Shown here one piece after another: positions 1-64,000 of a DNA stretch of 64,000 bases (position 1 is its first letter; every line of letters begins with the position of its first letter). This stretch comes from Dicyema japonicum. Its lineage: Eukaryota > Dicyemida > Rhombozoa > Dicyemidae. Location: the NCBI GenBank assembly GCA_011109175.1, contig RDEW01000082.1:62001-126000 (forward strand). The letters are read 5' to 3'. The notes below the pieces were generated by a model. It saw only the letters and a program-made list of their open reading frames with translations. It searched no databases and was not told the DNA's origin. The position numbers and the translations under genes are program-made.

Positions 1-279
1 ATAACTCAATTCTTTCGTTTAATAAACAATTTTTGTAATTACAGGCTTTTTAGTATCAGTGGAAATCGACACTTAAATTTGACAATTTACGTTGTTAATA
101 TTGTGACTACGATAAGCCCACTTAATATAGCCTTGAGTCTATTTTCGGCGACAAAATACATAATTTGAGCATTTGGATCATTTTTGTGAATCACAGTTAT
201 TATTTTAAGTTTAAACAATTTCCAATAAATATGATTCTGTATTTTCACTGAGATGTTGTATCATCAAAGTATATAGGGT

Positions 280-785
280 TTCCCGACCAATATTGTCACT
301 TTCCCGATCAGTAGCGTCACTTTCATAACAATTAGCGGAACTTTCCCGATCAATAGTGTCACTTTCATGACCATTAGCGTCTCTTTCATGACCATTATCG
401 TCACTTTCATGACCATTAGCGTCTCTTTCATGACCAATATCGTCACTTTCATGACCATTAGCGTCTCTTTCATGACCATTAGTGTCTCTTTCATGACCAA
501 TATCGTCACTTTCATGACCATTAGCGTCACTTTCATGACCAATATCGTCACTTTCATGACCATTAGTGTCACTTTCATGACTAATAGCGTCTCTTTCATT
601 ACCAATATCGTCACTTTCTCGATCAATAGCGTCACTTTCATGACAATTAGCGGAACTTTCCCGATCAATATCGTCACTTTCATGACCAATATTGTCACTT
701 TCATGAACATTAGCGTCTCTTTCATGACCAATATCGTCACTTTCATGACCATTAGCGTCACTTTCATGACCAATAGCGTCACTAA
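280..785. repeat. 21-bp minisatellite, about 24 copies
   Basis: A degenerate 21-bp unit (consensus CTTTCATGACCAATAGCGTC plus A) is repeated about 24 times. Because 21 is divisible by three and no frame of the unit contains a stop, three overlapping frames stay open across the array. On the minus strand it would read as heptads of GHESDxx type, on the plus strand as TISVSFM-type heptads. I see no conserved protein, no mini-intron pattern and no neighbouring exon, so I treat it as a non-coding array. Confidence 0.85.
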
Positions 786-949
786 AAGAACATCTTAAAA
801 CCGGACAATCTCCATGTTCCATTACACCTGGTTGAAACCATATAAAATGTGAGATAGTAGTGATTCTTAAAATCAATAACAATATATCCACATCTGTAAT
901 ATTCCCTATTTTTTATTTGAAGGAAAGTTGCTGTATTGTCATAATTAAT

Positions 950-1450
950 TTTAATCTAATTTATTAAACCCAGATACACCGAGAAAAAAGTTAAAGTAAA
1001 CAACAAATTAATGTATCCAGTTTTCACTTCCACAGAAACACCACATAGCGCCAAGCGTTGTTAATATTGCTACCAACAAAAAAGATCCTTGAACACGCAG
1101 CACCACATTGCGCCACGCGGCTAAATTGGTTTATTAATTAACCCCGGATACACCGAGAAAGAAGTTAAAGTAAACAACTAATTAAGTGTATCCAGTTTCC
1201 ACTTCCACAGAAACAGAGTCCATTAGGAATCAACATAAAAGGTAAGACGTCCATTACATGCAGTTGTGGAAACCCCTCCAGTGGAGTAGGGAAGAGCAAA
1301 TGATCCTTTTTCATGCCGGCCTGGCACTGGGCGTTACCTAGACAGGTGGATCACATCTATTAGGAAGAGAGAGGAGGAACAGACATGCAAGCAAAAAATT
1401 TAAACCAATTAACCACGCAGCACCACGTGGCGCCACGCTTTTTGGTCCCG
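950..1450. repeat. Dispersed GC-rich motif repeat
   Basis: A block of about 80 bp (the 'acaccgagaaa...ttccacagaaac' segment) occurs near 970-1040 and again near 1145-1215. A GC-rich motif of the form GCAGCACCACRTGGCGCC recurs near 1090 and 1410, with a diverged relative near 15110. It is surrounded by AT-rich DNA. It may be a decayed non-autonomous element; no terminal repeats were identified. Confidence 0.4.
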
Positions 1451-1859
1451 CGGCTAAATTGGTTTTATTATCTTTGATTGAATTTTATTTTTATTGCAAT
1501 GTTATAGAATTTCTCTGATGGTTCAATAAAAAAAATTAATTTGTTAATTTTGTATTGAAATTGCAATTTATGATACAAACCACTATTATCTCTGATACTG
1601 ACTAATTTACTTGTCTATTATTTAGAAACACATTATTACACTGGACACGGTCAATACTTTGTAATGGATGTCTCCACTCCTTTTTAAAACCGACATACTC
1701 TCCGGTTTCTCTCCACATTTGGTAAGATCGTGTTTTGCAAAACAAAGACACTCTTCTTTTCTTTGCAGAAATCTGGTATGTGACCAAAGAATAGCCAATT
1801 ATAATTTCTCCAGGCAATTATAACGTATAACAGACTGAACAATCTCTGCCAATTTCGTC

Positions 1860-2960
1860 ATTCCCTTCATGCATTGGGAATCAAAGCCAGGAGGAGTTCT
1901 TTTCCGGATCTGTCCTGGACTTATCCAACACAGATGAATGCCGACATCGCTTGAATCAATTAATGTCCGAGATGGTGATCCCGTTTAAGATCCCAAGATA
2001 ACAGTCGACTTATGTCGTTGACAGCTAATCACAATCATAGACGATACTCGAGATGCCTGGATCCACCTCCTCTATTTTCCACCTCATTTTTTTGATCACA
2101 TCCAACCGAACTGGTGAAAAGAACCTCCTTCAATCATTCATCGAGAGAAATACCTCCAAATACTAAATTGTCAGCCTAACGATTACACTTGGAAGTCTTC
2201 CAATCTCCAATTATTCACCCTTATCATCCAGAGTCAAGAACAACGAGCGGGATCTATGTAAAAAGAGTGAACACAATCATGGTCTGAGACATTCAGGGGC
2301 ATAGGCACACTCAAGGAACGACAAGACTCTTTTACCAACAAGAGAGATCCTAGACTGCAGTCGTTACTGCATACTGTTACTGCAGTCGATGTGAGCAACT
2401 CCGCCATCAATTCAATAAAGGCTCTTAGTGACCACATTCTTCGGGCAGAGATATCAGATTATGCCCGAATTCCTATTTTCATCAAAATTAATTGCCTTAA
2501 GAAAGCCTCGTGGTCCAGACCCATCGCTATAGGCGATGTAATCAGACGTCAGAGCAACCTGCCAAATTCTAAGCTCTGAATTTAGCCTAAGAATGACCCC
2601 CCCAAATGGAATTATAGAGGTATGTGTTTCCAGGATGCTGTAAATCAGAAGGATGGTAAACCTCATATAGTTCGATAGGCACGTGATTTCAAGCAACACA
2701 CACTCGAATTAGGACTGACCGACAAGACTTCTCATCGAGCTTAACGAAGCGACTAGTCGTCGCCTGTGTATCGACTCTACTGCCTCATCGATTAGAAGTC
2801 TGATGAATACATGGTATCTAAACGATGCGACCATTAGGGAAACTAGGAAACTGCAATGGAAAAGGTCAAGTTCTCCACCTTCACTCCTGCAGCATTTGGG
2901 ATGTAGCAAAATTTTTACAAATGCGAAGTCATTAGCGTTGCTTGTACAGAAGACTCTAAC
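1860..2960 (+). mobile_element. Degenerate LINE (family A) reverse transcriptase region
   Basis: Scattered reading-frame pieces resemble the family A retroelement seen elsewhere in the window. Around 2480-2560 a fragment reads SRPIAIGDVIRR, matching the GGIRPIA-type motif of the intact-looking copy at 35.0-38.1 kb. Near 2810 a frame reads TWYLNDATI, resembling its WYLDDCTLG active-site stretch. Many stops and frameshifts are present, so this is a dead copy. Confidence 0.4.
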
Positions 2961-3490
2961 TAAATACTGGGAATGATTTTAGTTTATTTCTTGGGTTCCT
3001 GCCATATCTCAATTTTTACAAAAAAATAACGTTTCTGTCCAATTATTATCGTCTAACCTAACAAGTATTGATTCTCATACTCCATCATTTTTCATTTCTA
3101 CTGGTCTCTTGCGCCAGATCCAGCTCCACATAAACAAGCTGAACGAGTAGCATGCGTTGTTCAGGAAATTTATACCTGTCTAAGTCTGGGATCCTCTAAG
3201 AACACTGGAAACACCGAGGTTTTGAATGAACTGTTATGTTTCAAAGCTAATAAAACCAGAACTGGGAGGTCTCCTAAGTGAGTGTCTCTCCCCCAACCTT
3301 GGTAAATTACCCAGGATCAACCAAATAAAGGGCCGAGACCCTAAAAAATACTAAATTCTCGGTTGGCAGTTCAGTTTGAGCTAGTCGCCGTCGAAGCATT
3401 AGGGAGTCATTGGAAGCAGGCCACTAACCTTGCTGATTGGATCCCTTATCGTGAAAGTAAGAGACGGTCACACTTAATTGAAAAATATAT
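2961..3490. other. No recognisable gene
   Basis: I see no conserved reading frame or repeat that I can name here. Weak similarity to LINE-derived sequence cannot be excluded. Confidence 0.4.
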
Positions 3491-3839
3491 TTAGATAGTC
3501 TTCAAAAATCTCTCCAGATCATCGTAAAGTATCTTCATCCATCAAACCTTCGATGTACCCTATAGCATCTAATGTAGGGAACATCAGAAGGGAACACCCT
3601 CTTGTATCTTCTTCTGCTTCTAGACATTTTCTTCAATTCTCACCGTCCGCTGAAAGAAGTCCACCCAGGAACACAGTTGTGAGAATACCTCCAAAGAATG
3701 ATCCATTAAAGTGGGAGAGAAGTAGTAATCACACACCACGTTTATTGATCCACGGAAAAGAAACATAACACATCAAGACAACCCTGACAAAGTAGGGAGT
3801 AATGGGGACCAAATCCAGGAGATCCTGCCACAAAACCAT
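3491..3839 (-). CDS. Small unidentified gene with mini-introns
   Basis: The 3' part splices cleanly. Removing 3601-3625 (25 nt) and 3533-3558 (26 nt), both GT-AG on the minus strand, gives RTVRIEEN + RVFPSDVPYIRCYR + ILYDDLERFLKTI and a stop. The 5' part is uncertain. One reading starts at 3839 (MVLWQDLLDLVPITPY), uses a third GT-AG intron at 3650-3674, and needs an in-frame segment holding a TGA near 3725-3750 to be removed without an AG end. The alternative starts at 3766 and uses only two introns. It lies just downstream of L2HGDH on the same strand. I do not recognise the protein; the hydrophobic N-terminal reading suggests a small membrane protein. Confidence 0.45.
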
Positions 3840-3879
3840 CCCCAATTAGTACCCAATCATGAAAAGTAAAGACATAAGA

Positions 3880-5355
3880 TTAACTACGTTTATTATTAAA
3901 AATCATAGACTCAAAACGACAAACAATCTCATCAGCAATGGACATGGATGCTGTCGCCCCAGGAGAAGCACAATTACGCACGTGGAGTATTCTCGGAGAC
4001 ATTCCCCAACACTCCTACCTTCTTCGAATACAAAATCATCAAACAAATTCCCCATTACAACTCAGCGACTGTGCTCTCACACCAGAAGGTCCTCTTCATA
4101 TAAACAAACACGGCAAACCTACGAACATCACCAACAGTCAACGATGGCATATATCTACTCAGTTCCTTGATCTGCCTCTTAACACACAGACTCTTCTGCA
4201 TCTCGGAGACACCAAATCCAACATATTTGGAGGTAAGGGTCACAAATCCACTACAGTAAACACATCAATCACGGGGTTGTTATCATCCTGGCAATATCAC
4301 GGACACTGATGTATCCATACGAATATCCCTCACGGTGAAAGGCAAGGACAGCATTTGGCCCCAAGAATACTGACCCATCTACTCTGGGAGTGATATGGAC
4401 TCCCAGGAAAGGAAGATCAGGATGGGGTACCTCACATAATGAGTACTTAGTACAGGATATACGCAGGAGTTCACAAGTCCTGGGTTCTTTAACACCAAAT
4501 ACTCCCCACGAACAGGTATTACGGAAGGAGAAGCACTTCCCCCACAAGCACGTGCCAATATATCAGAGTACAGCCCGGCACAGAATACGGCATATCTCGA
4601 CTCCAAGTATCGTTTCTAAATATGACTAACAGCAACAGCCTGTTCGACGTCCTTTGACATGATTGAGATGGGGTAATCCTTCAGAGGGATCAATCCAACG
4701 CCCCCAACTTCAAAGCAGGTGTAAACAAGTCCCCCTAGATCACGAAAATCTCTCGCAAATGACTCCGTGACCACTCCATAGTCCACAGTAGCAGTGGAAG
4801 GACAGTGGATCGCTGACATCCCCTTTATTAACTCCCAAATCAATAACAGTTATGTTGGGCTCGATGTCCTGTATTTCTTCCAAAGTATTCAATAATTTTA
4901 TGTCACCCACTTTATTTTCTATCCCCCTCTTATATAAATCGTTGAGTCCCCCAAGTTGGCTAGCATTCGTGGCGACAATAAGCTACACTGGTTATGTACA
5001 TGTGCAACCTTTCCACATGTCTTGTAAGGAATCGACTTTTCGTTTATGTACTCGAGAAGTTTGATTCTCCCGGTGCCACACAATTTGTTCTGAAGACTAC
5101 CATGTTTGTAATAAATCCCCGAGTGAATGACCCCACTGTTTCTCCCTGATTGGTGAAGTCCTTGATTTAGGTTAGTGATTACCCAAGTCCACTTCCTTCT
5201 CCAATATTGCCATTGATAGTTCAGGGTACTTTGTTTTTAGGGCTCTCGCAGTGGCACACCCAATAATCCCCCCTCCCACAATAACAACATCAAATTGGTA
5301 GTTCTGTGATCTTAATAAACCTGTTAAATGTATTAATGTTACTTTTTATAATCAT
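3880..5355 (-). CDS. L2HGDH: L-2-hydroxyglutarate dehydrogenase, mitochondrial
   Basis: FAD-dependent enzyme that oxidises L-2-hydroxyglutarate to 2-oxoglutarate in mitochondria. Nine exons give about 430 residues, close to the family's usual size. The N-terminus [15 protein letters not shown] is basic, as expected of a targeting peptide. It leads into the dinucleotide-binding motif [14 protein letters not shown], then [60 protein letters not shown] and ILHVRN. Introns on the minus strand: 5321-5342, 5161-5182, 4983-5008, 4823-4847, 4616-4636, 4431-4453, 4251-4272 and 4094-4118 (21-26 nt, all GT-AG). Two compensating single-base shifts lie in the last exon: an extra T in 4031-4050 and a missing G in the G-run at 4001-4010. 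They bracket the otherwise conserved DDFVFEEG stretch, so sequencing error or recent decay are both possible. Confidence 0.93.
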
Positions 5356-5689
5356 AACTTTGGAAAAATTTGTTTGAACATCCTCGGATTTTTATGAAAT
5401 TTAAATTTCGGTACAAATGAAGCATCAATACAATAAATAAATATTTGACCACTAAACTACAATTTTCAAATTGTGTGGTGTTATTCAAATATTTATTTAA
5501 TTTTTTATCTAATGTTGTTTAATTAACAATGTTCAATTATTTATATAATAAATATTAAAACCGATATCTCTGAATATTATTGAGATCGTCGAAAAAGACG
5601 CCCATATCGTTTCGGAGAACACTAAAGGACCATTCATAACTTTACAGATGAAATAGTATGGCATTACTGAATTAGTTGGAAGACGCTAG

Positions 5690-6440
5690 AGGCAGGGGTG
5701 CTATATTGTCGCTGATAAATCAACTCTCATTTACGCTATGTTCTAGATATCCTCTTACAGTGCCTGTCAAACTTGCTAATTTATAGCAAAAACGAAACAA
5801 TTTTCTGTTTAGTCCGCCAGTTGTCTCAACCACCACTGCAGTGAACGTGTATTTTTGAGTTCCAGGCACTGTAGATTACCTTTCGTTAAGTTATCGCTTT
5901 ATAAATAGCTCCTGAGTGTTCTGCGATGATATTCGCTAGCTCGTTCTGATCCGCAATTCGTCCCCCATTTTTGTCATTGAGATTACTGAACTACTAGTTG
6001 GTTGAAAGCACTCCTGCGTAACCCATAGGCAAATGAATACTTAAGCTTCCGCATGTGCCGTGCTTTTTATTATTTGTTCTTCAAGTTTTCTCCATGCAAC
6101 ATTCCTTCTCTCACGCTTCCTAGTTCATCGATGTCGTCCGCTATTTTCATTTCCACCAATTTGGGCATAATCTTGACCCAGGCAGAGAGGAAGCGTAGTT
6201 TATTTCGTTCACGAAAGCCCCCAGTTACATTCTGATTGAATAAACCTTCATAATGAGGTCACATTGTCACCACATCGATTCGAAAAATATGCTCAAGCTG
6301 ACAGCGAGATTTTGTCACCACAGCTGATATCTGTGGTATTCGTCAAGTTAGTCAAGATCTGCTTTTGAACGTTCCCCAAGTTCCTGAGTTTGTATAGAGG
6401 ATCGGTTTTACGAACGAATGAAATAGACGTATCCGGAGAC
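5690..6440 (-). mobile_element. LINE C-terminal remnants
   Basis: The part around 5930-6440 is clearly related to 12000-12453 (shared segments such as the 'gcactcctgcgt' and 'ggcagagaggaagcg' stretches). That sequence encodes, on the minus strand, a RTE-type LINE C-terminus (RWRLFGHVLRM). Nearer 5700-5870 a minus frame reads VVVETTGGLNRKLFRF, resembling the C-terminal VETSG domain of family A. Both are heavily broken. Confidence 0.5.
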
Positions 6441-7224
6441 GTGCCAAAGACTCAAATCTTTTTCACTGTACTGGGTCACTAGTTAACAATAAAAATATCA
6501 AATATCAATTAAATTAATTAAAATATTATTTTTTTCAAATATTATTTCCTAAATATTTTTCACAGTGTAAAGGTTTTTCCAGGCAAGGGGGCTGAAGGTC
6601 CCTAGTTCATATCCCTATGCTTTGGCTTGACGAGTGAAGCCTCCATCAGTGAACTTGTTACTGCGGAACGGATTGTCTATAAAGGAAATACACCAAACAA
6701 ATATAAAAAAGAAGCGAAGAGCATTCCTTGGTTCTCCCTCTACGATAAGTTATAGTAACTGTTCTTCGCTTAAATAAAGTGTGTGTCCAGTCTGAGCGGA
6801 GCTATAGCTAACATAGCTGCGTATAAATTCAGTTTTTTTATTTCCTAAAATAATATTGATAGTTAAGTTACTTGAATAACATAAATTTAAATAAATAAAA
6901 GATACTCAATTTTTGTAAATAAGTCTTGCAAAGTTGGGATGACGACATCATCCGAATCTCCACTCGTATAGATATATAATTGGTTCTCCAAACCACCGAT
7001 TTGTCAGATATGCAACTCTGCCGAAGAAAATAGAACATTTACTGTAACAAACTATGAATTTAATCCAGCAATATAATTAGGAAACTGAAGGACCCATAAG
7101 GTAATTCTGTAGCCAAGTCAGACGATTGGGTTTCATTCAGCATTTAAAAGAAAAGTTGGAAGAAATATTTGTTAATCCCTTGACAGGTCCTGTGTCTCCA
7201 AATGTTTAGATTCAATCCCGAAAT
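6441..7224. other. No gene recognised
   Basis: AT-rich sequence with no conserved frame that I can name. A short piece near 6610-6680 resembles a stretch near 14690-14740 in inverse orientation, suggesting shared repeat DNA. Confidence 0.4.
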
Positions 7225-8201
7225 ATGAGTGTTAGAGGAAAAGTGATTTTGACTTTGTTGATTACTTCAGTTATTTCACTCAATATTACGGGAATCTTCT
7301 TCCTGTTGGAGAGTCTCTTTGCTGGTAGTGTGTGGTTATTTAATAGGTCCGTTCACAAGGAAATCGGTGGACATTCAATATGATTATCAAACTACATTTA
7401 CTCCCAGTTGGTGGGTTAGCAATCACTGGAATGCCGTCTTTGTGTGGTTTGGGTTCTTTATGGTCTACTGTTTGTCCACTACTATAAGGAGAATCCATTA
7501 TAATCAACGTTCCAAAGTGAAGCTTAGAACCCGGATATTTGTGTGAAGAACCACGAATGGGAGTTATTCACCCAATCGTTTACTTGTCGATTACCGCCAT
7601 ATTTCTGATATTGTTGGTTTATCTGTTCTTGTGGGACATGCTTCTCTTCCGTGGTTGTGTCGTTTTATTGATCTCCTGTATTCTATCCCACTATGCTTAT
7701 TACTTGTTCGCTTACCACATGAAACAAGTGGATGTCGACTTATTTGATTATAACAAGGTCACAGATGTGTGGCTTGTACGAGTCCTTGGGTTGAATGGCC
7801 TTGGCCTTCTTACCAGTTGGCTTACATTTCTATGTCTGCTAAACCTTTCCGTTGCTGTTGTTTACCAGGATGGGGGAAGTCCAACAGGCGTCAACCGTGA
7901 AGTTGCTGGAAATATATCTGGCATATTTTATTCTGGATGGATTTTGATCACTCTCCTTCTTGATTTGTTTATGCTTAAAGGCATCGCGAGGTATGTCATA
8001 CTTCACTATATTTCTGCGATGGTGTGTGGATGTGGAATTGTTACGTCCCATCCTTCAGGTCATGGAAACTCTCCGTGGGTTGGATTTGTCATAATAGGAT
8101 TAGCTGGGGTTGCTTTTGTTGCTAAACTGACTGTCGATGTTTGGCGTTATTTCAAAACCAAATCATCTCCAAGAATAGTTGAATCAAACTTACTTAACTA
8201 A
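7225..8201 (+). CDS. Heptahelical membrane protein with TspO-like Trp-rich motif
   Basis: About 311 residues after removing introns 7325-7346 (22 nt) and 7509-7527 (19 nt). The first hydrophobic segment is ILTLLITSVISLNITGIFFLL. It is followed by TTFTPSWWVSNHWNAVFVWF, which resembles the FTPAGWxFSIWG motif of TspO/MBR-like Trp-rich proteins and of an uncharacterised invertebrate membrane family. At least five more hydrophobic helices follow, and the protein ends RYFKTKSSPRIVESNLLN. The second intron is chosen because it restores the frame and yields QPGYLCEEPRMGVIHP, which fits the loop of that family; 19 nt is short even here. Transport or binding function is unknown. Confidence 0.7.
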
Positions 8202-8301
8202 TGTTTTTTAATTTTTTGGCTTAGTTTCTCAGATTTGGCATAATCTCTCTTATTTTGGTTCTAATTTGATTTTAGTCGGGGTACTTTACATAGCTCGCAC
8301 C

Positions 8302-8552
8302 ATGGTGGATACTCAGAGAGTTTCATACAATTCATCACCTATGAAGCTAGTACAGGTAGATACTCCGGGCTCTCCGTCTCGCCGTTCCAGGGAGGCTGGC
8401 TGCAACATTGGGAGTTCTGTCAGACCAGTAACGTTTAACGACATCATTCAGTTAAGTTCGGGAACCCCAGCGCTTCTTCGCCAAGATAGCGTCCTATGCA
8501 TCGACAGTCATCGGACCAAAAATGATGTACTTTTTCTATTTTTCGGGGGTTA
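8302..8552 (+). other. Unidentified open frame, possible exon
   Basis: A frame beginning MVDTQRVSYNSSPMKLVQV stays open for 83 codons and is Ser/Pro/Arg-rich (SPSRRSREAGC). It lies 100 bp downstream of the membrane-protein gene. I cannot find convincing partner exons or name a family. It may be a real low-complexity exon or chance. Confidence 0.25.
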
Positions 8553-9329
8553 GTCCTAATAATCGCTTATCGAATTCAAATCTCATTAATGGGTAATCAA
8601 CCTCAAGGGTACAACCTCTTCTCTTATAGGAGTTATCTACCAACTCATCCTATTCAAAGTCTCCATTCTGATGCCCTCAGAACTACCTTATCCACGTGTT
8701 GATTGGAAGAGGAAATAATTCTTGTTAGATACCTTCATTCCAGATTCAATTACCGTACCCTCCAAAGTTTTCTTCAATACTACTGCTTGGATATAAGTCC
8801 TCATTGTTTCTTCCAATAGAAATTATATTCTAATATTCCAACTTCCAAATTGCAAAAGAATATCATCGTTGAAAATTCTAACACGGATACCTTGTCTGTC
8901 TGCATGTTTGGTGTCCGTCCGCAGTATCTAGTTTTAGAGATAAGGCAATTCTCTGTGGTCCCAAAGTAAAGCAAAGGGGATTTTTATGATATCGAAATAG
9001 GAATAGAGACGACGAGAGAACGGTACCCAAGTTAGAAGATGTTGAAAATTGATTTTGTGTGTTAAAATAGGATTTTATGACTTGAATTAGGTCAAATTTT
9101 TGACAAGGCAAATTATAACGTGAATTCTCCCACCAAACAGCCTCCATCTTGACTCCAAGAGCCTATGATATTGAACGTTAAGAGGGAGAAGCCTTGTCCT
9201 TGAATTCCGTGTAGTCATATATTTTTAACTTAATTCATCACCTTAGTAATAATTATCGCAACCAAAAGAAACATTTTTTTTTAAAAATAATAAAAAAGTT
9301 TTTTTTTTAAATGTCGGAAGAATGCTTGC

Positions 9330-9440
9330 CAGAAAAAAGGGATCAACGAGAGGGTTCTGACTGAGACAAAGATTTCAATGGTTATATTCCGAGGGAACTA
9401 TTTCACGATCCAGGCAGCAGGCTTCCTCAATTAACATTAG
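9330..9440 (+). mobile_element. LINE family A 3' end fragment
   Basis: The sequence parallels 25700-25800 nearly block by block ('gggatcaacgag', 'ctgg/gactgag', 'ttcctcaattaacat'). It encodes the end of the family A protein (QRIxxxIxRGNxxxI...AAGFLN). Only the terminal piece is present. Confidence 0.55.
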
Positions 9441-9779
9441 TTTCTTTGTTAAATAAGTTTTTTTTAAATACCAGTTTATTTTTTTGTAAAATACTAGTAA
9501 ATTGATTATTAAATAAATATATCAAATTCCAATTTTGTGGATTTTTACTAAATAGCATTTATGGTAATGGTGCTTTATAGTACCCCTAAAGCATTTATTA
9601 CCCAATAAGCAATTATAACCCCAAGACCTAGACATCGGTCCCCTTTTTTCGGAGATAAAAACAAATTTTTGATTTTGTCTAAAAACGTGATTGGCGTAGA
9701 GGAGAGACGAATATGGGGCACCTTGACATCAATTCTCCTCCCCATTTTAAATTAACCTCCTTTGAAGCTTCTTTATTTA

Positions 9780-10139
9780 AAGTATCCAGTGATAAAGGAT
9801 ACCGTAACTCCCTTTTCCGTAATCTCTTCCAACAATGAACACGACTTTTTTTTGGTTCAATACACCTATTTCTGAAGGAATTCTCACGGGATTTGATTCG
9901 TCGTGCGAAATTGATCCACAACATTAGCAATCTTAGATAAAACCATATTTAGTAAAACATAGGTCAGTCGTCGATCATCGCTTATGTCCAGAATAATTTT
10001 AATAATGAAGTCAAGAGAACTGTCATGTCAATCAAAAGATTAGTCAATCTCATTATGTGAACGAACAAAGTGAATTCTTGACACATTTTTTTAAATTCCA
10101 GAAAATAGATTTCATTTATAAATCAGATTTCGCTTTACA
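9780..10139 (+). promoter_or_regulatory. Conserved upstream region of lectin-like gene copy 1
   Basis: About 350 bp before the start codon is closely similar to the DNA upstream of the other three copies (15900-16281, 39640-39906 and, inverted, 46331-46720). Shared blocks include 'ggatttgattc', 'catcgcttat' and 'aatcagatttcgctt' immediately before ATG. It is plausibly the promoter and 5' UTR. In copies 1 and 2 a T-run ending TTCCAG lies about 40-70 nt before the ATG and could be a 5'-UTR splice acceptor. Confidence 0.5.
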
Positions 10140-11475
10140 ATGAAAATGCTATTTTTCTATATTTTCTTTTTTGACTGTTCTGGTAACTCGCTTGAATTTG
10201 GTAAATCGATGTTGACACTTTAAATAGAACCACAGGATATAAGAGCCAACTTTGAAGGTCATGGCTACTACATCTACTACGATGACGGAGAAGAATTTAT
10301 TCAAGAACACCATACGTTTGCATGTATGCCTCACTATCTGGCGATCATTAATAGCCAAGCTGAACTTAAGTTTTTATCTTGTATGGTGATAGAGTTATTA
10401 AAATAGATTTACTAGACAAATATTTTTGGATAAACGGAAAAACATTAAATGGTGAGAATAAATTATATAATGGATCTCGTATGGTTGAATTTAATAATCA
10501 TCAAGCCTTATTCAAGAATTCTAAGTTATTATAATCAGAATAAATCTTACGGAATATATGTAGAATCATGTTCATTAGAAATGAGAGTTCAAAATATCAA
10601 CACGAAGATGAAAGGTGTTTGCGAAAAGGGTTAGATATATTTTTTGTTTCAGATACCATATTTTCTGGAGCAAAGAGTTTCAAGGCGAATGAATTTGATA
10701 ATATAACCGAGAGAAAATCTTACTTACATACAATGAAACAGGGTTTATAGGTTCACATGAAAATATACAATACTTTTACTACGATGACCACATCTATATG
10801 CATATAAAGAAATATATGACTATTAATGAAATTACCAAGAGTGCACAAAACACTCTGCTACCCTTTTATTGATTAAGAGTCAATCAGAGAATGAATTTGT
10901 TGGGAGTATTTTCTATAAATATAAACTCAGAAATTATGTCCGGAAGCTCATTTATTGGAGTTTCCGTTGATGTGGGTTATCAAAATTGGCAATGTGATGA
11001 TGCTAAAAGAAAGGTGCAAAACTCTCAAACTCCAAATGCAGCAGTCATGGATCATTGTAATGGTCATTGGAGATATATTTCTGATAGACGTGAAATTCAT
11101 TATGGATTATGTGTGTCTAGTTTAATTCTTTACTAATTTTTAAAGATAGCCTAGATTTATTACTGACTCTAAAATTCCTATTTCCTTTTCCGTCGAGTTT
11201 TAAGTTTGAAGAGATTTTAAAAAATTTCAACAGAAACTCTACAGCTATAAATAAAGGAGCTTCAACAAAAGTTAATTCCACATCTTTAACTAAAGAAGCT
11301 TCAAAAGGGGTTATTTTAATATTGATTTTAGAGCTTTCAATGCAGAAAAATCATATTAGTAAAAATATTCTTTGTAATCTTTTTCTCCAGTATCGCCATT
11401 CAGTCATTGACAGTTCTCTTGATTGATAAAATATTTAAAAAAGGACATAATGTATGTGTCATCACTAACCAATAA
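10140..11475 (+). pseudogene. Double C-type-lectin-like membrane protein, copy 1 (frameshifted)
   Basis: Start MKMLFFYIFFFDC (signal-like). Spliced exons then give RANFEGHGYYIYY, YLAIINSQAELKFLS, DKYFWINGKTLNGENKLYNG, NKSYGIYVESC and VCEK (first lectin-like domain). A second domain follows (VGYQNWQCDDAKRK...AAVMDHCNGHW), then a terminal helix ILVKIFFVIFFSSIAIQSL. Introns include 10201-10227 and 10381-10406, at the same places as in copy 2. Two frameshifts are seen relative to copy 2, near 10725 and near 10845. It may be a decaying copy, or the shifts may be base-calling errors. Confidence 0.7.
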
Positions 11476-11760
11476 TTATAATTTCTCGGTAGTCCACTAC
11501 TAAATCTCGGATTTCATGTTAATTTTTATTTTATTAATACTAAGTAGCACAAAAAATTATGTCAGAATGCACTTATTATTGATCTTTAGGTTGCATTCAG
11601 ATTATATGTTCTTGAAGAATACTCCCTACGCTGTAGCCAATAAACCAAACTTCCCCCTTTTCAGTGAACCACCTAAAATGTTGCTTTTAATAGCCATGAG
11701 ATCGCCCAGAGTTGCCGTTCTCATGTTTCTTTGAATCAAATCTCACGTGGATCCTTGATG
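11476..11760. repeat. Conserved 3' flank of lectin-like copies 1 and 2
   Basis: The downstream DNA (11470-11710) matches that after copy 2 (17545-17800), including the 'accaataattataatt' and 'accaaacttcccccttttcagtgaacc' stretches. Shorter matches follow copy 3 (41170-41290). The duplicated unit therefore extends beyond the coding region on both sides. Confidence 0.6.
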
Positions 11761-11930
11761 ACCCTTTGGATCATGGAGCCCGACAGAATAGATCTTCAGC
11801 TGCTGGACCAAGGATTCCTGATATCTCAACAGCAAATGTGACAAAAAAGTGATCCTCCGTAATGCTTCAGTACTTCCTTCTCTTCTGATCCTCGGCTTGC
11901 TTAGAAGCATGACCTAGATCCGAGAGTGAA
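11740..11930 (-). mobile_element. LINE C-terminal fragment (VEISGILGP domain)
   Basis: On the minus strand a frame reads FVTFAVEISGILGPAAEDLF, followed out of frame by IQRVIKDPRE. This matches the C-terminal domain at 24960-25140 (FAVETSGILGPQADELV). It is a broken 3' fragment. Confidence 0.55.
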
Positions 11931-12059
11931 GCGGCCTAATTTGGCTATTTTTCAGATTGTGAAGGTAATAAATATACTATTTTCTTGGTAATGAATATAT
12001 ATTTTTTCATGTAGTTAGTTAATAGCACTCCCGCGTTGCCATAAGCACGTAAAATGCCC

Positions 12060-12453
12060 AGGGTTTCGCTCGTGCCGTACACTCGACTATCCTCCCAGTC
12101 AGCCTCTCATCTAGCTCAGTTCCTCACGTGTTTACTAATATCCTCAAGATCGTCTCCAGTTTTGAGTTGACCGCCAATTCGTGCGTGATCGTTGTTAAGG
12201 CAGAGGGGAAGCATACATCTTGGCCCACCTCGAAATCCAATTCCATGATTTGAATAGTAATCTCCATGATTTGATTGCAAGGAATCACTTCGTCCATTCT
12301 CAGAACATGTCCGAAAAGTCGCCAGCGTGAGGTAATTACTTCTCTGCTTATCGGTTTGCATTTACATAATTTGTAGAGAGTGTCGTTTTTGATAATCTGT
12401 GGCCATTTGATTCCCGCAATTTTTATCAATTGATTGCTATGAATTTTTTTCAT
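12060..12453 (-). mobile_element. RTE-like LINE C-terminal fragment
   Basis: The minus strand encodes NDTLYKLCKCKPISREVITSR followed by WRLFGHVLRMDEVIPC. In the next frame comes RGGPRCMLPLCLNNDHARIG. This is the C-terminal module of RTE-type LINEs (GHxLRM, then RGRPRxTL). One frameshift is visible inside the fragment. Confidence 0.75.
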
Positions 12454-12469
12454 ATATCAGAATAAAAAA

Positions 12470-12980
12470 ATGTAATACGTATACTTTTACTTCATTCCAT
12501 GTGTAAAGTACCTTCCATAAATTCACAAAATTCCCTTATCCATGTAATTCAAAATAAGGCTTTTCCTATGATAATGCTTAATGTTCTTGATTATGCCTGC
12601 ATCCATTGGTTGATGAACAGTTGTGTTTTTTGGAGGAATAAAAATTGATTTCTTTCCTTTCTATCTTTAAATGAAATTGTTTTAGAAGGGAAAGATTGAG
12701 ATTCAGTTCACCATTGTTAAGAAAAAAAATTTATATGAGATAATTCACAGTCATTTTTGATGTATTTTGCTTTCACAGATCATTCTTTTCTATGAAATAT
12801 AAAATTCTTACCTTTTTTAAACCACGTGGCACAACAAGATTTTAAATTTAAAATGTAAATTCAATTAAATGTAGAATAAAAACAAAATAAATTAATTCGA
12901 AATTATTAATAAATGTCTTTCAGATTGGGAATAAGAAAGTTCGGATTATTGAAGTTCGGATTGGGGGTTTACTGTATTTA
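12470..12980 (-). mobile_element. pogo/Tigger-type transposon remnant
   Basis: The minus strand reads FIPPKNTTVHQPMDAGIIKN, the conserved PPNTTxxxQPMDxG block of pogo/jerky DDE transposases. Further upstream on that strand (12935-12976) lies a sequence starting ACAGTAAACCCCCAATCCG, which resembles the terminal inverted repeat of these elements. It is internally deleted and abuts the LINE fragment at 12453. Confidence 0.65.
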
Positions 12981-13830
12981 CCAATAAACTTATTTTAATT
13001 AATTTAAATAAAAAACGTGTAACTTTTCGATGGGACTTGTATAAAAATATAATATAAATAGAACTATTTATTTTATAATATTATAGGATCCACTTAAACC
13101 CTTGTGTTTGCAATTTGCTGTGGATTTTTCTGATAAAGTGATGAAGCTTATTAGAATAAGCAAAACGCATACATCCTCAATCACTAGGAAAAGATATTGA
13201 ATTTTTAGAAGACGCCTCATTTTTTGAAGCTGAGGTTAATACAAAGGTACTTTTTGGGCCCGAAGCACATAACATGTCACGGGTCATTCCTAAGGCAACG
13301 ATTGGCGTCGAGCTTCTGAGTCCCTTTTGACTTTGTGGATGATGACGTGATGACTTACTTGACAAGATAAGGATGACATACCCCCTTGACGCACAAAATA
13401 GAGCGCTTCACAAGCGGAGGGGGGAGACTCCGAACCATCAAGGTCTGACTTCGTTCAGGTGGCGAGGCAGAAAGGATCTGCCTGTAGAAGGGTCACTTTA
13501 GGCTCGGTGTGACTATAGAGCGAGCTACAGGAATCCAGTGCTAAAGCTGCTAAGGATTCGGTCACACCAGATCCCGATGTACTTATAAAGAAAAGTGCCT
13601 AAATTGCGAAGCCCACATTCGCGGAAGGCCTGCCAATCAAAAGACAGGTATCTCAAGTTCGTGAACTATGGCGAGGCAGAACACAGGGCGAGCCATTCAA
13701 GATGCCCCCTGTAACAAAAGGCTATTGATAAGTTACTACAGTTGAGAAGGCATGCGCCCTCCCCTGGATTGGTTATTGATGTAAGCACTATCCATCGCAT
13801 GGTAAAAGGTTATCGCTGCACTACCGGATC
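12981..13830. other. No gene recognised
   Basis: A GC-richer block (13380-13830) within AT-rich surroundings. It is probably repeat-derived because it leads into the LINE endonuclease fragment that follows. No frame is convincing. Confidence 0.35.
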
Positions 13831-13839
13831 TTCTTTCCC

Positions 13840-14340
13840 AAATGCTCTTGGGGATACCGCGTTGTGGTATATGAAGGAGAATGCGCCGAAACAATGCTCA
13901 ACATTGTTTCGATGAAAGTCAGGTCCCTCTAGAGGAGAAGGATGGCTCTTCTTGATACCCTGGAAGCCGACATCTTGTCCTCAACGAGACCAAGTGCAAG
14001 GATACGGTTGCTGCAGACTTTAGAGGCTACACTAGTTGTCATCTCTTATGGAATGATGCACAACGAGGTTTGGGCACTAGTATCCATTGGAGAACGAGTC
14101 TCGCAGCAGTCGTCCAAGGTACCTCATCCTGTTCTCATTGTGACTTATCTTGATACGCGTTAGGCTACCCTGTTTTTCAGTTGTTATTGGGGCAATATAT
14201 GACACGCAGTTGTGGTTGTGTTAGGATCACATTAAGACTGTCTTCGACATACATCCCCATTGCGTTGTATTTGGTGATCTGAATGCTAGCCACTCAGCTG
14301 TTTCCGCAATAATAAAGGGGGATCAGCTCTACACGACTGG
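13840..14340 (+). mobile_element. LINE endonuclease-region fragment
   Basis: Around 13970-14150 a plus frame reads NETKCKDTVAADFRGYTS, then NDAQRGLGTSIHWRTSLA. This resembles the AP-endonuclease domain of non-LTR retrotransposons (xETKxxD, then RG-G). It is not continuous, so a dead copy. Confidence 0.5.
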
Positions 14341-15880
14341 CTAGAGAGAGTGTTAAAGAGTAAGAGTTATCAGAAGTTGATGAAATAAAAAGAATGATGA
14401 ATGAATTCGCACACAGACTGAAAGCCGAACATTCGGAACGCATGCGCCGCATTCTTAGGCTCGCTGAAAAGTTTTCATTTTTGATAAATCTGGATTCACT
14501 TGATGCTGAAAACAAGGGACATTTGACATATCTTCTCTCCACGAAGATATCGTTGACAGTTTTTTTTCGAGGTGGAAACAGTACTGCGAAGGAACAGTTA
14601 CATAACTAATCGATGAGGATGAACTAAGGAATGCTCTTCACTTATTTTTTTGTTGTTGGATGTGAGTCCTCTATAGAATATCCTGTTCTGCAGTGAGGAG
14701 TTCACTGATGACGACCTCTCTCGTCAAGCCAAAAGTATAAAACATTTTATACCATTTGGATTCCCAAAGTATAGCTTACCTTTTTTATTTTCGACCTTAT
14801 CAATATATTCACGACTGTTCCCCCAATTGTTATTGTTCTTCAATAATTCTCTGTAGCCTGTCATCTTATCTCAAAAAATATCCCCATTAATTAAAAATTA
14901 AAATTATTTTAAAGACCAAGGATAACCAAACTAACTAACTCCTTGATTCTGACTCGTTGCAACATTCCAGAACTTGTCTCCAGTTCACGACATTGTCCAC
15001 CAGAAAAGAATAGTTGGATCCTCTTGATGCCGGCCAGGAATTGGGCGTCTCTACAGTGAGGTGGATTTAATGATGCCATCGGAAGGAAAATAATTTATGA
15101 CCAACTAGCCACATAGCATCACACGGCGCCACACGCCAAATTAAAAAATTAATGAAAACAACATACATGACCTACATGTTTCGTCAACCACAGACATAAC
15201 TAAATTTGAAGGATTTTTACTCCCACTATAAATTACAGTGTAATCTAAATCAATGCATCCACAACGATCCATCATCAAACGATATGGAATTTTGAGCCCA
15301 GCTATATCAATATGAGTTCAATAAACCACCAGTCTGTTTGGACTAATTTTTCTCAAAGCAGAGGATCAATTAACTTGGCTACTAGAGTGACGTCATGTCT
15401 TTTTTAAAAAAACTAGATGATCAATGCATCAAAAGTTTTAACGATTGAGATATTTTAGTTGAATAAAAATATACATTTCGAATCTAATTGAATTTCACAG
15501 GAACTAAGTAGATTTTCGTCTAAATAGGTTATTCTTATTCAATAGGCTCAAACTCATATATTGCCCATTCTTCTATAGTTGAACCATTGGACGTTGTATA
15601 AGAGTCTCACGCACTTTAGTCTCCATAAAAGGTCGAGAAAAAGGGCGTTAAAAACCAAGGAATATTGAATGGATCATATAAAGCATTACACGTTTTTACA
15701 AGAGTCACATCATCACCTCTGACATCTTCACTGGCAAATCGGTTGTGACTACTCTATAATATTTGGAGTTGACTTTAGAAGAATAAGGTTCAATTCAGTT
15801 CTAGTTTTTTTTAATGACGCAAATCAGTCAAGACATCCATTCAGTTTAAAAGAAACCAATAACTAACGATAATCTCGAAG
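14341..15880. other. Repeat-derived and upstream-flank sequence, no gene
   Basis: 14680-14740 resembles 6610-6680 inversely. 14960-15140 carries a relative of the GC-rich motif repeat seen at 1.0-1.4 kb. 15585-15670 matches 39485-39570 ('accattggacgttgtataagagt'), that is, the outer part of the duplicated lectin-gene unit. No gene of its own is seen. Confidence 0.45.
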
Positions 15881-15899
15881 AGAATGCAGAATACTGGAG

Positions 15900-16281
15900 A
15901 TCCAATGATAAGGATACCGTTACTCATTTTCCGTAATCTCTTCAAACCTTAAAGACGACTTTTTGTGTTTCAATACACTTATTTCTGAAGAAATCCTTAT
16001 GGGATTTGATTCTTTGAGCGAAACTGATCGACAACATTACAATCTTAGATAACACCATATTCAGTAAAATATAGGTCAATCGTCGATCATCGCTTATTTA
16101 ACTGGTGTTTAACTGATGGACTCCACAATCGTCTCAGAATAATTTTAATGATGCAAGTCAAGAGAACTGTCAATCAAAACCTGTCAAAACGAACAAAATT
16201 AATTCCTGAAAATTGACAAATTTTTTTTAAATTCCAGAAAATAGATTTTATTTATAAATCAGATTTCGCTTCACGATTAGA
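15900..16281 (+). promoter_or_regulatory. Conserved upstream region of lectin-like gene copy 2
   Basis: This is the same conserved block as upstream of copy 1, with an additional inserted stretch around 16100-16135. It ends in the shared AAATCAGATTTCGCTT segment just before the start codon. Confidence 0.5.
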
Positions 16282-17525
16282 ATGCGATACTTCTATATTC
16301 TCCTTTTTGACTTGATTCAATTTGGTAAATCAATGTTAACACCAAATGATATAACAGCGAACTTTGAAGATCATGGCTATTACATCAGTAATAAAGAAAA
16401 TGGTCAAAAAGACTTTATGCTTTCATGTATGCCTGACAATCTGGTGATCATAAATAGCGAAGCTGAACTTATATTTTTATCTTGTATGGTTTTAGAGTAT
16501 TTAAAATAGCTCTATTGAAGACAAATTTTTGGATAAACGGAAAAACATTAAATGGTGAAAATAAATTATATAATGGATCTCGCATGGTTTGGAATTTAAT
16601 AATCATCAAGCCTTATTCAAGAATTCTAAGTTATTATAATCAGAATAAATCTTACGGAATATATGTAGAATCATGTTCATTAGAAATGAGAGTTCAAAAT
16701 ATCAACACGAAGATGAAAGGTGTTTGCGAAAAGGGTTAGATATATTTTTTGTTTCAGATAGCATGATTCTTGATCCTAATACTACCGTGGAGAATACTAA
16801 AACCAAGAAAATAGTATTTACAGAGAATTTAGGTCCAAAAATACTATATTTTTACAACTATGACCACATCATTTTGCATATTGTGGAATATATGAATTTT
16901 ACTGAAATGACCCAAAAATGCACAAAATACTTTGCTACCCTTCTATTGATTAAGAGTCAATCTGATAATGATTTAGTTAACGGTATTTTCTATAAATATA
17001 AACTCAGAAATAATGTTCGGAAGCTCATTTATTGGAGTTTCTGTTGATGTGGGTTATCAAAATTGGGAATCTGATGATGCTAAAAGAAAGGTGCAAAACT
17101 CTCAAACTCCAAATGCAGCAGTCATGGATCGTTGTAATGGTCAATGGAGACCTATTTCTGATAAAAGTGAAATTCATTATGGTTTTTGTGTGTCTTGTTT
17201 AATTCTTTATCAATTTTTAAAGATAGCCTGGATTTATTACTGACTCTGAAATTCATATTACCTTTACCGCCGGATGCAAAAATTGACATATCAAAGTTCA
17301 AAAAAAGTCCAAACTCTAAATGTGTAAATAAGATCGACGAAAATCTTAACTCTATAACTAAAAATAAACAAGTTTCAAAAGAAGTTAATTTAAGATTGAT
17401 TTTAGAGCGTTCAAAACAGAATATTTATGTTAATCATAATATTCTTTGGAGTTTTTATATCTTGTTTCGCCGTTCAGACATTGACAGTTTGCTTATCCTA
17501 TCAAAAATTTAAAATCGAAACATAA
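16282..17525 (+). CDS. Double C-type-lectin-like type I membrane protein, copy 2 (intact)
   Basis: This is the only copy fully open after splicing (354 residues). Introns: 16325-16357 (33 nt), 16484-16509 (26), 16587-16610 (24), 16735-16757 (23), 16983-17007 (25), 17197-17222 (26) and 17384-17405 (22). The start MRYFYILLFDLIQF is a short hydrophobic signal-like segment. First lectin-like domain: ANFEDHGYYIS, CMPDNLVIINSEAELIFLS, FWINGKTLNG, YGIYVESC, VCEK. Second: GYQNWESDDAKRK...AAVMDRCNGQW...FCVS. Near the C-terminus IFMLIIIFFGVFISCFA is a transmembrane helix, with a short basic tail ending FKIET. The classical EPN/QPD and WND sugar-binding triplets are not evident, so carbohydrate binding is uncertain. 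It is probably exposed at the cell surface; function is inferred. Confidence 0.85.
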
Positions 17526-17979
17526 TGTATGTGTAAAATTAAACTTAGTTCATCACTAACCAATAATTATAATTCTCGGTAATTCACTAATAAATCCTGG
17601 ATTTCATGTGATTTTTTATTTTATTAATAATAAATAGCACAAAGAATTATCTCATAATGCACTAATTATTTATCTATTGGTTGCATGCAGATCATATGTT
17701 TTTGGGGAATACTCCCTATTATTGTAGTAGTAAACCAAACTTCCCCCTTTTCAGTGAACCGCATAAAATTTTTCTTGTAATGGTTACAAGACTGGTCCGA
17801 GTTATCATTTTCCGGTTTCTTTGACTCGTATGTTGTTGATATTACAATTGTTTCACCCCATCTGTAAGTCATCCACTTATTACATGTTTCTGACGAGGTG
17901 ATAATTTTTTTAATTACGGATTTTTTAATTATGATAATTTTTTTCAAATAAAAATTATAAATTATTAATAGACTAGTCG

Positions 17980-18440
17980 ATAATCCAATGACAGAAGAAG
18001 TTGTCAACTTAGACATGGAACTACCCACTGAAATCCCAAAGATTGGGAATCATTTCTCGTTGAGCAATACCAAACAGTCTCAGCTTCTGAGAATAATGAC
18101 AGTGACTCAGATTCTGATAAGCAAACAGAGCCAAAACAGAGAAATTAACACGCACAAATGTTCAACAAATGCTAGATCAAATCTGCCACTTTGCTTGCAC
18201 TCAAGACCCTGCATTACTCGATCCCGTCAACAGACTGATTTATCTTAACAATAAAGAGATTGCTGAATCGAAGCAAAATACGAGGCAATCCTTAATGACA
18301 GATTTCTATAATCCTACTGTTTCACTTTTTCGTTATAAGTAAATTTAGTGACTTGTTCAATATACCGGCCTCCCCTCTATACCGGACAATTCTGTCGGTC
18401 CCGAGAGGAATCGGTTTAGAGGGATTTGACTGTAATGTCA
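17980..18440 (+). mobile_element. pogo/Tigger-type transposon 3' part
   Basis: A frame reads QMLDQICHFACTQDPALLDP, then LNNKEIAESKQNTRQSLMTD, the C-terminal tail typical of pogo/jerky transposases (ending KQxxxxxDFF-like). The end at about 18340-18440 reads, inverted, CAGTCAAATCCCTCTAAACC, resembling the terminal repeat of such elements. Upstream transposase sequence is missing. Confidence 0.6.
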
Positions 18441-18639
18441 TATTCGTATTCCATGTGAATTGATTAACGAGTCTACCAATATTTAAAAATTTGGTTGCAG
18501 CCCGGTACCCAGTGGCGTGCCTAGGGGGATAGGGGTAGCCACCTCGGTTTCATCATAAACAAGCTCGACTGCAAGAAGGGTTGTTAGATTTAAATCATTT
18601 GATTTTAATCAACAAAAAATCAATGATTTAAATCATTAA

Positions 18640-19800
18640 AAAAATTAAAAAAATCATTTAAATTTTTTAATGTCTGAAAGAAAGCTGATGCATTGTGGGT
18701 TCACTTTGATAAACGTATTATTCCTGGAAAGATTGGGAGTCGAGCCAAATGCCGTAAGTTCGGGAAGGAGGTACAAGGTCTCGTATCTCGGATGAGGCAG
18801 CATCATTTGTCATGTCGAACTAATATTGATATCTTGAAAATCCGAGAAAACCTGAAAGTGATTTGATCAGCGACTTCCACCCTAGGATGAGGGACAAGTC
18901 TTTAATCAATTTCATTTCTACGACGACGCCATCGAAGAAAGATTAGATTGATATGCAACTCGTTAGATGCATATTTTCCAGTAACACTACATTTGATGCT
19001 CTAGAACATCCAGAATTTATCAAATTCGTTTAAATGCTTCTCCCTGGGTATCGATTTCCATCTCGTCATCAAATTGGAAGTCCATTGTTCGATCGTGTGT
19101 AAGAACAAATACATGAAGACTGTCGGCAAAGACTCTAAAGACAGTGTCTATGATGTTGGACGGGTGGACAACATTCATAATGAACCTGTTATTTGTGTGT
19201 CAGTTGTAACATCGGATGGGGAAAGCTATCTAATTGACACTGCGGCTGATTAAACCAATTGCTGTCGCTTTAGACAAAATTCAAAATGATTCTACGACGA
19301 TTAGTCATGCTGTAGAATTTGGATAGAACTTGAACAGACTTATATTGACTATGAATGTACGACTATTTTAGAAAAAGTGAAAACTCGAGCAGATCAAGCA
19401 TTAACACCTTTCCACTTACTTGCGAATTTAATGGACCCAACACGTTGTGGGTGATTTCTTTCAACTGCTGAGATTGACCTCGCCTTGGATATTGTGCTGA
19501 ACATTATGAATATGCTCTTCCGACTCTGATTAATTTCAGAGCAAAAGCTGTTCCATTCAAACTATGTTCGCTCCGAATTTATTGAGCAAAGTATCACCTA
19601 TAGCTTGGTGGGAGTCGAACTCTTACCACCTTCTGAAGTATTTCACTCTGCAAAAAAATTCTTGGAGCAGTTGCTTCCACAGGTGGAATAGAACGAATTT
19701 TTTTCGTCTTTTGGATTCCTACATTCAAATGTATGAAATAGGCTGGGAATTGAAAAAGCTGCTAAACTTGTCTTTGTTTACAAGCTTTTAAATAAATAAA
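18640..19800 (+). mobile_element. hAT-type transposon with BED zinc finger (decayed)
   Basis: At 18685-18820 a frame reads LWVHFDKRIIPGKIGSRAKC, then GLVSRMRQHHLSC, a BED-type zinc finger. Downstream pieces follow (EKVKTRADQALTPFHLLANL, then ELLPPSEVFHSAKKFLEQL), and the end at 19690-19790 reads FFSSFGFLHSNV, NRLGIEKAAKLVFVYKLLNK. This is the dimerisation region of hAT transposases with a DUF659-like core. Many frameshifts show that it is inactive. Confidence 0.75.
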
Positions 19801-20836
19801 TACGATTTCCAATGTTTTTATTTTAATTTGTTTCCGAATAAAAATCATTTAATTCAAAAAAATCATGATTTTTAACAACCCTGACTGCTAGAGATCACCG
19901 TGTTCTATTGACATCGTTGAAGACTTTGAGCGTTCTGGTGTCAATTGACGAAATGGGTGTTCGATGATTATACTAACTAAAAAATAAGGACGATTAAACC
20001 TAGCTGGGATGGTTCAGTGTCAAAAGTGGAGACAAACCCATATGGTTCCGGGATCGAATGTCGCTGCTGTACATCTCGATTGATATCGTCATCACTGATT
20101 CATAACTGCAAAACTGGATTGTCTTTAAGGAGTCACCCACAACCAAAGAGAAATCGTTAAAGAACACTAGAGATATTTTTATTAACGTAAAAAACTCGTT
20201 ACTAATTAAAAACCAATTTAACAGGAGAAGCCAATGAGTTCGTACTAGTTGATGAGTACAGATAGCATCAAGGGTCCAATTGTTAGACTGCAAGGCCCTG
20301 GTGGCTATTACCCAATTAACCTGTAGTCAGCCGTAACCAAAATCATAGAGCGATACACCAGAAGCCAGGAATTCATAATAAAAAACATCCTCTCGAACTT
20401 TCCGATTAGATCTTTTGGATATGTAGAGGGCGTTATACTCTGTCAAATATGATGGCCTTTGATCCACCTTTGCAGAAGCCGAGATCCTTGTTCCCTTTGG
20501 TCAACTACGGTGAGCACTCCTGGTATTTTAGTGAGGAAGGAGATAAGAGCTTGGAAATCTTAAACAAAATCAGGAGACAGACAGTATTTTTTGAGATTGT
20601 CTTAAGATCTTTCCACAAAGATCTTAGGGAGATACTAAAATTCAAGGTCTTTTCCTTATCTTGACTTAAGAACCTAATCACTCATCTCGGTCGCAAAATT
20701 AATAAAATGATCAAAAGCTCTGCATCTCACCAAAATCGTGCTGAGTAATCCCTAGAAAATCAAAATGGGGATGTTTGTCAAAAAAAGTCATTCGACCTCT
20801 TCTAATTTGAGGACAACCAATTTCATTTATAAGGAA
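19801..20836. other. No gene recognised
   Basis: Between the hAT remnant and the BBS8 stop codon I find no conserved frame. A 71-codon open stretch at 20449-20664 (plus) has no recognisable features. Confidence 0.4.
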
Positions 20837-22515
20837 TTAAATTGTCTTTAAAACTTTCTCGAGTTCTTGCAGGATTTCGGAAGAGCTGTAATTGTTTGGA
20901 TTGAGTTGAAGAGACTTCATGATAGACACGTGGGCAGTCCGAAACTCCCCCTCCTTGAATATAAGCGAAATATCTCACTTTTTGGGCAATCATGGCAATA
21001 TTGAAGAACGGCTCATAGCAGAAAAGTCCGCAGTCCGCAGCCGTGGTGAAGTAGGAATAAGCCTAAAATGAGCAAGTGAAGAGTCAACAAGGTTGTGAGC
21101 CTCGTTATTGATTTCGATGACTCCAAGGTTGTTCAAAGCTTCCACGTGGGCTGGATTTAGCATGATCGCCAAGGAGAAACACTGTCGAGCAAATGAAATG
21201 TCCCCAGAATACTGAAAATAGTTAACCCGCCATACAAGTCCGATCATTCCAATGTTATAGTAGACTTCCGGCTTGCTTGCGTCGTCAGCCAAGGCCAGGG
21301 ACCGCTCGAAGCAGTTGTAGACCAAGTCGAACTCCTGGGACATATAACAGCAGAGTCCGATGTTGCAGTACACCTCCGTGTTTTCGACCCCCATTTGGAG
21401 GAGTCGCCTTAAAGATTAGACTTCAATGTGCCTGTATAATTTCAGGGCGATTTGGGGGTTCTCGTTATAAAAGTGTTCGGTGGCGATACAGGAGATTGAT
21501 TCCACGTGGGTGGCGTCAATTTTAAGAATATTTCGAAAAATGGCCGCTGATTCTTCTAAATTTCCGAGGTCCTGGTCAATTCTCGCTAACCACGTGAGCA
21601 AATTTATGTCATTAGGGAAATTCCTGAGTCCCATATTTAAAACTTCTTTGGCCGACGCAGGCTGACTGATTCGGCCATACAGTTTCGCCAAGTACAGGTA
21701 AATGTCAATATTCTGGAACAAATTTAAGGCCAAAAGAACTCCTTTTCAGCCTCACCAAACATCCCAAGCCAGATATAATTCCCAAATCTACCGGTAGTAA
21801 CACTTCCCCGCCTGAACCTTCCACCACCAATCTCCAGAGGTTAGGTAAGCGTCCACTTTTAGAGCTAAAGACAACGCCTTGAGCTATACCACGTGACTAC
21901 GTTTTTAATGTCGCTTTCAAAATAGAATAAGTACTCAAAGACAGCCTTGGAGAGATCCTTTTGGGGGACAAGCTTATCAAAGTCTAATCGACTAACGTTT
22001 ATCTCGAACTTTCCTGCGGCAGAAGAAGCCTTGAGATGTTAAAACCAGGAAAACGGTGGTCATTCGAATAAGCCGGCCAGTTGAAGAGGTAAATGGACGG
22101 GCTGTGGCTCCAGTCAGCCTCATTCTTGATTTTGCCGTCTTTAAAGAATCCCTCAAGCCCTGAACCCCAGTCTCCTGTCTTATAAACCCCGTGATTGGTC
22201 TTCCACTTTGTGTGATCGGCCTAAATCAAGGTTAACTAAGTACAAATTTGTGGGGGCCCTAGTTGCTTTCCTAGCGGTCTTCGCGATAGTACTTGTGTCC
22301 ATGGAAAGGTCAGCAACACTTTCAACGTCAACCTCAAGCTCATCGACATACACCTCCTTAGTAAGGGACATCATTTTGAGGTACCACACGGCCCAAATGA
22401 TAAATTAAGGTACTTTATTATCGGGAATGTTTCTAAGGAGTTTATCGCACAGCTCAGAGCAGTCCTTATATTTTCCGTGATTGAATAGATTGTAGGCTTC
22501 ATATAGTGAATCCAT
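20837..22515 (-). CDS. BBS8: Bardet-Biedl syndrome 8 protein (TTC8), BBSome subunit
   Basis: TPR protein of the BBSome, the coat that moves membrane cargo in cilia. Ten exons give about 488 residues, covering the family end to end: MDSLYEAYNLFNHGKYKDC, KEVYVDELEVDVESVADL, PITQSGRPITG, ARPFTSSTGRLIRM, GDWWWKVQAGKCYYR, YLYLAKLYGRISQP, DATHVESISCIATEHFY, YRRLLQMG, ARQCFSLAIMLNPAHVEALN. It ends ELEKVLKTI. Minus-strand introns: 22393-22413, 22221-22243, 22030-22054, 21878-21900, 21770-21791, 21408-21431 (GC-AG), 21212-21235, 21063-21088 and 20954-20978 (21-26 nt). The first and fifth restore the frame but end GG and TG instead of AG. One base is missing from a T-run at 21729-21742. It diverges from NDUFS2 across 108 bp. 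Confidence 0.93.
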
Positions 22516-22623
22516 TGGTTGTGGTTATGGCAATATTAAATAATAATAAAATAGCACTGAATTATCTTTTATTAATCAATAAATATTAATTGTGTTTAAT
22601 TTAAATGAGACTTTTGTCGAGTC
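22516..22623. promoter_or_regulatory. Shared BBS8/NDUFS2 divergent promoter region
   Basis: Only 108 bp separate the two divergent start codons. The spacer is very AT-rich ('aatattaaataataataaaata', 'aatcaataaatattaattg'). It must contain both 5' ends and probably a bidirectional promoter; no specific factor site can be named. Confidence 0.6.
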
Positions 22624-24148
<1,525 letters not shown>

Positions 24149-24788
24149 TGAAGCACTAATTAATAATATTGTAACACATTCAATACTAAAATAATCTTTG
24201 ATTACTGGTTTGTGTTTATTTGAGGTATTGGGAGGTGTGGCTGGTGGGGAATGTAGAATGTCCTATTCGATGCCATTAGGCGTTACTTGGGACTGGTGTA
24301 CCTCATGAGGGATATTTATTTAAAAAGTACAATGGGGAGGATGGTAATCTTGGGTCGAATAAACTACTTTCCTATTTCATTGGATCTCCCCTTTCATTGC
24401 AATGGAAGGACTTATCTATGGTAAGAAATGAGTTCATAAATAAAGTTTGTACTTACATTACGAAACTATTAGACTCATGAATATGAATTTAATCGTGGAA
24501 TGAATAATTATTGTAGACAGTGTTATTTGAGTCAGACGAAAAATAGTAATTGATAGGGAAGTTTATGCGATGAATTGCATATATTCCACATTGACTTTCT
24601 TGAAATTATATTCGTGTAAAGTGAAGAAATACGTACTATAAGAAACAGTGGAGTCTAAATTTTAGGAAAAAGAACGTTTATTATAAAGTATCCTCTTCGA
24701 ATACTCATCAAGCAACAGACTGGAAGTCGTAATGGAAATTTGTCTAAGAATTAGCAAGTAAATTGTTACAAGATTTGTATAAAAAAAA
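24149..24788. other. No gene recognised
   Basis: Sequence between NDUFS2 and the tRNA gene. The first part is GT-rich and the rest AT-rich. A short plus frame (LVYLMRDIYLKSTMGRM) near 24290-24340 has no recognisable family. Confidence 0.4.
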
Positions 24789-24860
24789 GGGGATATGGCT
24801 TAGTGGTAAAGCGCCCGCTTAGCATGCGGGAGGTCCTGGGTTCGATTCCCAGTATCTCCA
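24789..24860 (+). tRNA. tRNA-Ala (AGC)
   Basis: A 72-nt cloverleaf: acceptor GGGGATA pairs with TATCTCC before discriminator A. The A box is TGGCTTAGTGG, the anticodon AGC sits at 24821-24823 in a CCCGC/GCGGG stem, and the T arm with B box is GGGTTCGATTCCC. No intron. A CTTTTTT tract right after position 24860 serves as polymerase III terminator. Confidence 0.96.
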
Positions 24861-24949
24861 CTTTTTTATCTGATTACTTTAATTTTTTTTTCAGAATAAT
24901 TTTTATATTCCGAAAATAATACTTTAATTTTCATCTTTTTTTAAGTTTT

Positions 24950-25145
24950 TCGGAGGAGTATATATTTGTTCCATTCGCGGTGGAAACGTCAGGAATCCTT
25001 GGCCCCCAAGCAGATGAGTTGGTTCGTAAGATCGGCTCCATGATTCAAGCTGTGACCAAGGATCCGCGAGAGACTGGTTGGTTCCGAGAACGTATCTCGT
25101 TGGCTATTGTTAGGGGAAATAGCATGGCCATTCAGATGCCTTAAT
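24950..25145 (+). mobile_element. LINE C-terminal fragment next to tRNA-Ala
   Basis: A plus frame reads FAVETSGILGPQADELVRKI, GSMIQAVTKDPRETGWFRER, then ISLAIVRGNSMAIQMP and a stop. This is the C-terminal domain of family A-type LINEs. It lies between the tRNA gene and sequence that directly follows the tRNA pseudogene in the inverted copy at 44.5 kb, so it was inserted after that duplication or lost from the other copy. Confidence 0.7.
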
Positions 25146-25339
25146 TTTGAACTCTTTTTCATTATAATAATAAATAGTAAAAATACTTTAATTTATTTAA
25201 AAAAATACTTTTGGAGAGTATTTTTCAAGTTTTATTATCAAATGCAAATATCATGTAGCCCCTTTTATAAAAATCCTTTCAAAAAAAGAAAGCTACTACG
25301 AATTTTGAGGATTGGATTCGGACAAAGAGTAGGACTAGT

Positions 25340-25800
25340 TGTTTGCTAGGACCACCGATGCCGCTGCGTAAAAATAATCGATGCGAAGGGATTACACCCG
25401 CTGTCCTGCAGATGCAGAAGAAGTGTCGGGAGAGGACCACGTCATGCCGCTCTGAAAGATTTTATCGTCAGAGCTCTAAAGGCTACAGGCTTCTCGTCAC
25501 AGCTTGAACCCGTAGGTTTCGATCGAGGCACGAATTTGGAACCTCCTTAAATCGATTCAGACATATGGAGCAGCAATAGCTGAAAACCTAAAAATCAAAA
25601 AATATTCTTGCCTCGGAGACCGGTGCTGCTTTACTCCTGTTGCGGTCGAGTCATCAGGGGCCGTTGGTCCAATGACGGCTGAGTTCTTGCGCGAACTTTT
25701 GAAAAAGAGGGGATCAACGAGAAAAGTTCTGGTTTAGACAAAGGATTGAATTAGCCATACTCCAAAGGGAACTCATCTACACAGCAGGATTCCTCAATTA
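25340..25800 (+). mobile_element. LINE family A C-terminal part
   Basis: Two adjoining pieces in different frames. The first covers a CxGITPAVLQMQKK / ALKDFIVRALKATGFSSQLEP region. The second reads TPVAVESSGAVGPMTAEFLR, ELLKKRGSTRK, then FRQRIELAILQRELIYTAGF. The same segment is present inverted at about 43870-44400. Confidence 0.7.
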
Positions 25801-25869
25801 ACATTTGTTTCTTTATCAATTTTAAACCACATTTTATTTAACCAACAATAAAAAGTTAATATTTAATAA

Positions 25870-26185
25870 TCAACAACCTTCCTCTCCAGCCTCCTCAGGC
25901 AGGTTCGATTCTGGTTGCTGAAACAACGCCGAGAGCGCCTTGTCCAATTGAATCCTCTGCCCATATGGCATCTCCGGGCTCTGCCTCTTAAACCCCAGTG
26001 TCAGACTCTCTAGGATCCGCTTTAATACAGTGGACTGTAGATAGTCCCGGAGCTTCTATCTGCCCCCCCCCCAACTGCTTCAGATAACCCTTGTGGTACT
26101 TTGTTGCAATTCCTTCCCACGTCATTACTATTGGAATAACAAGGACCTTGCAACCAAGCATCTGCCCCATCTCGTTTGCAAGCAA
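25870..26185 (-). mobile_element. LINE C-terminus (VIPIVMTWEG type)
   Basis: The minus frame from 26185 reads LANEMGQMLGCKVLVIPIVM, TWEGIATKYHKGYLKQLGGG. This is the terminal domain of another LINE group. The same segment occurs in direct sense at 43500-43820, as part of an inverted duplication. Confidence 0.65.
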
Positions 26186-26218
26186 ATCATTGAATCCTCC
26201 ACCTATTCATCACAGCCA

Positions 26219-27500
26219 CTACAAAGATGAATCCTCCTTTAGATGAATCCTCCACCGATTCATCACAGCCACTACAAAGCTGATGTACCACACGGATAAA
26301 TATGTTACTCGTTGCAACCAAATGTAATCTTGTAAAAATTTACAAAATTGCAATTTGAGTGGATTAAAAAAAACATTAAGTTCTTCTCTTAACTCAAAAA
26401 AACGAGCCAAAATTTTACCTCTCGATAACCACCTTACTTGAGTATGTAATATAAGAGATGTATGATTACATCCCATTTCTTTACATAATACTTTTAATAG
26501 AGGAGATTGTAAGGGCCGTGATTGTATATAATTTATCATTTTTATAAAATCATTTATAAACAATTTTAACGAGGATTGAATATTTTTAGAAACAAGAGCA
26601 TAACGATGTAAAATACAATGCGAGCTTGAACACTCCGGAGATACTTGCTTTATACGGGATACTGCTCCAGCAACCTTGAGCACCGTCAGTGCAAACATCA
26701 ATAAATTTTTCCCAACATAATTCCCGAGAAATCATATATTCATCGATTGCGATGAAAATTTATTGACCAGTTGTGTTTATTTCAAGAGATTTTTAAACAA
26801 TAGAAGTCAGGTAGTTGCCGCCCTTACTGCGTGGCTGTTCCCTCTCAAAATTGCGAGCGAAATTCGCTCAAATAGCAAGCGGCGTTCACGGAGATCTCCA
26901 GTGCATGAGGTGATCCGGTTTCCAAGACGTCCGAAAAACTCGAGTGTAGAGGGGGAGTAGGATCCGGAAGTCTCCATAGCAAGGGGAACAAATTTGACAT
27001 CATCGGGAAGGTCGACGTATTTAACGAGTTTGGCCTTCTCAAGAGATTTACAAAATAAAGAATTTTTTGCAGTGTAGAATCAAACAAATAACAAACAAAA
27101 ACTAATAATATTGGTAATCCTTCAACATCAGTTGATTCGTCAAACTGAATAAAAAAATAATCAGAATTTTTAAGCGGGAAATTAATTGATCTTCAATGTC
27201 ATTGGAAAGATCATCAATGCGTGTTTTACAGTGCTATTAGAAAACTGAATCGAATTAATTTTTGAGAATTATCATCCCCATAAAAGATAGATGAAATATT
27301 TTTGAGACAAGGTTTTACTAAAGATTCCGCTATAATGTGAGCTTGTCTATTTTTTGCAATAGGTAACTTATTTAGGATCAATTAACAATTATAATCAACT
27401 TCATAGCTTCAGTGGCTTTTAAATTTTCATCTTTTTTTAAGTTTTTCATCGACTCTTTCAATTTTCTAAAAGCAGCAAGCATTTTTTCAAAAAAAATGGA
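26219..27500 (-). mobile_element. hAT transposase remnant (ZBED5/GTF2IRD2-like) with nested LINE end
   Basis: The minus frame 26701-26219 reads GAVSRIKQVSPECSSSHCIL, LVSKNIQSSLKLFINDFIKM, INYIQSRPLQSPLLKVLCKE, then LHTQVRWLSRGKILARFFEL. This is a diagnostic block of hAT-derived ZBED5/GTF2IRD2-like proteins. The N-terminal part (MLAAFRKLKESMKNLKK..., IDDLSNDIEDQLI) lies at 27110-27500. Between them, at about 26820-27075, a LINE family A end is inserted (DDVKFVPLAMETSGSYSP, ERRLLFERISLAILRGN). Confidence 0.75.
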
Positions 27501-27565
27501 TCTTTGTTTTTCAATTCTTTGTGTTGAACAACGAGATGTCGATGGAGCTTAGATGGTACTAATGT

Positions 27566-28506
27566 CTATTTTGACATAATTTTGAAAGACCACCGCTCCG
27601 TCATTCTGAAAGCCTTCTTTTGAACGTCCTCAATCTTCTTAGTGTTCGTCCATGATAATGAAGGTCTCCACGAAGCACACGCGTACGAGAAGCATGGTTC
27701 GATGTATTGCTTGTAAATGTTCATCAAGACTGGGTGGGTACCTGTCTTCCATATTCCAGATAAACATTTTAATACATTGATCCTCTTCTCGTACTTCAGA
27801 ACAATGTTTGCCACGTGTGGTGACAAACATAGGTGTGCATAAAGTGTCACGCCCAGGATCTTCTGACATTTGGTGAAGGGGATTTCAATGTTGTCCAATT
27901 TTAACTTGGCACTCATTTTCCTCAACCTTTTGTCCGAAGTAAACATAGACGTGACCGACTTTCTGGAATTTATCGCGAGTCGGTTCTTCATTACCCAGGC
28001 GTTGAGTCGGTCCAGGTTAATTTGTAATCTTTCTGTAGCATTTTGGATATCCCGATCACGCGAGGCCAAACAATGTCGTCTGCATATGAAAGTAGAACAT
28101 TGTTATTGGATTCCGGTGTCGGGAGGTCTGCCAGGTATAAATTGAATAAGGCGGGGGATAAAGGAGATCCTTGGGGGACACCGTTTGGGAGAAGACGTGC
28201 AACTGATTTCAGTCCTCCGAGGCATACACGTCCCCTTCGTCCACTTAAAAAATTTGTTATCCAAATTTTAAACTTCCCCGGGATCTCGGACTGGAAAATT
28301 TTCTTTGATAATATTTTTCTCGAAATAGAATCAAAAACCTTGTTAATACCAATGGAACATAAGACTGTTTTCAAATGCCTTGGTTTGTTTGAAAAACCAT
28401 CTCTAATGAAGTTGGTTAATTTCTGTAGGTACGTTGATGTAGAACAATCGCTCTTGAATCCGTGTTGAAAATTGACGGGTAAATGCCATAATGGAAATTC
28501 ATACAA
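27566..28506 (-). mobile_element. Jockey-like LINE reverse transcriptase fragment
   Basis: On the minus strand: NFQHGFKSDCSTSTYLQKLT, VFDSISRKILSKKIF, NGVPQGSPLSPALFNLYLAD, LLSYADDIVW. After a frameshift near 28030 come LDRLNAWVMKNRLAINSRKS and YIEPCFSYACASW. These are reverse transcriptase motifs in order, including the PQGSPLSP block and the YADD active site. The 5' part of the element is absent. Confidence 0.88.
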
Positions 28507-28563
28507 TTATATTATAAAATTAAAAAAGTTTATTTTGATAAATAATTAATTAAAATATTACAA

Positions 28564-29556
28564 ATGTTTACAAAACGTTCCCTTGTGAGACTGTTTCGCA
28601 TTGCCCTAATAAAACAAAACTGGGACCGAGCTTTCAGGATTTATCTCTGCCTTTTAAAACGGGTTAACTTCGGGAAAGTCTCAGTCATACAAGTAAGAGA
28701 AATAATAATATTAGTGCGGATATTTTCTCACTAAATTCTCCACCAACCTCAAAGAGACAGATAACCACAACATTATTCGGTACGTCATTTTTTTAAATTC
28801 AAAGTCACCTCATGGAGTTCTCTCCAAAGTTCAAGTGTGTGTTTACCAACATACGGGTCAGCAATTCCCTACACAACAACGCCTTCCACGAGGCTGTTCA
28901 AATTGTCGGACGCAGCAAAGCACGTGATTTGGCAAGAATCAAATGTCTCGCCTATTTTGGTCTCTACAGTGTTTCAGAAGACAGATCCCTAAGAACAAAG
29001 GCCATATTGGCTTACAAGAGCTTGTTCAAGAGGTCGAGACCCTCACTTTCAATGGCATTGAATTTTGCCCAACTTTTATTCGACGAGAAAGCCTGGAAGT
29101 CTCTTCACACCTTCACCAGCGATTTTCTCAAGGACCATTCCAATTGGCTGGGAGCATATCAGCTACATTCAATCGCCTCTGAACACGTGGGTCGTTCTCG
29201 TGAAGTTATCATACCTAAAGAGTTTAAACCCTTCTGGTTGAGTAGTAAAGGAACTCTGGAAATAGCAGGTGGGGACCATTCTGAGACAGTGGAAGACCTG
29301 GCAGATTACCTTAGCTACCGAAAGAACATGGGAGATGTAGAGAAGTGGAGTAGATTATTGGCGTATCTGAGAGATTTGGAAACATTGTTATTGTAAGTTA
29401 GAGTGATTGTAGAAGCAAGGATCACTGTTGTTCGAGAAGTGGTGGATATATTTGCATTATTGTGGTTATATCGATAGGGATTGTGGGGAGTTGGTGGAAA
29501 TTAAGACCGAAATTAGAGGATTATTGAAGAATTTGTGTAAAGTGGGGGATGTCTGA
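28564..29556 (+). CDS. Helical-repeat protein, possibly TAF1A-like
   Basis: About 308 residues after removing introns 28693-28714 (22 nt) and 28780-28804 (25 nt). The protein starts MFTKRSLVRLFRIALIKQNW, DRAFRIYLCLLKRVNF and continues through a 194-codon exon rich in short helices (LSMALNFAQLLFDEKAWKSL). It ends EKWWIYLHYCGYIDRDCGEL...LLKNLCKVGDV. The order (ALIKQNWDRA near the N-terminus, EKWSRLLAYL and EKWW near the end) recalls TAF1A, a subunit of the RNA polymerase I factor SL1, but similarity is weak. The last junction (about 29394-29413) is off by one base in every GT-AG choice, so a one-base indel is likely. A 24-nt GT-AG stretch at 29242-29265 could be a further in-frame intron. Confidence 0.6.
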
Positions 29557-30144
29557 CTGTTTTATCATATTGTAATAATTTTGCTTCAACTCAGTCAAAT
29601 TTAATATCTTTGGCAAGCAGCCACTCAGACAACTATATAATGTACTTTTCTTTCTTGGTTTGTTCTCTTCTTTTTCTCTGGCGGAGTCATTGGATCCACC
29701 TTAGTAAGGAGACTCCCATTGCCTGGCCGACATTCAAAAGGATCCATCTATTCACTCCACCAAGAGACAACTCCATTCTCTGGCGACGAGTTCTGGAATC
29801 GACTTCAGCTTCCCGGACAACGCCATATGGATCAATCTGCTTGGGTGAAGGTTCGGCTTGAACGCGTCAGGATCAAAAAATTGGTTAGTTTGGTTTTACC
29901 CTTGGTCTGGTGATCTTGGCCTTTCTCAATAGCTTCCAAATCTTTACTTTTCTATCAGGATCTCACATACTCGCCGAAATATCGCGTTACAGAAAGAAGG
30001 ACATGGGAGATAATTCGTGCCCTTGTTTTTGTTTGTTTTTCTACACATGTCCTGTCCTAACCAAATTAGTCTTGTGGGATGAGTGATACAGTTGTTATGC
30101 GAAATTATTAAAAACTGAAGGACTAAGAACTACCACATTCTGAA
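29557..30144. other. Unresolved sequence, possible exons
   Basis: Plus-strand open stretches at 29610-29861 and 29719-29913 include a hydrophobic run (VLFFLGLFSSFSLA) and FWNRLQLPGQRHMDQSAWVK. No set of mini-introns joins them into a protein I recognise. Confidence 0.25.
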
Positions 30145-30456
30145 ATGGAGTCAGTTGCCTTCTTTCAGAAGGTTGGAATTTTCCCGAAAGAAAAGAACTG
30201 CCGTAAAAAACATTTGATGACCCTTCTCCATCAGCGGGAGAATACAACATGGGTGTGCGATAAAAGCGGGTGTCGAACTTATAGTTCTCTCAGAAACGGT
30301 GTAATAAGAGAGTACTTTATTTTTAGGTACGTGGTTTCAAGGCACGACAGTTTCGTAACAAACCTGTATTCGTTTCATATATATGTGGAGCTACGACAGA
30401 CAAACAATTTTATGATGTCGGCGTCAACTGGAATGGATCAAACGCACGATTTGTAA
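30145..30456 (+). mobile_element. Merlin/ISXO2-like transposase N-terminal fragment
   Basis: The 103-codon frame reads MESVAFFQKVGIFPKEKNC, then MTLLHQRENTTWVCDKSGCR, TYSSLRNG. This resembles the N-terminal zinc-binding module of Merlin/ISXO2-type transposases (a WxCxxxxC core followed by SxRxG). The catalytic part is not attached. Confidence 0.55.
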
Positions 30457-30579
30457 TTAGTCTCACTCCCTGCGAGAGGTTTGAGCTGATTATTTAGCTA
30501 ATCGTCCCAACACACTGATTGGTATTAGTCTATTGCTAGATTTTGACTGGGAAAATGTGTCTGTGCATTCCCTATGCCA

Positions 30580-31240
30580 AATCAGAAATTTCCCCAGGAG
30601 AAAGGGAAGACTTATTCCTTCGGGCCGCTTTCCACGATGCCCAAAATTCTGACCTGTAAGAAGGATTGTGATATTAGCGGTATCTTCAATTGACTTGGAA
30701 ATAATTTCGTTAAAATTCTCAAGGTTTTTCGGAAAGAGGTAACAAGAAAAGGAACTTCCAAGTCATTAATCTCGGATGGAATAAATGATTCTTCAGGAGG
30801 ACAAAGCAATATGAATTAAACTCGAACAACGTAGCAGTGAGTCTACTAATCTCCGGTAGTTTCTTATTCAGAATATGATGGATATTCCCCGTGGAAAAGG
30901 GGGAGCTTAATATAAATAACATGCACGGGCAACCTCGTCAACAATCAAAGCAAAAAGAAGTGGACCAAGAGGATCACCTCGTTAGATCTTAGTCGGTGAT
31001 TTAATATCAATAAGTGAGTTGGACTACCGTTTGCGAGGTCGGGCTCTCATCAAAACGATTCAAGTGTCTGATCTTTCTCATCGAACTGGAAACTTACAGC
31101 TTTACAATGACTCCCGGCTTATCCTCTTTACAATCGGTCACAAAGGAGCGGCATGACAGATTCGCAGCAGTCACGGACACTTACTCTGAGTATCACTGTT
31201 TCAGTTCACATGAAGATCATCAATAAAGCGCAAGCATGAA
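30580..31240 (-). mobile_element. LINE family A reverse transcriptase fragment
   Basis: Around 30910-30990 the minus strand reads RGDPLGPLLFALIVDEVARA, the QQGDPLGP motif of the family A reverse transcriptase. Flanking frames are broken. Confidence 0.6.
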
Positions 31241-32109
31241 AGCTTTGAGGCATATCTACGGTAAAGCTTCCACAAACAATTAGCTTGACTTCGCCTCCTG
31301 GCTTCGAGAAATGAAACAATAAGGTGAACAAAAGAGTTCATGAGCTAAGAAAAAGATGTTTCTGGTTGTAAACAGGTTTATGGAACAGACTAAGACACCA
31401 ACTCACAACTCTCTGAGAAAGATACCAACTCACAACTCTCTTCCACCAAATTGCTGATGACTAGAATCTCAAAGAAAGGGGCAGATTGCATTGGAAATAA
31501 CGGAAACACAAGAAATCCGTCAGGACAGTCACTAATTTAGTTTGACGGTTATTACAGCCTATCTTTATACAACTCTGCGTTTCAGACCCAGCTAGACATA
31601 CAACTACTCTGACAGGAACTAGAAAGATGACTTTGGGAACCCAGTCTACATACAATCAAATTGACTACAGCCTCTGTGGAAGAGATAAGTCCGGCTTACT
31701 GGCCCAGGGAGATTAAAGTCAGTAAAGTTAGATTTCATGTTTTATAAAATTGTTAAAAATTATTATTATATTGTAGATTAAATCAAAGTATTAAAGATGG
31801 AATGCGTGAAAAGATGCATACTCAAATATTCTGATGGCAGCAAAAAGAATGGAAGAAATTTGTAATTGGAAATACAAGACAATGGTGGACTCACAAGGAA
31901 ATCTTATTAGCAATTTATGTGGCAGATTTGTAATTTCAAAAAAAACAATTTTTATGAATCGCATCGATCGTCTAAGATGACAGGTTGCCAACAGTTTTAA
32001 CAATTCCAAACCTCCCGAATAAACCGTCGAATGGGTTACTCCCTAGCACAGGTTGAACAGTAATTAATCATGCCAATATACAAAGGTATCCTTTATAATA
32101 AAACTTCAT
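31241..32109. other. No gene recognised
   Basis: Probably repeat-derived. A small imperfect tandem duplication ('accaactcacaactctct') lies at 31390-31440. No conserved frame is found. Confidence 0.4.
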
Positions 32110-32800
32110 CTTGAATTCTGTCCATTTTTTGTGGAGTAATAAAATGGCAAGGCAGTTCGGTGACGTCCAAAAAAATTAAATCCACCGGATTGGATAAAAA
32201 CTTTAGTTCTGTCATCCTTCTAAATACCCTGCGGAAGATCCTTGCCCTGGTCGTACTTAATCGGATCCAAGAGCCAGTGGACGGGTACTTGGGCCAAAGT
32301 CATAGTGTTTTCAGGATTTGGAGATCAACAGCTGATGTGGTATGGTGCCATAGGTGGGACTACGCTATTCAGTAAAAATTCCAAATTTAAATACCTTCGA
32401 GATCTCCGGAAGTATACAGCGACGATACTATGGAAATTGTTTACGTCGATGATGACTTTCAAAAAGGCTCGACTCCTTTCATTAAAAGTAACTTCGGTCT
32501 CTTTTGGGACTAAAGTGGAAAATGCGAGTAAGAAGTGAAGCATTATACAAAGGATGCTCGTCTGGACCTCTGCACCTGATCATGAAGATGGGGTGGAAAC
32601 TGTTTGGTCACATTCTAAGAATGGAGGGAGGCAAGCCAACAAACAGCATCATAGAATAATTCTTATAAACATCTGGGGTAAAGTTCCGAGGTCATCCGCG
32701 TACAACGCTTCTCAAATTTCTGAATAGTTACCTGGGACGGTGATAAGCTGGCAGTATGCGGAACTGGCATCGGACAGTATTGTTTCATCATCTAATTTCC
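32110..32800 (+). mobile_element. RTE-like LINE fragment
   Basis: The plus strand reads VILLNTLRKILALVVLNRIQ, then DGYLGQSHSVF and STADVVWCHRW, a conserved palm segment of RTE-like reverse transcriptases. A broken C-terminal piece (FGHILRMEGGKPTNS-like) follows near 32600-32650. Confidence 0.7.
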
Positions 32801-33408
32801 TCTTTTGATTTATCAGTGATTTCACTTAGACTGGATAGTCCGGTGATAAATATTGTTGATTTTTAGTAGTCGTCTTGTACAAATCTTTTCGATAATATCC
32901 TTAGATAAGTTAGGAGTGCATCTTAGATGAGGTCTCTTGGGCTGCGATTTTTGTCGGCAGTCAATAACCTCGTTAAAAATTTTCACGGAGGCATCATTGA
33001 TTTTAAGTTATAAAGTTGAATGACGTTCAGTAATCTCCTACTTTTTGAGACCCGGAGTTCTGTTGGATGCCAGCAGCAAGAATTAGGAGGATCCAACCAG
33101 ATTTTTTGGAGGAAAAACTCTGCACCTGTTCAGTAGTCACCGTCATCCAGTCCGTCTCCCTGAGGTTAAAGAACGAGGTGATACAAGATTAATTCCGATT
33201 CTTTTAGTTTCCGTAGTGAAACTTGTATACAATTTTCGCCATGTGAAATGAACCACAGAAAATCGATTTGACCTATAAGTTATGTATGCATTTAAATTAC
33301 CGTTAAACCATTTCTAAGACCATTTCTAATATTTTATGATGAATTAAATATAATTAATTTAATTAAAAAAAATATAATTTTGAAAATAACTGTTCTCTTG
33401 TTGTTTTG
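32801..33408. other. No gene recognised
   Basis: Repeat-like sequence to about 33250, then very AT-rich DNA directly upstream of the SmE gene, which may hold its promoter. Confidence 0.4.
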
Positions 33409-33717
33409 ATGAATACCAAAGTACAAAAAATATCAATTCAGCCAGTGGTTGTAATATAATATTAATAATTTAGAATCAACTCTTTAAATGTCTACAGACT
33501 GTAACCCACGTGTTAATATTATTAGAGAGCAAAGACAGTGGTAATCCTAACAGATAGTATTTATCATCGTATTGAAGGCTATATTGTTGGATTTGACGAG
33601 TTTATGAACATTGTGTTGGTTGATGCCTTCGAACTCAACACAAAAACATCATCCAGAAAGTCTTTGGGCAGAGTTCTTCTCAAGGGAGACACCATCAGCA
33701 TTGTCTACATGGATTAA
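33409..33717 (+). CDS. SNRPE: Small nuclear ribonucleoprotein E (SmE)
   Basis: Sm-ring subunit of the spliceosomal snRNPs, nuclear. Three exons give 85 residues against about 92 in other animals: MNTKVQKISIQPV, NQLFKCLQT, then RAKTVVILTDSIYHRIEG, YIVGFDEFMNIVLVDAFEL, KSLGRVLLKGDTISIVYMD. Introns are 33448-33473 (26 nt) and 33501-33525 (25 nt), both GT-AG. The Sm1 motif (RIEGYIVGFDEFMNIVL) and Sm2 motif (GRVLLKGD) are intact and there are no frameshifts. The C-terminus is shortened. It is flanked by LINE fragments. Confidence 0.95.
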
Positions 33718-34185
33718 TTCTCTTTCTTATTCTTTCTCTGTTTTTATGTAAAATAACCACGTGGTGGTCTTATTTGCCCTATTTGTCTACCAACATTGGC
33801 TTTGATAAAAAATGTCAAATATTAGTTAATCTAGTTTCCCTCTCCCAATTGCCTTCATCATTGATTTTTCAGAGAATGTCAACTGAGTAAGCCAAACGAA
33901 GTTGTCTAGCAAGAATTCATGACAAACACTATCGAGGGCTCTATATATTAGATATTCGACCTTTAGATGGTACTTATAGTCACATGCTCTAACTATCTAA
34001 AGTTTAGGTAGGATGATCATTTCCGCAGGTCGGTTCAGAGAGCCCCTTAAACAATGCTCTCTATAATCCTTGGCATAAAAAATTTGCCATTTACTCATTG
34101 GGCTTTTCTTTGCTTTCTACGGGTTAGATGCCATTCAGATGATTGACAACTTGCAATCGACTGGGATGTGCCACTTTTTAAATTC
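33718..34185. other. No gene recognised
   Basis: 3' flank of SNRPE followed by sequence of repeat character. No frame can be supported. Confidence 0.4.
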
Positions 34186-35000
34186 TCATAAAACTAGATA
34201 AGGAAAAAATAGAAATTCCCAAAATTGTAATTGGTTTTTTAATGGTCTAGGCTTATTTTGAATGGGGATTGCTGTAGTCACATTGAAAAGTTTCTCAAAA
34301 TGTGTGGCAATTACCTCCGCTTGCTTTTTAGTATTCAGTAATGTCTTGGCATTTTTGTCTTTGATGATTATTCGTTCATTCCTGTTTGTGTGGCGCAGTA
34401 AACGAGCGGCCATATACATTTGTGAATTATATTTTTGTTTGATACTTTATTGATTTTGCAAAATAGTTCTTTTTGGTGAAATGTCTTGTTCAGTCTGCTG
34501 ATTTTTCAACGGATTTGGTCCCTTTGCCTCTAAAGGACTTTTTTCTTGTTATAGTCTTTTTCGTTTAGTTTTTTTGTATGGATTTCTTTTAACTCCTTTG
34601 CTAACTCCTTAACTAGTTCTGTATGTATCGTCCAACCCTTACTGGCCATCTGATGGTACTGGCTTGCTGCTTCGTTTATTATATACTTTGTGTGATCCCA
34701 CGAAATTTCTACTGTTGGGTCCTTCAGATGAGAGCAGATGTATTTTTAGTAATTTTTGAGAATACGGTGTCGCACAAGAACAGTTTGTTTGCCGTGCAGA
34801 AATGGTCAAGTATGGTCGCAGGCAAGTTTATTTTCCCACGTCCGTGTCATCCCATTAAAGTATCTTCTGAATTCTTTTTTGTTCCGATTTTCGCATTCAG
34901 ATCGCCAGCAATGAATATCAGTGAGGACGACTCGACTCAGGTTTTTTGCCACTCTTCTACAGTGTGGTGCATATACATTTATAATTGTTAGTCAAAATTA
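34186..35000 (-). mobile_element. RTE-like LINE, endonuclease-to-RT linker region
   Basis: The minus strand reads MYMAARLLRHTNRNERIIIK, NAKTLLNTKKQAEVIATHFE, KLFNVTTA. This is the linker before the reverse transcriptase in RTE-type LINEs. Pieces nearer 34900-35000 resemble the end of the endonuclease domain. The copy is broken. Confidence 0.65.
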
Positions 35001-35028
35001 AAAATTTATTTATAACAATAAAATCGTT

Positions 35029-38000
35029 CTAAAGTCCAGCGGATATGATCGAGTGGCTGTTACCTCTGACTACTGCCAGGGATATCCTTTGGAAAAGCCA
35101 CTCGGTTTCCCGACGCTCCCTCGAGGCTTTGGTCAATAGACACCCAAGTGCTCTAAGGAAAGAGACCGTCTTGGGGCCAAAGACTCCGCTCGTCTCGACG
35201 ACCACTGGCTGTACATGGAAACTTGTTAGTCTATTTTTAGTGGAACATTGGTTGTTCAGATGGATCTGTATTATGCAGATCCTGTCATTCACCCGCCAAA
35301 TGCGACTGATGTCAGATGATAGTTTTTTTGTGAATGGCAAATCCATGACCTTAGTGTTTTGAGTCACTGGGTAGGCATATTAATCGATATTTTTCATGGT
35401 TTTCATCGAGATAGTACGTAATTTTCGTCTCTTGTATACAGCCAATAGAAACGTTATATTTTTCTAGGTCATCGCAGTGTATTTCTTGACTAAGGCTTAG
35501 ATATTTCTCTAGCATTGAACGTAAGAAGCTTTAGGGCAAGCATATTCTTTTGTATCTTGTGCTTTCTAGACATTTTTATTAACCGTTGTACAGAGAAGAA
35601 ACGAGGCACGTCACCACCTTATGACTCCTTGTGAGATAAATAAAAGTAATGTTCTAATGAGAGGCCAAATTAACGTAAAAATTTACTTTACTTTAATTTT
35701 TTTATTTAACCTTAAGATCACCAGGACAGATAGGTCAAACTAATTAGGTGATCCCAGCCTCCAACATCCGAACTCTCTTCATTTGGTCTTCTGATGATCC
35801 AACCGCATTCCGGAAGCGCCTTCTCTTCCTTCTGCAAAGAAATTCAATCGACGTGCACTTTTTTATTACCAACGAAATTTTTCTGCATGGGCTATTTTTT
35901 ACTTCAGTGGGTTTTCCTTGGCCATTCTTCAACATTGCCTTTTCAGAAACGAGGCCGCTAATGGGGATGTCCGTGTGGTGCATAATTTTCCGCCTGAGGG
36001 AGTTCAAACGGTCCACTCTCGAAGAGGGATTCGCAAATCTCCAGGCGGAGCAGGCATATTCAATGGTAGGTACGATGACTTGTTGATAGACCTTGCTGAC
36101 GCAAGCAGCAGGGGGGAAGGGGTCTTCTTTATCATCCCATTCAGAATGTTCCATTTCCGAAAATTCTTGGCAAGCATCTCCTTCATATAAAGAGAGGGAA
36201 CGTCTTTTGTTTTTCTGGGCTTTAGAATTGGCGTAATCAGGGAGTTTTTCCATATATTAGGTAGCTTATGGTAGTTGATAGAGTCGTTGTACAGTCTTGA
36301 TAGTATGGCCCGTACCTGAGGTCCAAGGTGTTTGAGGTGAATAGTGCAAATACCGTCGGGACCACAAGCACGAGTGGGACGTAGAATTTAATAGCCTTGT
36401 CAACATCATGGAGGGGTGAAGAAGATGGAATACGGTTATTGTTGCGGAAATGAAAATCGAAAATCGGCACTCATGGGTTGACAAACTTTCAATCCAAGTC
36501 TGATGGAGACTCCGGTGCGGACCGTTTCATCGTCTCGGTGAGTTCCCACGTTTCCAATGGGTAGGGCATTGATCTAAGCCCCGCTCCACTCGCATCTTGC
36601 AGTTAAAAGACAGGCTCGTCGGTGTTGGTTACATATTTTCAAAAGCCTCTCGTATTTATCCTCGCAGACAGACTCATAAAGGTCTCTCTGCCCGGTTGTT
36701 TGACTTTAGGGTGTACCAAATCTTCGATCTTTGACGACTCTGATGGGAGCTGGAGAATCATCATGATCAAATTCTGATTGGAGTCCAGTGAGGATTGATA
36801 TGCCGGGTGTGCTAAATCAGATGGTGAGAGAATTCCGAGTCCAGCAAAGCGAACGGGCAAGGTCGCTTGTTCCCATCCTTGTTCGTCGAATTCGACATTA
36901 GTAATACGTTCTGTCGTAGACCGGAATAGGGAGTCAATCGCCCCGAGTTGTTGCATTTTCAGGTAACATGGAGCTCCTCGAAGGACGTAATTTAATTTCT
37001 GCGTGGAAAAAGCGTTTTTCATGAGAAAAAGAGAGGTATGTGCATCCAGCATCCCAAGGCGTAAAAAGGTTTTTCTTAGTTGCTGTTCTTTAGCCAACAG
37101 AGTGTCGTTAATTCCAGTTTCAGCCAGAGGGCATCCAAGTATTTCCAAATGATCCGGCTCGATTTCCGATTTTAGGAATAAACCCCCGAAACATTAATAG
37201 GATCTGATTCCATTCATATCGGGAGAATCCATAATTAACAATTTCGCATTTGGATGCGTTTAGCATTAAACCAAGCGTATCCAATTGGGTTAGTAATCTC
37301 TGTAGACAGTCATATACATTGTTAGGATGATTCCCAGGGTACAATCATCCAAATACCACACGTTCAGCGGAGTAGTAAGGCATCTCATGACACGGTCGAC
37401 ACCGAGCAGAACAGTGCCGGTCCTAGTAGGTCTCCTTGCTGAACCACACGACGAGGGAATGAAGTATTTCCCATGTACAAGACTGGACGGTTTTCCATAC
37501 GAACAATGAACATAATTATATATAGACGGGTAATGGGTAAGACAATCTTCCAAAATTACATCGCGTCGTATGGTATTGAAGGCGTTTTTTATGTCAATCT
37601 TGAGGACCACACAGGGCATGTTCGTTCTGTTTCCAGTAAACATCCGAACGGCATGAACCGCCGCATCACATCCACCAGGAGTACCGACCCCTACTTGGGT
37701 TGGTCGCATTTGTTTGACAAGCATCGGAAGGATTGCTCTGCTAGCAAGTTTAGAAGCCATCAACGAAAAACAAACCCAAAGCAATAGGACGAATTCCTCC
37801 TCCACATTTATCAAAGGCAATTAACTTGGCGGAAAACATAATATGACGGATTGCTTCTGGTAATCTTCCGGAAAGCATTCTGTTGATTAACCTCGTTATA
37901 GCCGATAATAGCCGAACACCAGAGTTCCCCGTATTCTGATCAATTAGGTCTTTTAGGTGTCCTGGACGGAGTCCGTCAAGTCCCCACTGCTGCTTGGGGC

Positions 38001-38100
38001 GAATGAGAGATCGCATCTTTCACGTCCCCCTCAGAAATAATCAGACTAGGTAATTCTCCAGAGCAAGTAGGGATCTGTTCGTCCACTGGCGGACCTACTC
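35029..38100 (-). mobile_element. LINE family A, long copy with nested insertion
   Basis: This is the longest family A copy. On the minus strand from 38016: QQWGLDGLRPGHLKDLIDQN, FDKCGGGIRPIALG, then ASRAILPMLVKQMRPTQVGV, PCVVLKIDIKNAFNTIRRDV, LNVWYLDDCTLG (active site), QATLPVRFAGLGILSPSDLA. The C-terminal domain VVVETSGVFGPKTVSFLRAL...QRISLAVVRGNSHSI lies at 35029-35367. Several frameshifts are present. The piece between 35744 and about 36480 belongs to another LINE and interrupts this one. Confidence 0.88.
35744..36480 (-). mobile_element. LINE family B 3' end nested in family A copy
   Basis: The minus frame reads VSKVYQQVIVPTIEYACSAW, SSRVDRLNSLRRKIMH, a C-terminal LINE domain, ending RRFRNAVGSSEDQMKRVRML, EAGIT. 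The same 3' end recurs at 62460-62900 and, partly, at 44640-44890, so this family has dispersed 5'-truncated copies. Confidence 0.75.
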
Positions 38101-39060
38101 ATTTATAAGGATATTGATCCTTCTTAGCGATTTCCATAATGTGGCACAAGAGTTCTTGTGACATAGTCGTCCAACAAGGCGGCTCCATTTGAGTCTGTTG
38201 TTAGTTCATAATAAGTTCAGATAATTTGGTATTCAGTGAACGTATGGAATAGAAGGAGTTATTGGTCAGCAATCTATTCTTCTTCAGCGCATCTCGCTTC
38301 TTGATGAGTGACACTATTTGCGATGATAATCTTGGAATTAACTTCCTGTAAGAGGCGACAGGTATAAATAGTTTATCATCTTTTAAGATGATAGCAGACA
38401 GAATCTTGCCGTCTTATCTACTCTACAATTATCCATGGTAAGGTCAAGGAGACTATTGTCCACATACGCTCTGAAACCTAGCCAAAAAGCTTTCAAGTAA
38501 CTTTTTGAACTTTGTAGAACAAAACGGTAAACAAATAGGCCTTCTTTGTCTCAACACAATGGGGTTATGGTCGCTTGAGAAACCATAACGAACATTCCAT
38601 AAAATACATCAAGCAGAGGAACAGGTCCAGGGATGTTGGAATGTCTCTTCTGCGGGACGTGGTCCTTGTGTGAGCGTCATGGTCATTGAGGATAATCAAA
38701 GTATTAAGTAAAGAGAGGATGAACGCGCCATGATGTCGACTGATTGTGTCCGGAGCCAGAAAGGATGTTTGGCATTTAGGTCTCGCATAGTAGCAGATCC
38801 TTTAGTCTACACAGTTTCAATAGGTCTGGGATGTAAAAAGTAGTACATGATCCCTGAGCGGGATATAGACATTACATAGTGTAAAACATCTCGTAGAAGA
38901 AAATAGAAATCTGTTCCAGAATAAGATCCCCTTTGCAGAGAAAAGGTATAGAATGGGTGGCATAGTCAAAAGATCCGTCCTGTCAATCAAAAGACCACTC
39001 AATCTCATTATGTGAACGAACTAAGTTAATTTCTAAAAATTTTGGAACGGGGTAGTTGGT
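38101..39060 (-). mobile_element. LINE endonuclease-region remnant
   Basis: Broken minus-strand sequence. The stretch 38820-38920 is the inverse of 41860-41980 (shared 'gatgttttacactatgtaatgtctatatcccg' core), part of the LINE 5' region described there. 38975-39045 is a fragment of the conserved sequence found upstream of the lectin-like genes. Confidence 0.55.
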
Positions 39061-39300
39061 AGGCTACCTACTTAAGATCGCAGGAAGGGAAGGAAAGGTG
39101 AACGGTTCTCTTCCATGCAGAACTAGCACTGAACGCCACCACTACAACAGTTGAACCTCATGACGCCAAGTTTTTTGCTAGTTATGGAATGGCCACGTTT
39201 GCAGGAAATCTCTAGGTCCACAAGATTAATATATCCAAATAGCCTCCATCTTGACTACAAGAGCCCCATGAGATTGAAAGTTAAGAAGGAACAGATTAGT
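39060..39300. repeat. Left arm of inverted repeat around lectin-like copy 3
   Basis: 39120-39260 is the inverse of about 41340-41490 (shared 'gttatggaatggccacgttt' versus 'aaacgtgcccattccataac'). Together with the arms at 38820-38920 and 41860-41980, the lectin-like gene lies inside an imperfect inverted repeat of LINE-derived sequence. Confidence 0.65.
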
Positions 39301-39906
39301 CCTTGAATAAAATTTATGAATGATATATTTTGCTTAATTAATAATCACCTTTATTTATAATGGCGACTGGAAAATGTCAAATTTTTCCAAAATAGCAAAA
39401 AATACCAGTATATTTTTTGGAAAAAAAGTAGAACAAAATTGATTATTAAATGTATTATTATCAAATGCAAATTATGGGATTTTTATTAACCATTGGACGT
39501 TGTATAAGAGTCACACATCATTTAATTTCACAAAAGGTCGAGAAAATGATACTAAAGCCAAGGAAAATTGTTGGATAGCATAATTCTCCATCTTCTCCAC
39601 TTCGCTCTTTCTGAGATGTACTCAGAACCATAGATTTGCAGCAACGCAAAGTCGCATACTTATTCCTGAAGGATTCGCACAATTATTGCTGATCGCAGGA
39701 ATTCTCATGAGATTTGATTCTTTTGACGAAACCGATCACAACATTAGCTATCTTAGATAAAGCCATATTATGTAAAATTTAGGTGTCCTGTAATCAAAAG
39801 ACCAGTCAATCTCATTATGTGAACGAACTAAGTTAATTCCTAAAAATTTGGCACATTTTTTAAATTTCTGAAAATAAATTTCATATAAATCAGATTTCGC
39901 TTCACA

Positions 39907-41173
39907 ATGAGTATGCTATACTTTTATATTCTTTTTTTTGACTGTTCAGGTAATGATTGGTTTCATTATGGTAAATCAATTTTAATACTTTTAATAGATA
40001 CAAATGAAATACAGGCTAACTTTGAAGGTCATGGCTATTTTTTCCCTAGCGTTGCAGCTTTTCAAACAAAAATAAAGTATTCATGTAATGATGACTATTA
40101 TTTGGCAATTATTAATAGCCAAGCAGAACTTGAGTTTTTATCTTGTATGGTTTTAGAATTATTAAAATAGCTCTAATAAACAAATGTTTTTGGATAGACG
40201 GACGAATGTTGAATGGTTCATATGTTTTATTTAATGGGTCTTCTATGGTTTGGAATTTTAATTATCATCAAGCCTTATTATACACGTACAAGTGGTTATA
40301 ATCCCAATAAAATATACGGATTTTTTGTAGATCCCTGTTCTAGAGAAATGCGAATTAGAGAATACCACATAGTGATGTTTGTTGCGTGCGAAAAAAGTTT
40401 GATATATTTTTAGTTTCAGATTCCATGATTCCTGGAGCTAAGACTGTTTCAAATGAATTTGGTCACGAAACCCAGAATAAAGGGGTATATCAATACATTG
40501 AAACAGGTTATATTGGTACAATAAGACGTTCACAATATTTTTACTACAATGAGCGCATCTATATGATATTTATGCAATATTTGAATATTACTGAAATTAT
40601 TAATGAATGCAAAAAAGAATATGCTTTACCTGTCTCGATTAATGATCAATTAGAAAATGATTTTGTTCGTGGTATTTTATATAAATATAAACTTAGCAAT
40701 TATATCCGAACGCGTATTTATTAATACATTCGTTGGACTGGGTTATCATAATTGGGATTCTATCAAGGATAAAAAAAAAGTGCTAGACTCTGGAACTCCT
40801 TATGGAGCAGTTATGGACCTTTGTACCGGTAAATGGAAAGCTGTTCTGACACTAGTAAAGGTCATTTCGGACTATGTCAGTCAAGTTTGGTTCTTTGTCA
40901 ATTATTAAAGATCACCCGGAAACATTAAGGCAATTGGAACACTTTTTTGATTTTCGTTTAGATTTTTTGAACACATCGGAGAATACATCTGTATCTGAGT
41001 TTAACAAAAGTAAAAATAATTTAAACAAGGTTTTTAATATTAATATTTAGTTGGTCAAAATTTTCTGTGGAATTTTTTTCTCCAGTTTCGTCTTTCTGTC
41101 GTCGTTTATTTACTTAGTTAATAAAAATTTAAAAAATGACATATTAAACTTAGTTTTCCCAACGAACCAATAA
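39907..41173 (+). CDS. Double C-type-lectin-like type I membrane protein, copy 3
   Basis: About 364 residues with one suspected missing T at 40844-40845. Introns: 39971-39997 (27 nt), 40145-40170 (26), 40248-40272 (25), 40397-40419 (23), 40672-40696 (25), 40885-40910 (26) and 41030-41050 (21). Signal-like start MSMLYFYILFFDC. First domain: QANFEGHGYFFPSV, LAIINSQAELEFLS, NKCFWIDGRMLNGS, YNPNKIYGFFVDPC, VACEK. Middle: YIETGYIGTIRRSQYFYYNE. Second domain: GLGYHNWDS, GAVMDLCTGKW, FGLCQS. Transmembrane helix: VKIFCGIFFSSFVFLSSFIYLV, with a short basic tail. It differs from copies 1 and 2 in most surface loops while keeping the intron sites. Confidence 0.8.
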
Positions 41174-41339
41174 TTATAATTCCTTGATAATCACTTAAAT
41201 AATTCTCGATTCCATGTTAAGTTTTATTTTATTAACAATAAATAGCCCAAATAATTATGTCAGAAAGCACTAAATCAATGAAATAAGTTTCATTCGAATC
41301 ACCTTTTCTTGCATAAAAAATTTCTACGATTGTGGAATC

Positions 41340-42060
41340 CAATTCTAAACCCCTGGAGGCTATTTGGAAATACAATTCTTGTGGACCTATAGATTTCCCG
41401 CAAACGTGCCCATTCCATAACTAGCAAAAACTTGGCGTCTTGATGTTCACCTGTTGTTGTGGTGGCGTTCAGTGCAAGTTCTGCATGGAATTGAACCGTT
41501 CGACTTTCCTCACCTTTCTGCGATCTTCAGAAGGGTGGCCTACCAACTACCCCGTCTTCTCTTTACTACTTCTGTCTAGTGATGTAGAACCTATTCCGGG
41601 ACTCAACTGCACGCTGACTATTCTACAATTAAATGTAAATAGAATCCGCAATATAGTGTTGGATTTACGATCCCTCTTATCCCATTTGAGAATAGAAGTT
41701 CCTATTTCGTCCCCAACACCTTGTTATCTTAAATATTGTGTACTTCGCAGGGACCGATCAAGAAATCTCGGAGGAGGATTATTGACTATCGTTAAGGATG
41801 GGACTTAAATTTACGGATGTCACCCCTTTTGTACCTTCTTTCTGCGAAGGGGATCTTTTTCTGGAACAGATTTCTATTGAAGTCCCGTTTTCTTCTACGA
41901 GATGTTTTACACTATGTAATGTCTATATCCCGCCTCAGGGATCATGTACTACTTCCTACATCCCTGACCTATTTATGACATTACTTCTTATGTCTTTTAA
42001 AACACTGAGGTACCTATAGCTATCATTCCCATCAAGACATTTCACTTCATTCATGGATTC
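41340..42060 (+). mobile_element. LINE 5' region with 2A-like motif and endonuclease start
   Basis: The plus frame 41440-41808 reads FSLLLLSSDVEPIPG, then LTILQLNVNRIRNIVLDLRS, LLSHLR. The hydrophobic run plus DVExxPG is the position and form of a 2A-like ribosome-skipping sequence found at the front of some non-LTR retrotransposon proteins. It is degenerate here: SDVEPIPG instead of GDVExNPGP. The QLNVNxIRN stretch is the start of the endonuclease domain. A broken continuation runs to about 42020. Confidence 0.7.
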
Positions 42061-42560
42061 AAGAAAGGTTGCCGAATTCGAAATAATATATCTTTTTCAT
42101 CATTATATCAATCATATCTTCTTTCTCCGCAGATATCTTCATATTATCGCCACATAATAAATAATTTGTTGAATACTTACCACTGGCAAATAGATAATTT
42201 TTAAAACTTATTCTGGATTTTGCACAACGGATCCATTACTAAAGCAAAAAAGTGGAAAAACAGTGAGTCTCCCTGGAGTATTCCACGCTTCAATTCTACT
42301 GTCTAATCCTTTCCATGTTTAAGTTTACGATTATCTCCATTCAGGTAGTTAGACTCTTCACGAAATATCTTATCCAACTTGGAAGCCCCGGGCATTCCAC
42401 ATTGCACAAAAAATCGTGGTAGACTGAATGTTTTCTTAACGTCGATCCAAGTTGAAATAAATTATGCTCTCCTCGATTCATGAATTGTGAGTTTTTTTTT
42501 CTAGTACACTTATTTTGTGAGTAATGCACCTACTCTGGTAAATTCTTCTTTTCATGAGTT
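42000..42560. repeat. Inverted copy of 51590-52170
   Basis: This segment matches 51590-52170 in opposite orientation over roughly 550 bp, including 'tcacttcattcatggattcaag' against its inverse at 52110. It is LINE-associated DNA with no intact frame. Confidence 0.65.
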
Positions 42561-42589
42561 CTTATAAGAAGTTTATTTATCATATTTAC

Positions 42590-43040
42590 ATATCCTCATT
42601 ACACTGGCCTTTCAAGTCATTAAGGAGAAACAGATTTTCATTAAATACGGCTATCCACTTTTCGGTAGAATATTCTGTTTGTATAATAATTTGAGATGAG
42701 AAAGTTAAGATACTGGAGATCTAGCAAATGTCTTGAGGATCCCCATCTTTTTTTTGAACTCTTGAAATTAATGTGTCCACATGATGTGTGAACATCATCA
42801 ACGGGTCATATGTAACTTTAAGGATTGATGGGTTCTTATTAACTGGGATAAGCTCTCCATTCAAGTTAATTTAGGATCGAAAGATGTATGTTTCTTGTAG
42901 AAGGAGATAATCGCAGTGCTCGACTTACCAGGGGATATTTTCATGTGGTTTTTGAGAAACCATGGGTTCATAATGTCGAGGGTCTTCTGAACCCTTCGTG
43001 CTGCTTCATTATGCATTCCACCATGAACTCTAAAATATAA
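42590..43040 (-). mobile_element. Jockey-like LINE fragment
   Basis: The minus strand reads AARRVQKTLDIMNPWFLKNH, MKISPGKSSTAIISFYKK, the conserved segment after the YADD motif of Jockey-type reverse transcriptases. It is broken by stops on both sides. Confidence 0.6.
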
Positions 43041-43319
43041 AAATGCGATCAGCCTCTTTACAAGATTGCACGCGCAGTCGGTTATCGTCGAGAAATGTAA
43101 AGTTTTCTCTTTCTTAAGATCACTTGGGTCAATGACATCGAAAGTGACCTGTAAGCGTCAGGCAATTGTATTACTGTTCCACAAAATTTCTCTGTCAATC
43201 TAAGGAAGGAACGCAAAAAAGAATGTCTGTTTGTGCCAATTTAATCCTCCGATAGTCAATTGAGAGGTTGAGAGGTAGGCGCACCCTCTTCCTTTTTAAT
43301 TATCTTTCATAACGGAAAA

Positions 43320-43820
43320 TCTTCACCAGTGGATTTTGTCAAGGAGAGGGTAGGAAGATTCCTTTCAACAACTGTTTTGTGCCAGAAGGACTCGTTGTCT
43401 GAATTAATTTTATTTTGTGTGGTACACAATAAGGAGTCTACCCAATTTCTTATCATAGAGGTTGGCATCACGTCTCAACACCGTTTGCAGGCTGTGGAGG
43501 TGGAGAAAAAAGGAAGTATGACTTGCTTGCAAACGAGATGGGGCAGATGCTTGGTTGCAAGGTCCTTGTTATTTCTATAGAAATGACGTGGGAAAAAATT
43601 GCAAAAAAGTACCACAAGGGTTATCTGAAGCAGTTGGGGGTAGATAGGAATCTCCAGGCCTATCTACTGTATTAAAGCGGACCCTAGAGAGCATGACAGT
43701 GGAGTTTAGGAGGCAGAGCCCAGAGATCCCATATGGGCAGAGGATTCAATTGGACAAGGCAGAATCGAACTTGCCTGAGGAGGCTGGCGAACAGGCAGGC
43801 GAGGAAGGTTGTTGATTATT
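43320..43820 (+). mobile_element. LINE C-terminus (VISIEMTWEK type)
   Basis: This is a copy of the segment at 25870-26185 in opposite relative orientation. The plus strand reads LANEMGQMLGCKVLVISIEM, TWEKIAKKYHKGYLKQLG. An upstream frame FILCGTQ...GVYPISYHRGWHH suggests the preceding Cys/His region. It is frameshifted. Confidence 0.6.
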
Positions 43821-43869
43821 AAATATTAACTTTTTATTGTTGGTTAAACAAAGTGGGGTTTAAAGTTGA

Positions 43870-44400
43870 TAAAGAAACAAATGTTAATTGAGGAATCCTG
43901 CTGTGTAAATGAGTTCCCTTTGGAGTATGGCTACTCCAATCCTTCTTCTAAGCCAGAACTTTTATCGTTGATCCCCTCTTTTCTCCAAGTTCTCGCAAGA
44001 ACTCAGCCGTCATTAAACCAACGGCCCCTGATGACTCGACCGCAACAGGAGTAAAGCAGTACCGGTCTCCGAGGCAATAATATTTTTTGATTTTTAGGGT
44101 TTCAGCTATTGAAACAGCTGCTCCAAATGTCTGAATCGATTAAAGGAGGTTCCAGCTTCGTGTCTCGATCCAAACTCACGGGTTCAAGCTGTGATGGGAA
44201 GCCTGTCTGAACGATAACATCTTTCAGAACGGCGTGACGTGGTACTCTTCCGGAACTTTTCTGCATCAGCAGGACAGCGGGTGTAATTCCTTCGCATCGA
44301 TTATTTTTACGCAGCGGCATCGGTGCTTTTAGCAAACAACTAGTCCTACCTTTTGTCCGAATCCAATCCTCAAAATTCGTAGTCCGAATTAGTCCTTTAG
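43870..44400 (-). mobile_element. LINE family A C-terminal part, inverted copy
   Basis: The minus frame 44335-44102 reads PLRKNNRCEGITPAVLLMQK, SSGRVPRHAVLKDVI, FPSQLEPVSLDRDTK. It matches 25340-25800 in opposite orientation. Confidence 0.7.
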
Positions 44401-44537
44401 TTAGGGCAAGTTATTCCACCAAACCATGCTACTTAATATTTGTGTCCCCTTGTAGCTTTTGTCTTAGTTCGATAATAAAACTTGAAAAATACTCTCCAAC
44501 GTATTTTTTAAATAAATTAAAGTAATTCAGAAAAAAG

Positions 44538-44608
44538 TGGAGTTACTGGGAATCGAACCCAGGACCTCCCGCATGCTAACAGGCGCTTTACCACTAAGTC
44601 AAATCCCC
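44538..44608 (-). pseudogene. tRNA-Ala(AGC) pseudogene
   Basis: Inverted, diverged copy of the tRNA at 24789. The T arm and anticodon loop (TTAGCAT) are kept. The A box is changed (TGACTTAG), the anticodon stem has lost a base (CCTG against GCGGG), and the acceptor stem is mismatched (GGGGATT/TAACTCC). Total length is 71 nt. Its 3' flank, 'acttttttctgaattactttaattt', matches that of the functional gene. Confidence 0.85.
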
Positions 44609-44639
44609 TTTTTGTTAAATCAAAAACGTAGGAAACCCT

Positions 44640-44890
44640 GGTTATTTTTCAACGTCGACTTTTCTTAAAGCAGACTGGGGACGGATGTGAAGTCTAATTA
44701 TATGTGCATCATGATCTTCAGTCTGAGAGAATTCACACGCTCCACCCTCGTAGAAGGAATGGAAAATCTCCAGGCAGAACAGGCATATTCAATTGTCGGC
44801 GCAATAACTTGGAGAAATAGTTTGCTGATACAAGCAGTAGGAGGGAAGGAGCTCTTCTTTAAGATGGCTTTTAGGAAGTTAAAAATTAAA
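44640..44890 (-). mobile_element. LINE family B 3' fragment
   Basis: Nearly identical in sequence to 62660-62900 ('tgagagaattcacacg', 'ccaccctcgtagaaggaatgg') and related to 35.9-36.1 kb. Truncated. Confidence 0.65.
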
Positions 44891-45059
44891 ATATATTTTT
44901 GTAAAATTAAATAAAATTTCTAAATTATTTTAATGATTTTAGTTTAAAACGTTAATTAAAAACCATCCCCAGTAAATCATATTTGTATTCCGCGGAAAAA
45001 AATAAAACTTTACATGAAATCGAGAATTGATTAGTGAATTGAGAAATTATAAATATTGG

Positions 45060-46330
45060 TTAGTGAGGGGAACTACGATTAATATGCCAGATAGATTTTT
45101 TAGAAACAATGTAAAATACCAACGACAGAACGAATAAAATGGAGAAAAAGATTCCACAGAAAATATAGAACAACTTTAACTGATGGTAGTAAATATTAAT
45201 AATAAAAAACCTTTTTTAAATTCTCTTTACTTTTGTTGAACTCATTTAAAGATGTAGGCCTTGATATGTTCAAAAAATCTAATTGAAAAGAAAATTTTTT
45301 CCACACTCGCTTGATTATTTCCGGGTGATCTTTAATAATTGACAAAGAACCAAACTAGACTCACATAATCCGAATTGTTTTTCACTAGGAACAGAAACAG
45401 GTCTCCATTTACCGGTACAAAGGTCCATAACTGCTGGATAAGGAGTTCCAGAGTCTAGCACCATTGATTTAACTTCATCAGATTCCCAATTTTGATAACC
45501 CCTTTCATCTGGAGCTCTAATAAATGAGTTTGCGAACATAATTTCTGATTTTATATTTATAGAATTACTGCGAACAAAATCATTTTCTAATTGATTTTTA
45601 ATCCATAAAAGAGAAGCATAGTTTTTTTTGCATTCTTCGATTATTTCATTAATATTATCATGTTTCATTATTTTCATATAGATGTTGCCATTGTAGTAAA
45701 AATATTGTACTCATAGGCTTGTACTATATAACCTGTTTCAATGTATGAATTTTAGCCTTTTTATTGGTTGTGTGAGCAAAATTAGCCGCATTGGAAGTGT
45801 TAGCTCTAGGAATACTGGTATCTGAAACTAAAAATATTTCATACTCTTTTCGCACACTATAAACATATGATTATGGTAGTCTTGAACTCGCATTTCTTCA
45901 GAACAGGGATCTACAAAAAATCCGTTTGTGTTATTGGGATTATAATCACTTGCGCGTGTATAATAAAGCTTGGTGATAATTAAAATTTTTAACCATAGGA
46001 GATCCATCAAATAAAACATATGTACCATTAAATATTTGTCCGTCTACCCAAAAAAGTTTGTTTATTAGAGCTATTTTAATAATTCTAAATCCATACAAGA
46101 TAAAAACTCAAGTTCAGCTTGGCTATTAATGATCGCAATATAATATTCATGTGAAACACAATATGACCTTGATCGTTTTTGATTAGCTACAACGTTAGAA
46201 AGTAAATAGCCATGATCTTCAAAGTTCACCTCTATATTATTTTTTTCTATTAAAATGTCAAAATTGATTTACCAAAATAAATCGTGTTATAACCCGAACA
46301 GTCAAAAAAGAGAATATATAAGTATAACAT
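45060..46330 (-). pseudogene. Double C-type-lectin-like membrane protein, copy 4 (frameshifted)
   Basis: Minus strand, start MLYLYILFFDC. Spliced blocks: IEVNFEDHGYLLS, IAIINSQAELEFLS, FWVDGQIFNG, NTNGFFVDPCSEEMRVQDY, IVCEK (first domain); RGYQNWESDEVKS, AVMDLCTGKWRPV, FGLCES (second). After a 31-nt intron comes the helix FYIFCGIFFSILFVLSLVFYIV. At least one frameshift lies near 45720-45750. Most like copy 3. It is probably inactive unless the shift is a sequencing error. Confidence 0.7.
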
Positions 46331-46800
46331 TATCACTGTGAAGCGAAATCTTATTTATTGTCGTGAATTTAAAAAAATGTGCCAAATTTCAGGAATTATC
46401 TTAGTTCGTTCACATTATAAAATTGACTGGTCTTTTGATTGACAGGACAGATCTCTTGACTTACATAATTGAAATCATTGAGTCGATTGGGAAGTCCACC
46501 AGTTAAGCACCAGATAAATAAGCGTGAACGACGAGTGGCCTATATTTTACAAAATATGGTTTTATCTAAGATATATAATGTTGCGAATTAGTTTCGCCCA
46601 AAGAATCAATTCCCATAAGAATTCCTTAAGAAATAAGTGTATTAATACAAAAAATCGACTTTATGGATGTAAAGATTACGGGAAAATGAGTAACAGTATC
46701 TTTGATCATTGGATCTCGAGTAATCTGCATCTCTTCGATATTGTCAATAATTTAATTGTTTCTTTGAAACTGAGTGGATGTCTTGACTGGTTTGCGTCAT
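46331..46800 (-). promoter_or_regulatory. Conserved upstream region of lectin-like copy 4
   Basis: Inverse of the block upstream of copies 1-3, e.g. 'agcgaaatcttattta', 'cacattataaaattgactgg', 'cccataagaattcctt'. It marks the 5' side of the fourth copy on the minus strand. Confidence 0.5.
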
Positions 46801-47039
46801 AAAAAAAATTCCTAAAAGTAAATGTAACCTTATTCTTGCGAGTTCAACTACAAATATTCTAAAAGTAGCCACAACCTAGTTAATGGTCAAGAAGATGTCA
46901 GAGGTTATGATGTAATTCTTGTAAAAAATGTATGATGATTACGACAATCAATTGCAATAAATTGTTTTTATTAAAGAAAGAAAAAAGAGTTATCGGTTAT
47001 ATAGCGTCTGCCCCAATAAGTTCTTCTATTAATTGGCGC

Positions 47040-47520
47040 GTTTTGTTGTGGACGGTCGTTGTTGTGAAAAAAGCTCCTGAAAAGAATGTTCCCACTTCAA
47101 AGAAAAGGTACCAGCCAAGTCAACTGAGATGTGTTCGTCTTGTCGGCTTGTCAGATTTCAGAAGCGTGGGATCTCCTGCTCTGCTTGTGGAGATTTCTTC
47201 CACCTCGGATGTATTAAGCTATTCCAAGCTGCAGCGAGTGGGCTGGAGTATGGCACTGCCAGTCATGCCTTGGCCTATGCAGGGAGGTTCCTCCAATATT
47301 AACTTGCCAATATTAACTCTCCCGTAAATTGCCCATCAACCACGGACCATGAAACATTCCTACGTCTCATATCTGAATTACGTTCTTTACGGACTATCCA
47401 TGTGAGGATTCCCAAGGCCGCTGCTGATGACCTTTCCAAAAACAATCGAAGATTCCTTCTGGACTAACGCAGTACATGATTGGATGGGCTTATTTAGTAT
47501 AATGCATCTAATTATGTACT
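47040..47520 (+). mobile_element. LINE (family A?) N-terminal PHD-like finger region
   Basis: A plus frame reads MCSSCRLVRFQKRGISCSAC, GDFFHLGCIKLFQAA, a CxxC...CxxC...HxxC arrangement like a PHD finger. It is followed by RTIHVRIPKAAADDLSKNNR, resembling the RRIPK block that precedes the reverse transcriptase in this type of LINE. Family A C-terminal sequence resumes at 48780 on the same strand, after the MULE fragment. Confidence 0.55.
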
Positions 47521-47609
47521 GGGACTTGATCGAGATGATCACGGAAAGGAGTCTCTCGCTACCACCATGAAGACCAACATTCGTTTTTTTTGGGAGATAT
47601 TTACATCCC

Positions 47610-47720
47610 AGGGTAATCGGTAAATTCATCTCGAGGTAAATTTATCGCCGGTAAATTCATCGCCGGAAAATTCATCGCTCGTAAATTCATCGCGAGGTAA
47701 ATTCATCCCTGTTAAATCAA
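47610..47720. repeat. Short tandem repeat of about 16 bp
   Basis: Five to six imperfect units of the form GTAAATTCATCGCCG / GAGGTAAATTCATC. It lies immediately before the MULE transposase remnant and may be part of that element's terminus. Confidence 0.7.
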
Positions 47721-47779
47721 GGAACCACGTGGGCGGGTTTCTAGATAGAAGAGGTCGAAATTTTGATTTTTTATATTAT

Positions 47780-48620
47780 AGTTAAAATGCGATTTTGGAG
47801 ATTATTCGACGATAGGAGTCACGTGTCCGTGACGGTAGGACCTATGAAAATTGATGAGAGAGGACCTATTTGTTACCTCTCTTCAGAAGTTGACGTAAGC
47901 CTGCAATGTATTATTGGGGGATTAATTTGGTTGTCACAAGCACACGTTCTCTCTTGCGTTCCCTCCTTGTATTAATTACCTATGACTGATTTCGAAAAAG
48001 CAGCTATAAATGTATTTAATATTGTATTTCCTGATGCTATTACGAAGGGCTGTTTCTCTCATTTGTCCCAATCCATATTTAGATGCATCCAATCACAGGG
48101 AATACAATTATGAGATTCAGAATTCGCTTTGAAAATGCGCATGCGGCGCTCGCATTTGTCCCAACATTTCATGTTCATTATTTTGAAAATTTGTGCGATT
48201 ACAACAGTTTCCCAGAATAATCTCAACTTGTACTGGATTATGTAGAAGATATTTAGACCTTTGTTAAGTACGTCGTTGTCCAAGTTTTGCCCATGAATTG
48301 TGGAATTGTTTCGAAGCAGCGAGAGTTGTTGGGCCTAAAACAAATAACTCTTATGAAATGTGGCACCATTCTTTTAATTCTTTAATTGGAGCGTGTCATC
48401 CTACTATTTGGAAGTTTATTGATGTTTTGAAGAAAGAAGAACCAAGAAATGAAATTAAAATTGAACAGTATATTGCTGGTGGGGAAGGTCCTACACAAAA
48501 GTAAAAATACAGAGATAATGCTTTAAGAATTCAACGCATTGTAAATGACTTCGATAATCGCGAAATTCTTGACTATTTAAAAGGCATTGCCTATAATTTA
48601 GCATTTTTGAAATTAACACA
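47780..48620 (+). mobile_element. MULE-type transposase remnant
   Basis: Plus-strand pieces in changing frames: MTDFEKAAINVFNIVFPDAI, TKGCFSHLSQSIFRCIQSQG (a Mutator-type DDE core), then NNSYEMWHHSFNSLIGACHP, TIWKFIDVLKKEEPRNEIKI, and YRDNALRIQRIVNDFDNRE. The order fits metazoan MULE transposases. Frameshifts and stops show it is dead. It interrupts LINE family A sequence. Confidence 0.8.
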
Positions 48621-48779
48621 ATGTTTTTATTAATAATTGTCATAAACTTGTTTTCTAAAAATTATATTATCAATAATATTCATTTAAAGTTTGTTGTTAA
48701 AATTTAACATTATTTGGAGAATTGAAGTTTTCAATTTTTTTCTACCATGGGGATCTGGCCACGTGACTCATATCGTCAA

Positions 48780-49420
48780 ATTAATCTCTAAATCACATTT
48801 TAATGAGTAAGACTCGGAAAACTTGGAATTCGAGACCCTGAGGACCTTTCCGTCCCTTCATACCTATCATCGCTAGTGGGCTGTAACTCCCATGTCAAGA
48901 AGATTCTACACTCTCTACCTGAATTCTCTATTGACAAGGACCCCGGCCATGCTCGTGAGGCCTGGAGCCGAACTTATCAGCTTTCCCTGCCTTCCTTGTT
49001 CTTTCAGCGGGGCTTGGACGATGCTATATGCTGGAATTCTTTCAAAGATTTGCTAGTGTCATCTAGCCGACATCGCCGTGCCTGTTTGTTGTCGGGGGCG
49101 TCTTCCGAGAACGGTGCCTACACCCTCTCTCCTGCAGGAAAAGTGCAGGCAGATTTCCCAGACACATGGCCTTGAACGAAGTCGTTAGGTGAGCTTTGGA
49201 CGCCACCGGACACTTCTCCATGCTCGAACCTGTCGGCCTTTGCAGGCGGGACGGAAAACGACCAGATGGGATGACAATCTTCCCTCTTGTCTGGGACGTT
49301 ACCGGCGATGAATTTACCTAGAACCTAATCTGCTGGATATCTATCTTGTTCGACAACCAACGTTCCTTCTGACATTCCTCGACTCCAATCCCATATATGC
49401 GTTGTTTTGTCATATTAAAT
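48780..49420 (+). mobile_element. LINE family A C-terminal half
   Basis: The plus strand reads GIRDPEDLSVPSYLSSLV, then AWSRTYQLSLPSLFFQRGLD, HRRACLLSGASSENGAYTLS. After a frameshift comes [35 protein letters not shown]. This is the conserved region between the reverse transcriptase and the VETSG domain. Confidence 0.75.
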
Positions 49421-49589
49421 CCTCCAGGATTGCGGTTATTTCTAATTTAAGGGACGTCTAATGTCCCCCATCGCCTTCTAACACTGGCTTCTGGTCCAAA
49501 AAATATATCTGTGAGAATTGTGCCTATAATCATTAAAATTAATTTTTATCGTTTTTTAGCTTCCATCCTCCTTTTTCTACAAGGCAGTC

Positions 49590-50170
49590 CGTTGAATAAC
49601 GATCAAATTGTTACTGTATAAACCTGAGCTCTCTTGTTAGGCTTTGGAAAATGTTCACACAACGTCTCATCTTGGGGGAACTTATTTCTTCCTGCGATCT
49701 TCCTCCTCTTAAGATAGAAAATCACCAGTATAAACTCTCCTGTCACAACGTTCACGAAATTAAAGACACACGACACGTTGGTCGTAGTTATTTTTCTCAA
49801 CCCTCCATAATGACCACGTGATATGAATCTCCGTGACATCAATCCACCCTTCCAAGCCCATATTTGAACAAAAAATCTACTTGGAGTGTTTTTCTTGTAG
49901 CAATGTAAAACACACAAAAAATATCTCTTCCACTTAATAGAATTAATCACAGAGTGAGTCTTCAGGCTATGACTGAATACCAGAGTCAAACCGATAAACA
50001 ACTTTTCCGAGAACTAGAGCGACTGGGACAGCTCCAAATTCGTTATAATCATGAGTTTTGTCATTGTTACCACTTTCGACCCTTATGTGACCACGTAGAA
50101 TCCAAAATATATAATCCACCAACCACCAATGTGATATTCTTTTTCTGAAGCAATAATTCGTCTGCACAGA
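49590..50170 (-). mobile_element. Possible Merlin/ISXO2-like transposase fragment
   Basis: The minus frame 50001-49603 contains SRRFISRGHYGGLRKITTTN, VSCVFNFVNVVTGEFILVIF. This resembles the start of the ISXO2-type catalytic domain (RKYxRGR, then GxVxRxTGEFxL). The aspartate motifs are not clear in this frame, so the call is tentative. Confidence 0.35.
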
Positions 50171-50462
50171 GTTGATGTGTCTACCAGAGATCTCAAGATT
50201 ACAATGTCCCCACTAAGCTCACAAACAGAATATCTCCTCCGTAGAATATTGGCATCATTGCACTACCGGTAAGCTAGAATATGAACTAAATTATGCCAAT
50301 TTTAAACTCCCCACATAATTCAAGAGTCTTGAATGATAAAACCGCTCTAAAAGTATTAATTCAGAGCTTAACATAGTCTCGAATTTATATTTATATTTTT
50401 ATAACGAAATAGATTATTAAAATTAAGATTAATTTAAATGTATTTCAAAGTATAACTATAAA

Positions 50463-50990
50463 ATGAATTTTTTCGCCAAGTCATCTACTCACTGCCTTTG
50501 GTTTTCTACAAACAAAAGGAAAATCATACCTAACTCGGTAACGAAGTTCGTATTCATAATACCATCCCGGAGACTGAACCTTTCATTCACGTCTGAAAAC
50601 GATCCACGACTTAGTTTCCAAAAATCTGACAATCGTCCGCTCTACTTTGACCATCATGCCTCCTTGACGGCCAGAATACGGCTACCTCTTGTCCTGGTCC
50701 GCATCCGAGTTCTGCGCAGCCTGACAGATCACTGGTAGCGTCCGCTCTTGGTTTTTACTTTTTTGTTAGCCACCGGTTTTCTGCAATTCGGTTTTCCACA
50801 CTTTTGGCAGAAGAAACACAGGAAGATTATAACCCCGTGAACACAGGAAGAGGAAAAAGTTATTGTGTAAAGTAAGTGATCCCCGTATCAGTGCAGTGAT
50901 GATAATATTATCCGATTATTTTATTTAATATTTTATTTATTTTATTCAGTGCAGCGATGATAATATTATCCGAATATTTTATTTATTGAA
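50463..50990. repeat. LINE 3'-end repeat and local duplication
   Basis: 50640-50800 resembles 53650-53840 and 57900-58020 (shared 'tagccaccggttttt' or 'ctctgggaacg...taaataaataa' endings). A 40-bp segment, 'gtgcagtgatgataatattatccgat', is repeated in tandem at 50890-50990. Confidence 0.5.
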
Positions 50991-51260
50991 TAGGAAAGTA
51001 TAATGCAATTTTCATTTGTGGGTTGCAGCATCAATACATAAGTAGAATAATGCTGGTGAAAGGAAAGAACCTTGAGATACTTCATTGGCAACGGGTCTTT
51101 GCAAAATCCACTTTTCTGAATCTCCCCAGCAGAGCAATTACAGTGGATTGTTATAAACTTTTCTATGGTTTCTTCCACACTCTCGACGTCACTGTATAGT
51201 TTTTTACCGATTTTCTTATCCGCGGATGACAATAATTGTATTCCTAGCGAATTCATTGTA
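50960..51260 (-). mobile_element. Jockey-like reverse transcriptase fragment
   Basis: The minus strand reads NEVSQGSFLSPALFYLCIDA in one frame, the PQGSxLSP block of reverse transcriptases. In a second frame upstream it reads SVEETIEKFITIHCNCSA. It is broken. Confidence 0.55.
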
Positions 51261-51589
51261 CATTGTGGTCTTCTTTTCCTTTACTAGATCACTAATCTGT
51301 TAAGAAAACGTTTAAAATCGAATCAATGTTCGCAGGATAAATCTCTGTCTGTGATAAACAAGTAAATCAATGATCTCATCCACAAACACAAGACTAAAGA
51401 ATGGGACGATACTTAAGTATCTGGAAGAGTTAAAGATTCAAATCAAAAGTGTCCGCCTGTTTCTATAGGATGCTAGGGCTCCGACGTGAAAAATCCCTTT
51501 CAGACTGGTCAAAACGGAAGTGTTTACTGCACTGAATACAGCTATTGCAAATTACGTCCAACCATTTATGGATCTTAACGAAATGACCG

Positions 51590-52170
51590 ATATTATCCAC
51601 GCAAAACAAAGGGAATATGAAGTTCTAACGTGGAAGTTACCAACATCGAGACTGGGAAAAACTCACAATTCCTGAACCGAGGAGAGCATTCAGTATGGAA
51701 ATAATTTATTTAAACTTGGATGACGTTAAGAAAATATTCATCGATCACGATTTTTTGTGTAATGTATTGGAATGTCCGTACCTTCCAAATTGGATAAGAA
51801 ATTTCGTGAAAAGTCTGACTACCTGAATGGAGAGAATTTTAAACTTAAACATGGAGAGGATTGGGACAGTAGAATTGAAGGGTGGAATACTCCAGGGAGA
51901 CTTACTGTCTTCCCATTTTTTGCTTTAGTAATAGATTCGTCAGCAAAATCGTGAATAAGTTTCAAAAATTATTTATTTGCCAGTGGAAGTATTCAGCAAA
52001 CCATTGATTTGTATCGATGATATGAAGATGCTGCAAAGAAAGAAGATACAATGGTTAGAATGATGGAAGAGATAGATTATTTCAAAGTCGGTAACCAATC
52101 TTGAATCCATGAATGAAGTGAAATGTATGGATGGGAATGAAAGCTATAGGTACCTCTGTGTTTTAGAGGA
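51590..52170. repeat. Right copy of inverted repeat with 42000-42560
   Basis: Inverse match of about 550 bp to 42000-42560. The short plus frame 51772-51954 within it has no recognisable domain. Just upstream a frame reads LNTAIANYVQPFMDLNEMTD, possibly a LINE pre-RT segment. Confidence 0.6.
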
Positions 52171-52519
52171 CATAGGAAGTTATGTCATAAAGTCTTGAAC
52201 ACTATTGCTGAAAATGTGAGAAAGAAATACAAAGTTCAATGCTGTAAACCTGTTTAAAGCCATAAATGAATATGCATTGTCTCTCTATCGAGGCGACTGG
52301 AAGAGCGGGCAACTCATTATATTGGCGAAGCGGCGAACCCACAGCCCAAAAGGAGTGAAAGTCAGGTGGATGGCTGTTGAAGATCTTGGTAAAAGAAGAA
52401 GGATGTGTTACTAATAAGCCAAAAATCATTAGGTAAACGCCATCAGGTGACCCTGGTTTCTCTCACCAATATTCTCATCTTTTTTCGGTGTTGTCTCGGG
52501 AACCGACACATTTTCGACA

Positions 52520-52970
52520 GCACCGTTCTTGTGGAGGTTTTCCATTTTGGCTGAATACACCGTCCGACCTCTACACAAGGACCTCAAATGTGGTTGCCCT
52601 TATTGGTAGTCCTGTGATTCGAGAGATTGTATTGGTCATAGTGGATTGAGCGGAGTTGATTTTATCCATGTTTGTTCTGGCAAATTTTGTCCCCAAAGTT
52701 GCACATCCATAACTTATAGTTGGCTCGATAAATTGGGTGTACAACGTGAACAGTAACCGGTTTGAGGATTTTGAGACGAGCACCATCACGAAGATAAGCT
52801 TTTGTGCCGAAGACTGATTACGTTTGGCACGTGTGTGCTGAAGGTCATGAGGGTGTCAAATGTTACTCTCAGAATTTTAACTTGTTGCTTGTGTGGGAGA
52901 GTAGTTTCAATTTGTTCGTAGCTGTCGTAACATACATTGAGGAAATAAGGCATGGCAAACCTAAGTAAAA
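52520..52970 (-). mobile_element. Jockey-like LINE C-terminal fragment
   Basis: Minus strand: TTLPHKQQVKILRVTFDTLM, then SSNRLLFTLYTQFIEPTISY, GCATLG. This is the post-RT segment with the (Y)xxxIxPxxxYGxxxW pattern. Confidence 0.65.
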
Positions 52971-52989
52971 TGTGATTATCTTTCTACAA

Positions 52990-53430
52990 AAAATAATCTA
53001 AAAATTTTAAATGGGATTTATTGTGGAAAAGTCATGACAACATTAGGTAAAATGACATAATATTTTGTGGCATGACCCTTGTTAAGAATCACTGCTTTTA
53101 AACGATTTTTATTTCATCAAGCTCCGGGTNAACTCTCAATGACTTGAGGTACAGGAACAAATGTTAGTGCTTGAATACTTTTAATTAAGTTTGCATTTAC
53201 TGGGTCATTATACCATGCCTGCAGTCCTAGATTTTGTATTTTTCGCCATAAACACTGTCCAAAGTGAAAGTAGCATACACAGTTGCATGTGAAAAAATTC
53301 TGTTGATAGCATTGATCGCTGCTCGCTTATAATCTGTGGTAAATGATAGTGGATTCAACAGTGTTGAAAATATTTGTTCATACATTTGTTGAGATTTTCC
53401 TCGACCACTATCGTATAGCACAAAATCATC
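52990..53430 (-). mobile_element. Second MULE-type transposase fragment
   Basis: The minus frame 53421-53227 reads MYEQIFSTLLNPLSFTTDYK, RAAINAINRIFSHATVYATF, a DDE core segment. Further along is IQALTFVPVPQVIES, the conserved ALAFVP-type block. An undetermined base (n) lies at 53130. Confidence 0.65.
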
Positions 53431-53639
53431 TCAGTCACGACAGAAAACAATCCATTACTGGATATCCACTAAAGCCATCAGAAGTATTTGTATGACCAAG
53501 CTTTTGGAGCGCACTACACTTATTGTTGACGGAAGCGAAGTTCTCTACCGCAAAAAGTTCACGTCCACTTGGCGATCCAACGTTGAGGTCATCACTTGAA
53601 TTTACATTCATATCAGTACAGGATTGGACAATTGTCCTC

Positions 53640-53850
53640 TCCACTATGTCAATCGTGCTTTCTTGAAGCCAGTAGACGGGTCACCGTTTCTCTTGTCCGG
53701 GTCCGCCTACTCGTTTTCTACAAGACCAAATATACCTGTTGGATCTCTGGGAGCGTTTTCTCTTGGCTGTAACGTTTTTTAGCCACCGGTTTTTTTCACT
53801 TGAAGAGACCGGGAGTAAATAAATAAAATTTGACCCAATCTGATGGTGAA
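53640..53850 (+). repeat. LINE 3'-end repeat
   Basis: Related to 50640-50800 and 57900-58020, ending 'gagaccgggagtaaataaataaaa'. It is a dispersed 3' terminus. Confidence 0.5.
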
Positions 53851-55060
53851 TGAGTTCAGAATAATAATTTTTGAATTTTAGGAAAGCATGGAAGAATTTT
53901 GTTAGCAGTCTCTGGTGAATCGATAGAGGCTTCCAAGGACATATAGTTTGAAGCATTATCCCCGCCAGAAACGAGTTTGAACTTAATTGGGCAAGGAATA
54001 AGTGTATTAAGCAAAATGACTTGAAAACCTTGAAAAATATAAATTCGAGAGCTCAAACCAACAGAGATATGTGGAAGAGATTAACATTTCATATTGTTTC
54101 GTTTGTTACACGTGCGAGAACTTTCGTGAAAGTGCTTTAATAAGTGTTACATTAAATCCTACTATTGGGAGTTATGCTAACTGTCAATCACGAAATAGAC
54201 TTAGGAAGGATTCCTGTGTGCAGTGAGCTTGTTGATGAAGCCAATGTGCATGTTTATTCGAACATGCGGGTATGCCGGTTACAAATGTGCGCTATCGTTT
54301 ATATAAAATCTCGATTAATGTACGTGTAACGAGAAGTGGGATTCGTAGCGGTTGATATTACTATATTTTTACTAAGCCCAATTTTTTATCTTATTTTTAC
54401 TGTACTGATCTGAGTACTGAGAAGAAACATAACTGTTGTACAGTAAAATAAGTTTTTGACGCAGTTTGAAAAATATATATTGGGAGACTGATAAACGAGT
54501 GTTATCTCCTGTACTTTGTCCCTTATTGCAAATTTCCAATCAGCTTTCTTCATTACAGAAGTCATTTTCCATACATACGACACTCATTTTCATTTTTTGG
54601 ATGATTTTGGAATATTTCACAGGAGCAGTGATTGCGGGTCAGTTAATTATCTCCCATTTTTTTAAAGTTAATGAATGGCCACCAGGTTGGATTTTTTATA
54701 ATCTACAAAAGATTTAAATCTCCCGTATTGTCGATCATGTGTATTATAATTTACTTCTACCAATCGGTAAGAGGGGGTACTAGTAATAGATTGCGTATCC
54801 CTCCGTTGTGATGTATGTCCCTGTGAACTTTCTTCATTTGAGTTTACTTTGGTTACAAGAATTAGTTTTCGGTGCCTTTGTGGGTCTCCTTTCTAGTTAT
54901 ATCAGCAATTGGCACGATCTACACGACTATAGTATCACCCATGTTGATTTTAGGGATTTTACGACATGCTAGTCCTTTTCTAAATTGTGAGCTGAAATGG
55001 GAAAGTTAAATAACGGGTCATCATTTGCTCACTCAGAGATTTAAAAAATTGAAAATACGA
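53851..55060. other. No gene recognised
   Basis: AT-rich sequence with several short open stretches on both strands but no conserved motif. Confidence 0.4.
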
Positions 55061-55065
55061 TTAAT

Positions 55066-55440
55066 TTGGTGACAAAAAACAGTAACTATATCAGAGGTAC
55101 TGCCACACATATGAACGACCTTAATTTGGAATCGCAGGGCAAAAACAAGCTCAAATTTCAGTTGTCAGATGATAACAAGTGTTTTATTTCGAAAATAAAA
55201 TTATGGAGATTTCAGCTATTAAATGAAGATTTAGTTCATTTTCCTACTGTAAAGAGCCTTAGGAGTACTGTTGGTGCACATACTGTAATTAATTTTTCTA
55301 AATATGAAAGACAAATAAAATCGTTGTTAAAGGAATTTCAAGAAAAATTTCATGATTTCTCGTCTTTTGAACAACAATGTTTACTATTCACAGCCCCATT
55401 CTCTTTTAATGTTTCCAATGCAGAGAAAGCTTACAACTGA
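55066..55440 (+). mobile_element. hAT transposase C-terminal fragment (ZBED5-like)
   Basis: The 124-codon frame reads HMNDLNLESQGKNKLKFQLS, then FISKIKLWRFQLLNEDLVHF, PTVKSL and FQEKFHDFSSFEQQCLLFTA, PFSFNV. This is the conserved LNxxNxxLQG ... KLxLW ... FPxL ... F ... FTxPFxFNV block of ZBED5/SCAND3-like hAT proteins. It is open but only a fragment. Confidence 0.8.
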
Positions 55441-56829
55441 ACTTTTGGAAAATATGAATTAAATTATTCCAAAGACTAAGATAAACCAAAATAACTAATC
55501 CCTTGATATAGTTACAAGGCACCACGTGACCATATATAATACTATGACTTTTCTGTCGCTTAATCGTGAATCAAAAATTATAAGTTATAATAAAGATGGG
55601 GGCATTTTAGATGTTGTATTCGATTTCAGTTAGCCAGGCGGTTAGTTGGTCGGCATTATTGAGGATGTGACTTACTTCTTCCAAGAAAAATATCCTTAGC
55701 TTCATGATGGATGAAAGTGAAAGTCTTTTTTCTCTCGACTATTGACGAGGAAAAAAACTCAATTATCAATAAAAACGGAGAGAATCAAATACCATTGAGT
55801 TTATCTCGGATGGGCGATATCTGTTGGTACCTTCAAAAGATCTCTACGTTAGTTAGTTAAGTAAAAGATCTCTTGGTCGATCTGGATTACAGAAGAATGT
55901 TAGCTATTTACGGTCCCTTAGCTTCTCTACGCACCTTTACTCAAACAAATCGTCTTCGGAAAACCTAGCTATTGAACGATTGGGAGAAGAGGTTTTTAAA
56001 AAAAACAGAGCTTAAATTGTTGGATTCCCGGAAAATCTGTCAAATTTTCTCAACCCTTCAAATATATGCCACAATAGGGAGAGAGAACAATTTCTTGTAA
56101 TATCAGCCAAGTAAAAATGATATACAGTATTTGTCGTCGATACTACACAATGATGAAACAAGTGGCTACAATTGAGGATCTTTGGAGGATTATTTCTTCA
56201 ACATGATAGTAAGCTGTGCCTCAAAATATAGGGAGTATGTAATGCATTCTAGAAACAAACTTACAATAAATACACTAAACGCGGTTAAGAAAGTCTGAGT
56301 TGTTTATGATAATGTGATCAGTCAATACCTCTTACCTCCAGTCCTTTAAAATGAAGAAAATCGCTGCCTGGAGCGGCAATGTTGAGGCGGGAGTAGGTAA
56401 GAAAAAGTATGAGACGTGTTATGTTCGTCAAAGAAACAACTCGGATAGTTCAGTACTTCTCAAATTAAAAACATATATTGTTTAGTATTTCTTGATTTAT
56501 TTTAAATTTAAATTAAATTTGTGTTGTATAAAATGTTTAATAAATATTTTTGAAATGATAACAGGATCGGCTTTTTGTGGTGTTTTAAAAAGACCAGTTG
56601 ACAAATTTAAGATGTTCTCAAACTCCGAGCCAATCATTAGAGTAAGTCGTCTTGTTTAAAAATCCAAGGTTAAATCCGAGAAGTTATGCTTCCACACTTC
56701 AGGACATGACTATCTCACGTTACTAGCATACATGAAGTACATGGATTAGTTTCTAAGGTCAGCCAATGCAGAAATATCCGAATTGTAATAACATTTAATT
56801 TCTTTGGCATCCTGTCCCTTCGAGGACAT
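55441..56829. other. No gene recognised
   Basis: AT-rich sequence without a supportable frame. Confidence 0.4.
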
Positions 56830-56848
56830 TTAACGTGAAAAACTACGA

Positions 56849-57181
56849 GTGAAGAACCCTGGGGTTAACGATGACAGGTTTGCATTAGAACTCCGCGAAA
56901 ATAAGGATCGAATTTCAAAAGCAATATCCAAAAACTCGTACATATTTAAAAGAAAACCAAAAGGAGATTTATTTTGCCAAAAATTCTCTAAAAGATTAAA
57001 ATCATCTAAACAATTCAACATTTTTACTGAAAAGACATTAGAAGAATGCCAAAAAAGTATAGAGACTTCTCAACTTTTTTTTCTGAAGAGAAGAAAAGCT
57101 GATATCTTTTTGGTTAAAGCAGTTTTAATTCCACTCCACAAATTAGGGAATAGTTATATAAAAAAGCTATTCTTAAATTAA
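56849..57181 (+). other. Unidentified 110-codon open frame
   Basis: A Lys-rich frame (NKDRISKAISKNSYIFKRKP, KGDLFCQKFSKRLKSSKQFN, KADIFLVKAVLIPLHKLGNS) with no domain I recognise. It stands alone in AT-rich DNA among transposon remnants, and I could not attach further exons. Confidence 0.25.
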
Positions 57182-57679
57182 ATTATCATGTCCCTTCAAT
57201 ACAGCACTCGAAAAATAAACATAAACTGCGTGATCTTCATAATATTAAACTAATTATCACAAGATGGCGGAGTTTCTTAGAAACGGCATTTTATCATTCG
57301 AAAATCTCGTTGCACTGAGAGACAGTGAACAATTTTGTGACGATTGGATTATTGTTGCCAATGTGAAGCATTCAATAATGAATGAAAATTTGTTTCTGAA
57401 CTTTTTGAAATTTTGAAATATAAATGGCTAAAATCTAATTTGGAATAATTGCAAACGTACGGTATTCAATCGAAGAAAGTTATGAACAGTATTTTTTTTG
57501 GTAATTTCCATATAAATTATCCAAAAAATAATTACTTTGATTGGTTATTTTTGAGAAAAATTTAAAACCCAGATTAAGTATTTGTGATATTTTGTTTAAA
57601 GTTAAACGCGAAAAACACAAAATTTTTGAAAAATAATAAAATTGTCCTATTTTTTCTTATGTTTTATTATTTCCGCCCT

Positions 57680-58020
57680 AATCATTAGTGTACGAATGCG
57701 ATCCAAAAACTTGGATTTAACAAGTTTCTTGGTCGTCCTCCACCGGGAATTGATGTCTGTCAATCTTCTTTTCCTTGTGATATTCAAGTAAACCCGGAGC
57801 GCCTCCGTTACGGTCACTACATGGATCTTAACGCTTACCAGAACAAGACTGGGCAGGCAAAATCGCCATTCTGCCCTTCATGTAAACTTGGTGACCACGT
57901 GACAGACCACCTTTTCTTGTACTCTGTTCCAGATCTGTGTCTCTGGGAACGTTCTTTATTTGTCGTTAAGTGTTTGTTACCCACCTTAACTTGAAAGAAC
58001 CGGGGGTAAATAAATAATAA
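57680..58020 (+). mobile_element. LINE 3' end with Cys/His motif
   Basis: The plus strand reads AYQNKTGQAKSPFCPSCKLG, DHVTDHLFLYSVPDLCLWER, a CPxC...TxxHLFxxCP-like motif near LINE C-termini. The cysteine of the last motif is replaced. It ends 'aaccgggggtaaataaataataa' like 53640-53850. Confidence 0.6.
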
Positions 58021-58994
58021 ATTACAATCATGAGGGGTTACTCAATCCTATCTGAGTGACTGTAACAATTAATCCCTCATTAACATTTTGTTTATTAATT
58101 TAATTGATTCCACCTTATCTAGGTTACTTTGAGTTAATTAGCCTAGGATTCTTTCCATGGTTTAAAACAATGGAATTTTGGTCCCCTTCCGCCATCTACA
58201 GAGGGCCAATATTTAACAAAAGATGTCAAAGGACATAACCCGCTGGTTACTAACTTTTACTGTTTATCTGATAATGACTTTCATTTCGTCACAACAATGA
58301 CTAAGAGACCAGTTATCCAAGTGATTGGATGAAGGGATAAGATGATGTACCTTTATTGTGCTGAATTGACAAAGCATGTGAACTTTGTCTTCTACAAATC
58401 ACGATGAGCGCGGAAACCCCAAGTTCTTAGCTATGAACGTCGGATGTGTTAAGAATCTAAATTAAATACAGTATGACCCAAGTTTGAAAAAAATCCGGGG
58501 ATCATTTTTATAAAGTTAAATGAGTTTTGAATCTTCTGTATTTTTGAGGTAGGCTATTGATGTACAAGGACCTCAGTCAGGTAGGCGTAATTCAACGTTA
58601 TTAAGATAAACTGTTTGTGGATAATTGTTAGGCCCTTCTTGAACCTCCAAATGTCACTGGTTCTGCTAAACAGAATCGGCTCGCTCGTCGCCAAGAAAAA
58701 AATGATAGGAGGGAAAGGAGCTGGATCATTGAGCGCATTTTCTTACAAATCTTCAGGGAAAATGCTTTCTCAATTATGAGAGCAGTCAGCAGTGTAAACT
58801 GTTAGTTTTTGCGTTAAGTGAAATTGGTTTAATTAAAAAAATTCTTGTCTCAAAGCAAAAAATATTTTCAGTAAATTTCCTCGACTTAACCATCTCCATA
58901 ATCACTATCCATGATTGACAAAAAATAAATTGCCTATGATTCAGAGATCTTCCACGGATAAAGTTAACACACTAAAGATTCATAACATCTTCTA
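58021..58994. other. No gene recognised
   Basis: AT-rich sequence with no conserved frame. Confidence 0.4.
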
Positions 58995-59345
58995 TTAATT
59001 TTTTTTGCAGTTTATTTTTATGATCAATGGATCCCACTCAGTTAAAACATTGCAGGTCTGTTGCCACTGAGACAAGTTTTGACAAATCCAGTCCAGTTCT
59101 TTAAATATTTCCTCACCCGTCACTCTGCCTTTCAATGGAAGCAGTTTTTTTACCCCACAAATAAATACAGCACAGAAAAGTGTCTTAATACATGTACTTT
59201 CATCAAGTGCAAAAGAAAAATTTTCAAAATCTTTAGTTGTAAGCTTGGAATAACGATTGTTTGATAATTCAGTGATCCTGCTGGCAACAATATTTGGTGA
59301 TAACAAGTCTCTCAAAAAATCTTTTTCTCGGGAAAAAATTTTCAC
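58995..59345 (-). mobile_element. hAT transposase fragment (GTF2IRD2/ZBED-like)
   Basis: Minus frame: MKIFSREKDFLRDLLSPNIV, ASRITELSNNRYSKLTTKDF, ENFSFALDESTCIKTLFCAV, FICGVKKLLPLKGRVTGEEI. This is the N-terminal catalytic part with its ALDEST motif. Small internal deletions relative to the family are visible. Confidence 0.8.
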
Positions 59346-60800
59346 TGATTTTAGCAGACATTCTTTAATAAAATTTCATAAGTAAATGGTTTCGGCGACT
59401 GTGCGATCATTTCACTTGCAGCATAGCTGTATCACATTCTCAGTCGAATTATTCATATTTCTGAAATAAATTCGGTGATTTAGAGGATTTTAGTTTCTGT
59501 GCTTTTTGGTATCACAATTGTCGTAATGTTTTATTATACTCTTTTTGTACTCCAAGTGTATCCATACAGATCATGTATTGAACTTTTAGTTTCAAATCTG
59601 TAAAAAATATAAATCCTCACATTTTTTTATAGAAAAGTTCGATTAACTCCAAATATTGTTTTTAGTGTTGCACATGGGTTACATCACGGTTTTCGTGAAA
59701 ATGCCTTAATAATAATTATTTTTTAGATTATTTTTGGGCCGCGTGTTTGAAACCCCTGATATAAAGTCTATTAAGACGTTCTTGAAACGAAGAGGGAAAT
59801 CAAAAAAGTGTAATTGCAATATCATCAACAGACACAGAAACATGGGAACGGTAACTCTGTGGCCATGGTTTAACATGACGAAGATTTTCTTAGGGAATGT
59901 ATATGGTTTGCACTGATGTTACCCCCTTTCGTTGATTCTTCCACTAAATAAGAATCTCTTTTAGGTCGTATACAAGTTTAGGTTTTCTTTAATGTTAGAG
60001 TGTCTTGGATGATTTATTTGAGGAATAATTATATGTACTGAAGACTCTATTATTTTAGAGGTAGTTATTTTTTCAGATCTCATGTAAACCAAGTAAAACG
60101 AACGCCGGATAGTGACTCTAATCCACCTGTATAATGTAAAATCCGAGGTAAACATCAACAGTTCTCTCAATGTTTACATTCGCTTCCAATATCTTTAAAA
60201 ATATTGTTGTATACCATTGAAGCTATGATGCGAGGGAGACAAAAAAAACATAAGTTTATCTCCGCCATTTTGATAATAATTCACCTTTATGGTGGTTAAA
60301 CTTAAAATCCCATATTGTTTGATAGAATTTATATCGAACATAGTAATTAAACACTCCTAATTAAGTGATGGGGGAAGTAATATCAACGGTAGGGCTTGTC
60401 AACCGACTTGGCACAAACTGTCCAAGATGGCTCAAACTATCCAAAATTTTGGATATATCAAGGCAGACTGTGGTCAAACATCCAAATCCTTCACAATTGA
60501 AGTACTAGGACTATACAAACAGTTTCTACAAGAGTGACTTTTGCTAAAACCTCACTGGTGCTCTTTTATTGTATCATTACGTTGTATGGGTAAAGAGATT
60601 CTGTTTAGCATTATTCTTTAGATTGTTGGTATAAGGCTTATGGGTCTGTAACAGTTGATAAGTATCCAGTTTTTCCAGAGTTAGGTATCATCCTGACCTC
60701 TGTCAATTTCCAAAGTATATGACCCAACCCGAGAGACATTTCTGACATTCATAGAGTTCCCCTGGTGCTTCCTTAAACAAACGCATACGGTCTTGTCCTT
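59346..60800. other. No gene recognised
   Basis: AT-rich sequence with short open stretches (59734-59916 plus, 59961-60170 minus) and no motif I can name. Confidence 0.4.
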
Positions 60801-61008
60801 TCCAGATACACATTTTTAGTGAATTTTACTGCATTTTGAACTCGGCATTTATATTAATGGGCCTATAGAACTAATGACTTTTTCTAACTCTTCTTTTAGA
60901 GACTTTCCAGAAACACATTTTTAGTGAATTTTACTGCATTTTGAACTCGGCATTTATATTAATGGGCCTATAGAACTAATGACTTTTTCTAACTCTTCTT
61001 TTAGAGAA
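60800..61008. repeat. Recent tandem duplication, about 100 bp
   Basis: The segment from 'ttttccagatacacatttttagtg...' to '...cttcttttagagac' is repeated directly and nearly perfectly, two copies back to back. Confidence 0.9.
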
Positions 61009-61193
61009 CAAACGAGACATGGGCTCGTCAGAGTTAACCTGCTGTATTTTTGAATATTAATGCTCGAATAGGTTCGGAATTTCTTTTAAATATATAATAC
61101 GCCCATCTTGTTTTTGCGACAATTGTAATTTTTCAGATTTACTTCCGATCAATCTGTGATAGAATTTCACTCTGTTATAGGTTTTTTCTATAT

Positions 61194-61374
61194 AATTCAC
61201 TGTACTGAGCTATCGATAAATTATTGTTAACTTTTTTTAATTTTGACTCAAGCTAAGGCACAGCATACTTAAATCGACACAAAAATTCACTGTACTGAGC
61301 TATCGATAAATTATTGTTAACTTTTTTTAATTTTGACTCAAGCTAAGGCACAGCATACTTAAATCGACACAAAA
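61194..61374. repeat. Recent tandem duplication, about 90 bp
   Basis: The segment starting 'attcactgtactgagctatc' and ending 'cttaaatcgacacaaaa' is present twice in direct succession with essentially no differences. Confidence 0.92.
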
Positions 61375-61779
61375 TCATATTCGATCAAGTCAACGGCACC
61401 TACGTTTCGAGTTATTAGGTTTTGGAAAGTAAATCCAATTTCGATTGTTTTTAATCATAATTTTCCGATGATCAGTGAGAAACGTTAATTCATGGTTGAT
61501 ATCTGTTTTAGTTGATTTTAGAACTCGTCCGATATTACATTATGACTTTCATTTGGGGCAGACCTCTGGCTTAGGGAACCTCTATTTTTGGGGAAACCTC
61601 TGTTTTAGGATTCTTTCCTTGTGAGGGAAAATTGAATCCATTATTAGTGGGGAAATTTAAATCTCCACACTGTATAAAAAACTTTAACCCTAAGAACATG
61701 GATTTTTCTATTCATTATCCAAAAATTCTTGGATGACACCAGAAATATTTATTACTTGGCTCACCATTACAAATGATTA

Positions 61780-61950
61780 AGCGATCCGATTCCCTAGACG
61801 ACGCAAGAATTCCAGCGTTGCAGGTGCAAGGGAACCAAACGTCTCAACGGCGAGTGGAACAAACAAATAATCCTTGGGTAGGACCGCGTACTTTTCCATT
61901 TCATCTTCTCGGCCTTCTCAGCGGCAGAACACGCTCAATATAAGACAAAT
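61780..61950 (-). mobile_element. LINE family A C-terminal fragment
   Basis: Minus strand: DEMEKYAVLPKDYLFVPLAV, ETFGSLAPATLEFLRRLGNR, matching the VETSG domain. Short and isolated. Confidence 0.65.
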
Positions 61951-62439
61951 TATTTTCGTGTAATAGAATAAAAAACAAAATAACAGATACTTTCGTGTAA
62001 TGGAATAAAAATTTTTTTTCTGTTTAAAAAAATAAAATTAATTGAAAACATGCTTTAATGTTCATAAAAATACTTTACTTTTTAATAAAATTCTCCCCCA
62101 TAGTTAATAAATAATATTTTATTGTTAATAAATTTTTAGATTTAAAAATAAAATTAATGGAAAATACGTTAAAACTGTTAAAGTTTTTATAAAAATGAAG
62201 AAAATGTCGAACCTCCATTTTTGGGGGAAACGTCTGTTTTTAGGGCAATTTTTCAAAATGGATGCCCCAAATGGAAGCTATATTGTGTTTTTTTCCTGAT
62301 CAACTGATATTCTAGTGGCTGGTATCTGTTGGTCACATGCTTTCACTTTTTACTCATCGTTGTCGATTAGTTGATGCCAATAAGTGCCAAATAAATCCTT
62401 AGCTAATAAAAATTTATTTAACCCCAAGACTACCAAAAA

Positions 62440-62900
62440 GATAGGTCAAAAATAAACTTATTAGGTGATCCCAGCCTCCAACAACATCCGAACTCTCTTT
62501 ATCTGGTCTTCTGATGATCCAACCGCATTCCGGAAGCGCCTTCTCTTCCTTCTGCATAGAAATTCAATCGGCGTGCACTTTTTTTATAACCGACCGAAAT
62601 TCCTCTGCATGGGCTACCTTTTCCTTGAGTGGGTTTCTCAGTTCCTTGCAGAAACGTAGGAAACCCTGGCCATTCTTCAACGCCGCCTCTTCTTAAAGTA
62701 GATTGGGGACGGACGTGGAGTCTGATTGTATGTGCCTCATGATCTTCAGTCTGAGAGAATTCACACGTTCCACCCTCGTAGAAGGAATGGAAAATCTCCA
62801 GGCAGAATAGGCATATTCAATCGTCGGCGCAATAACTTGGAAATAAAATTTGCTGATACAAGCAGTAGGAGGGAAGGGGCTCTTCTTTACGATGGCTTTT
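62440..62900 (-). mobile_element. LINE family B 3' end
   Basis: Begins 'gtgatcccagcctccaacaacatccgaactctc', the inverse of the family B C-terminus (…RMLEAGIT) at 35744, and continues through the piece shared with 44640-44890. Truncated copy. Confidence 0.7.
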
Positions 62901-63231
62901 AGGACATTAAAAATTAAAATATATTTTTGTAAAATTAAATAAAAAATTATTTTAATGAATTTAGTTTAAAGTAATCTTACAAAAAGTGACCACATGTTAA
63001 GAAACAGAAAAATAGTTTTAATTTGTGAAAATAAATACCAATAATCAATTAGAAAAGTTATTACAAAATATTAGCAAACACTTACTTTAAAGTCAATTAA
63101 ATACAAAAGTGATTAATTAGCGGCAATTTAAAGAAATTATCAAAACTTAATAATCCTTAGAAAAAATAGTTTTTTCAAATGTGAATTAAGTGGACTATAA
63201 ATTGAATGTTTTCAGAAAATACTAATTTAAT
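62901..63231 (+). promoter_or_regulatory. AT-rich upstream region of the forkhead gene
   Basis: No gene or repeat is seen. A pyrimidine tract ending TTTTCAG lies about 18 nt before the start codon. With no upstream coding exon, it could be a 5'-UTR cis- or trans-splice acceptor. Confidence 0.35.
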
Positions 63232-63675
63232 ATGAACAGCAAACATCACCAAACCTATGATGGACACTTCAACAATCTATCAAATCAACAAAATCATATC
63301 TACGTGAGGGGAGTTGCCTCTTTGGCTTTGGCTAGAGAAAGAAGAGTTTTTGCAGATGTGAAGCCCCCATATTCTTACATTGCATTGATCACTATGATTA
63401 TTGAATCATCACCCGCAGAAATGCTCACTTTGGATGAGATCTATCAACTGATCGCCCACTACTTTCCCTACTACAGAAACCAGGGGAACAAATGGAAGAA
63501 CTCAATAAGACACAACTTGTCTCTCAACGACTGTTTTGTCAAAATATCATCGAAACAGAATGTCCATTCAAAAAAGAATCTTTGGGCCATTCATCCACAA
63601 TGCAAGGACATGTTCTCCCAGGGATCCTTTCTTAGAAGACCCAGTCGATTTAAACTAATGAATAAACATTTTTAA
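63232..63675 (+). CDS. Forkhead-box transcription factor, minimal and intronless
   Basis: 147 residues in one uninterrupted exon. The DNA-binding forkhead domain spans residues about 44-142: [40 protein letters not shown], the recognition helix [16 protein letters not shown], then [26 protein letters not shown]. The QGSFLRR end resembles the NGSFLRRRKRFK of FoxB, FoxD and FoxE-type factors, but the basic run is reduced to RRPSRFK. Only five residues follow the domain, so no C-terminal regulatory region exists. N-terminal region: 43 residues, Asn/Gln/His-rich. The class cannot be fixed by eye. Expected to bind DNA in the nucleus. Confidence 0.92.
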
Positions 63676-64000
63676 TTTTCCATAATTTATCTCGTTTTTA
63701 TTAATATCCGTTGGTGCCTTTCTTAATAAAAAAAAACTAGAGACTTTTGGTAGAGAATTAACACGTGGACGTTTGTACCGATGATAGGAATCACAAGATT
63801 GTTTTATTAGGTGATTAGTATGGGACTTTTCAAGTAGGCTGAATATTTAGTGGATCGATTATTATAGAGTAGCACTTTCATCAAAGCAAGTTTTAGAAAT
63901 TATTTAATACACTTAAGTGTGAAATTTCATACATTATTATTGAATTTTACAAAGCATTTAAAAACCTTAATAGCTTTGATGTCTCTTCTTAAAGATCCAT
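63676..64000. other. 3' flank of the forkhead gene
   Basis: AT-rich sequence with an AATAAA-like element (TTAATAAAAAAAAA) near 63722-63736, a plausible polyadenylation region. No other gene begins before the window end. Confidence 0.4.

Follow-up and report, generated by a model that had tools for sequence, protein, structure and literature searches.

The genes in the window (the whole stretch of 64,000 nucleotides analysed) are interrupted by GT-AG segments of about 23 nt, and the question raised by this locus is whether these segments are spliceosomal introns and, if so, how introns of that length could be recognised. A sequence-only reading had claimed introns of 19-27 nt in nearly every gene. 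Introns were mapped with a splice-aware protein-to-DNA aligner, which allowed sizes of 17-100 nt without length preference, in four window genes (NDUFS2, L2HGDH, BBS8 and SNRPE) and in four genes elsewhere in the genome (PRPF8, U2AF1, U2AF2 and PAX6). A codon-usage gene finder run without references missed PRPF8 and after retraining kept 41 candidates, few of them convincing, in the window, 16 random stretches and 14 other loci; therefore, reference proteins were used, and the length statistics describe a small set of conserved genes picked by that route. The GC content across the 16 random stretches of the genome was 35.9%, and N made up 15,032 of 309,375 sampled bases (∼5%, with overlapping loci counted and N possibly also marking withheld stretches). 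The segments located in the window are listed below, each placed by alignment unless stated otherwise.

22779..22800, plus strand, NDUFS2 intron 1, 22 nt, in the weakly conserved N-terminal part
22911..22933, plus strand, NDUFS2 intron 2, 23 nt
23136..23157, plus strand, NDUFS2 intron 3, 22 nt
23271..23292, plus strand, NDUFS2 intron 4, 22 nt
23652..23673, plus strand, NDUFS2 intron 5, 22 nt
23898..23920, plus strand, NDUFS2 intron 6, 23 nt
24005..24028, plus strand, NDUFS2 intron 7, 24 nt
24087..24110, plus strand, NDUFS2 intron 8, 24 nt
5161..5182, minus strand, L2HGDH intron, 22 nt
4983..5008, minus strand, L2HGDH intron, 26 nt
4823..4847, minus strand, L2HGDH intron, 25 nt
4679..4699, minus strand, L2HGDH doubtful segment, 21 nt, a multiple of three without a stop, may be exon, not counted
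4601..4630, minus strand, L2HGDH intron, 30 nt
4431..4453, minus strand, L2HGDH intron, 23 nt
4251..4272, minus strand, L2HGDH intron, 22 nt
4094..4118, minus strand, L2HGDH intron, 25 nt
22393..22413, minus strand, BBS8 candidate intron, 21 nt, GT...GG, by eye, seven extra residues including a stop, not counted
22221..22243, minus strand, BBS8 intron, 23 nt
22030..22054, minus strand, BBS8 intron, 25 nt, a 16-nt alternative being possible
21878..21900, minus strand, BBS8 intron, 23 nt
21770..21791, minus strand, BBS8 candidate intron, 22 nt, GT...TG, by eye, not counted
21408..21431, minus strand, BBS8 intron, 24 nt, GC-AG
21212..21235, minus strand, BBS8 intron, 24 nt
21063..21088, minus strand, BBS8 intron, 26 nt
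20954..20978, minus strand, BBS8 intron, 25 nt
33448..33473, plus strand, SNRPE (SmE) intron 1, 26 nt
33501..33525, plus strand, SNRPE (SmE) intron 2, 25 nt
40248..40272, plus strand, predicted intron of lectin-like copy C, 25 nt, paralogue alignment with lengths counted by eye

NDUFS2 contained eight introns of 22-24 nt, and after their removal 311 of 426 residues were identical to the reference; the ninth intron claimed for this gene was not found. Seven firm introns of 22-30 nt were present in L2HGDH (170 of 336 residues identical after removal), the claimed eighth being the doubtful 21-nt segment. Of the nine introns claimed for BBS8, seven of 23-26 nt were firm, one of them GC-AG, with 204 of 476 residues identical after removal, while the two further gaps of 21-22 nt, seen by eye in the alignment, ended in GG and TG and not in AG. 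Both introns claimed for SNRPE were recovered, and 42 of 79 aligned residues were identical to human SmE. Alignment of the spliced proteins to references, a check proposed by the sequence-only reading, thus recovered conserved proteins in all four genes upon excision of 24 firm introns. Other parts of that reading fared less well. The claim of introns in nearly every gene was too strong, since the forkhead ORF at 63232-63675 contains none, and the identity proposed for a TspO-like draft protein was not borne out by Pfam, in which no match was obtained at E≤1. About seven introns had been claimed for each gene of the lectin-like family; paralogue alignment by eye backed introns at two places only, and seven per gene were not confirmed. 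In copies A, B and D the stretch matching the predicted intron of copy C was, by the same means, 22, 24 and 25 nt long, respectively, and the PF00059 match of the family was marginal (E 2e-4, 22.4 bits versus a cut-off of 22.6).

Together with 52 introns from PRPF8, U2AF1, U2AF2 and PAX6, those of the window genes gave 76 firm introns with a mean length of 23.6 nt, SD 1.7 and range 20-31. All but two (74 of 76) were 20-26 nt long, inside the range first claimed. Longer introns also exist, of 68 nt in U2AF2 and 55 nt in a ZRSR2-like gene; introns of 80 nt in a PUF60-like gene are doubtful and lie in its poorly conserved parts. Lengths divisible by three were not avoided (19 of 68 introns, not an unusual number). 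The introns began with GT in 75 cases and GC in one, and all 76 ended with AG; such ends were demanded by the aligner, and runs with mock ends served as the control.

The mock-end control covered NDUFS2, L2HGDH and PRPF8, three of the six genes then at hand. With GT-AG ends, PRPF8 aligned with 36 introns, one frameshift and a score of 10109, whereas with eight mock dinucleotide pairs the introns fell to 1-29, the frameshifts rose to 11-37 and the scores dropped. For each of the three genes, mock TA..AT ends lowered both the score and the number of gaps and raised the number of frameshifts. When joints were slid on the protein score only, blind to GT-AG, the GT-AG site was among the best-scoring shifts for 51 of 70 introns, with GT..AG present at just one of 2520 alternative shifts. 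The restored identities were 1918 of 2288 residues for PRPF8, 123 of 189 for U2AF1 and 171 of 306 for U2AF2. Chance cannot account for the intron pattern, as the earlier reading had maintained and as the mock-end and blind-shift results confirm. Assembly errors or decay of pseudogenes might also permit GT-AG alignment by accident, and in keeping with this are 1-nt frameshifts remaining in NDUFS2 (two), L2HGDH (one) and BBS8 (two, one of them at an AG-less joint), frameshifts in PRPF8, PAX6 and the PUF60-like gene, the two AG-less joints of BBS8, the other of which carries a stop, and the N content of the sampled DNA. However, 36 tightly sized GT-AG gaps stand against a single frameshift in PRPF8, a gene conserved at 84%, mock ends performed worse and neither U2AF1 nor U2AF2 has a frameshift, which makes accidental alignment most improbable.

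The organism was evaluated through PAX6, located outside the window. Its best match was Pax6 of Dicyema acuticephalum, with 378 bits and 70% identity over 89% against 309 bits for the next, in a search in which scoring was restricted to the 7,953 candidates with the most shared words. The two sequences, identical at 229 of 388 residues, paired with 100/100 support in a tree of 25 sequences, in which both are long branches and the bootstrap was not fully settled. Dicyemids are tiny parasites in octopus kidneys, and among animals introns this short are not known outside them. Judged by PAX6, the genome is that of a dicyemid, the organism first proposed. Shrunken introns do occur in other parasites, the orthonectid Intoshia linei having a median of 57 bp, yet with the PAX6 match and clade both pointing to Dicyema, and introns so short not known from other animals, an orthonectid, mite or myxozoan source is scarcely credible.

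Extrachromosomal circles and developmental DNA elimination also occur in dicyemids, and the segments could in principle be DNA removed in some cells, as are the internal eliminated sequences of ciliates, which are bounded by TA and removed from DNA. The shortest of these resemble the present segments at 20-30 nt. Three observations weigh against elimination and render it very unlikely: the ends are GT-AG and not TA, core splicing factors are kept, and the PAX6 intron phases, 0 in the paired domain and 1 and 0 in the homeodomain, are the same as those of Dicyema Pax6, the domain introns of which were established from cDNA and genomic clones (PMC2222250). On the sequence evidence, the segments are thus with high probability genuine spliceosomal introns of the U2 type that have shrunk to ∼23 nt in a dicyemid.

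Ultra-short introns of dicyemids have been in print since 2007 and the main finding is therefore already known. Their mean length is 26.2±1.9 nt (n = 16) in D. acuticephalum (PMC2222250), compared with 23.6±1.7 (n = 76) here in a different set of genes; the uniformly very short introns in conserved genes and the three PAX6 phases are shared, while Pax6 has seven introns in D. acuticephalum and six in the stretch covered here. The median of 27 bp for Dicyema sp., with about two thirds below 30 (PMC6543705), and the 6.2 introns per gene with a mean of 38.2 bp for D. japonicum (PMC6736024) derive from all gene models including long introns, whereas the present set of a few conserved genes is shorter on average. 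Introns of Paramecium (20-35 bp) and of the Bigelowiella natans nucleomorph (18-21 bp) are likewise tiny and uniform with a weak consensus, although the lineages are unrelated (PMC2222250, PMC2483917), and PMC2483917 reports no branch signature for them.

Signals within the introns were sparse. Information was near zero at positions +3 to +8 (68 introns), and the 5' consensus GURAGU was not evident, GTAAG or GTGAG opening 3 of 76 introns; weak 5' ends are reported for dicyemids as well and are thus no bar to membership of the U2 type. The exons tended to break off after AG and to resume with G, the interiors were rich in T and A, and a pyrimidine run of at least 9 occurred in 1 of 76. Outside PRPF8, 15 of 40 introns carried a UAA whose final A falls at -6 to -8, versus 4.0 expected; this signal was picked once the positional profile of these introns had been viewed. 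None of 3000 within-intron shuffles matched this count in any three-position window, and 10-14 occurrences remained when each gene was dropped in turn (38-intron set, 14 in total). The 36 AT-saturated introns of PRPF8 showed no excess (8 versus 9.5 expected). The branch-like motif is partly new, a 2008 survey of Dicyema introns having described their 5' ends as weak and detected no branch signature.

That survey, together with the SD of just 1.7 nt, the uninformative +3 to +8 positions and the lack of UAA excess in PRPF8, could favour recognition mainly by a length ruler, that is, a fixed GT-AG spacing without any branch consensus. Inside exons, however, GT..AG pairs 20-26 nt apart numbered 201 per 11,255 exon bases; such decoys are common, so that more than the ends and the length is needed to define an intron and a ruler cannot suffice by itself. 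T content separated introns from the decoys (AUC 0.88), and UAA clusters at -6 to -8 outside PRPF8. Recognition mainly by length is accordingly considered possible but unlikely. Synonymous shuffles contained 223 decoys (z -1.8, with 13 of 400 shuffles equally low); selection against decoys is not claimed from this weak difference, AG itself being depleted more strongly in exons (672 versus 707 in shuffles, SD 10.5).

Recognition of U2-type introns this small was considered in light of the splicing genes detected. The major-spliceosome parts searched for and found were U2 snRNA, in many copies with GUAGUA intact in the 8 hits read out of 25, PRPF8, 84% identical to that of Capitella, SF1 (from hit positions only), U2AF1 and U2AF2. 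By this evidence, PRPF8, U2 snRNA, SF1 and both U2AF subunits are retained although pyrimidine tracts are nearly absent, a partly new result. Certain short human introns, with a pyrimidine tract too small for U2AF, depend on SPF45/RBM17 (PMC8363638); the resemblance is limited by the 56 nt of that model intron against ∼23 nt and by the presence of both U2AF subunits here. An SPF45-like gene had a G-patch (24 of 42 residues identical) and, by eye, a DEYDP..PNDY stretch; no UHM was found in the DNA examined.

A conventional major spliceosome may thus recognise each intron as a single short unit. In place of a long consensus, this unit would be defined by GT and AG, the exon edges, the U-rich interior and a branch adenosine lying 6-8 nt upstream of the 3' end, all confined to a fixed span. 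The retained U2AF probably acts through AG recognition and protein contacts, not through a pyrimidine tract. A U12 snRNA with a canonical 5' part, SNRNP35 (U11/U12-35K) and the ZRSR2-like gene suggest that the minor spliceosome is retained as well, a partly new result; the U12-type 5' site RTATCC was found in none of 74 known introns. It is conceivable, although the balance is somewhat against it, that two spliceosomes are kept with ∼23-nt introns, the major one using a branch A 6-8 nt from the 3' end with no pyrimidine tract and the minor one (U12) removing introns in which the 5' site, branch site and 3' end occupy a similarly tiny span.

Overall, the raw sequence confirms an animal genome with introns near the smallest known, in which the customary recognition proteins persist even though the sites they normally bind have nearly vanished. 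The minimum information needed by a spliceosome is a standing question that is hereby made testable in an animal, and concrete predictions that can be checked are the branch position put forward here and a minor spliceosome that seems to have been kept.

The genes of the window were aligned with a custom program that places proteins on DNA while modelling splicing. Scoring used BLOSUM62 and affine gaps; introns could have GT-AG ends or, at a penalty, GC-AG ends, frameshifts of 1–2 nt were optional, and no intron length was favoured. Database proteins, aligned PDB chains and human protein sequences served as references. The sequence-only reading had proposed GT-AG introns of approximately 19–27 nt, with nine in NDUFS2, eight in L2HGDH, nine in BBS8 and two in SNRPE. 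The two SNRPE introns were recovered, and for the other genes the aligner returned eight introns in NDUFS2, seven firm and one doubtful in L2HGDH, and seven in BBS8 together with two gaps lacking a terminal AG. The 24 firm introns of the window were 22–30 nt long. The BBS8 gaps are as follows.

Window 22393-22413, minus strand: intron-size gap in BBS8 starting with GT and ending with GG.
Window 21770-21791, minus strand: intron-size gap in BBS8 starting with GT and ending with TG.

These gaps may be genuine introns with non-AG ends, or may stem from errors in the sequence or from decay. Scattered frameshifts (window ∼23779, ∼23844, ∼4052 and ∼21733, and also in PRPF8 and PAX6) are probably assembly errors; those in window genes sit at homopolymers as judged by eye, and the first one in PAX6, in the paired domain, appears larger.

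The window (G000:C171:62001-126000) comes from a 64.67-Mb assembly comprising 191 contigs and contains NDUFS2, L2HGDH, BBS8, SNRPE, lectin-like copies and an open reading frame with a forkhead domain. One tRNA-Ala was detected by both programs, and a second tRNA match (Rfam) was weaker. What look like remains of mobile elements are also present, as is an imperfect tandem repeat at window ∼290-785 with units like TCATGACCATTAGCGTCACTT. By eye, splice ends found in lectin-like copies A and C are missing from copies B and D (window 16260-17225 and 45320-46340), namely one end of intron 1 in copy B and the GT of another joint in copy D; copies B and D may therefore be pseudogenes.

Window 63232-63675, plus strand: forkhead-domain open reading frame with no introns, the domain recognised by eye.

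Outside the window, PRPF8 (84% identity with Capitella over 2288 aligned residues) contained 36 introns of 20–26 nt, U2AF1 six of 22–26 nt, U2AF2 four of 22–23 nt and one of 68 nt, and PAX6 six of 21–31 nt within the 1.5 kb examined. The pooled introns (n = 76; doubtful introns, the one of 68 nt and those of the PUF60-like, ZRSR2-like and lectin genes were excluded) had a mean length of 23.6 nt (SD 1.7, median 23), with 67 falling within 22–25 nt. The PUF60-like and ZRSR2-like genes added four short introns (21–26 nt) and one 55-nt intron, along with two doubtful 80-nt introns. Introns of 55–80 nt lie amid ultra-short ones in the splicing-factor genes U2AF2, ZRSR2-like and perhaps PUF60-like, and are possibly regulatory.

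The assignment of splice ends was controlled in two ways. Eight mock dinucleotide pairs were run on NDUFS2, L2HGDH and PRPF8, three of the six genes then studied. With GT-AG ends PRPF8 gave 36 introns, one frameshift and a score of 10109, compared with 9325 and 15 frameshifts for the best mock pair. In a blind-shift test, in which each joint was slid and protein score alone was used, the GT-AG position was within the best-scoring set at 51 of 70 joints (mean set 3.4 of 37 shifts), and GT..AG occurred at 1 of 2520 other shifts. The remaining 19 joints scored 0.7 to 13 points under the best shift.

A search of 5.8 billion proteins with PAX6, in which the 7,953 candidates with most words in common were scored, placed Dicyema acuticephalum Pax6 first among those scored (378 bits, 70% identity; runner-up 309 bits). 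The two joined at 100/100 in a tree of 25 sequences, although both are long branches and the bootstrap is not fully settled. The three domain-intron phases of PAX6 equal those given for D. acuticephalum from cDNA and genomic DNA in PMC2222250 (paired domain 0; homeodomain 1 and 0). In GC and N content the assembly is similar to that of D. japonicum, which may be the species. The first listed NDUFS2 match carries a repeated stretch and has no name, and the named proteins among the 120 matches listed were, by reading, all animal.

Ultra-short dicyemid introns are already published, and Ogino 2010 is reportedly among the work on them. The published figures are a mean of 26.2 nt for D. acuticephalum (PMC2222250), a median of 27 bp for Dicyema sp. 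(PMC6543705) and a mean of 38.2 bp across D. japonicum gene models (PMC6736024). The introns described here are ∼2.6 nt shorter than those of D. acuticephalum (Welch p 5e-5), although the gene sets are not the same.

Conventional splice signals were weak. Positions +3 to +8 carried at most 0.08 bits above intron composition, and exon edges favoured A at -2, G at -1 and G at exon +1 (68 introns). GTAAG or GTGAG began only 3 of 76 introns, the longest pyrimidine run averaged 3.4 nt, and 3' ends were TAG in 51 and AAG in 17. PMC2483917, which lists 41 D. acuticephalum introns, describes dicyemid introns as very weak at the 5' boundary and lacking a branch signature. Outside PRPF8, A was over-represented at -7 and -8 (z > 4, 38 introns), and 15 of 40 introns (SNRPE added), against 4.0 expected, had a TAA whose final A lay between -6 and -8, the motif having been picked after viewing the same introns in which it was counted. 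None of 3000 within-intron shuffles matched this count in any three-position window, and 10–14 of 14 occurrences (38 introns) remained when single genes were left out. The excess was absent from PRPF8 introns (8 versus 9.5 expected). Base composition was strongly unequal between PRPF8 and window genes, A+T being 95% in the interior of PRPF8 introns and 67% in its exons, and 61% and 50%, respectively, in NDUFS2. Exonic GT..AG pairs of 20–26 nt numbered 201 in 11,255 exon bases versus 223 in synonymous-codon shuffles (z -1.8), and real introns were separated from these decoys by A+T content (AUC 0.86) or T content (0.88). Since decoys are numerous and composition separates them from introns, a length ruler by itself is insufficient for recognition. 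The extra information would likely come from composition, exon edges and the candidate branch motif.

The genome contained SF1, U2AF1, U2AF2, a PUF60-like gene and 25 matches to U2 snRNA (22 above cut-off), with the branch-pairing GTAGTA intact in all eight copies read. An SPF45-like gene (L038, contig C130) encodes an N-terminal DEYDP..PNDY stretch and a G-patch; its UHM was not found in the DNA examined. One U12 snRNA was detected.

G000:C68:163471-163599, minus strand: U12 snRNA, one copy, scoring 85.4 bits (cut-off 53).

Its 5' sequence, ATGCCTTAAACTTATGAGTAAGGAAAA, matches that of human U12. SNRNP35 scored 169.8 bits against the human U11/U12 35K chain 8r7n_C, compared with 79.9 for the best U1-70K chain, and the ZRSR2-like gene shared 42 of 106 residues with its reference sequence. 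A U12-type RTATCC start was found in 0 of 74 known introns, and the literature searched yielded no joint mention of dicyemids and minor introns. The presence of U12 snRNA, SNRNP35 and a ZRSR2-like gene indicates that parts of the minor spliceosome seem to be retained in a dicyemid with introns of ∼23 nt. These parts, the branch-like motif and the list of retained factors are what the analysis adds to the known picture of dicyemid introns.
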